A stretch of DNA of 35,168 nt, from the NCBI RefSeq assembly GCF_001899075.1, contig NZ_MKVA01000001.1, forward strand, positions 1-35,168, given 5' to 3'. Each line of letters begins with the position of its first letter. The first letter of the stretch is position 1. The notes beneath the pieces are model-generated. The model worked only from the letters and a program-made list of their open reading frames with translations, had not been told where the DNA came from and made no database searches. Positions 1 to 35,168 of the stretch are shown here, one piece after another. This stretch comes from Devosia sp. 67-54 (GTDB lineage: Bacteria; Pseudomonadota; Alphaproteobacteria; Rhizobiales; Devosiaceae). The position numbers and the translations under genes are program-made.

Positions 1-70
1 AGGTTGGTTGGCTTCGCAACCCCAGCTTCTCAGTCCCCCCTCGAATGAACAACCTTCATAGCTTCGACAG
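1..70. other. Noncoding end of window downstream of the GH32 gene
   Basis: These 70 bases follow the stop codon of the minus-strand GH32 gene and run off the window. A short inverted repeat (GGTTG, six-base loop, CAACC) lies near the edge. There is no T-run in the direction of transcription, so I do not call a terminator. I see no gene here. Confidence 0.4.
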
Positions 71-1513
71 CTAGGCGGGCTTTGCAGCATCTCCGATCGG
101 CACGAGTTCTCCCGCCACGACCGTTGCGTTTCCCTCGGTCATGCGAATGCGGACCTTTCTCGGTCTAGGCGCGGGTGCGATGCAGTCGGTGATGGCGACG
201 TTGCCGTCGGCGGCGAACAGCTCGACCGAGGTCGTGTCGACATAAAGGTCCAGCTGTAGTTCGGTGGTGGACGCCAGAGGCTGCGCGGTGGAGGTGGAGG
301 GGAAGCGCGGGTGGATGCTGTCGGGGCCGCTGCAAGTGCGGTCGAGGGTCAACTGCCCGAGCGTCGCATCGTAAGACACGAGAGTCGCGAACTGGCCGGC
401 TGCCGCTAGCGCGATCTGGAGTTTCGCGTCGGCGCCGAGGGCAAGGCTCAGGCTCAGCCGGTAAGACTCTCCGGCGTCGAGTTCGACCCCGGCGCTAAGG
501 TCGGCGCCCGCGAGATCGACACGCTCGGCGGCTCGCTCCAGCTTTGCGGCTTCCGAAACTACACGCTGCGCGACCAGCAGCCTGCCCTCGCGTTCGACCA
601 GCGTCAGTTCGCGGGGCAGCGTCATGCTGCCCCGCCAGGTCGGCGACGGAAACGCGCCGGCATATTGCCAGTTGCTCATCCAGCCGATGATGATCCGGCG
701 GCCCTCAGGCGCGTCGTTGAAGGTAGCCGCGGCATAGAAGTCGCGGCCGTGGTCGAGCATCTCCCAGCCGGCGCCGGGGAGCGGCGTGAATTTGCGCCCG
801 TCGAAATCCCCCAGCAGATAGCGCGTGGCGCTGCCGCGGCCGCGCGACTTCTCGTTGACGCTCATCACGAGCACCCACACCTCGCGCCCGCCGTGGCGGA
901 GCGGAAACAGGTCCGGGCACTCCCACAGCAATTGCTCCTTGTCGGGGAACGCCACCCGATCCGAGGGCGTCCAGTCGATGAGGTTGGCGGAGGTGAAGAT
1001 ATGCGCCTCCTCGTCATCCGCCTCGACGGAAACGAGCACCCACCAGCCTGCCTCGCCGCCGTAGCGGAATACCTTGGGATCGCGGAAGGCGCTCGAGTTC
1101 CGGTCGAGCACCGGGTTGCCGGCGTATTTCCGCCAGGTGAGGCCGGCATCGGTGCTGACCGCGAGCGACTGCGCCTGTTTGCCCGTGGCATAGGCGCTGG
1201 TATAGGCGGCGACCAGCGGCGGCGCATCCTTGCTGCCGAGCCCGCTGCTGTTGCGCAAATCGTTGACGACGGAGCCGGAGAAAATCGCGGCTTCGGCGTC
1301 GAAGCGGATGGCGACGTCGAGCTCGCGCCAATTGACGAGATCGGGGCTCACCGCGTGGCCCCAGCTCATATTGCCCCAGTCATTGCCGAGCGGGTTGTAC
1401 TGGAAGAACAGGTGCCACACCCCATCGACCCAGATGAGGCCGTTGGGATCGTTTATCCAATTGCGCTGCGGCGTGAAGTGAAAACGGGGGCGCTGGATAT
1501 CCGACGGGCTCAT
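71..1513 (-). CDS. Glycoside hydrolase family 32 beta-fructosidase (invertase/levanase/inulinase type)
   Basis: A 480-residue retaining beta-fructofuranosidase of family GH32, which releases fructose from sucrose or beta-fructans. All three catalytic signatures are visible: WINDPNG near the N-terminus with Asp22 as nucleophile, FRDP with Asp145 as transition-state stabiliser, and WECPDLF with Glu198 as acid/base. The first ~310 residues match the five-bladed propeller, and the rest matches the beta-sandwich domain. There is no signal peptide, so the enzyme is probably cytoplasmic and acts on imported oligosaccharides. It is the last gene of the LacI-controlled operon and starts 7 bp after the sulfatase stop. 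The ATG has a GAGG-type ribosome site upstream. The sequence does not separate sucrose, levan or inulin oligomers as substrate. Confidence 0.93.
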   Translation of the reverse strand: MSPSDIQRPRFHFTPQRNWINDPNGLIWVDGVWHLFFQYNPLGNDWGNMSWGHAVSPDLVNWRELDVAIRFDAEAAIFSGSVVNDLRNSSGLGSKDAPPLVAAYTSAYATGKQAQSLAVSTDAGLTWRKYAGNPVLDRNSSAFRDPKVFRYGGEAGWWVLVSVEADDEEAHIFTSANLIDWTPSDRVAFPDKEQLLWECPDLFPLRHGGREVWVLVMSVNEKSRGRGSATRYLLGDFDGRKFTPLPGAGWEMLDHGRDFYAAATFNDAPEGRRIIIGWMSNWQYAGAFPSPTWRGSMTLPRELTLVEREGRLLVAQRVVSEAAKLERAAERVDLAGADLSAGVELDAGESYRLSLSLALGADAKLQIALAAAGQFATLVSYDATLGQLTLDRTCSGPDSIHPRFPSTSTAQPLASTTELQLDLYVDTTSVELFAADGNVAITDCIAPAPRPRKVRIRMTEGNATVVAGELVPIGDAAKPA

Positions 1514-1520
1514 CTCATCC

Positions 1521-2963
1521 TCACTTTGCGTCGCGCGGCACGAGCGCGCGCCATTGTTCGAGCGTCTGGCGCGACCATTCGGCAGCCGTCGCGATTGCGC
1601 CGGGATCGCCGAGCGGGCGCTGGCTCATGCGGGCTTCGGTCTCGCGCAGGCGCTGCCGCATCCGCACGACGATGCCCGAATGCTGCGGGTCATAGGCAAG
1701 GTTCACGGTCTCGCCTGGGTCCTGCAGCAGGTCGTAGAGCTGCTCCCTGCCCTGCACGTTGCGCTGGCCGTTCGGCGGCAGCGCGGCCCGCTCCGGCTCC
1801 GGCACATATTCGGTTATGTATTTGAAGCGGCTGTCGACGATGCCCCGGCCCAGGAAGTTCACCTCCATATAGGCCCATTCGCGGCCGGCTGTCCCGGCGC
1901 TGTCGACGCTGCCACGCAGGCTCATGCCGTGGGTGCCGGCGGGCCGCGCGACGCCGGCATAGTCGCAGATGGTGCTGAACAGATCGACCGCCGACACCAG
2001 CACGCCATCCTCCACCTCGCCGGCGCGCGGCAGCGCGACCGATCCCAGGCTCGAGACGACGAACGGCACCCGGGCGCTTTCGTCGTACAGCGTGAATTTC
2101 TGGAACATGTGGTGGCTGGCACAGCTCTCGCCATGGTCGGCGGTGAAGATGAGAATGGTGTCGTCGGCCACGCCGCTGCTTTCGAGCGCATCGAGGACCA
2201 GCCCGATATTGCGATCCACATCCTCGACATAGCGATAATAACGCCAGATATAGGTGCGCCAGTCGAGCTCGCTCCAGCCCGCGACGGCCGCGCGGATGCC
2301 GTCATGGATGTAGCAGCCGGGCACGCGGCGGGCGGCGATCTGCGCCACCGTCTCCTGCGCGATGTCGAAATCGAAATTGTCGGGCAGCGGCGGCAGCTCC
2401 GCTTCGGCGACGATCTCCTGCGCGACCAGGTCGGGCATGTTCCGCGACTCGAAGCGGTGCAGATATTCGCAGACATCGTGCGGATTGACGAAATGCGCCT
2501 GCAGATAGAACGGCTCGGGCAGCGCGCCGGAGGCGAGGAAGCCGGCGGTCGTGCGGGCGATGGTCGCGTCGTGGATCTCGGCGCCGCCGGCGGCGATCTC
2601 GCGCTGACCGCCGAAGATCACGTCGAACGAGGTGGCGGCCGGGCGGCCATCCACATGCCATTTTCCCGCATGGAAGGTGCTGTAGCCACCCTCCCGCAGC
2701 ACCGCACCGAGATCGGCAATGTCGGGGTGCAGCCGGCCGCCATTGAACGGCGTTCCAGTTTCGCTGCCATACCGACCCGTCATCCACGAGGTGCGCTGCG
2801 GCGCGCAGACCGGATCGGAGGCGTAGGCGCGCTGAAAGGTCACGCCGCGCCCGGCGATGCGATCCATGGCGGGCGTCGAGACGTAGCGGTTGCCCGCGCC
2901 CGAACGGACGTTCCACGACAACTGGTCGGCGGTGAGCAGCACGATGTTGGGGCGACGTCTCAT
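1521..2963 (-). CDS. Type I sulfatase (formylglycine-dependent)
   Basis: A 480-residue sulfatase of the alkaline-phosphatase superfamily that hydrolyses sulfate esters. The N-terminus has the metal-binding stretch NIVLLTADQ. The signature VCAPQRTSWMTGR contains C53-x-P-x-R, where the cysteine is converted to formylglycine. FTADHGES further on supplies further metal ligands. The reading frame is open for 27 more codons upstream, but this ATG overlaps the previous gene's stop in an ATGA junction, so I start here. There is no signal peptide, which suggests cytoplasmic action on an imported sulfated compound. The substrate is unknown. Its place between a sugar importer and a beta-fructosidase suggests a sulfated sugar or fructoside. 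No sulfatase-maturing enzyme is encoded in the window. Confidence 0.9.
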   Translation of the reverse strand: MRRRPNIVLLTADQLSWNVRSGAGNRYVSTPAMDRIAGRGVTFQRAYASDPVCAPQRTSWMTGRYGSETGTPFNGGRLHPDIADLGAVLREGGYSTFHAGKWHVDGRPAATSFDVIFGGQREIAAGGAEIHDATIARTTAGFLASGALPEPFYLQAHFVNPHDVCEYLHRFESRNMPDLVAQEIVAEAELPPLPDNFDFDIAQETVAQIAARRVPGCYIHDGIRAAVAGWSELDWRTYIWRYYRYVEDVDRNIGLVLDALESSGVADDTILIFTADHGESCASHHMFQKFTLYDESARVPFVVSSLGSVALPRAGEVEDGVLVSAVDLFSTICDYAGVARPAGTHGMSLRGSVDSAGTAGREWAYMEVNFLGRGIVDSRFKYITEYVPEPERAALPPNGQRNVQGREQLYDLLQDPGETVNLAYDPQHSGIVVRMRQRLRETEARMSQRPLGDPGAIATAAEWSRQTLEQWRALVPRDAK

Positions 2964-3709
2964 GGCAGGCGATCCGGACTGATCAGGACATAGGTCCAGA
3001 GGATTCCCGACATAGCGATGACGCGATCGTCGGGGTCGACCCACCAGTAAGTGGGAATGCTGTTGCGGCCGGCGAGGACGAAGCAGGTAAGCGCCGTCTG
3101 CCTGTCGCCCACGAGCCGCGTGGCGGTCTCGACCGGCTGCAACTGCAGCGCGGTCTCGCAGCCATGCGTGAGATCGATGAGGTCGAAGCGCCGCCCCTGC
3201 AGCTCCCGCAGGCCGAAAAACAGCGTGGGGCGATGCAGGACAGGACGATCGATCGGCGCGCGCGACAGCAGGCGGGCCATGTGCCGCAGGCGGGCGAACA
3301 CCAGGCGGTCGGCCCCCTCCTCCTCGACCCAGCCCTCGAACCGAGCGGCATTGCCTTCGGCCGCGGACTCGACGGTCCAGTCGGCGCCGGGTGCCAGCAG
3401 CCGCTCGCCGCTGCCCAGCGTCAGCGTCCAGCGCTCGCCCGAGGTGCTGTCGTGCTGCGCGGCGACGACCTGGCGGCGCTCCGCGTCACGGGACAGAACA
3501 AGGCGGCCCAGATAAAGGTCGTCGAGCCGCGCCGGGCGAAAGCCGGTGTGGTTGAACCGGAAATTGGGGATCATCGCGAAGGTGGCGGCCGTCTGCGGCC
3601 GCACGCTCGCCAGCGCCGCCTCGACGGCCAGGTGAAAGAAGGGCGGCGCGTCGTCGGCGCGGTCGAAATCGAGCGGCCAGGGCAGCGCGCCGTCAGAATT
3701 GGCACTCAC
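2960..3709 (-). CDS. Unrecognised protein of sugar-importer/sulfatase operon
   Basis: A 249-residue protein that I cannot assign to a family. The frame is open far upstream inside the permease gene, but the real start is most likely a GTG at 3709 that overlaps the permease stop as GTGA. The 3' end overlaps the sulfatase ATG by four bases, so it is translationally coupled on both sides. There is no signal peptide or membrane segment. The sequence looks rich in beta strands, with a C-terminal stretch PTYWWVDPDDRV that resembles the end of lipocalin-like DUF3108-type proteins. That resemblance is weak and by eye only. Its fixed position between permease and sulfatase suggests a role in handling the same substrate. 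Confidence 0.75.
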   Translation of the reverse strand: MSANSDGALPWPLDFDRADDAPPFFHLAVEAALASVRPQTAATFAMIPNFRFNHTGFRPARLDDLYLGRLVLSRDAERRQVVAAQHDSTSGERWTLTLGSGERLLAPGADWTVESAAEGNAARFEGWVEEEGADRLVFARLRHMARLLSRAPIDRPVLHRPTLFFGLRELQGRRFDLIDLTHGCETALQLQPVETATRLVGDRQTALTCFVLAGRNSIPTYWWVDPDDRVIAMSGILWTYVLISPDRLP

Positions 3710-4548
3710 GATTCGCGCCCCGAACCCTGCATGACGGCGGTAGTGATCTGCCGGCTGAACAGCGCGAACACCGCCAGCACCGGGATCACGCTGATCACGG
3801 CGGCCGCGAGCACCATGCCGTAATCGGTAATGTTGGAGGGGTCGGCGAGGCTGCGCAGGGCGACGCTGACGGTGAACATGTCGGAGTTCACCACCGCCAC
3901 CAGCGGCCACAGAAAGTCGTTCCACGAATTGATGAAGGTCAGCAGCGCCAGCGACACCAGCGCCGGCGCCAGGATCGGGGCGACGATGGAGCGCAGGATG
4001 CGGAACTCGGACGCACCATCCAGCCGGGCCGCCTCGAGCAATTCGTCCGGCACACTGTCCAGCGCGAACTGGCGGACCATGAAGATGCCGAACGCCGTCA
4101 CCATGCCGGGAATGACGAGGCCGGCATAGGTGTTGATGAGGCCGAGGCTGCGGAACAGCACATAGGTCGGAACGAGCCGCGTCTCGAACGGCACCATCAG
4201 TGTGGCGATGATGATTACGGTGAGGATGCCGCGTCCGGGGAACTCGAATTTCGCCAGCGAATAGCCCACCAGCAGCGAGGTCACGGTGACCGAGAGGGTG
4301 ACGATGCTGGAGACGACGACGCTGTTGAACAGGTTGCGCAGGAATGGCCAATAGGCGAACAGCGCCGCGTATTTGTCGAGGTTGAAGCCGTTCTGCGGCA
4401 GCAGGCTGGGCGTCAGGCTGATGAGCTCGTGGTTGGTCTTGAAGCTGCCCAGCACCATGAACACGAAGGGCGCCAGGCTCAGGAACACCATGAGCCAGAG
4501 GACGAAGAACAGCACCACATTGCCCGGCCGCGCGAAAAGGGCCTTCAT
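3706..4548 (-). CDS. Carbohydrate ABC transporter permease (MalG/UgpE type)
   Basis: A 280-residue inner-membrane permease of the CUT1 family with about six transmembrane helices. The cytoplasmic coupling loop is visible as EAARLDGASEFRILRSIVAP, the EAA motif that docks the ATPase. The N-terminal helix followed by a periplasmic segment and the core fold fit MalG-like partners. Its ATG overlaps the stop of the upstream permease (ATGA), and its stop overlaps the GTG of the next gene, so the operon is read as a coupled chain. It should form a heterodimer with the permease encoded just upstream. Confidence 0.95.
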   Translation of the reverse strand: MKALFARPGNVVLFFVLWLMVFLSLAPFVFMVLGSFKTNHELISLTPSLLPQNGFNLDKYAALFAYWPFLRNLFNSVVVSSIVTLSVTVTSLLVGYSLAKFEFPGRGILTVIIIATLMVPFETRLVPTYVLFRSLGLINTYAGLVIPGMVTAFGIFMVRQFALDSVPDELLEAARLDGASEFRILRSIVAPILAPALVSLALLTFINSWNDFLWPLVAVVNSDMFTVSVALRSLADPSNITDYGMVLAAAVISVIPVLAVFALFSRQITTAVMQGSGRES

Positions 4549-5492
4549 TTCGCGCCCCGCCGGTTGACAGCGAAGGTGCCGGCGCTGAGCAGCGTCATCA
4601 GCACGAACAGCGCCAGCGAGATCGCTGCGGCATAGCCGAGATCGAATTGCGAGAACGCCTTGATGAACATGAAATACATCAACGGCGTCGACGAATAGGA
4701 CGGGCCGCCCTGGGTGAGCACCATGGCGTCGGCGATGTTCTGCACCAGCCAGATCGTCGAGACGATGACGACGAAGAGGATGACGTTCCGCATTTGCGGG
4801 ATGGTGATCGAAAAGAAGGTGCGGATCGGGCCGGCGCCGTCCAGTTGTGCCGCCTCATAGGTCACCTTCGGGATCTGTTGCAGGCCGGCCAGCATGATCA
4901 GCGCGAAATAGCCGGTGGCCTTCCACAGATTGAGGATCGCCAGCGAGACCTTCGACCATTCGGTGGAATCGAGCCAGGACACGGCGGGAATGCCCACCCA
5001 GCCGAGCACGGTGTTCACCAGGCCGCCATTGGTGACCAGCAGCACGTTGAAGATGATCGCCACCACCACCGTCGCGGTGACGTTGGGAAGCATCAGGAAG
5101 GCCGAGAAGAAATGCTTCCGCCGCACGATCGCCGAGTTGATCATGGCGGCGAGGACGAGCGCCAGGAAAGTGCGCGCCGGCACGATGAGCAGCAGCAGCA
5201 CCAGCGTGTTCCAAGTTGTCGTCCAGAACAGCGGATCGCGCATCATGCGCACGAAGTTCGCGGCGCCGACGAAGACGGGCGGGGTAAAGCCATCCCATTT
5301 GAACAGGCTCAGCCCGAACCCCCACAGGGTCGGATAGAGATCGACGCACAGAAAGAAGATGATGAAGGGCGACACCCACAGATAGACGTGCCCGTTGCGG
5401 CGCATGTTCGCCCACAGGCGGGCGCGAGACGTTCCGCGGGAGGCGCCGGAATCGGGGGCGACCCGATCCCGGCGCGAGAGCGCAGTGGTCAT
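4545..5492 (-). CDS. Carbohydrate ABC transporter permease (MalF/UgpA type)
   Basis: A 315-residue CUT1 permease, the partner of the MalG-type protein downstream. A ~30-residue basic cytoplasmic leader precedes the first membrane helix (YLWVSPFIIFFLCVDLYPTL). The EAA loop reads YEAAQLDGAGPIRTFFSITI. The length is typical of the UgpA/LacF group, without the large periplasmic insert of enteric MalF. It overlaps the binding-protein stop and the next permease start, each by four bases. No ATP-binding subunit is encoded in this operon, so the importer must borrow an ATPase made elsewhere. Confidence 0.95.
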   Translation of the reverse strand: MTTALSRRDRVAPDSGASRGTSRARLWANMRRNGHVYLWVSPFIIFFLCVDLYPTLWGFGLSLFKWDGFTPPVFVGAANFVRMMRDPLFWTTTWNTLVLLLLIVPARTFLALVLAAMINSAIVRRKHFFSAFLMLPNVTATVVVAIIFNVLLVTNGGLVNTVLGWVGIPAVSWLDSTEWSKVSLAILNLWKATGYFALIMLAGLQQIPKVTYEAAQLDGAGPIRTFFSITIPQMRNVILFVVIVSTIWLVQNIADAMVLTQGGPSYSSTPLMYFMFIKAFSQFDLGYAAAISLALFVLMTLLSAGTFAVNRRGAK

Positions 5493-6787
5493 TGAATGGA
5501 CTGAAGCTGCTCGGTCATCTGAGCCACCGCATCCTGCGGACTCAGCGCGCCCGAGAACACCTGCGGCAGGATGAGGTTGATGGCATCGGTCGCGGCGTTC
5601 CAGCGGCTGTCCTTGTGCACGGTGCCCGGCGGGGCAGCGAGCAGCAATTTGGCCTTCGTCGCGTTGACGCGTTCGCCGCCATAGACGGCCCAGCCGGTGG
5701 CGCCGCCCTCGACCGCCTTCAGCGCCTCGAGCGCGGTCGGCGTCTGCCGCACGACGATGCCGGGACGCTCGATGCTGTCATAGACGAGCGCGGCGTCGGT
5801 GTTGGTGGTCAGATATTGCGCCACGGCGATCGCGGCCGGCAGGTTCTTCGACTTGGCGTTCACCACGATGAAGCTCTGGTCGTAGAGATAGGTCTTGGCC
5901 GCGCCGTCGAACTGCGGCGGATCGGCATAGACCCAGTTGCCATAGCCGCCGGCGCCCTTGGGGTCGAGATTGGTGTCGAGATAGGCGGCGTCCGACGAGG
6001 CGGCGAAGCGCGCCACGATCTTGCCGCCGTTCACGGCGCTCCAATAATCCGCCTGATTGGGCGTGGCAGAGAAGAAATAGCCCTTGTCGACCATGTCGCG
6101 CAGCGTGGTGAGCGCCGCGACGGCCTTGTCGCCGAGGCCGATCGAGCCGTCGGCGTTAAATATCGCGCCGCCCGCATGGTAGAGATAGAGCTGGAAGGGC
6201 GTCGCGGCTGCGCTCGGGTCGAACGCGTCGATGAAATAGCCCGCGTCCTTGAGCTTTTGAGCCGCGGCCGTGTAGTCCTCGAAGGTCGTCGGAGCGGCGA
6301 TGCCGAGCTGCTTGAAGACATCGGCGCGATACCACAGGCCGGTCGGGTTCGACTGCCCGGGGATGCCGTAAATCTTGCCGTCCGCGGTGACGTTGCCCAG
6401 CGAGCCGGCCAGGAACGCGTCGGGGGAAATTACGCTCGACAGGTCGGCCAGCCAGCCGGCCTTGATGAACGAATCGACCAGGAAATCGTGCACGATCATG
6501 ACGTCCGGCGTATCGGCACCGGTCGAAAGCTGCAGGCGCATCTTGGTGGGGTATTCGGCGAAGGGGAATTTCTCGTAGGACAGCGCAACGCCGGGGTTCT
6601 TGGCCGTGAACCCTTCGAGCACGATCTGCGCGGCGCTGGTCAGGTTCGCCCCGCCCCAAAGCGTCACCTGCCCCGAGAGCGGCGCATCGGCCGCCGCCAG
6701 TGCCGTCCCGGCCCATCCGGCCAGCGCAATGGCCGCAACCGCCACGCGCGCGCCCGCTGCCAGTCGATCGATCAAGTCTAGTGCCAT
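5489..6787 (-). CDS. Sugar ABC transporter substrate-binding protein
   Basis: A 432-residue extracellular solute-binding protein of family 1. A Sec-type signal peptide covers about residues 1-32 (positively charged start, hydrophobic core, ALAAADA cleavage region). There is no lipobox cysteine, so the protein should be free in the periplasm. The mature part begins with VTLWGGAN and has the usual two-lobe layout. As first gene of the operon it has the best ribosome site in the cluster, GGGGAGGAAG seven to eight bases from the ATG. Its promoter and operators lie directly upstream. From its partners the ligand is probably a fructose-containing or sulfated oligosaccharide, but this is inference from context. 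Confidence 0.94.
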   Translation of the reverse strand: MALDLIDRLAAGARVAVAAIALAGWAGTALAAADAPLSGQVTLWGGANLTSAAQIVLEGFTAKNPGVALSYEKFPFAEYPTKMRLQLSTGADTPDVMIVHDFLVDSFIKAGWLADLSSVISPDAFLAGSLGNVTADGKIYGIPGQSNPTGLWYRADVFKQLGIAAPTTFEDYTAAAQKLKDAGYFIDAFDPSAAATPFQLYLYHAGGAIFNADGSIGLGDKAVAALTTLRDMVDKGYFFSATPNQADYWSAVNGGKIVARFAASSDAAYLDTNLDPKGAGGYGNWVYADPPQFDGAAKTYLYDQSFIVVNAKSKNLPAAIAVAQYLTTNTDAALVYDSIERPGIVVRQTPTALEALKAVEGGATGWAVYGGERVNATKAKLLLAAPPGTVHKDSRWNAATDAINLILPQVFSGALSPQDAVAQMTEQLQSIQ

Positions 6788-6807
6788 GAACTTCCTCCCC
6801 GAAGCCT

Positions 6808-6827
6808 GGACGTAATCGATTACGTCC
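6808..6827. promoter_or_regulatory. Proximal LacI-type operator (perfect 20-bp palindrome)
   Basis: The 20 bases form a perfect palindrome with half-site GGACGTAATC, and the centre is the CG typical of LacI-family operators. It sits just downstream of the predicted start of transcription of the importer operon, where a bound repressor would block elongation. The adjacent lacI-type gene is the obvious source of the regulator. Confidence 0.85.
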
Positions 6828-6839
6828 TAATCCGGGCAA

Positions 6840-6868
6840 TCTCTACCGTAGGTAACCGATTACGTCAA
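6840..6868 (-). promoter_or_regulatory. Sigma70-type promoter of the importer/sulfatase/fructosidase operon
   Basis: On the minus strand, TTGACG (6863-6868) is followed after 17 bp by TAGAGA (6840-6845). The -35 box is good and the -10 box is weak. The weak -10 and the two operators overlapping or following it fit a repressed promoter that opens when an inducer is present. Confidence 0.6.
6851..6866. promoter_or_regulatory. Distal LacI-type operator overlapping the -35 box
   Basis: GGTAACCGATTACGTC is an imperfect copy of the proximal operator with the same CG centre and the right half-site CGATTACGTC unchanged. Its centre is 40 bp from that of the proximal site, close to four helical turns. 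It covers part of the -35 element and the spacer. Confidence 0.78.
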
Positions 6869-6872
6869 CGCA

Positions 6873-7886
6873 CTACAAAGAGCCGCGGTCGACAAAGCTG
6901 GTGGGGACCGTGCGCACGATCGGCGGCCCGCCCGACCGAGCGCCGCCCAGCTCCAGGATGACCCGCGCCGCCTCGACACCGATCGCATAGGGGTCCTGCG
7001 TGATGACCGAGATCGACGGCAGCACCGCGCCCATCCACGGATATTCCTCGAAGCCGAGGATCGCGAGCTCGTCAGGCACCGACACGCCGCGCGTGCGCAG
7101 CACCGGCAGCGCGCCGAGCATCATGATGTGGTTGGCGATGATCACGGCTGTCGCCTCCCCCTGGTCGAGGATTTCGTGCATCAGCCGGGCGCCGTCGGCC
7201 AGCGTCATGCCGCCGGCAAATACCCAGCGGTCGCTGTCCATGCCGTGGCGCCGCAGGGCGTCGTGATAGCCCGCCAGCTTCGCCCGGCTCACTGTCACGT
7301 CCTTGTCGTTGCGCAGCAGCGCGATGCGCCGGTGCCCCTTGGCGATCAGTTGCTCCATCGCCTCCAGCGTCGGCGTATAGAGATCGGACGACACCGAACT
7401 GCACCCTTCCACCTGCGCGTCGATGAGCACGATGGGCCGGCCCGCCGACGACCTGCCGCGCTCGACCATCCGTTCGTAGTACGAGCCGCCGCCCGTCGCC
7501 GGCAGCAGCACCAGCCCGTCGACGAGACGCGATTCGAGCATCGCGATCGCTTCCAGCTCCCGGTCCGGATCGTTGCGCGAATCCGAAAACAGCAGGCTGA
7601 TCCCGGCTTCGGCCAGCGCGAACTCCACCCCCTGCATGATCGTGGTCGCGAAGGGCTCCGCCCCCGGCAGCGCCAGCACCGCGCCGACCGCGCGGGTGCG
7701 CTTGCTGCGCATGGCGCCCGCCACCAGGTTCGGCCGATAACTGAGCTCGGCGGCCGCCGCCATTACCCGCTGCCGCGTCGGCTCGGCGACAAACCGCGTG
7801 CCATTATAGACATGCGACACCGTCGCCGTGGAAACCCCCGCGCGGCGAGCCACATCCGAGATCGACGGCCTGATCACGCGCGCCAC
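6873..7886 (-). CDS. LacI-family transcriptional regulator
   Basis: A LacI/GalR repressor of about 337 residues. The N-terminal helix-turn-helix and hinge are plain (SISDVARRAGVSTATVSHVYNG, then YRPN and AGAMRSKRT). The periplasmic-binding-protein-like effector domain follows (GAVLALP, DGLVLLPA, AILGFEEYPW). I start at GTG 7886, which has a GGAAGGGG ribosome site; another GTG nine bases downstream is possible. The frame also opens further upstream from a TTG that lies inside the guaA-like repeat, which is less likely. It very probably controls the operon that begins 85 bp downstream, through the two operators there. Its own upstream DNA was replaced when the arsenic island entered, so its present promoter is not obvious. 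Confidence 0.92.
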   Translation of the reverse strand: MARVIRPSISDVARRAGVSTATVSHVYNGTRFVAEPTRQRVMAAAAELSYRPNLVAGAMRSKRTRAVGAVLALPGAEPFATTIMQGVEFALAEAGISLLFSDSRNDPDRELEAIAMLESRLVDGLVLLPATGGGSYYERMVERGRSSAGRPIVLIDAQVEGCSSVSSDLYTPTLEAMEQLIAKGHRRIALLRNDKDVTVSRAKLAGYHDALRRHGMDSDRWVFAGGMTLADGARLMHEILDQGEATAVIIANHIMMLGALPVLRTRGVSVPDELAILGFEEYPWMGAVLPSISVITQDPYAIGVEAARVILELGGARSGGPPIVRTVPTSFVDRGSL

Positions 7887-7921
7887 CTGCTCCCCTTCCG
7901 CCAGCCCTTCCCGGGCCCCGG

Positions 7922-7938
7922 CCCTACTCCCACTCAAT
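7922..7938. repeat. Left attachment-like direct repeat (displaced guaA 3' end)
   Basis: CCCTACTCCCACTC is identical to the last bases of guaA at 25749-25762, and the match continues for three more bases with one mismatch. Read on the minus strand it encodes IEWE-stop, the conserved C-terminus of GMP synthase. The further upstream codons still give PG-M-IEWE against PG-T-IEWE in the intact gene. It therefore looks like the displaced gene end left by site-specific insertion into guaA. Confidence 0.8.
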
Positions 7939-8130
7939 CATTCCGGGCGTACCTAACACGTTGAATTTGCTTCGGTAAAATATTCCGCTCCCAATTGCTA
8001 CCGTCAACCGTACCGTCCCGATAAGCGCGCTATTGATTTCATTGGCAAATTCCGACTTTTCCAGAATGCCGTTCCTTCGCCAACTATCGACAGCAGCGGT
8101 TTCCTTGATTCGGCCGAGGATGGTGATCAT
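7924..8130 (-). CDS. Small ORF at island end, possibly a gene remnant
   Basis: A 68-codon frame whose ATG overlaps the aqpS stop by one base (TGATG). It could be translated by coupling. It matches nothing I know. Its last residues, PGMIEWE, are encoded by the guaA-like attachment repeat, so its 3' end was set by the integration site. The base composition is clearly lower in GC than its neighbours. It may be a truncated gene of the ars operon or a chance frame through island-end DNA. Confidence 0.3.
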   Translation of the reverse strand: MITILGRIKETAAVDSWRRNGILEKSEFANEINSALIGTVRLTVAIGSGIFYRSKFNVLGTPGMIEWE

Positions 8131-8810
8131 CAGACGCTTTCCTTCGCTGAGACCGGCCCGCGTCCGATGAGCCAGCCGGCGAGCGCCATCGCGATCAGCG
8201 CTCCGGCTAGTTGGGCGATGATGAACGCCGGAGCATCCAGCGGTCGGATGCCAGAGAAAGTATCGGTCAGCGCGCGCGCGATCGTCACCGCCGGATTGGC
8301 AAAAGACGTCGAGGCCGTGAACCAATATGCAGCGGTGATGTAGAGCCCGACCAGCCACGGGACCGCCGCCTGCTGAAACCGGACCCCAGCCAGAATGACC
8401 ATTACCAGTCCAAAGGTCGCAACGGCCTCCGAGAACCACTGGCCGCCGCCGGTCCGAACATGGGTCGACGCCTCGACGATCGGCAGTTCAAACATCAGGT
8501 GCGCGGCGACAGCTCCGGCGACGGCACCAAGAATCTGTGCCGCGACATAGGGCGCCAGTTCCGCGAAGGGCAGCTCCCGGCGCAGCGCGAATACCAGCGA
8601 CATGGCTGGGTTGAAATGGGCGCCGGAGATCGGGCCCAGTACGCTGATCACGACGACCAGGATCGCGCCCGTCGGCAGCGTATTGCCGAGAAGCGCAAGC
8701 GCCGTGTCGTCGGTGAGCCGGTCGGCCATGATGCCGGATCCGACTACCGTGGCCACGAGCATGGCCGATCCGAGGGCCTCTGCGACGAGGCGCCGAGCGA
8801 TATCCGTCAA
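8130..8810 (-). CDS. aqpS: Aquaglyceroporin AqpS of the ars operon
   Basis: A 226-residue major intrinsic protein with six membrane helices and two NPA loops: HFNPAMS (NPA at 67-69) and SFANPAVTIAR (NPA at 172-174). The residue after the second NPA, normally the selectivity-filter arginine, is Val175. The helix-1/2 filter position appears to be Thr47. As I recall, Sinorhizobium meliloti AqpS has Thr49 and Val177, the same pair shifted by two. AqpS channels let arsenite made by ArsC leave the cell down its gradient. The gene overlaps arsC by four bases (ATGA) and belongs to arsR-arsC-aqpS. Confidence 0.92.
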   Translation of the reverse strand: MTDIARRLVAEALGSAMLVATVVGSGIMADRLTDDTALALLGNTLPTGAILVVVISVLGPISGAHFNPAMSLVFALRRELPFAELAPYVAAQILGAVAGAVAAHLMFELPIVEASTHVRTGGGQWFSEAVATFGLVMVILAGVRFQQAAVPWLVGLYITAAYWFTASTSFANPAVTIARALTDTFSGIRPLDAPAFIIAQLAGALIAMALAGWLIGRGPVSAKESV

Positions 8811-9337
8811 GCTGCGCCGGCCGACTTCGTGGTCGAGCCCTCCATCGCGCCGATACCACGAAGCTTTGACTCGAGGGCCATCCTGTCGATGCTCTTGAGC
8901 GGCAGGCTGATGAACGCCGCGATGCGGTTGCGAAGGAAGCGCATCGCGTCTTCGAAGGCCGCGCGTTGCGCAAGGTCGGTACCGCGAACTGCAGCGGGGT
9001 CTTCAATGCCCCAGTGCGCCGTCAGCGGCCGGCCTGGCCAGATCGGACAGGTTTCGCCGGCGGCATTGTCGCAAACCGTGAAAACGAAATCCATCTGCAG
9101 TGCGCCCGGGAGCGCGAACTCGTCCCAGCTCTTGGAGCGCAGCTCGTCTGTCGGGATGCCGGCTTCCTGCAGAACCGCGAGGGTGCGCGGATGGACCTCG
9201 CCCCTGGGATGGCTGCCGGCCGAGTAGCCCTTGAATTTGCCGCCACCGATCTGGTTGAGGATCGCCTCGCCGAAGATCGAGCGCGCAGAGTTTCCGGTGC
9301 AGAGGAACAGGACGTTGTAGACGTGGTCAGCAGGCAT
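8807..9337 (-). CDS. arsC: Arsenate reductase, thioredoxin-coupled (low-molecular-weight phosphatase type)
   Basis: A 176-residue ArsC that reduces arsenate to arsenite in the cytoplasm. The P-loop CTGNSARS carries catalytic Cys13. The two further redox cysteines are Cys89 and Cys97 in VCDNAAGETCP, as in the Staphylococcus/Bacillus type that is recycled by thioredoxin. A DP general-acid motif follows at HWGIEDPA. The frame is open for 40 codons upstream inside arsR, but this ATG has GGAGAAGGA before it and starts the conserved fold. It overlaps arsR by 11 bp and aqpS by 4 bp. Confidence 0.95.
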   Translation of the reverse strand: MPADHVYNVLFLCTGNSARSIFGEAILNQIGGGKFKGYSAGSHPRGEVHPRTLAVLQEAGIPTDELRSKSWDEFALPGALQMDFVFTVCDNAAGETCPIWPGRPLTAHWGIEDPAAVRGTDLAQRAAFEDAMRFLRNRIAAFISLPLKSIDRMALESKLRGIGAMEGSTTKSAGAA

Positions 9338-9686
9338 TTTTTCCTTCTCCAGGTACGCAGCAGGGAGTGAATTCGGCGACGAGCGGCTCGCACAGTTCGG
9401 GGCGCCCGCCGCAGCAATCGCTGACGAGGAAGCTCGCGAGCTCGCGCACCCGCTCAACCTCGGCGCGGTAGATGATCGACCGGCTTTGGCGCTCGGAGGA
9501 GATGAGCCCTGCCCTCGTCAGGATGGCGAGGTGCGTGGACATGGTGTTCTGCGGCACGTCGAGAATGCGTGCCACTTCGCCTGCCGGCAGGCCGTGCGGC
9601 TCGTGCTTCATGATGAGGCGAAACGCCTCGAGGCGAGTGGTTTGCGACAAGGCCGCAAACACGTCGGTCGCTAAGCTGGGTTCCAT
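9327..9686 (-). CDS. arsR: ArsR/SmtB-family arsenical repressor
   Basis: A 119-residue winged-helix repressor that releases DNA when it binds trivalent arsenic. The recognition region is VPQNTMSTHLAILTRAGLI. The metalloid site is probably the C-terminal cysteine group Cys91-Cys92-Cys99, with further cysteines at 109, 110 and 119. This resembles the Acidithiobacillus-type site near the C-terminus rather than the CxCxxC of plasmid R773 ArsR. The ATG lies inside the operator palindrome and has no ribosome site; a -10-like box ends six bases before it, which suggests a leaderless mRNA. It heads arsR-arsC-aqpS and probably also controls the divergent operon. Confidence 0.95.
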   Translation of the reverse strand: MEPSLATDVFAALSQTTRLEAFRLIMKHEPHGLPAGEVARILDVPQNTMSTHLAILTRAGLISSERQSRSIIYRAEVERVRELASFLVSDCCGGRPELCEPLVAEFTPCCVPGEGKNAC

Positions 9687-9708
9687 ATATCGAGAATAGT
9701 CGATATAT
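9685..9708. promoter_or_regulatory. ArsR operator between the divergent ars transcripts
   Basis: A perfect inverted repeat, ATATATCGA-N6-TCGATATAT, overlaps the arsR start codon. It also covers the best -10 candidates in both directions (TATTCT for arsR on the minus strand, TATATT at 9704-9709 on the plus strand). A repressor bound here would silence both operons. Confidence 0.8.
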
Positions 9709-9722
9709 TTGCCTCGTGTCCA
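9693..9722 (-). promoter_or_regulatory. Predicted promoter of arsR-arsC-aqpS
   Basis: On the minus strand, TGGACA (9717-9722) is followed after 18 bp by TATTCT (9693-9698). The start of transcription would fall on or next to the A of the arsR ATG. Confidence 0.55.
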
Positions 9723-9787
9723 GCCCGCCTCGGTCGTTGTGATCGCTGCCGCCTGGAGAGCCGATCCTGGTGGGAGGATAGATAATC

Positions 9788-11143
9788 ATGCCCCGTTTGT
9801 TCATCGTCGGCGGAAGCGACGCCGGCATCAGTGCTGCGCTGCGAACGCGTGAGCTGGCCCCGGACTGGCAAGTCACAATGGCGGTCGCCGACCGCTACCC
9901 CAATTTCAGCATATGTGGAATTCCGTTCTATCTCGGTGGCGAGATACCGAACGCCCAGGATCTCGCGCATCGCAAGGCCGCTGACATCGAGGCCCTTGGG
10001 ATCGAAATGCTGCTCGATACCCGGATCGACCAGGTCAACGCACAAGGAAAGCGCGTGCACGCCGCCGGTGTGGAGCACGCGTTCGACAAGCTCGTTATCG
10101 GCACCGGCGCTACCTCGATCAGACCGCCGATTGCGGGTCTCGACCTGCCCGGTGTGTTCCTGCTGCGCTGGATGGACGACATGTTCGCCTTCGAACGCCA
10201 CCTCGAGACACGCAGGCCCCGCCGCGTGACCATCGTGGGCGCCGGCTACATCGGGCTCGAAATGGCCGAGGCGATGACGCATCGGAGCGTCGAGGTCACG
10301 GTGATCGAGCTGGCGCCGAGCGCCATGACGACGATCGACCCGGATCTGGGCACTCTCGTCGGCCAGGAACTGGAGCGCCACGGCGTGCGTCTGTTCGCCG
10401 GCCAGGCGATTGCCGAGATCGCCGCCGAGGGCGAGAGCCTGCGGCTGAAGGGGCCGAATAATTTCACGCATGAGGCCGACATGGTGCTCGTTGCGGCCGG
10501 CGCGAAGCCGGATACTGCCCTCGCAGTCGCCGCCGGGGCGCAGACGGGCTTCAAGGGAGCCATCAAGGTCAATCGGCGGATGGAAACCAACCTCCCCGAT
10601 GTCTATGCTGCCGGGGACTGCGTAGAGACCTTCCACCGCATCACTCAGGGCGTAACCTATCTTCCCCTTGGCACCACCGCCCACAAGCAGGGGCGGATCG
10701 CCGGTGAAAACGCCATCGGCCGGGAGCGCCTGTTCGAAGGAAGCCTTGGAACGCAGGTGGTGCGCGTCTTCGACCGCGTTGTCGCACGAACCGGTTTCCA
10801 CGACCGCGACGCCCGCGCCGCCGGATTCGATCCGGTATCGGTCGACTCCACGCAATGGGACCACAAGGTCTACTATCCGGGCGCCAAGCCGATGACCATT
10901 AGGGTCACCGCCGACCGGAACACGGGCAAACTCCTCGGCGCGCAGATCGTGGGCAGCTACGGCACGGAGGTCTCCAAACGCATCGACATCTTTGCGGCGG
11001 GGATCTTCCACGGCATGACGATCGAGACGTTTTCGGACCTCGACCTCAGCTACACGCCGCCGCTGAGCTCGCCCTGGGACCCGGTCCAGATGGCGACGCA
11101 AGCGTGGGCGAAGTCCGAGCGAGATGCGGCTCGGTCGCAATGA
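9788..11143 (+). CDS. FAD-dependent pyridine nucleotide-disulfide oxidoreductase (CoA-disulfide reductase/NADH oxidase type)
   Basis: A 451-residue flavoprotein. The N-terminal FAD-binding stretch is LFIVGGSDAGISAA, the NAD(P)H-binding stretch is VTIVGAGYIGLEMAEA, and the second FAD motif is DVYAAGDC, followed by the C-terminal dimerisation domain. SICGIPFYLGG places a single redox cysteine at Cys43, the position used by CoA-disulfide reductases and water-forming NADH oxidases. GGGAGGA precedes the ATG. It is the first gene of the plus-strand ars operon. Its role in arsenic metabolism is not established from sequence; thiol regeneration or direct arsenical redox chemistry are possibilities. 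Confidence 0.88.
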   Translation: MPRLFIVGGSDAGISAALRTRELAPDWQVTMAVADRYPNFSICGIPFYLGGEIPNAQDLAHRKAADIEALGIEMLLDTRIDQVNAQGKRVHAAGVEHAFDKLVIGTGATSIRPPIAGLDLPGVFLLRWMDDMFAFERHLETRRPRRVTIVGAGYIGLEMAEAMTHRSVEVTVIELAPSAMTTIDPDLGTLVGQELERHGVRLFAGQAIAEIAAEGESLRLKGPNNFTHEADMVLVAAGAKPDTALAVAAGAQTGFKGAIKVNRRMETNLPDVYAAGDCVETFHRITQGVTYLPLGTTAHKQGRIAGENAIGRERLFEGSLGTQVVRVFDRVVARTGFHDRDARAAGFDPVSVDSTQWDHKVYYPGAKPMTIRVTADRNTGKLLGAQIVGSYGTEVSKRIDIFAAGIFHGMTIETFSDLDLSYTPPLSSPWDPVQMATQAWAKSERDAARSQ

Positions 11144-11147
11144 GAGC

Positions 11148-11176
11148 TTGAACAACTCGGTAAAACGGCCTAAAAG
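11148..11176 (+). promoter_or_regulatory. Predicted promoter of the second arsR gene
   Basis: TTGAAC (11148-11153), a 17-bp spacer and TAAAAG (11171-11176) lie just before the second arsR gene. The -10 box ends eight bases before the ATG, so the mRNA would begin at or within two bases of the start codon. Confidence 0.5.
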
Positions 11177-11184
11177 CTATTTCC

Positions 11185-11511
11185 ATGAATATCGAAACAG
11201 TAGCTTCGCAGCTCGAGGCCCTCGGCAACCAGACGCGTCTCACCATGTACCGTACGCTGGTCCGCGCGGGGGACAGCGGCCTGGCGGTCGGCAAGCTGCA
11301 GCTCAAGCTCGACATCCCCTCCTCGACGCTCTCCCACCATCTGAAGAAGCTCGTCGAGGTTGGTCTCGTCACCCAGGAGCGGCAAGTCACGACGCTGATC
11401 TGCCGCGCCAATTACACCAGCATGAACAGCCTGGTGGGCTATCTTGCCGACGAGTGCTGCGCCGACGAAGCGGCGAGTTGCAGCATGTCGGCCACAGAGG
11501 AGGCAGCGTAA
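11185..11511 (+). CDS. arsR: Second ArsR-family repressor
   Basis: A 108-residue winged-helix regulator with recognition region IPSSTLSHHLKKLVEVGLV. Its cysteines at 91, 92 and 99 fall at the same residue numbers as in the first ArsR, with an extra one at 73, so both probably sense trivalent arsenic through a C-terminal site. Sequence identity between the two is otherwise low, so they are not a recent duplication. No ribosome site precedes the ATG, and the predicted promoter is so close that the transcript may be leaderless. The stop codon lies in the loop of a terminator hairpin. It stands between the oxidoreductase and arsO. Confidence 0.93.
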   Translation: MNIETVASQLEALGNQTRLTMYRTLVRAGDSGLAVGKLQLKLDIPSSTLSHHLKKLVEVGLVTQERQVTTLICRANYTSMNSLVGYLADECCADEAASCSMSATEEAA

Positions 11512-11527
11512 CGCCGCCTCTTTTTTT
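11500..11527 (+). terminator. Rho-independent terminator overlapping the arsR2 stop codon
   Basis: GAGGC-A-GCG, loop TAA, CGC-C-GCCTC is followed directly by seven T. The loop is the stop codon of the second arsR gene. A ribosome at the stop would melt the hairpin, so termination could depend on translation. arsO starts only 48 bp further on, which suggests read-through. Confidence 0.85.
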
Positions 11528-11574
11528 GTCTTGAATTTCTAAGCTTCTGGAAAGATCGAACAAAGGATCACGAC

Positions 11575-13011
11575 ATGGCCAACGAACACCTTCCGATTGC
11601 AGTCATTGGCGCTGGCCCGGTCGGCCTCGCGGCCGCCGCGCAACTCGTGGCTCGCGGTCTCGAGCCCATCGTGTTTGAGAAAGGCGATGACGTTGGCGCC
11701 TCCCTGTCGCAATGGGCCCATGTTCGCGTGTTCTCCCCGTGGCGGTACAACATCGACCGCGCGGCGGAGGCGCTGCTGACAAAGGCGGGATGGGAGGCAC
11801 CCGGGGTGACCGACCTGCCGACCGGTGCTCAGATGGTAGACGCCTATCTCAAGCCCCTCGCCGCATTGCCGGAAATTGCCCCGCACCTGAGGCTTTCGGC
11901 GACAGTCACCTCGATCACTCGCAAGGGGCTCGACAAGGTCTCCAATCTTGGCCGCAAGCTCGCGCCCTTCGTCATCGCCTGGACGGATCGGAACGGGATG
12001 GACCACCGTACGGAAGCGCGGGCCGTGATCGACGCTTCGGGCACTTGGACGCAGCCGAACCCCATGGGTGTCGACGGACTGATGGTGCCCGGCGAGCTCG
12101 CCAACGCCGGTCATATCGCGTACGGCATTCCCGATGTCCTTGGTACCGCACGTCATACCTATGCGGGCAAGACCACTCTTGTTGTCGGCAGCGGGCATTC
12201 CGCGATCAACGCCGCCCTCGCCTTGCTGGCTTTGGAGGAGACCGCCCCGGGCACGAAGGTGATGTGGGCATTGCGGCGCAATCGTCTCGAGCGGCTCCTC
12301 GGCGGCGGGATCAATGACCAGCTGCCGGAGCGCGGCGCGCTCGGGCTGGCGGCGAAGCGGGCGATCGATGAGAGTCGTCTCCAAATCCTTGCGCCGTTTG
12401 CCGCGACAAATATTGCGGCGGCCGAAGAGGGCGTGACGGTGACGGGCACGCTCGGCGGCAGCCCCCTCAGCATCACGGTCGACCGAATTGTCGTCGCCAC
12501 CGGCTTCAGGCCGGATCTGGGGATGCTTTCCGAGCTGCGCGTCGCGATCGATCCGGCTACCGAGGCGCCGCCAGCGCTCTCGTCGTTGATCGATCCGAAC
12601 TTCCACTCGTGCGGCGATGTTCCGCCTCACGGCGTGGTTGAGCTCACTCAGCCTGAAACGGACTTCTATATCGTGGGCTCGAAGAGCTACGGACGCGCAC
12701 CGACGTTCCTGATGGCCACGGGCTATGAGCAGGTGCGCTCGATCGCCGCCGAGCTGGCCGGCGACCATGTCGCGGCCCGCCAGGTGCAACTGGTCCTTCC
12801 CGAAACCGGGGTCTGCAATTCCGACGTGTCGGTCGGATCGAGTTGCTGTGCCGCGCCGGCATCGGTGGCGGCATCGTCGTGCTGCGGCGGCCCTGCGGTC
12901 GACGCCAGCGCAGCGTGCTGCGTCGCCGACGAGATCGCCAAGGCGGCGGGAGAAGCGGGGTGCGGCTGCGGGACAGCATCTGCGCCGGCCCCGCAGGTCG
13001 AGCTTGCCTGA
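11575..13011 (+). CDS. arsO: ArsO-like flavin-dependent monooxygenase with cysteine-pair tail
   Basis: A 478-residue flavoprotein of the kind often found in ars operons as ArsO. The FAD site is IAVIGAGPVGLAAAAQL, the NADPH-type second nucleotide fold is TTLVVGSGHSAINAALAL, and RIVVATGFRPD is the family's ATG/FxP motif. The core ends near residue 410. It is followed by a ~66-residue tail with nine cysteines: 414, the pairs 424/425, 436/437 and 448/449 spaced by exactly 12 residues, and 463/465. The tail is low in complexity and probably binds arsenic(III) or another soft metal. The ribosome site is AAAGGA. It is followed after 15 bp by the MFS gene. The substrate of ArsO proteins is not settled, as far as I know. 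Confidence 0.82.
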   Translation: MANEHLPIAVIGAGPVGLAAAAQLVARGLEPIVFEKGDDVGASLSQWAHVRVFSPWRYNIDRAAEALLTKAGWEAPGVTDLPTGAQMVDAYLKPLAALPEIAPHLRLSATVTSITRKGLDKVSNLGRKLAPFVIAWTDRNGMDHRTEARAVIDASGTWTQPNPMGVDGLMVPGELANAGHIAYGIPDVLGTARHTYAGKTTLVVGSGHSAINAALALLALEETAPGTKVMWALRRNRLERLLGGGINDQLPERGALGLAAKRAIDESRLQILAPFAATNIAAAEEGVTVTGTLGGSPLSITVDRIVVATGFRPDLGMLSELRVAIDPATEAPPALSSLIDPNFHSCGDVPPHGVVELTQPETDFYIVGSKSYGRAPTFLMATGYEQVRSIAAELAGDHVAARQVQLVLPETGVCNSDVSVGSSCCAAPASVAASSCCGGPAVDASAACCVADEIAKAAGEAGCGCGTASAPAPQVELA

Positions 13012-13026
13012 ACCAGAAAGCCACCC

Positions 13027-14217
13027 ATGTCGGACAAACGCACCCTGACGTGGGTCATCGCCGGGCTCGGACTGACGCAAATCGTCGGTTACGGCACGCT
13101 CTACTACTCGTTTTCAGTGCTGGCGCCGGCCGTGGCGCCGGCGCTGGGCTGGTCCACTGAAGGCCTTTACGCCGCCCTGACGGTGGCGCTGCTCGCCGGC
13201 GGACTACTCGGTCCCGTCGCCGGCAAATGGGCCGACAGGTATGGCGCCGGCCGCATCATGGCAGTTGGGTCGCTCGTTGCGGCAGCCGCTTTGGCCGCGG
13301 CGGGACTTGCGCCGGGCGGCGCCGGGTACGCTGTGGCACTGGTCATTGGCGAACTGGCGTCCGCGCTGGTGCTCTACAGCACGGCCTTCGCGGCGATCGT
13401 CCAGGTGGGCGGCGACCAACGAACGATCACTTATCTGACGCTCATCGCTGGCTTCGCCTCAACGATCTTCTGGCCGCTCACGGACGCGCTACAGCATGGG
13501 GTCGGCTGGCGGGGTACCTATCTGGCGTTTGCGATCATGAACATCGCCCTCTGCCTCCCGGTGCACGCCGGCATCGCGGGGCTCAAGCGGCACGACGTCC
13601 ATCGCGAGGCGACTGAGGGTGCGTTCCCGACCAAATCTACGCGACTGGGCGGACCCAAGTTCGTCCTGATGCTCGCGGGCTTCCTTACCGAGGGGTTCGT
13701 GCTTTCAGCGGTCCTGTTCCACCTGGTGCCCGTCCTTCAGGATCTTGGCCTCGGCGGGTCGGGCGTGCTCGTCACGACGCTGTTCGGACCCGCCCAGGTG
13801 CTGAGCCGGCTGACCAACATGGTGTTCGGACGCGAGCTTCCCCAGACGATCCTCGCGGTCCTCGCGGCGTGCGCATTACCGCTCGGCGTGGCCATCTTGT
13901 TGCCCACAGCCCCGTCGATCTGGGGCGCATGCGTGTTCGCGGTGATTTTCGGCTTGGGATCCGGGCTGACATCGATCATTGGGGGCACCCTGCCCCTCGA
14001 GCTTTTCGGACGCGAGGGATATGGCGCCCGACTGGGATGGATCGGCGCGGCGCGAACGTTCGCGTCGGCTCTCGCGCCTTACGCTCTGGCTTTGCTCCTC
14101 GGGCGCACCGGGACCGTGACGGGACTTTGGATCGTCGCGGCTTCCGCACTGGTCGGCATCGCTGCGTTCAGCGCCCTGGCGGTTGCCGCGACCCGACCGC
14201 AACTTCGGCCAGTATAG
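13027..14217 (+). CDS. MFS transporter of the ars cluster, candidate arsenical exporter
   Basis: A 396-residue major facilitator with about 12 membrane helices. The MFS loop between helices 2 and 3 is recognisable as GKWADRYGAGRIM. It lies 15 bp behind arsO and is the last gene of the plus-strand ars operon. MFS proteins in such clusters include ArsJ, which needs a partner GAPDH, and ArsK, which exports trivalent arsenic and antimony. No GAPDH gene is present, so an ArsK-like role is more likely. The window has no arsB or acr3, which leaves this protein and AqpS as the arsenite exits. The exact subfamily needs alignment. Confidence 0.85.
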   Translation: MSDKRTLTWVIAGLGLTQIVGYGTLYYSFSVLAPAVAPALGWSTEGLYAALTVALLAGGLLGPVAGKWADRYGAGRIMAVGSLVAAAALAAAGLAPGGAGYAVALVIGELASALVLYSTAFAAIVQVGGDQRTITYLTLIAGFASTIFWPLTDALQHGVGWRGTYLAFAIMNIALCLPVHAGIAGLKRHDVHREATEGAFPTKSTRLGGPKFVLMLAGFLTEGFVLSAVLFHLVPVLQDLGLGGSGVLVTTLFGPAQVLSRLTNMVFGRELPQTILAVLAACALPLGVAILLPTAPSIWGACVFAVIFGLGSGLTSIIGGTLPLELFGREGYGARLGWIGAARTFASALAPYALALLLGRTGTVTGLWIVAASALVGIAAFSALAVAATRPQLRPV

Positions 14218-14252
14218 CCCGCCAGGCCTAATCAAGCCCCGACGTTGGTGCC

Positions 14253-14714
14253 CTAACTGGTTGACTGGATGGGTATCCTTGCCGCCCGCGCCCCCTCGTC
14301 CGACGCCTTTGACTCTACCCAACTCGCACCGGACGGCCGCTCCTCGAGCTTCCAGAATGGGGCGTCGGTCTTGAGATAGTCCATGAGGTACTCGGCAGCC
14401 TCGAACGCAGCTCGCCGATGCGGAGCGAGCGTCATCACCTGCATGATCGGCTCTCCCGGAAGAAGCCGGCCGAAACGATGAATGACGCGGACGTCCAGCA
14501 GCGAAAACTGCTCCATGGCGCGGCTCATGATCCGCTCGATCTCGGCCCTGGCCAGCTCAGGGTAGTGCTCAATGGTCATGGCAGACACAGGATCGTCGGG
14601 CGTCGACCGCATGATGCCCGTGAACGTCACCGCGGCCCCGGCCCCGTCTGTTGCGGCAATGAAGGCATTGAGCTCGGCCCCCGGGTCGAAGGGCTCTGAC
14701 TGAATGGAGAGCAT
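14253..14714 (-). CDS. moaE: Molybdopterin synthase catalytic subunit MoaE
   Basis: A 153-residue MoaE, the large subunit of molybdopterin synthase, which inserts sulfur into cyclic pyranopterin monophosphate. The C-terminal active-site stretch KTDAPFWKLE has the two conserved lysines, and MTLAPHRRAAFEAAEYLMD precedes it. The sulfur-carrying partner MoaD is not encoded in the window, so MoaE must use one from the chromosome. It begins 5 bp after moeA and is probably the last gene of the aioB-aioA-moeA-moaE transcript. It converges with the MFS gene, with 35 bp between the two stop codons and no clear terminator. Confidence 0.95.
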   Translation of the reverse strand: MLSIQSEPFDPGAELNAFIAATDGAGAAVTFTGIMRSTPDDPVSAMTIEHYPELARAEIERIMSRAMEQFSLLDVRVIHRFGRLLPGEPIMQVMTLAPHRRAAFEAAEYLMDYLKTDAPFWKLEERPSGASWVESKASDEGARAARIPIQSTS

Positions 14715-14719
14715 TGCGC

Positions 14720-16000
14720 TCAGGTGCTCAGACCATTCCGGAACGGATGGAAGATGATCGAACTCCCGCTCTCCACGCGCTCAATTTCCGGCGGCAGCTC
14801 GGCTATTCCGTCGGCCTCGACGTAAGGGCGCAACCGGGTCGAGCCTCCCCGCGACAATTGCTCGAGCATCGGGCGACCGTCGGCTCCGTGCTGAACGACA
14901 CGCGCCGGGACAAAGTCGGTGCGCATCGGCGTGTGCTCGAAAGCGCTCAGGGCCACCGCCGGCTGCCCACGCGGCCGGGTCGGCGCCAAGCCTGCGCGCG
15001 CCATCAGCATCGGCCTGGCGTAGAGCATGCAGTTGACCATGGCGGCGGTGGTATTGCCCGGCAACCCCATGATGGGGACACCACCGATCGATCCGACCAC
15101 GATGGGCTTTCCGGGACGCTGTGCGATCCTGACGGACCGGGCCACCCCTCCGAATGTGGCGATCGCCGCTGCCGTGTGGTCGGTGTCGCTGCCAGACGCC
15201 CCACCGGACATGACGATGGCGTCGACCGTCAATGCCAGCGCGGATAGCTGTGCGCCCAACGCCTGGGTGTCGTCCGCAACGATGCCGCCATCGATAAGCT
15301 CGATCCACGGGGCCCGCAGCAGCGCGCGCAACATCGGGCGGTTCGCGTCGTAGATCTGGTGGCCCTCGGTGCCGTCCCCGACCGGCCGCAACTCGTTGCC
15401 GCTTGAAACGACCGCCACCCTCAGACAATCGACGACCTCGACGTGCTCGCTTCCCGCAGAGGCAAGGATGGCTATATGCCGGGCGTCGATCAGTGTGTGG
15501 GACTCGACGAGCACCGAGCCCACCGCGACGTCCTCGCCCCGCAAGCGGATGTTCGCGCCGGCCGCCGTTACCCGATCGACCAGGACATCATCGCCATCTT
15601 TGCGGCAGTATTCCCGCATGACGACGGCGATCGCGCCGGCTGGAACGACCGCACCCGTAGCGATGCGCATCGACTGCCCTGGCTTAAGAGGAGCGGCGGC
15701 GGCGGCTCCAGCCGCCGCGAAACCTGTCACCGTGAGGCGCGCAGGGAGCGTTACAGCTTCAATCGGCGCTCCAATGGCGTAGCCGTCAACCGCCGATTGA
15801 TCGAAATAGGGCAGCGGCCGCGCGGAATGGACATCGCCGGCAACGACGCACCCGAGCGCGGCATCGAGATCGACGCGACGCGATCGACTGATCTTCGCCG
15901 TCTCGGCGACGATCATCGCAAAGACTTCGGCTGGTATCAGCGCGTGGTCCTGGAGTGGGGGCTGATGTACCGTCATGGCAGGCGCGGCGGATGCCTTCAC
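14720..16000 (-). CDS. moeA: Molybdopterin molybdenumtransferase MoeA
   Basis: A protein of up to 426 residues that inserts molybdate into adenylylated molybdopterin. Recognisable stretches are LPYFDQSAVDGYAI near the N-terminus, VMSGGASGSDTDHT in the molybdopterin-binding domain, and GLPGNTTAAMV near the C-terminal part. The start is uncertain: GTG 16000 has an AGGCGG ribosome site nearby but lies at the edge of a strong hairpin, while ATG 15976 (eight codons later) has none. It follows aioA by 16 bp, so the oxidase and the last step of its cofactor synthesis are probably on one mRNA. Confidence 0.95.
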   Translation of the reverse strand: MKASAAPAMTVHQPPLQDHALIPAEVFAMIVAETAKISRSRRVDLDAALGCVVAGDVHSARPLPYFDQSAVDGYAIGAPIEAVTLPARLTVTGFAAAGAAAAAPLKPGQSMRIATGAVVPAGAIAVVMREYCRKDGDDVLVDRVTAAGANIRLRGEDVAVGSVLVESHTLIDARHIAILASAGSEHVEVVDCLRVAVVSSGNELRPVGDGTEGHQIYDANRPMLRALLRAPWIELIDGGIVADDTQALGAQLSALALTVDAIVMSGGASGSDTDHTAAAIATFGGVARSVRIAQRPGKPIVVGSIGGVPIMGLPGNTTAAMVNCMLYARPMLMARAGLAPTRPRGQPAVALSAFEHTPMRTDFVPARVVQHGADGRPMLEQLSRGGSTRLRPYVEADGIAELPPEIERVESGSSIIFHPFRNGLST

Positions 16001-16009
16001 ATCCGCCGC
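15984..16009 (-). promoter_or_regulatory. Intercistronic hairpin between aioA and moeA
   Basis: On the minus strand a perfect 10-bp stem (GCGGCGGATG and its complement) with loop TGAAGG starts eight bases after the aioA stop. It includes the GTG start candidate of moeA. There is no T-run, so it is not a standard terminator. It could protect the 3' end of an aioBA mRNA and lower moeA translation. Confidence 0.6.
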
Positions 16010-16016
16010 CTGAGCC

Positions 16017-18479
16017 TCAGCCCACCGAGTATTCCTGCGACTTGAAGGTCACCCCAGCCGTATTGCCGGGCCGATCCGAAATTTTCCGAATGCTGGCCCA
16101 GGTCTGCTTGTAGTTGGGGATGATCAGCTCATTCACGCCCTTCGAGACGACGTTCCCCTGCACACCGGTCGGGAATGCAAAGAGCATGAAAGTCTGCCCG
16201 GGGTTGGCGCTCGGCGTCGGATAGGCCATCGCCTGCGTCGAGCCATTGGAGTTGTAAACCTCGACCAGGTCGCCTTCCTTGAGGCCAAGCTTGGTCATGT
16301 CGCCCGGATTCATCTCGATAAAGGGATACGGGAAGCGATCCATGACCAGCTCTTCCTGCTGATCGAGATAGGCGCTCTGCCAGACGTGATTGGCGCGGCC
16401 GTTGTTGATCAGGAAGGGGTACTTGTCCTTCTCCGCCTGCTTGCCGGGCGCCTGGAGACCGCGCCAAGCCGTCTCGAAGAAGGTGGCCTTGCCGTCCTTG
16501 CCGCCGAACTTGCCGTCGGTGAACAGACGCTGTGTCCCGATGATCTTGCCGTCCTTGAAATCGACGGCAGGCTCCTGGAAGCCGTTGGTTCCCATGGCCC
16601 TCAGGCGATCGTAGGTGACGAACTCGCCGCCACCGGCGTGCTGGTGGTAGCCGTCCATGAAGGCATCTTCTTCGGTCTTCCAATCGAAGCCTTTGAACTG
16701 GTCGGCATAGGCCGTCTTGCCCATTTCGCGCAGGACACGCTCCATGTTGTTGGCAAGCCGGGCCGCGATGAGGCAGTCGGGCATCGCCTGTCCAGGAGGG
16801 TCCATGTACCGCTCAGTGAGGCGGTGGCGACGCTCGCCGTTCATCGACGTCAGGTTCATCTCGCCGGCGGTCGCCGCCGGCAGCCAGACATGCGCGGCCT
16901 GGCCGATCTTGGTGGGGACGATGTCGACGTCGACCGAGAACAGGCCACCGGCCTTGATGGCCTTGAGGATGGCCTTAACCAGCGCGTCGCGGTCGCCATA
17001 GGGCACGGCCGACATGGCATCCTTCACCTTGTCGGTGCGCTCCTTGTAGACCCGCTTGAATTCATCGGCATTCAGCGTCGTCTTGTAGTGGTCGCAGGCC
17101 CAGATGTGGTGCACGCCACCCTTGCCGCCGATCAGCAGCTGGTCGATGTACGGAGCCGGCCGCGGACCCGGATATTCCGGGCGAACATAGCCCTCCTGGT
17201 GCCCACCCATACGCACGCAGCCGCCGCCGAGCTGGCCGAGGTTGCCGGTCGCGAGAGCGAGGCCGGCGATGGCCGCGTTGGTGCGGTAGTTGTCGTTGCC
17301 CCAGATCAGGCCCTTCTCGTAGGCAAACATCGTCCGGCGACGCTTGCCGTCCTCTTTGGGCATCGCGATCCATTCGGCCGCCTTGACGATGTCGTCAGCG
17401 CTCAGCCCGGTGATCTTGGCCGCCTCATCGACGGTCATGCGGTTTGCCTTCAACGCCTTGTCATAGTCGTTGGTAGACTTGGCGATCAGGTCCTTGTCCA
17501 CCCACCCCTTGTCGGCGACGTAGGTGAAGAGCGCATTGAGTAATGCCAGGTCGGTGCCAGAATTGACGCGCAGGTGTAGAACGTTGTCCTTACCAGCTTC
17601 CACTTCACAGGCATTGACGGTCACCGTGCGACGCGGGTCGACGATGACGATCCGGGCGGCGGGATGAGCCTCATTCGGCATCTGCGCCGTCTTCTTGTCC
17701 ATCGAGGTCCCCCGCAGATTGGGGATCCAGTGGTTCAGGAAGTAATTCGTCTGGGTTTCGAGGGAATTGGTCCCAAGGGCGAAGATGGTGTCCGCGAGTT
17801 CGGCGTCCTCGTAGCAGTTGTTGAGTTCGCCGATGCCCATGTCGCGCGTGGCGTGGACCTCGGAATTGTAGGCCGGCCGATTGTGGATGCGCACGTTCTT
17901 GATCTTCATGGCGCCGAAATAGAGCTTGCCGGTGCCCCAGGTGTTCTCGTAGCCGCCGCCGGCGCCGCCGTGATCGAACATGGAGACGATGAGGCCGTCT
18001 TCGCCCTGGTCGGCGATCACTGCAGAGGTCACCCGGGCGACGAGGTCGAGAGCATCGTCCCAGCTGGTGGGCTGCATCTGGCCATAGCGCCAGACCATCG
18101 GATCGGTCAGGCGCTGCTGCTGGGTGCTCCGGGCCTGGCTGTACGACATCTCCGCCATGCGGGCACCGCGGATCGAGCCGAGGCCCGAATTCACGACGCA
18201 ATTCTCGTCCGGCTTGATGACGACGTGAACGTCGCGCCCGTCCTGCTTGACGATGTTGTACATCGAGGGCGAGTACCAGGCGGCGGTCTCGGCGCCCTGC
18301 TGTTGGGAGAGGTCGACCCCGAAAAGGTTGTCGCCCGCAGCCGTGCCGCCCTGCTTCTTCACATCCCAGGTGTAGGCATGATAGCCGCATCCCACGATGC
18401 AGAACTGGCAGGTGACGTTGTGCGCCTTGGCGTCGGCTGGTATGATCGGAAGCCGGTCGATCTGACGTTTGTAGGCCAT
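16017..18479 (-). CDS. aioA: Arsenite oxidase large (molybdopterin) subunit AioA
   Basis: An 820-residue DMSO-reductase-family enzyme that oxidises arsenite to arsenate at a bis-molybdopterin-guanine-dinucleotide molybdenum. The N-terminal [3Fe-4S] motif is Cys24-x2-Cys27-x3-Cys31 in TCQFCIVGCGYHAYTW, a form characteristic of arsenite oxidases. The rest, including the DHGGAGGGYENTWGTG stretch, is full length for the family. It has no signal peptide and is normally carried across the membrane with AioB by the Tat system. The ribosome site GGGGAG is well placed, and the gene starts 11 bp after aioB. Electrons pass via AioB to a periplasmic cytochrome c, which is not encoded here. Confidence 0.97.
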   Translation of the reverse strand: MAYKRQIDRLPIIPADAKAHNVTCQFCIVGCGYHAYTWDVKKQGGTAAGDNLFGVDLSQQQGAETAAWYSPSMYNIVKQDGRDVHVVIKPDENCVVNSGLGSIRGARMAEMSYSQARSTQQQRLTDPMVWRYGQMQPTSWDDALDLVARVTSAVIADQGEDGLIVSMFDHGGAGGGYENTWGTGKLYFGAMKIKNVRIHNRPAYNSEVHATRDMGIGELNNCYEDAELADTIFALGTNSLETQTNYFLNHWIPNLRGTSMDKKTAQMPNEAHPAARIVIVDPRRTVTVNACEVEAGKDNVLHLRVNSGTDLALLNALFTYVADKGWVDKDLIAKSTNDYDKALKANRMTVDEAAKITGLSADDIVKAAEWIAMPKEDGKRRRTMFAYEKGLIWGNDNYRTNAAIAGLALATGNLGQLGGGCVRMGGHQEGYVRPEYPGPRPAPYIDQLLIGGKGGVHHIWACDHYKTTLNADEFKRVYKERTDKVKDAMSAVPYGDRDALVKAILKAIKAGGLFSVDVDIVPTKIGQAAHVWLPAATAGEMNLTSMNGERRHRLTERYMDPPGQAMPDCLIAARLANNMERVLREMGKTAYADQFKGFDWKTEEDAFMDGYHQHAGGGEFVTYDRLRAMGTNGFQEPAVDFKDGKIIGTQRLFTDGKFGGKDGKATFFETAWRGLQAPGKQAEKDKYPFLINNGRANHVWQSAYLDQQEELVMDRFPYPFIEMNPGDMTKLGLKEGDLVEVYNSNGSTQAMAYPTPSANPGQTFMLFAFPTGVQGNVVSKGVNELIIPNYKQTWASIRKISDRPGNTAGVTFKSQEYSVG

Positions 18480-18490
18480 GATATCTCCCC

Positions 18491-19021
18491 TCAGAGCACG
18501 TTCGACAGGCGGCCGTAGAGCAGCTCATCCACGCCTTCGGCGTAGATGTCACCCTTGTCGTCCACTCTCAGCACGTATTGCGGCAGGTTCTGCGTCGCGT
18601 GACCCCAGACCTGCTGGCCACCGCGCTCGCAGTCGAAGCGCGAGTAGTGGCCTGGGCAGTTCAGGGTCTTGTCGCCAGAGTTGTAGGCGAGCGGGAAACC
18701 CTTGTGCGGGCAGGTCGTCGAGAAGCCGACAATGTCTTGGTCGGGGCCGACACCACCTGGTACCTTGGCGCCGAGCTTGAGCAGCACGCCTGGAGCGTCG
18801 GCGTCGGGATAGCCTACCTCGAGCGGAATGTTCAGAACAAGATCTTGAACGTTGCCGAGCCGGTTCGCGGGATAGGTGACGAGGGCGGAGCCCTGCGAAG
18901 GCGTGGCGGCCTCGGCGGCGCGCGGCAGCATGGTGGCTGCCGCCACCCCCGCCGCTCCGAGCGTTGCTCCTGTCAGAAAGCGGCGTCGACCAACGTCGAC
19001 CATCGCGTCGCACTTTTCCAC
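18491..19021 (-). CDS. aioB: Arsenite oxidase small (Rieske) subunit AioB with Tat signal
   Basis: A Rieske [2Fe-2S] protein that takes electrons from AioA. The Tat signal is GRRRFLTGATLGAAG, followed by a hydrophobic stretch and an AEA cleavage region. The cluster ligands lie in STTCPHKGF and NCPGHYSRFD. The positions that form a disulfide in respiratory Rieske proteins are Phe and Gly here, so that bridge is missing, as I recall for the Alcaligenes faecalis enzyme. The frame is open to an ATG at 19075, but that codon lies upstream of the predicted sigma54 transcription start. GTG 19021 has GGGAGGA at ideal distance, so I start there (176 residues); ATG 19003 is a second choice. Confidence 0.95.
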   Translation of the reverse strand: MEKCDAMVDVGRRRFLTGATLGAAGVAAATMLPRAAEAATPSQGSALVTYPANRLGNVQDLVLNIPLEVGYPDADAPGVLLKLGAKVPGGVGPDQDIVGFSTTCPHKGFPLAYNSGDKTLNCPGHYSRFDCERGGQQVWGHATQNLPQYVLRVDDKGDIYAEGVDELLYGRLSNVL

Positions 19022-19058
19022 GCGTTCCTCCCGAGACGTGTTGAGTCGGGGGAAGTAG

Positions 19059-19074
19059 TGCAAAGGGTGTGCCA
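19059..19074 (-). promoter_or_regulatory. Sigma54 (-24/-12) promoter of aioB-aioA-moeA-moaE
   Basis: TGGCACACCCTTTGCA on the minus strand matches the consensus TGGCACG-N4-TTGCW at all positions but one. GG and GC are exactly 10 bases apart. Transcription should start near 19048, about 27 bases before the aioB GTG. The adjacent gene product AioR is a sigma54 activator. Confidence 0.9.
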
Positions 19075-19146
19075 CGGGCGCGTGAGCTCCGTGCAGCGTG
19101 CCCTGCGAGCGAGGTTTCTTCAGTAGGTATCGTTCAGGTAAGTTGA

Positions 19147-19185
19147 GACGTTCGGATTTCCGAACGTCGTTCGACTTGCCGAACG
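19147..19185. promoter_or_regulatory. Two tandem inverted repeats, probable AioR enhancer sites
   Basis: Two copies of CGTTCG-N6-CGAACG occupy 19149-19166 and 19168-19185; the first is extended to a perfect 10-bp inverted repeat with a 2-bp centre. The centres are 19 bp apart, about two helical turns. They lie roughly 108 and 128 bp upstream of the predicted aioB transcription start, the usual distance for a sigma54 activator. They fill the gap between the aioR stop and the aioB promoter. Confidence 0.8.
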
Positions 19186-19186
19186 T

Positions 19187-20506
19187 CTAGTGATGCTCGC
19201 CGGTCCTGATTTCGAGCCGGCGCATCTTCTCCCAAAGCGTGGTCCTCGAAATACCGAGCAGCTTGGCGGCAGCAGCCATCTCGTTACCGGTGATCTCGAG
19301 CGCTCGCATGATCTGCGTCCGCTCGGCCGCGTCGCGGGCAGCCTCCAGCGACACGAACGACGGGACGGGAGCGCCTCCCCGCCCTTCCGGAAAGAGGTCC
19401 GCCGGCATCAGGAGTGTGCCGAGCGCGAGGGCCACGCCACGCTCGATCCGGTTGCGCAGCTCCCGTACGTTTCCGGGCCAGGAATAGGCTTTCGCGGCCT
19501 CCTCGGTGAGCGGGCTGATACCGCTGAGACCCGCATCGAACTGTTCGACCGCGCGATCGAAGAACAGCTCCATCAGCCAAGGGATATCCTCTGACCGCTC
19601 ACGCAACGGGGGTACTTCGAGCGAGACGACATTGATGCGGTAGAGGAGGTCTTCGCGGAACTTGCCGTCGCGGACCAGCCGGGCCAGGTCCACATTGGTG
19701 GCACAGACGACCCGCGCTTCGAATTCCACGAGCTTTTCGCCGCCCACGCGGTGAAATCTTCGCTCGTCCAGGAGCCGCAGGAGCTTGGCCTGCAGCGACA
19801 ACGGCATCTCGCCGATCTCGTCGAGAAACAGCGTTCCCGCCCCTGCCCGCTCGGCATAGCCAAGGTGGCGGGACTGGGCGCCGGTGAACGCACCGCGCTC
19901 GTGACCGAAGAGCTCCGACTCCATCAGCTCGACAGGAATGGCGGCGCAATTGACGGCGATGAAGGGTCCGGGATCTGGAGCGGCTTGATGGTAGAAGGTG
20001 GCGCAGACCTCCTTGCCGGCACCGGTCTCGCCGGTCAGCAGCAAAGTCGAACGGGTCCTCGCAAGGCGGGTCAGCGTGCGGCAGAGGGACTTCATGGGCG
20101 CGGACCTGCCAAGGGCTTCGTCGTCGCCGTGCTCCTCGCTCGGCAACACGCTCGCGAGTTGCTGCAGGAACTCCGCCATCTCAAAGGGTTTGGCGAGGTA
20201 GTGCGCGGCGCCGGATCGCAGCAGCCGGACGGCCTGGTCGATGTCGGCATAGCCTGTGATGAACAGGAACGGCGGCATCGGCTTGCGCTCGCTCATGGTC
20301 CGAAAGACGTCTTCCCCGCTCATATCGGGCAGGCGCATGTCGGAGACGACCACATCCGGAACCGTGCGCTCGAGGCCGGCGATCGCTTCCTTGCCGTTGG
20401 TCCACAGATTTACCGTCGCCCCTTCCAGCGACAGGCGCTGCTGCAGAGACTGCCCCATGATGGGATCGTCTTCGAGAAGACCGATGGTGCGACCGCTAAG
20501 CAACAT
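19187..20506 (-). CDS. aioR: Sigma54-dependent response regulator AioR
   Basis: A 439-residue NtrC-type activator in three parts. The receiver domain has Asp13/Asp14 and phospho-acceptor Asp56 (VVVSDMRLPD) and a KPF lysine motif. The AAA+ domain has Walker A GETGAGKE, sigma54 contact loop GAFTGA and Walker B TLFLDEIGEMP. The C-terminal Fis-type helix-turn-helix is GNEMAAAAKLLGISRTTLWEKM. The frame opens six codons earlier at a TTG, but ATG 20506 has GGGGAGAG five bases before it. It overlaps aioS by 11 bp. On arsenite sensing by AioX/AioS it should activate the aioB promoter. Confidence 0.96.
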   Translation of the reverse strand: MLLSGRTIGLLEDDPIMGQSLQQRLSLEGATVNLWTNGKEAIAGLERTVPDVVVSDMRLPDMSGEDVFRTMSERKPMPPFLFITGYADIDQAVRLLRSGAAHYLAKPFEMAEFLQQLASVLPSEEHGDDEALGRSAPMKSLCRTLTRLARTRSTLLLTGETGAGKEVCATFYHQAAPDPGPFIAVNCAAIPVELMESELFGHERGAFTGAQSRHLGYAERAGAGTLFLDEIGEMPLSLQAKLLRLLDERRFHRVGGEKLVEFEARVVCATNVDLARLVRDGKFREDLLYRINVVSLEVPPLRERSEDIPWLMELFFDRAVEQFDAGLSGISPLTEEAAKAYSWPGNVRELRNRIERGVALALGTLLMPADLFPEGRGGAPVPSFVSLEAARDAAERTQIMRALEITGNEMAAAAKLLGISRTTLWEKMRRLEIRTGEHH

Positions 20507-21956
20507 GCTGGCTCTCCCCTTCAATACCGACCCGCCGCGGGATGCGCAGACGCATGGCCGCCCCCGGGAGCGAGCTATGACCGGCCGTCAGGGTGCCTCC
20601 CAACTCAGCCGCCATCCGCTTGGCAATCCACAAACCCAGCCCGGTTGTCCCGGCCACGGGAGATTCCGAGCCGGCCGCACCCAAAAAAGCCTCAACGTGC
20701 GCCGGCAGGCCCGGCCCGGAGTCCTCAACGTCGACCCAAAGGTCCGCGGCGTCAACCTGCGCCCTGACCAGAACGGTCCCGCTCTCGGGCACGGCGCTGC
20801 AGGCATTCAGCACCAGGTTCAGAACCACCTGGCGCACCGGAAAAGCGTCGACTTCGAACTCCTTTGGGAGCTGGTTCTCCCAGATCAGCTCGATACGCTT
20901 GCGCCGAACCTCCGGGCGAACCAAGAGCCGGACGTCGTCGATGTCGGCGCCGAGAAGATTGCGAACCTGCCGGTCGGGCCGGTAGGTGGCGAGGACCGAC
21001 CTGACGGCGTCGCGAATGCCGAAAAGGCCGCGCTCGAGAAGCCTGGCGACGTCTTCTCGGACCTCGGGGCGCGCACCGTGGACCTTGAGTGTGTCGAGCG
21101 CATTGAACAGGCCGCCCAGTGGATTGTTGATCTCATGGGCGAGCCCCGAGGCTAGGCGGCCCAGGCTCGATAGCCGCTCCTCCTGCGCAAGGCGGCCGGT
21201 GAGCGCCTCGCGGTCAGCCATGGCCTTGGCCATGTCGTTGAACTGAGCGAAAAGCCTTGATGCCTCGCTACCAGCATTGCGCATCTCTATTTCCGAGATC
21301 GGCTCGACCCGGCCGTCAGCGGCCCGCTGCAGGGCGGCGAAAAGCACGTTCACCGGCCGCACCATGCGGCGCACCATGAACCAGCCGAGGGCGGCCAGGA
21401 GCACGGTCAGCGCCGCGTTTGTGCCCAACAAGGTCCACAGCACCTGGGCTCGCTCATGCACAAGTGCAGCAGTATCGAGTTCGGCGTAGATGTCGCCAAT
21501 CATGCGTCCCTCGACGACGAGCGGCCGTGCAACTGTTGCCCGTCCCTGGCCGCCTATTTCCACTTTCCCGGTCGCCGATGCCGGCACCGGGAACACATCG
21601 GCGATCTTGGCGCCGATCGGAGCGGCCCGCGGGTCGGACGCAGCAAGCACAGCGCCCTGTGGATCCGCGACAACGGTCTGCAATGGACCGACGGCTTGAT
21701 ACAGGCGTCTGGCGCGATCGAGGGCGTCGAAGATTTCCCAGGTGTCCTGTCGCAGGACGGGATCGACGATCGCTGACTCGACGCCATCGAGATAGGCGTC
21801 GGCCAGATCATTGAGCTGGCGCTCCTGGGTTGCGACCAGCCTCGAAAAGACAACCTGCGAAACGCCAGCGCCGATCACGATCATCAGGACGACGACAAGC
21901 GCCGGCACCTTGAAGGTGAGAGGCAGCCGGTCGGAGATGGCCGTGAACCAGGTCAT
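20496..21956 (-). CDS. aioS: Sensor histidine kinase AioS
   Basis: A 486-residue membrane kinase. Membrane helices lie at about residues 16-38 and 172-196 and enclose a ~130-residue periplasmic sensor domain. A HAMP linker follows, then the H-box GLAHEINNPLGG with His274. The ATPase part has LNLVLNACSAV (N box), DSGPGLP (G1) and GTTGLGLWIAK (G2). The ATG overlaps the aioX stop (ATGA) and the stop overlaps aioR. In the characterised rhizobial systems the periplasmic AioX passes the arsenite signal to this kinase, which phosphorylates AioR. Confidence 0.95.
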   Translation of the reverse strand: MTWFTAISDRLPLTFKVPALVVVLMIVIGAGVSQVVFSRLVATQERQLNDLADAYLDGVESAIVDPVLRQDTWEIFDALDRARRLYQAVGPLQTVVADPQGAVLAASDPRAAPIGAKIADVFPVPASATGKVEIGGQGRATVARPLVVEGRMIGDIYAELDTAALVHERAQVLWTLLGTNAALTVLLAALGWFMVRRMVRPVNVLFAALQRAADGRVEPISEIEMRNAGSEASRLFAQFNDMAKAMADREALTGRLAQEERLSSLGRLASGLAHEINNPLGGLFNALDTLKVHGARPEVREDVARLLERGLFGIRDAVRSVLATYRPDRQVRNLLGADIDDVRLLVRPEVRRKRIELIWENQLPKEFEVDAFPVRQVVLNLVLNACSAVPESGTVLVRAQVDAADLWVDVEDSGPGLPAHVEAFLGAAGSESPVAGTTGLGLWIAKRMAAELGGTLTAGHSSLPGAAMRLRIPRRVGIEGESQHVA

Positions 21957-22831
21957 GCCCGTTTTCGCACCAGTTCCATGTTCGCCCCAATCGTGTCGAA
22001 CAGCGACGGCGGCTCGGCCGAGAAGCTGTCGAGTTCGAGCATCGCCAGGACTTCACGGCCCGTGGGATCGGCCTGCATGCCCAGAAGGGCCTTGGTCAGG
22101 AGTCGAGTGTTTTCGGAATTCGCGGTCGCCGCGAGGCACGCGACCGGCGGGAAGCCATACCAGGCCGAGGCCCGGACCACCCTGGTGGCGGCCACCAGGT
22201 CGGGCTCCATGGTCCTCAGAACCTCGTACACGTAGCCGTCGACGCTGCCGCTCTGGGCGAGCCCCGACCCCACCGCGCGGACGACGTTGCGGTGACCGTA
22301 GGTGTAGAAAGTCTGGCTGAAAAAGGCCTCGGGCGAGATGGCTTTCGATGCGAGCTCCGCAGCCGTGACCAGGTAACCCGAATTGGAATCCGGGTCGGAG
22401 AAGGCGTGGATATCGCCCTTCAGATGCTCGAGATCGGTGGCCGTGCGGGCAGCGTCCGAGATCAGATATGACTGGTAGACCGGCCGGCTGTGCCAGACGG
22501 GCACCGCGACAAGCTGCATCTGGGTTTTGTTCGCGACATAGGGAAAACCGCAAACCCAGGCGGCGTCGACCTGGCCAGCCAGGATCATCGCCGTGATTTC
22601 CTGATAGGTGCGCCGGGTGACGAGCTGCACCGGTCGGCCAGTGGCCTGCTGCAGATACGATTTAAGCTTGTCGAGGAGATCGAGGTCCGAGGTCAAAAAG
22701 ACCGGCGTCAGGGCAAATTTGACGGTCGCGGGGCCGGCCGCAACTGCTTGCGACGCGACCAGACCAGCCAGCGCTGCTCCTCCGAGTGCCAACACGTCGC
22801 GTCGGCCCATTGGGTCCGTTTGATGCGCCAC
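21953..22831 (-). CDS. aioX: Periplasmic arsenite-binding protein AioX
   Basis: A 292-residue PhnD-like periplasmic binding protein that acts as arsenite sensor for AioS. A Tat-like signal peptide, MGRRDVLALGGAALAGLVAS, is followed by the mature start AAGPATVKFAL. The single conserved cysteine in VDAAWVCGFPYV (Cys94 here) corresponds to the residue reported as essential for arsenite binding in Agrobacterium AioX. The frame is open to 22942, but GTG 22831 has AGGGAGA at good distance and begins right before the signal, so I start there. It is the first gene of aioX-aioS-aioR. Confidence 0.93.
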   Translation of the reverse strand: MAHQTDPMGRRDVLALGGAALAGLVASQAVAAGPATVKFALTPVFLTSDLDLLDKLKSYLQQATGRPVQLVTRRTYQEITAMILAGQVDAAWVCGFPYVANKTQMQLVAVPVWHSRPVYQSYLISDAARTATDLEHLKGDIHAFSDPDSNSGYLVTAAELASKAISPEAFFSQTFYTYGHRNVVRAVGSGLAQSGSVDGYVYEVLRTMEPDLVAATRVVRASAWYGFPPVACLAATANSENTRLLTKALLGMQADPTGREVLAMLELDSFSAEPPSLFDTIGANMELVRKRA

Positions 22832-22874
22832 GAGCTCTCCCTGTGCCGTTCCTCTGACGGGGCCGGCATCAGGA

Positions 22875-22904
22875 ATCGTAACACGCGGACAGAGCATCCG
22901 CCAA
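22875..22904 (-). promoter_or_regulatory. Possible sigma70 promoter of aioX-aioS-aioR
   Basis: TTGGCG (22899-22904) and TACGAT (22875-22880) on the minus strand are 18 bp apart. Both boxes are partial matches. Transcription would start about 37 bases before the aioX GTG. Confidence 0.4.
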
Positions 22905-22906
22905 TT

Positions 22907-22922
22907 AGGCCCGGTTCTTGCA
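22907..22922 (+). promoter_or_regulatory. Possible sigma54 promoter of moaA-mobA-mogA
   Basis: AGGCCCGGTTCTTGCA keeps the invariant GG and GC with the exact 10-base spacing, the CG at the end of the -24 box and the TTGCA of the -12 box. Two of the less strict positions differ from consensus. It lies 55 bases before the moaA ATG. No copy of the CGTTCG-N6-CGAACG enhancer is found nearby, so AioR control is not shown. Confidence 0.5.
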
Positions 22923-22938
22923 AGGTCTTCACAAAAGC

Positions 22939-22959
22939 GCACCCGCTCAGCTCGGGTGC
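22939..22959 (+). promoter_or_regulatory. Hairpin in the moaA leader
   Basis: GCACCCG, a seven-base loop and CGGGTGC form a perfect 7-bp stem just ahead of the moaA ribosome site. It is too short for the known molybdenum-cofactor riboswitch. It has no T-run. Confidence 0.4.
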
Positions 22960-22977
22960 CGCCGGGGAGGATGCAAA

Positions 22978-23991
22978 ATGAACGCCGCTATTCCAGGAAC
23001 TCTGATTGACCCCTTCGCTCGGCGCATTAGCTATCTGAGGGTCTCGGTTACCGACCGTTGCGATTTTCGCTGCGTTTACTGCATGGCCGAGGAAATGACT
23101 TTCCTGCCGCGGCGCGAGGTTTTGACCCTCGAAGAGCTCGACCGGCTGTGTTCGGCCTTCATCGAGCGCGGCGTTCGAAAACTGAGACTCACCGGCGGGG
23201 AGCCTCTGGTGCGCAAGAACCTGATGGCCCTGGTCCGCTCCCTGTCGAGGCACCTCAAGTCCGGCGCGCTCGAAGAGCTGACGCTCACCACCAATGGCTC
23301 GCAGCTAAGCCGTTTCGCCCACGAGCTCGCCGACGCGGGCGTTCGGCGGATCAATGTTTCTGTCGACACGCTCGACCCCGAAAAATTCCGGGCAATCACC
23401 CGGCGGGGCGACCTGGGCGTCGTGCTTGCGGGCGTCGACGCTGCCCGAGCAGCAGGCCTTGCCGTAAAGATAAACGCCGTCGCCCTCAAGGGCGTGAATG
23501 ATGATGAATTCGATGGCATGATCGAATGGACCCACGGCAATGGGATGGATCTGACGCTGATCGAAACCATGCCGCTCGGCGACATCGATGCGGACCGCAC
23601 GGACCAGTACCTGCCGTTGTCGATCGTTCGCGACCGGCTCGCGGAAAATTGGACGCTGGAGGATGTCCCGTATCGCACCGGCGGCCCGGCCCGTTACATG
23701 CGCGTCGCCGAGACCGGCGGACGAATTGGCTTCATCACCCCGCTGACGCACAATTTTTGCGAGACATGCAACCGGGTGCGGATCACCTGCACCGGAACGC
23801 TCTTCATGTGCCTTGGGCAAGATTCCTCAGTAGACCTGCGCGCGCCACTCAGAGCTTCGGAGGGTGACGAGGCGCTCCATCGGGCCATTGACGAAGCGAT
23901 TTCGCGCAAGCCGAAGGGCCATGATTTCATCATCGATCGGGCTGGCGCCAAACCGGCGGTGAACCGGCACATGAGCATGACGGGCGGTTGA
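22978..23991 (+). CDS. moaA: GTP 3',8-cyclase MoaA
   Basis: A 337-residue radical SAM enzyme that, with MoaC, converts GTP to cyclic pyranopterin monophosphate, the first step of molybdopterin synthesis. The N-terminal [4Fe-4S] motif is Cys28-x3-Cys32-x2-Cys35 (CDFRCVYC). The substrate-binding second cluster is CETC plus a cysteine 14 residues on (C-x2-C-x13-C). The protein ends in the conserved Gly-Gly. The frame opens earlier at a TTG, but ATG 22978 has GGGGAGGA in front and begins the conserved region. MoaC is not in the window. It is first in moaA-mobA-mogA and diverges from aioX. Confidence 0.96.
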
Positions 23992-24005
23992 GGCGGCGGG
24001 CGAAA

Positions 24006-24692
24006 GTGATCTCCGAAAACGCCATTGTTGGCGTCATACTCGCGGGCGGCAAATCCTCGCGAATGGGTACCGACAAAAGTCTGCTTCCCATCGGGGGCGA
24101 ACCGATGTTCCAGCGGGTCGCGACACGGCTTGGCCGGCAAGTTGGCCGGATTGTCGTCAGCGCGAACCAGGACCCAGAACCGTTCAGGGCCGCTGGTCTG
24201 CCGGTCGTTGCCGACAGCTTTGTCGACCGCGGACCGCTGGCGGGTTTCCTTGCTGGAATGATCTGGGCGTCCGCCGTCCCAGACGCAACGCACATTCTGA
24301 CTGTCGCCTGCGATACGCCATTCTTCCCGATCGATCTGGCCGAGAGACTTTCCGCCTCCCTGGTGCTCGATCGGGCGGGTATGGCGATCGCTCGGTCCGC
24401 CGGACGCGACCACTATGTCTTCAGCCTGCAGCCGATCGCGCTTGCCGACGAGCTAGAGCGGTGGATCGTCGCCGACGCCGATCGTTCCCTCAAGGGCTGG
24501 ATGCTCAAGCACTCGGTCCATGTCGTCGACTTCGACCTTGATGCCGATCCCTTTTTCAATATCAACCGACCGGAGGACATGCGGGTGGCGCGGGATCGCG
24601 TCACGGCGGAGGATAAGGTCAGCTACCTCTCAGGGAGACGCCGACGTGAAGATCGGAATTCTTACGGTTTCAGACCGCGCGAGCCGCGGTGA
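24006..24692 (+). CDS. mobA: Molybdenum cofactor guanylyltransferase MobA
   Basis: A 228-residue nucleotidyltransferase that joins GMP to the molybdenum cofactor, making the bis-guanine-dinucleotide form that AioA uses. The GTP-binding signature LAGGKSSRMGTDKSLL lies near the N-terminus, followed by ACDTPFFP. GTG 24006 gives a normal N-terminus; a TTG at 23988 overlapping the moaA stop is an alternative. The last 47 bp overlap the start of mogA in another frame. The C-terminal 25 residues, rich in arginine, seem to be an extension produced by reading into mogA. Confidence 0.92.
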   Translation: MISENAIVGVILAGGKSSRMGTDKSLLPIGGEPMFQRVATRLGRQVGRIVVSANQDPEPFRAAGLPVVADSFVDRGPLAGFLAGMIWASAVPDATHILTVACDTPFFPIDLAERLSASLVLDRAGMAIARSAGRDHYVFSLQPIALADELERWIVADADRSLKGWMLKHSVHVVDFDLDADPFFNINRPEDMRVARDRVTAEDKVSYLSGRRRREDRNSYGFRPREPR

Positions 24693-25170
24693 GTACGAGG
24701 ACATGGGTGGTCCTGCCATCGAGGCCTACCTGCATGCTGCGATCTCAACGAGTTGGGAACCGATCAAGCAGATCGTGCCCGATGGCCTCGCGTCAGTGCG
24801 GGATGCGCTGCTGAGGATGTGCGGAGAAGGTGCGGGGCTGATCCTTGCGACCGGCGGGACCGGCCCGTCAGCACGTGACGAAACGCCAGAGGCAATGGCT
24901 GCAGTGATCGAAAAGGACCTACCCGGCTTCGGCGAGTTGATGCGCCGAGTGAGCCTCGAACAGGTGCCAACCGCGATTCTCTCGCGGCAGTCCGCAGGCA
25001 TCCGGGGGAAGACCATGATCGTGACACTGCCCGGCAAGCCAACGGCCATCAAGGTCTGCCTCGATGCGGTGTTTCCTGCCGTACCCTATTGTTTAGATCT
25101 TATCGGAGCCGGTCGGATCGATACACATGCATCGGTGGTCAGGGCATTTCGTCCGGCGATGTCTACCTAG
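24646..25170 (+). CDS. mogA: Molybdopterin adenylyltransferase MogA
   Basis: A 174-residue MogA/MoaB-type protein that adenylylates molybdopterin before MoeA inserts molybdenum. The N-terminus KIGILTVSDRASRGEYEDMGG is typical of MogA, and the catalytic region is LATGGTGPSARDETPEA. LPGKPTAIKVCLD near the C-terminus is also characteristic. GTG 24646 has AGGGAGA about eight bases before it; the frame is open further upstream inside mobA but that part is not protein-like. It is the last gene of moaA-mobA-mogA. MoaB-type naming is possible, as the two families are close. Confidence 0.93.
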   Translation: MKIGILTVSDRASRGEYEDMGGPAIEAYLHAAISTSWEPIKQIVPDGLASVRDALLRMCGEGAGLILATGGTGPSARDETPEAMAAVIEKDLPGFGELMRRVSLEQVPTAILSRQSAGIRGKTMIVTLPGKPTAIKVCLDAVFPAVPYCLDLIGAGRIDTHASVVRAFRPAMST

Positions 25171-25750
25171 CCGGTTGGCGGCAATATCCCGGCGATATTG
25201 CACCCGATATCCTCGGATCGATGTTCAAGCGGGATATCTCGAGAACGTTGTTTTAGCAGCGTCGCTCGCCTCGCCAACGGCATTGTCGTAGGCCTCGGCG
25301 CTGAGACCCTCTACGTGCTCGATCATTGCCAATGTCGGCGATGTCGAGGCTGGGTTCGTTCTGATAACCGTTTCTATGGCGCCTTGCACGCGCAGAACAG
25401 TCGAGCTGATCTCGCCATATCTAGCGGTTGCCATACGGCCGCATAGTGAAAATCATCATTGCAGTTTGCTAAGCTCCGCAATCAGGAGGCAATGTCTGCT
25501 TTGGGCCAGAAGTGGACCTCTGTCAGCGGCCGAAAGGTGTTGCCACGGCCGCAACGCAGACCCGCCTTTGTGCCCCCTACTCTACTCCAACGCTCGCTCG
25601 TTCAACGACGACACCTTGCGTCCTATCAGTCAAACGCGCAGATCGGTCCCACGCGTTTTGAAGTGGAGGACACAGTGGTGAGGCAAGTGGGCGTGGTCAG
25701 ATCGATGTCGAGAACGCCGCCGAAACTACGCTACTGCCGCCGATTGCCCC
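25171..25750. other. Gene-poor right end of the island
   Basis: These 580 bp separate mogA from guaA, where related islands usually carry their integrase. I see no integrase or recognisable fragment of one. A 69-codon minus-strand frame (25225-25434) has no ribosome site and no known relatives. The other frames are low-complexity shadows. Positions 25491-25560 read like the dispersed repeat that is mis-called as MSALGQK proteins in rhizobial genomes, with an imperfect hairpin at 25494-25517. A 12-bp copy of the guaA end lies at 25571-25582. Confidence 0.6.
25181..25201 (+). terminator. Hairpin after mogA, possible terminator
   Basis: GCAATAT, a seven-base loop and ATATTGC form a perfect stem 11 bp after the mogA stop. 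The T-run of a classical terminator is missing, so it may act only as an mRNA end stabiliser. A second 7-bp inverted repeat (GATATCC/GGATATC) follows within 40 bp. Confidence 0.4.
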
Positions 25751-25765
25751 CTACTCCCACTCGAT
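25749..25765. repeat. Right attachment-like direct repeat at the guaA 3' end
   Basis: CCCTACTCCCACTC contains the stop codon and last codons of intact guaA. The same 14 bases occur in the same orientation at 7922-7935. The 3' ends of housekeeping genes, guaA among them (GIsul2 is one case I recall), are known integration targets. Confidence 0.8.
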
Positions 25766-27319
25766 GGTGCCCGGCGGTTTGCTGGTTACGTCGTACACCA
25801 CGCGGTTGATGCCGCGGACTTCGTTGATGATGCGGGTGGCGACCTTGCCGATGAAGGCCATGTCGAAGGGGTAGAAGTCGGCCGTCATGCCGTCGACCGA
25901 GGTCACGGCGCGCAGCGCGCAGACGAATTCGTAGGTGCGGCCGTCGCCCATGACACCCACGGTCTGCACCGGCAGCAGCACGGCGAAGGCCTGCCAGATC
26001 TTGTCGTAGAGGCCGGCCTTGCGGATTTCGTCGAGATAGATGGCGTCGGCGCGGCGCAGGATGTCGAGTTTTTCGCGCGTGACGCCGCCGGGTAGCCGGA
26101 TGGCGAGGCCGGGTCCGGGGAACGGGTGGCGGCCGACGAATTTGTCGGGCAGGCCGAGCTCGCGGCCCAGCGCCCGCACCTCGTCCTTGAACAGCTCGCG
26201 CAACGGCTCGACCAGTTGCATGTGCATGCGCTCGGGCAGGCCGCCGACATTGTGGTGCGACTTGATGGTGACCGAGGGGCCGCCGGTGAAGCTCACGCTC
26301 TCGATGACGTCGGGATAGAGCGTGCCCTGCGCTAGGAACTGCGCGCCGCCGAGCTTTCTGGCCTCGGCCTCGAAGGTTTCGATGAACAGCCGGCCGATGG
26401 TCTTGCGCTTGGTCTCGGGGTCGGCCTCGCCCTCGAGCGCGCCGATGAAGGTGTCGGCGGCGTCCACGTGGACGAGCGGAATGTTGTAGTGGTCGCGGAA
26501 CATCGACACCACCTCGTCGGCCTCGTTGAGCCGCATCAGGCCGTGGTCGACGAACACGCAGGTGAGCTGGTCGCCGATCGCCTCGTGGATCAGCAGCGCC
26601 GCCACCGATGAATCGACGCCGCCCGAGAGAGCGCACAGCACCCTGCCCTTGCCCACCTGGGCGCGGATCTTTTCGATCATGCGGGCGCGGTAGGCCGACA
26701 TGGTCCAGTCGGATTTGAGCCCGACGATATTGTGCACGAAGTTGGCGAGCAGCTTGCCGCCATCGGGGGTGTGCACCACCTCGGGATGGAACATCGTGCT
26801 GTAGCGCTTGGCGTCTTCGTTCACGGCGATGGCGAAGGGCGCGTTGGGCGAGGTGGCCACCACCTTGAAGCCGGCCGGCAGTTCGGTGACGCGGTCGCCG
26901 TGGCTCATCCAGACCGGGTAGCGCTGGCCGATTTCCCAGACGCCCTCGTAGAGGGCCGACGGCTCCCTGATCTCGAGGTCGGCGCGGCCGAATTCGCGGG
27001 CGTGGCCCCCCTCCACCTTGCCGCCGAGCTGCAGCGCCAGCGTCTGCTGGCCGTAGCAGATGGCGAGGATCGGCACGCCCGACTGCAGCACCTCATGCGG
27101 GGCGCGCGGGCTGCCCTCGTCCGTCACCGACGCGGGGCCGCCGGAAAAGATCACGCCCTTGGGCCGCATGACGCGGAAGGCCTCGGCCGCCTTGTTGAAG
27201 GGGTGGATTTCGCAATACACCCCGGCCTCGCGCAGGCGGCGCGCAATGAGCTGCGTCACCTGCGAGCCGAAATCGATGATCAGGATGGAGTCGACGGCAG
27301 TCGCTGCTGGCTCTGTCAT
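25751..27319 (-). CDS. guaA: GMP synthase (glutamine-hydrolysing) GuaA
   Basis: A 522-residue enzyme that aminates XMP to GMP. The N-terminal class I glutamine amidotransferase domain has nucleophile Cys88 (AICYGQQ) and the His-Glu pair in FHPEV. The ATP-pyrophosphatase domain has the P-loop [12 protein letters not shown], and the C-terminal dimerisation domain ends in PGTIEWE. The gene is full length although its 3' end is the island's entry point, so insertion regenerated the coding sequence. It is the last gene of the guaB-rsmB-tspO-guaA strand. Confidence 0.98.
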
Positions 27320-27364
27320 GGCCGGGAAATATAGGCGCCGGCCGGATTGCGCAAGCAGCCGCGG

Positions 27365-27847
27365 CTAGTTCAGCACGGCGATCGCGAGGTTGAGGCTGGA
27401 GGCGAAGGCCACCCACAGCGCATAGGGCACGAACAGCCAGGCGGCCGTGCGATCCTCGCGCCAGCTCGCGGCGATGAAGCCGAGAATCAGCAGCAGGATG
27501 ACGGCGATGATGGCGAACGCCGGCCAGGGCTGGTGCAGCCGGAACCAGATCGGCGACCAGGCCCAGTTGAGCACCATCTGCAGGACCCACAGCACCATGG
27601 CGCCGCTGCCCGGAGCGCGCAGGAAGGTGCGGGCCCCGGCGATGCCGATCAGCACGTAGAGCGTGAACCAGACCGGGCCGAACACCCAGTTGGGCGGGTT
27701 CCACGGGGCCTTATGCAGCGCCTCGTACCACGCATCGGGGAGGGTATTGACGCCGATGACGCCGCCGACCACGCACACCACCACGATGAAGGCGATGGTG
27801 GCGCCCCAGGCGCGCGGACTCCGCAGATCGATGGCCGACGCTGTCAT
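27365..27847 (-). CDS. tspO: TspO/MBR-family tryptophan-rich membrane protein
   Basis: A 160-residue protein with five predicted membrane helices. The family hallmark WNPPNWVFGPVWFTLYVLIG is present, as is the tryptophan-rich stretch NWAWSPIWFRLHQPW. Bacterial TspO proteins bind porphyrins and respond to oxygen or stress in some alphaproteobacteria. The frame is open 12 codons further upstream from a TTG. ATG 27847 gives a normal N-terminus and avoids overlap with rsmB. It lies between rsmB and guaA on the same strand. Confidence 0.93.
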   Translation of the reverse strand: MTASAIDLRSPRAWGATIAFIVVVCVVGGVIGVNTLPDAWYEALHKAPWNPPNWVFGPVWFTLYVLIGIAGARTFLRAPGSGAMVLWVLQMVLNWAWSPIWFRLHQPWPAFAIIAVILLLILGFIAASWREDRTAAWLFVPYALWVAFASSLNLAIAVLN

Positions 27848-27879
27848 GATCGGTGAACGTATAGCGGGCCGATCGGGTT

Positions 27880-29177
27880 TCAAAGCCCCGGAAGACGCCG
27901 CATCAGGCTGACGAAAAACCCATCGGTACCAGTGCGTAGCGGCGTCAGCAGAACGCCGTAAGGGCCGACATGGGCACGGTTTTCCGCCCCTGGATGCAGG
28001 CTCTCGAGCAGGGGCGCCATGGGAACCATGTCGAAGTCGGCATGCCCCGCCAGGAAGGCGGCGACCTGCCGGGAATTCTCCTCATCGAGCACCGAGCAGG
28101 TAATGTAGACCAGCGTGCCGCCGGGCCGCACGTAGCGGGCGCCGTCGGCGAGGATGGCGGCCTGCTCGCCGGCGCGGGCGGCGAGCTGTTCGGCGGTGAG
28201 CTTCCACTTGGCGTCGGGACGGCGGCGCCAGGTGCCCGAGCCGGTGCACGGCGCGTCGATCACCACGCGATCCATGCGGCCGGCGAGGTCGTCGAGCACG
28301 CTATCGCCCGGGGCGCGCACCTGCACGTTGCGCGCGCCGTTGCGCTTCAGGCGGTCGTATATCGGCGCCAGCCGGTGGCGGTCGCTGTCATAGGCGAAGA
28401 TCTGGCCTTTGTTGGCCATGTCGGCGGCCATCGCCAGCGTCTTGCCGCCGGCGCCGGCGCACAAATCGAGCACCTGCTCGCCGGCCGTCGCCCCTGCCAG
28501 GGCGGCGACGATCTGGCTGCCCTGGTCCTGCACTTCGAACCAGCCCTTGAGGTAGCCCTCCTCCACCTGCACGTTCGGGGTGCGGCTGTCGCGCGTGCCG
28601 GCGGCGATGCGCAGGCCGTGCGGGGCGATGTCAGTGGGTTCGGCACCGAAGCGCTCGAGCGCTTTCAGCACCCGCGCCCGGTCGGCGCGCAGCGTGTTGA
28701 CGCGCAGATCGAGCGGCGGCCGGCCGGCCAGGGCGCGGCCCTCGTTGATCCAATTGGCGCCGAAGCTCTTTTCCAGCGACGGCACCGCCCAGTCCGGCAG
28801 ATCGGCGATGACGTGCCCGGGCGCCCCGACCCACGGCTCGTGCCGGCTCAGGCGCTGCACCTCGTCGGCGCTGAGGATCGCCGGCGCATGCGCATCGGCA
28901 GCGAACAAATCGTTGAGCTCTTCGGGGGTGCTGCCCCAGTCGCGCACCGCGACGCCCAGCACCAGGGCACGCGGCGTATCCTCGCCCATTGCGAAGGCGT
29001 GGCTCGCCCGGCGGCGCAGCGCGTCGTAGACCAGATTGCCGATGGCGGCGCGATCGCCCGCCCCGGCGAAGCGATTGTTGAGACCCCAGCTCTTGAGCGC
29101 CTCGGCCACCGGCCGATGCCGCCGGTCGATGTCGTCGAGCACCTCGATGGCCGCCGACAGCCGGCCGGGCAGCCGCA

Positions 29178-29178
<1 letters not shown>
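27880..29178 (-). CDS. rsmB: RsmB-type 16S rRNA (cytosine-5)-methyltransferase
   Basis: A 432-residue RsmB/NOP-family RNA m5C methyltransferase. The N-terminal ~140 residues are NusB-like. The SAM-binding site is VLDLCAGAGGKTLAMAA. Both cysteines of the double-cysteine mechanism are present: DAPCTGSGTWRRRPD and VYITCSVLDEEN. The ATG overlaps the guaB stop by one base (TGATG), so the two are translated in series. The exact target cytosine is inferred from the family; another RsmB/NOP member is possible. Confidence 0.92.
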
Positions 29179-30785
<1,607 letters not shown>

Positions 30786-32066
30786 TCAGGCCGCCTCGAG
30801 CTGGGCCACCAGCTTTTCCACCCGCTCGATATGGGTCAGATGCCGCTCCTCGACGACGAAATTGAGCGTCATGTATTCGCGGCCGGGGCAGAAGGTGCAG
30901 ATGTTGGTCGACTGGTGGAAGGCGCCGCAATAGATCGGCTCGATCATCCATTCGGTCAGCGGGCCCATGCTGCGGTGCGGCGGCACCAGGGTCAGCACCA
31001 GATCGGCGGTGGTGCCCTGCAGGCGCCAGAACTTGTCCGAGATCAGCCATGGCGCGACCTTCTTGAGGCTCCGCATCGCCCGCATCATGGCGAGGATCAT
31101 GAGCTGGAACCTGGTCAGATCCTTGCTCTCGCTCGCCTCCATTTCGGCGTCCACCGCCTTGGCGTAGGTCGCGAAATCGGTGGTGAACGGGAACTTCGCC
31201 TCGAGCGCCCGCACCCGGAAGAAATCGTCGTCCGAGGCGGTGCGCTTGGTATCGAGCATGGTGTAGGCGGCGGTGATCACCTTGTCCTTCACCCGCCGGT
31301 CCTTCTCCGAATGCAGCGCATAGGTGACCAGCGCGAAATACAGCGAGCGCTGCCGCACGCCGAGCTTGGTCGCCAGCGCGCGGATGCGCTGGCGCGGCAG
31401 GGCCAGCGTCTTGAAGTGCAGCGGCCGTTCCTTGGGGTTCACCAGCACGGCGGCGAGCCCCGAGATCAGGGCCATGGAGTAACCGGCGAACGCGCCGCGG
31501 GCACGCTTGATCCAGGCGAGGCGGTTGCCCTTGTCCGACTGGATGCCGTGGTTGGCCGTCTGCGACCGCGTCAGCAGCGCCGCGTCCGACCCCTCCAGCA
31601 GGCAGTGCGCCGAGCGCACCTGGATGATCGAGGCCCGGCCCTGACCGTCCGGCCCGCCCTTGAGATTGGCGGCCATGACGCGGAACAGCGGCAACTCGGG
31701 GTGCTGGAACACGTCCTGGCTGTTCGACAGCCATTTGTCGGGATAGCCGTCGAAGCTGTCGACCTCCTCGACCGAGGTGATGGCGTCGAGGATGTGCTGC
31801 GGGAACGGATAGCCCGGCCGCGCCCCGACGAAGCCGTGCGTCAGCTGCGGCGCCAGCGCCACCATCTGGGCGGTCAGATTGGCAATCGAGGCCTTGTCGA
31901 AATGGCTGCGCGAAAACGCCGTGAAAAAGATGGTGTCCTTGCCCTCGAGCAGGAACCACTGGAAATCCGTGAACAGGGCGTGCGGGTTGTTGCGAACGGC
32001 CTCGGCGGCCAGATCGAGCGCCACCGCATGGTCGGAGGCAAAGCTCGAAGACGAAAAACTCTTCAT
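30786..32066 (-). CDS. WS/DGAT or condensation-domain-like protein of unknown function
   Basis: A 426-residue protein whose overall plan resembles wax-ester synthase/diacylglycerol acyltransferase and condensation-domain proteins. The catalytic HHxxxDG motif is degenerate: RSAHCLLEGSDAALL keeps one histidine (His154) but has Ala for the first and Glu-Gly (158-159) for Asp-Gly. The C-terminal region from GPLTEWMIEPIYCGAFHQS to the end fits the second half of the fold. A CTFCPGREY stretch with two cysteines is unusual for the family. No signal peptide is seen. The ATG lacks a clear ribosome site. It is transcribed divergently from the MFS pair. The assignment is by eye. Confidence 0.7.
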   Translation of the reverse strand: MKSFSSSSFASDHAVALDLAAEAVRNNPHALFTDFQWFLLEGKDTIFFTAFSRSHFDKASIANLTAQMVALAPQLTHGFVGARPGYPFPQHILDAITSVEEVDSFDGYPDKWLSNSQDVFQHPELPLFRVMAANLKGGPDGQGRASIIQVRSAHCLLEGSDAALLTRSQTANHGIQSDKGNRLAWIKRARGAFAGYSMALISGLAAVLVNPKERPLHFKTLALPRQRIRALATKLGVRQRSLYFALVTYALHSEKDRRVKDKVITAAYTMLDTKRTASDDDFFRVRALEAKFPFTTDFATYAKAVDAEMEASESKDLTRFQLMILAMMRAMRSLKKVAPWLISDKFWRLQGTTADLVLTLVPPHRSMGPLTEWMIEPIYCGAFHQSTNICTFCPGREYMTLNFVVEERHLTHIERVEKLVAQLEAA

Positions 32067-32177
32067 TTTGACCCGTATTTTTAGCTGGCTCTACCTACCA
32101 CGACATGGTGCGTGGGGGTCAATCGGCCTATGAGTTTCACGAAAGCGCGATTGTAACATTTTAGCTTGCCGCGCCCT
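32067..32177. promoter_or_regulatory. Divergent intergenic region with nested inverted repeats
   Basis: The 111 bp between the WS/DGAT-like gene and the MFS pair hold TTGACCC (32068-32074) with its complement GGGTCAA (32116-32122). Nested inside are CCACG (32098-32102) and CGTGG (32111-32115). The inner pair could be a regulator site, but no regulator gene is adjacent. I find no convincing -35/-10 pair. Confidence 0.3.
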
Positions 32178-33641
32178 ATGGTTAGGATCATAGCCAATGT
32201 GCCGGCTCCCTTCATTCGCCGCCAAGTTCCTCAAGTGATCCGCCTCACCCCGCTCATCCTGGCCGTCGCCCTGTTCATGGAGAACATGGATTCGACGGTG
32301 ATCGCCACGTCCCTGCCCGCCATCGCGACGGACATCGGGACCAGCCCGATCGCCCTGAAACTGGCCCTCACCTCGTATTTCGTGTCGCTGGCCATCTTCA
32401 TTCCCATCAGCGGCTGGATGGCCGACCGGTTCGGCGCCACCAACATCTTCCGCGTCGCCATCGCCATTTTCGTGATCGGCTCGATCGCCTGCGCCTTCTC
32501 CAACTCGCTGCCCACCTTCGTGGTTTCACGATTCCTGCAGGGCATCGGCGGCTCGATGATGACCCCCGTCGCCCGCCTGGTGCTGATCCGCGCCACGCCG
32601 CGCAACGAGCTCGTCGCCGCCATGTCGTGGCTGACCGTCCCTGCCCTGCTCGGGCCGCTGAGCGGCCCGCCGGTCGGCGGCTTCCTCACTACCTATCTCA
32701 GCTGGCACTGGATCTTCTGGATCAACGTGCCGATCGGGGTGGCCGGCATCCTGCTCGCCACCCGCTTCCTGCCGCCGCCCGAGCCGCGAACGCCGCGGCC
32801 CATCGACCTCGGCGGCTTCTTTCTCACCAGCATCGGCTTTGCCGGGATCATCTTTGGGCTGTCGGTGATCAGCCTGCCGGCGATCCCGCAATGGGCGGGC
32901 TATGTGGCGGTGGCCGTCGGGCTGGCCGCGATGGTCGTCTATTTCCGCCACGCCGGGCGCACCGAGCATCCGCTGCTCGACCCCACCCTGTTCCGCAACC
33001 GGGTGTTCCGCACCGCCGTGCTCGGCGGCAGCTTCTTCCGCATCGGCATCGGCGCGTTCCCCTTCCTGATGCCGCTGATGCTGCAGATCACCTTCGGCTT
33101 CACGCCGTTCGAATCGGGGCTCACCACGTTCGTTTCGGCGTTCGGCGCCATCATCTCGAAATTCGGCGCCACGCGGCTCTATGCCCAGTTCGGCTTTCCG
33201 CGCGTCCTCGCGGTCACGGCGCTGCTCGGCTGCGTGTTCCTCGCCATCAACGGCTTCTTCACGCCCGCGACCAACCACTACCTGCTGATGCTCTGCCTGT
33301 TCGTCGGCGGGCTGACGCGCTCGTTCTTCTTCACCGGCGTCAACAGCTTCGGCTATGCCGACATCAGCGAGGCCGAGGCCAGCCAGGCCACCGCCATCGC
33401 CGCGGTGGTGCAGCAGATCAGCGTGGCGCTGGGCGTCGCCGTCGCCGGCGGTATCCTCGAGGCCAGCACGCAGATCCGCGGCGGCCCGCTCGATCTCGTC
33501 GACTTCCACATCGCCTGGTTCATCGTCGCGGCGCTGGCCACGGTGAGCGCCATCCAGTTCCTGCGGCTGCCGCCCGACGCCGGCGCCAATGTCTCCGGCC
33601 ACCAGGTCAAGCCGATGCCGAAAGCGGAAGCCGTCGCGTGA
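32178..33641 (+). CDS. MFS drug-type transporter, DHA2 family (first of pair)
   Basis: A 14-helix major facilitator of about 487 residues. The DHA2/EmrB features are MENMDSTVIATSLPAIA in helix 1, GWMADRFGATNIFRVAI after helix 2, RFLQGIGGSMMTPVARL in helix 4, and GPPVGGFLTTYLSWHWIFWINVPIG (motif C region). It should export hydrophobic compounds against protons; the substrate is unknown. No EmrA-like adaptor is nearby. The start is uncertain: ATG 32178 gives a 19-residue leader, while GTG 32235 matches the start of the second copy. The stop overlaps the GTG of the next gene. Confidence 0.93.
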   Translation: MVRIIANVPAPFIRRQVPQVIRLTPLILAVALFMENMDSTVIATSLPAIATDIGTSPIALKLALTSYFVSLAIFIPISGWMADRFGATNIFRVAIAIFVIGSIACAFSNSLPTFVVSRFLQGIGGSMMTPVARLVLIRATPRNELVAAMSWLTVPALLGPLSGPPVGGFLTTYLSWHWIFWINVPIGVAGILLATRFLPPPEPRTPRPIDLGGFFLTSIGFAGIIFGLSVISLPAIPQWAGYVAVAVGLAAMVVYFRHAGRTEHPLLDPTLFRNRVFRTAVLGGSFFRIGIGAFPFLMPLMLQITFGFTPFESGLTTFVSAFGAIISKFGATRLYAQFGFPRVLAVTALLGCVFLAINGFFTPATNHYLLMLCLFVGGLTRSFFFTGVNSFGYADISEAEASQATAIAAVVQQISVALGVAVAGGILEASTQIRGGPLDLVDFHIAWFIVAALATVSAIQFLRLPPDAGANVSGHQVKPMPKAEAVA

Positions 33642-35038
33642 GTTCCCGCCTGGTGCCGTTGATCCTCGCCGTCGCCCTGTTCATGGAGAACATGGATTCG
33701 ACGGTGATCGCGACCTCGCTGGCCGACATCGCGCACGATATCGGCTCCGAGCCGATCGCGCTGAAGCTGGCGCTCACCTCCTACCTCGTGGCGCTCGCCA
33801 TCTTCATTCCGATCTCGGCGTGGATGGCGGACCGCTGGGGGGCGCGCAACGTGTTCCGCGTCGCCATCCTGATCTTCATCGCCGGCTCGATCGCCTGCGC
33901 GGCCTCGAATTCGCTGCTCACCTTCGTGCTGTCGCGGTTCCTGCAAGGCTTCGGCGGGGCGCTGATGACGCCGGTGGCGCGGCTGGTGCTGGTGCGGGTG
34001 ACGCCGCGCAACCTGCTGGTCGACGCCATGGCCTGGCTCAGCATCCCCGGACTCATCGGCCCGATCGTCGGGCCGCCGGTCGGCGGCTTCATCACCACCT
34101 ATTTCAGCTGGCACTGGATCTTCCTCATCAACGTGCCGATCGGGCTCGCCGGCATCGTGCTGGTGACGTGGTTCCTGCCCGACTGGTCGCGCAACGCGCC
34201 GCGCCGCATGGATTTTGCCGGCTTCGTCATGACCGGGCTCGCCTTCGCCGGCTGGGTGTTCGGCATTTCGGTGCTGACCCTGCCCGCCCTGCCGCTGAGC
34301 GTCGGCTATGTGACGCTGGCCGTCGGCACGCTCGGCTGGATCGCCTATCTGTGGCATTTCCGGCGCACCCAATATCCGATCCTCGACCTCCGGCTGTTCC
34401 GTTTCCCGCTGTTCCGCGCCACGGTGGTGGCCGGCACCTTCTTCCGCCTCGGCACCGGCGCCATGCCGTTCCTGTTCCCGCTGATGCTGCAACTCGCCTT
34501 CGGGATGACGCCGTTCCAGAGCGGCTCGATCACCTTCGCCACGGCGGTCGGCTCGTTCGCCGCCAAATTCGTGTCGGAGGCGATCCTGCGCTGGCTCGGC
34601 TTCCGCATCACGCTGATGATCGCCACCTTCATCACCGTGCTCGGCCTCGTCGCCATGGGCATCTACAGCCCGGCGACGCCGCTCGGGGTGATGCTGCCGC
34701 TGCTGGTGATCACCGGCTTCTTCCAGTCGATCTTCTGGACCGCCACCAACGCCTTCACCTTCGCCGACATCGAGGACAAGGACGCCGGCCAGGCGACCGC
34801 CATCAGCCAGGTGGCGATCCAGCTGTCGCTGGCGTTCGGCGTGGCGCTGGGCGGCGGCGTGCTCGAGGCGCTGCGTCTCACCCATGGCGGCGAGCCGCTG
34901 CTGGGCGATTTCCACGTCGCCTTCTACGTCATCGCCGCGGTGGCGCTGATCGCCACGATCCTCTTCGCATTCCTGCCCAAGACCGCCGGCCAGCACCTGA
35001 CGCGGCATGGCCGCGCGCTGGAGGCGGTGGCGAAGTAA
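33638..35038 (+). CDS. MFS drug-type transporter, DHA2 family (second of pair)
   Basis: A 466-residue paralogue of the preceding transporter, aligned end to end with it: both begin LILAVALFMENMDSTVIATSL, and GPPVGGF, SWHWIF and NVPIG recur in register. It starts at a GTG that overlaps the stop of the first copy (GTGA); the frame is open for over 300 codons further upstream, but that part is antisense-like shadow. The two copies are strongly diverged in the C-terminal half, so the duplication is old. Whether they act alone or as a pair cannot be told. Confidence 0.94.
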   Translation: MSSRLVPLILAVALFMENMDSTVIATSLADIAHDIGSEPIALKLALTSYLVALAIFIPISAWMADRWGARNVFRVAILIFIAGSIACAASNSLLTFVLSRFLQGFGGALMTPVARLVLVRVTPRNLLVDAMAWLSIPGLIGPIVGPPVGGFITTYFSWHWIFLINVPIGLAGIVLVTWFLPDWSRNAPRRMDFAGFVMTGLAFAGWVFGISVLTLPALPLSVGYVTLAVGTLGWIAYLWHFRRTQYPILDLRLFRFPLFRATVVAGTFFRLGTGAMPFLFPLMLQLAFGMTPFQSGSITFATAVGSFAAKFVSEAILRWLGFRITLMIATFITVLGLVAMGIYSPATPLGVMLPLLVITGFFQSIFWTATNAFTFADIEDKDAGQATAISQVAIQLSLAFGVALGGGVLEALRLTHGGEPLLGDFHVAFYVIAAVALIATILFAFLPKTAGQHLTRHGRALEAVAK

Positions 35039-35041
35039 GCG

Positions 35042-35168
35042 GTGAATGGTGAATGGCAAAATGGTGAATGGTAAGTGGCGAGCGGAGGAGCCCCCTCCCA
35101 TTCACCATTCACCATTCACCATTCACCATTCACCATTCACCATTCACCATTCACCATTCACCATTCAC
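35042..35168. repeat. GTGAATG/CATTCAC heptanucleotide repeats in inverted arrangement
   Basis: Ten uninterrupted copies of CATTCAC fill 35099-35168 and run off the window. Three copies of the complement GTGAATG lie at 35042-35048, 35049-35055 and 35064-35070. The two blocks can pair into a long hairpin starting three bases after the stop of the second MFS gene. It may end transcription of the pair, and its copy number is probably unstable. Confidence 0.9.

Follow-up and report, generated by a model that had tools for sequence, protein, structure and literature searches.

An arsenic gene block of about 17.8 kb lies between guaA and a distant copy of the guaA end in the genome of a soil bacterium (G000), and this far copy represents attR, the distal attachment end, of an element family of the GIsul2 type that is present in about a tenth of the sampled genomes of the order. 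Both lie within the 35,168-bp stretch of DNA analysed here (the window). The block is tentatively explained (probability roughly 0.45) as an integrase-less passenger that was delivered to guaA in trans and carried the guaA flank of its donor.

The repeat and the genes it encloses

The gene guaA (GMP synthase; 25751..27319, reverse strand) is intact and encodes 522 amino acids. As described in the first-pass annotation, an exact 14-mer is shared on the same strand by positions 25749-25762 and 7922-7935, within a repeat of 17 bp with one mismatch (25749..25765 at guaA and 7922..7938 at the far copy, both on the reverse strand). The core GAGTGGGA is found at both ends of the island, at guaA in the 3' end of the gene (25755-25762). 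The far copy was also rightly said to encode the GuaA C-terminus: read in frame it gives GTPGMIEWE-stop, and the guaA copy gives guaA's own C-terminal peptide (13 residues compared). That the repeat is a chance match is extremely improbable: the exact identity comprises merely 14 bases, but the expected number of chance copies of the 14-mer in the window is 7e-5 (both strands, first-order Markov model), the far copy keeps the guaA C-terminus in frame, and its adjacent arm also matches independent elements. Neither GAGTGGGAGT nor the IEWE-stop reading occurred in 1.69 Mb of other DNA (80 aioA loci and seven stretches). A lacI-type regulator gene (6873..7937, reverse strand) lies beyond the far copy and its ORF overlaps with it; the likelier start of this ORF is a GTG 37 bp beyond the stop codon of the far copy. 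The window begins at a contig end, such that the region beyond the far copy is incomplete.

The gene content bears out the earlier description of the cargo as arsenic and molybdenum-cofactor genes. Next to the far copy, the reverse strand carries a MIP channel of the aquaporin family (8130..8810), a homologue of LMWP-type arsenate reductases that is ArsC-like (8807..9457, below the NCBIfam cut-off) and an arsR-type gene (9327..9686). They are followed on the forward strand by a CoA-disulfide-reductase-like FAD enzyme (9788..11143, below the NCBIfam cut-off), a second arsR-type gene (11185..11511), an ArsO-like/YpdA-like flavoprotein (11575..13011, below the NCBIfam cut-offs) and arsK, an arsenite efflux MFS transporter (13027..14217, above the NCBIfam cut-off). 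The reverse strand then carries moaE (14253..14714) and moeA (14720..16000), both above the Pfam and below the NCBIfam cut-off, aioA and aioB for the large and the small (Rieske) subunit of arsenite oxidase (16017..18479 and 18491..19075), and three genes named from their place, i.e., an aioR-type sigma-54 response regulator (19187..20524), an aioS-type histidine kinase (20496..21956) and an aioX-type periplasmic binding protein (21953..22942), the latter named from its position by the two-component genes and aioBA. With AioA and AioB above the curated NCBIfam cut-offs and aioXSR-type genes adjoining, this is an aio cluster. On the forward strand, moaA (22918..23991), mobA (23988..24692) and a mog-type molybdopterin adenylyltransferase gene (24520..25170; the domain starts near ORF residue 42) complete the set. 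Judging from these genes, the island would confer oxidation and export of arsenite, with molybdopterin genes of its own.

An integrase had been reported missing from the island, and the searches agree. None of the nine PF00589 matches listed for G000 (ten were tallied) is on the island contig, the guaA integrase of genome G129 (described below) has no match in the window (best E = 1.0), and no integrase, alpA, rep or trb genes were found in the island. The stretch 25171..25708 contains no recognised gene, and on the guaA side the inserted DNA begins either within it or at the core. A search for an integrase remnant at 25165-25762 gave no match in plasmids; 25160-25748 matches at least eight family genomes besides G000 over short stretches (best four candidates per genome), and the matches in G049 and G086 led to the native guaA flank.

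The distal end and the guaA integrase family

In line with the first-pass annotation, which placed the island at a known integration site in guaA, the far copy is a genuine attachment end from a family of integrative elements specific for guaA. Its distal arm (7936..7980, reverse strand) contains TCAACGTGTTA, starting 29 bases before the core. In a distal-arm model built from four independent elements, which had been found through their integrase alone, the far copy ranks first among 70,256 window positions. The feature by which distal ends of GIsul2-type elements are recognised, a TCA-N6-TA box starting 29 bases before the core, was defined here from Hyphomicrobiales-type relatives and is not in print; the far copy has it, with the right spacing to the core. 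One TGACGGTA is situated close to the distal arm, at about 8006.

Genome G129, from another genus of the same family, has guaA followed by a tyrosine integrase, arsC and acr3, with an orphan guaA end bearing the same arm 72 kb further on; the far-copy arm aligns with this element at 49 of 66 bases, core included. Homologues of the G129 integrase (E 1e-80) exist in 36 of 397 genomes of the order, G000 not being among them. The homologue adjoins guaA at 29 of the 30 loci read, the thirtieth being cut off, and the guaA C-terminal peptide (12 residues) lies just upstream at 28 of the 30 (one has only the last bases at a contig edge, one is cut off). When 60 kb beyond each of 12 integrases were searched, a distal end was found in four cases. 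No homologues of the window's ars genes or of the G129 arsC and acr3 were found in the 12 integrase elements; G129 itself has arsC and acr3.

Across the 397 genomes, the arm pattern with up to two mismatches has 12 sites in 11 genomes, versus two for a reversed control pattern. Besides the window, only the site in G431 and perhaps that in G263 look like attachment ends; frames were read at L199, L206, L207 and L209, and the other sites were judged from the matched letters. The distal-arm model lets integrase-less remnants of this integrase family be sought in other genomes.

The guaA-side junction and the origin of the island

At guaA itself, the expected insertion junction (attL) is not borne out. 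True insertions displace the native guaA flank to the far side, as in the integrase-bearing G365 and G352, where the native-type flank lies beyond the distal end, whereas the window keeps about 45 bp of it, aligned from the stop region at 25754 and still joined to guaA (25709..25750, reverse strand). The same type of flank directly follows guaA in G049 and G086 (0 of 200 shuffles each); in G016 it is present but displaced by 31 bp. The GTAG tail on the guaA side is found at none of 29 integrase-side junctions (ATGA 20, ATAA 6, GTGA 3). The guaA side of a GIsul2-type insertion, i.e., an integrase beside guaA and an integrase-side arm after the core with the native flank displaced, is not found here. 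The displaced-flank test separates a normal insertion from a passenger.

Among 16 congeners the flank is clear in G016 alone, and because of this distribution it may have arrived together with the insert. A recombination profile of guaA places the last 100 bases of the gene nearest to G049 (0.908), barely ahead of the best congener (0.888). When the far-side flank was compared with 21 native flanks, the best was G078 (0 of 200 shuffles, score 25), followed by G003, G004 and G015 (7, 11 and 17 of 200) and the rest with higher counts; the likeness to G078 was judged a chance result among 21 tests. A putative mirrored integrase-side arm near 25713 ranks first in the window (17.7, next 10.5) at positions 18-45, which were chosen after the similarity had been noticed; over wider ranges it ranks 50 and 16, under a model that includes 19 of the 29 arms. 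When the flank was folded as RNA, no terminator emerged, and the window copy folds worse than 200 of 200 shuffles.

Concerning the surroundings, the first-pass annotation predicted that relatives would have an empty site with guaA followed by the lacI-type gene. This site was not found: among 19 genus genomes (E 1e-60) and 136 family genomes (E 1e-80, best 15 or fewer candidates per genome) the lacI gene matches G000 only, such that no relative with guaA followed by the far-side gene, as in a simple island, was found; nor was a second copy of the island. In the 16 congeners whose sequence continues past guaA, different DNA follows the gene, leading in 15 to yfgM-der. The guaA-yfgM interval spans 0.15 to 16.6 kb in these 15, the contig of the remaining one ending, and in G000 would measure 25.7 kb or more, with roughly 6 kb to be added from a second contig. 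The statement that everything outside the island is unrelated holds for function; the lacI/ABC/sulfatase/GH32 block, however, is not a conserved guaA neighbour either. None of 80 aioA loci on GTDB contigs (80 of 180 loci taken; flanks of at most 10 kb, frequently cut short by a contig end) has a guaA match. The same gene set at unrelated loci was named in the first-pass annotation as refuting an island at guaA. In the congener G006, most of the aio/ars/Mo set is on a contig other than that of guaA; in the congener G011 this applies to the aio and Mo genes plus arsR-arsC. These loci weaken the case for insertion at guaA and do not refute it. Of the earlier reading as an arsenic island inserted at guaA, the attachment end, the cargo and the lack of a detected integrase stand, whereas the empty site and a normal guaA-side edge are not supported.

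In the preferred explanation, the DNA between guaA and the far copy, bearing the aio, ars and Mo-cofactor genes and no integrase, would have entered the guaA core through the action in trans of an integrase specific for guaA, one that either departed later or never came in. The incoming circle would have originated in a related donor and carried its own distal arm, followed by the core and the 3' flank of guaA; its integration would leave a native-type flank at guaA and the recipient's own flank, with lacI, beyond the far copy. The top-ranked distal arm, an integrase family that is found at guaA and not in G000, and a GTAG tail and G049/G086-type flank unlike integrase-side junctions favour it, as do the attR x attB recombination by the GIsul2 integrase and the excision of an integrase-less unit between attLR and attR, both reported for GIsul2 (PMC9376610). 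Against it, neither an empty site nor a second island copy was found; the donor would need a distal arm downstream of the native flank, an order that simple tandem insertion does not produce, since the native flank then ends up rightmost; furthermore, G000 may have had this flank ancestrally.

The earlier view, decay in place, is rather unlikely; here an intact element, integrase and arsenic cargo included, would have integrated at guaA in the classical way and later lost its integrase end to a deletion. It fits the genuine distal end, the complete G129 element with its integrase by arsC and acr3, and the gene-poor stretch 25171-25708, where an integrase would be expected; yet one would then expect the native-type flank beyond the far copy and an integrase-side arm as the tail of guaA. 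A deletion that reached the core, spared guaA and introduced a native-type flank would also require a further event. Equally doubtful is a patchwork: guaA and its native flank would have stayed joined throughout, the aio/ars cluster would be one among several additions to the variable guaA-yfgM interval, and the distal end would be left over from a different element. The variable interval among congeners, the gene sets away from guaA in G006 (most) and G011 (part) and the flank adjoining guaA agree with it, but the distal arm is found next to the arsenic cargo, at the position expected for the end of an element and correctly spaced from its core, and the far core matches guaA of the same genome over 14 bp. 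A broader conjecture, unlikely at present, is that guaA integrases can carry off integrase-less stretches running from the host guaA 3' flank to the distal arm; chromosomal accessory genes downstream of guaA would then be portable in trans, and the island a packaged arsenite-oxidation module.

Comparison with known systems

The closest described relative of the island is GIsul2, a genomic island at guaA that encodes an integrase and carries alpA together with replication, transfer and arsenic genes; the two share the insertion gene, the core GAGTGGGA and arsenic cargo (PMC9376610). The window island differs from it by the lack of detectable integrase, alpA, rep and trb genes, by arsenite oxidase and Mo-cofactor genes, and by its native-type guaA junction. 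The G129 integrase is 57% identical to one on plasmid R485, there followed by alpA-repA-repC-trbJKL; this gene order suggests that R485 carries a GIsul2-type backbone, a reading of our own, R485 not being named in the text of PMC9376610. The G129 element resembles the window in its guaA-type core and distal arm, with arsC and acr3 beside the guaA integrase, and is unlike it in its length of about 72 kb, its integrase and the lack of aioA, aioB or aioX matches by tblastn.

ICERspD18B of Rheinheimera sp. D18, a guaA ICE with arsRHCB, likewise uses the guaA 3' end and carries arsenic cargo, with a repeat of 20 bp, ACAATNGAGTGGGAATNNTT (PMC7775301). Unlike the window island, it is a complete mobile element that encodes an integrase and combines an ars efflux operon with antibiotic resistance genes; arsenite oxidase is not mentioned in the text examined. 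The Devosia clusters of G006 and G011 share with the window an AioA of 82% identity, aioXSRB, moeA, moaA and mog; G006 additionally shares homologues of moaE, arsR, the arsC-type gene, the aquaporin, the flavoprotein and arsK, and G011 arsR and the arsC-type gene. Both lie away from guaA, and no distal arm is among the best sites listed for them.

Cis-mobilizable elements (CIMEs) are att-flanked and devoid of an integrase. The window island resembles them as integrase-less DNA between att cores, with both cores and the distal arm present, whereas its guaA-side site is not a typical attL and its mobilisation is only putative. Arsenic efflux cargo at guaA is already known, and no report of arsenite oxidase at guaA was found in the open-licence literature; the present finding links genes for arsenite oxidation with guaA as an insertion hotspot.

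Repeat and gene content of the island

The intact guaA (25751-27319, minus strand) and positions 7922-7938 share a repeated 14-mer (17 bp if one mismatch is allowed), of which 7e-5 copies are expected by chance in the window, and the far copy encodes PGMIEWE-stop in frame; the repeat thus joins the guaA end to the far site, as the first-pass annotation had it. The interval contains molybdopterin genes (moeA, moaE, moaA, mobA, mog), arsenite oxidation genes of aioXSRBA type, two arsR-type genes, an ArsC-type phosphatase homologue, an aquaporin, arsK and two flavoproteins. Its GC content is 0.64 versus 0.66 and 0.67 outside, and the island is therefore unmarked by composition. Equally in line with the earlier annotation, no integrase was found in the island. 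Homologues (E 1e-80) of the guaA integrase of G129, a genome from another genus of the same family, are not present in the genome studied (G000). A CoA-disulfide-reductase-like enzyme is encoded inside the island (9788-11143), for which, among 80 aioA loci, only L074 (72% identity) reaches the threshold of 45%. The aioA of a contig labelled Oceanobacillus sp. (L133), possibly mislabelled, is 67% identical to that of the window.

A real guaA-type attachment end at the far copy

That the far copy is a true attachment end of a guaA element, as claimed before, follows from its alignment with an orphan guaA end in G129 and from the rank of its arm. When 136 genomes of the family were searched at the DNA level for the far end (five candidates scored per genome), the query matched this orphan end, which lies 72 kb downstream of guaA (1395663-1397204) in the same direction; 49 of 66 aligned bases are identical, core included (E 2e-7). 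In G129, guaA is immediately followed by a 418-aa tyrosine integrase with arm-binding domain, then by a glutaredoxin-type arsC and acr3. When 60 kb were fetched beyond each of 12 guaA integrases, an orphan guaA end was present beyond four, and all four arms share with the window a TCA-N6-TA box starting exactly 29 bases before the core. With a weight matrix that covers positions -45 to -6 of the four arms and excludes the core, the far copy takes first place among 70,256 window positions, both strands counted; its score is reached by 3 of 20,000 far-arm shuffles and by 30 of 1,580,982 positions of element sequence, training sites counted in. A second model (five arms, core included) gives 28.6 for the window and 47.0 to 57.1 for its members; elsewhere, in the 80 aioA loci plus 15 further stretches (congeners G006 and G011 included), the top score is 20.8, and the core is not intact in any of the six best sites listed.

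Next to the distal end of the element in G129 (L164:13480-19537), an AAA/SMC-like protein and a 1006-aa caspase-like/DEAD-helicase fusion (PADLOC caspase 3e-13, HamB 2e-33) constitute a candidate defence pair.

The guaA-side junction and the history of the island

In genomes with the integrase, an integrase-side arm comes after the guaA core, and at 29 loci the four bases behind the core are ATGA (20), ATAA (6) or GTGA (3); the window has GTAG instead. From GTAG on, about 45 bases match the DNA directly 3' of guaA in G049 and G086 (score 48; 0/200 shuffles each), both without an integrase homologue within the fetched 20 kb, and in G016 after a displacement of 31 bases (score 34; 0/200 shuffles); no match is seen for the other 18 of the 21 native flanks (closest G008, 5/200 shuffles), and only one of 16 congeners clearly carries this flank. 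The same flank is found beyond the distal end of the element in G365 and G352 (0/300 shuffles), more weakly in G165 (1/300) and G431 (2/300), and not in G203, G129 and G263. In G365, the flank is not followed by an integrase homologue, and der is situated 17 kb further away, which agrees with the gene order of the host itself; the flank can therefore be taken for host DNA presumably pushed aside by the element. In the window, this native-type flank is still attached to guaA, whereas no such flank is seen on the lacI side; together with GTAG, this speaks against the simple insertion at the guaA end assumed previously.

Concerning the flank itself, about 45 bp are recognisably similar in several families of the order, namely in G049, G086, G352 and G365 (weaker in G431), and end near TTTTCG; no terminator hairpin was found in three copies folded. 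At 25700-25740, the guaA-side flank of the window holds a stretch, GCGTAGTTTCGG, that mirrors the consensus of the integrase-side arm; it ranks first in the window only if the position range is one chosen afterwards.

Of 16 congeners with sequence 3' of guaA, 15 have yfgM and der there (yfgM at 0.15 to 16.6 kb; inverted in G013), and the remaining one, G012, has only 1.6 kb of contig left after guaA; the interval from guaA to yfgM/der is variable. In G003, it also contains genes similar to the window lacI and to an ABC permease. In G000, about 6 kb separate the yfgM homologue (C5:1209708-1210604) from the contig end, and the last 11 kb of C5 hold no further guaA end; we infer that C5 adjoins C1, the contig whose first 35,168 bases are the window. 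Because of this position of yfgM, the lacI, ABC, sulfatase and GH32 genes beyond the far copy are probably also non-conserved DNA of this interval. The predicted empty site (guaA followed by a window-type lacI) was not found in the genus or family genomes searched, which may not include close enough relatives.

The data show the far end, the core and the integrase family; the history of the island is what we infer. On the preferred reading, an integrase-less passenger may have been inserted at guaA in trans, bringing the donor's guaA flank. This would explain in one step why the integrase is missing, why guaA has a native-type flank next to it and why another flank lies past the far copy. Alternatively, a guaA element may have decayed in place, or the region may be a patchwork of accretions. 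A donor origin would also fit the clear occurrence of the flank in a single congener; however, insertion in trans leaves the origin of the donor arrangement unexplained. The aio/ars/molybdopterin cluster is not bound to guaA, since most of the gene set (G006) or part of it (G011) is situated on another contig than guaA.

guaA integrases and known arsenic elements

Of 397 genomes sampled from the order, 36 encode homologues of the G129 integrase at E 1e-80 or better. In 28 of 30 loci inspected, the guaA C-terminus is immediately upstream; in L172 a contig edge leaves only its last bases, and L197 is truncated where its contig stops. Three consecutive tyrosine-integrase matches exist in G000 at the start of another contig (C10:1442-3863).

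In literature searches on arsenite oxidation at guaA, aioA with genomic islands and integrases, Devosia arsenite oxidase, and guaA with arsenic resistance in Alphaproteobacteria, none of the texts consulted placed an arsenite oxidase at guaA. Arsenic cargo at this site is already known: GIsul2 is described as combining the core GAGTGGGA at guaA with an arsenic operon (PMC9376610), and arsenic genes are also reported for another guaA element, ICERspD18B (PMC7775301). Matches to the G129 integrase with 78 to 89% identity exist on four other replicons; a plasmid integrase with 57% identity to it is followed on R485 by alpA, repA, repC and trbJKL, an order resembling that published for GIsul2 (PMC9376610).
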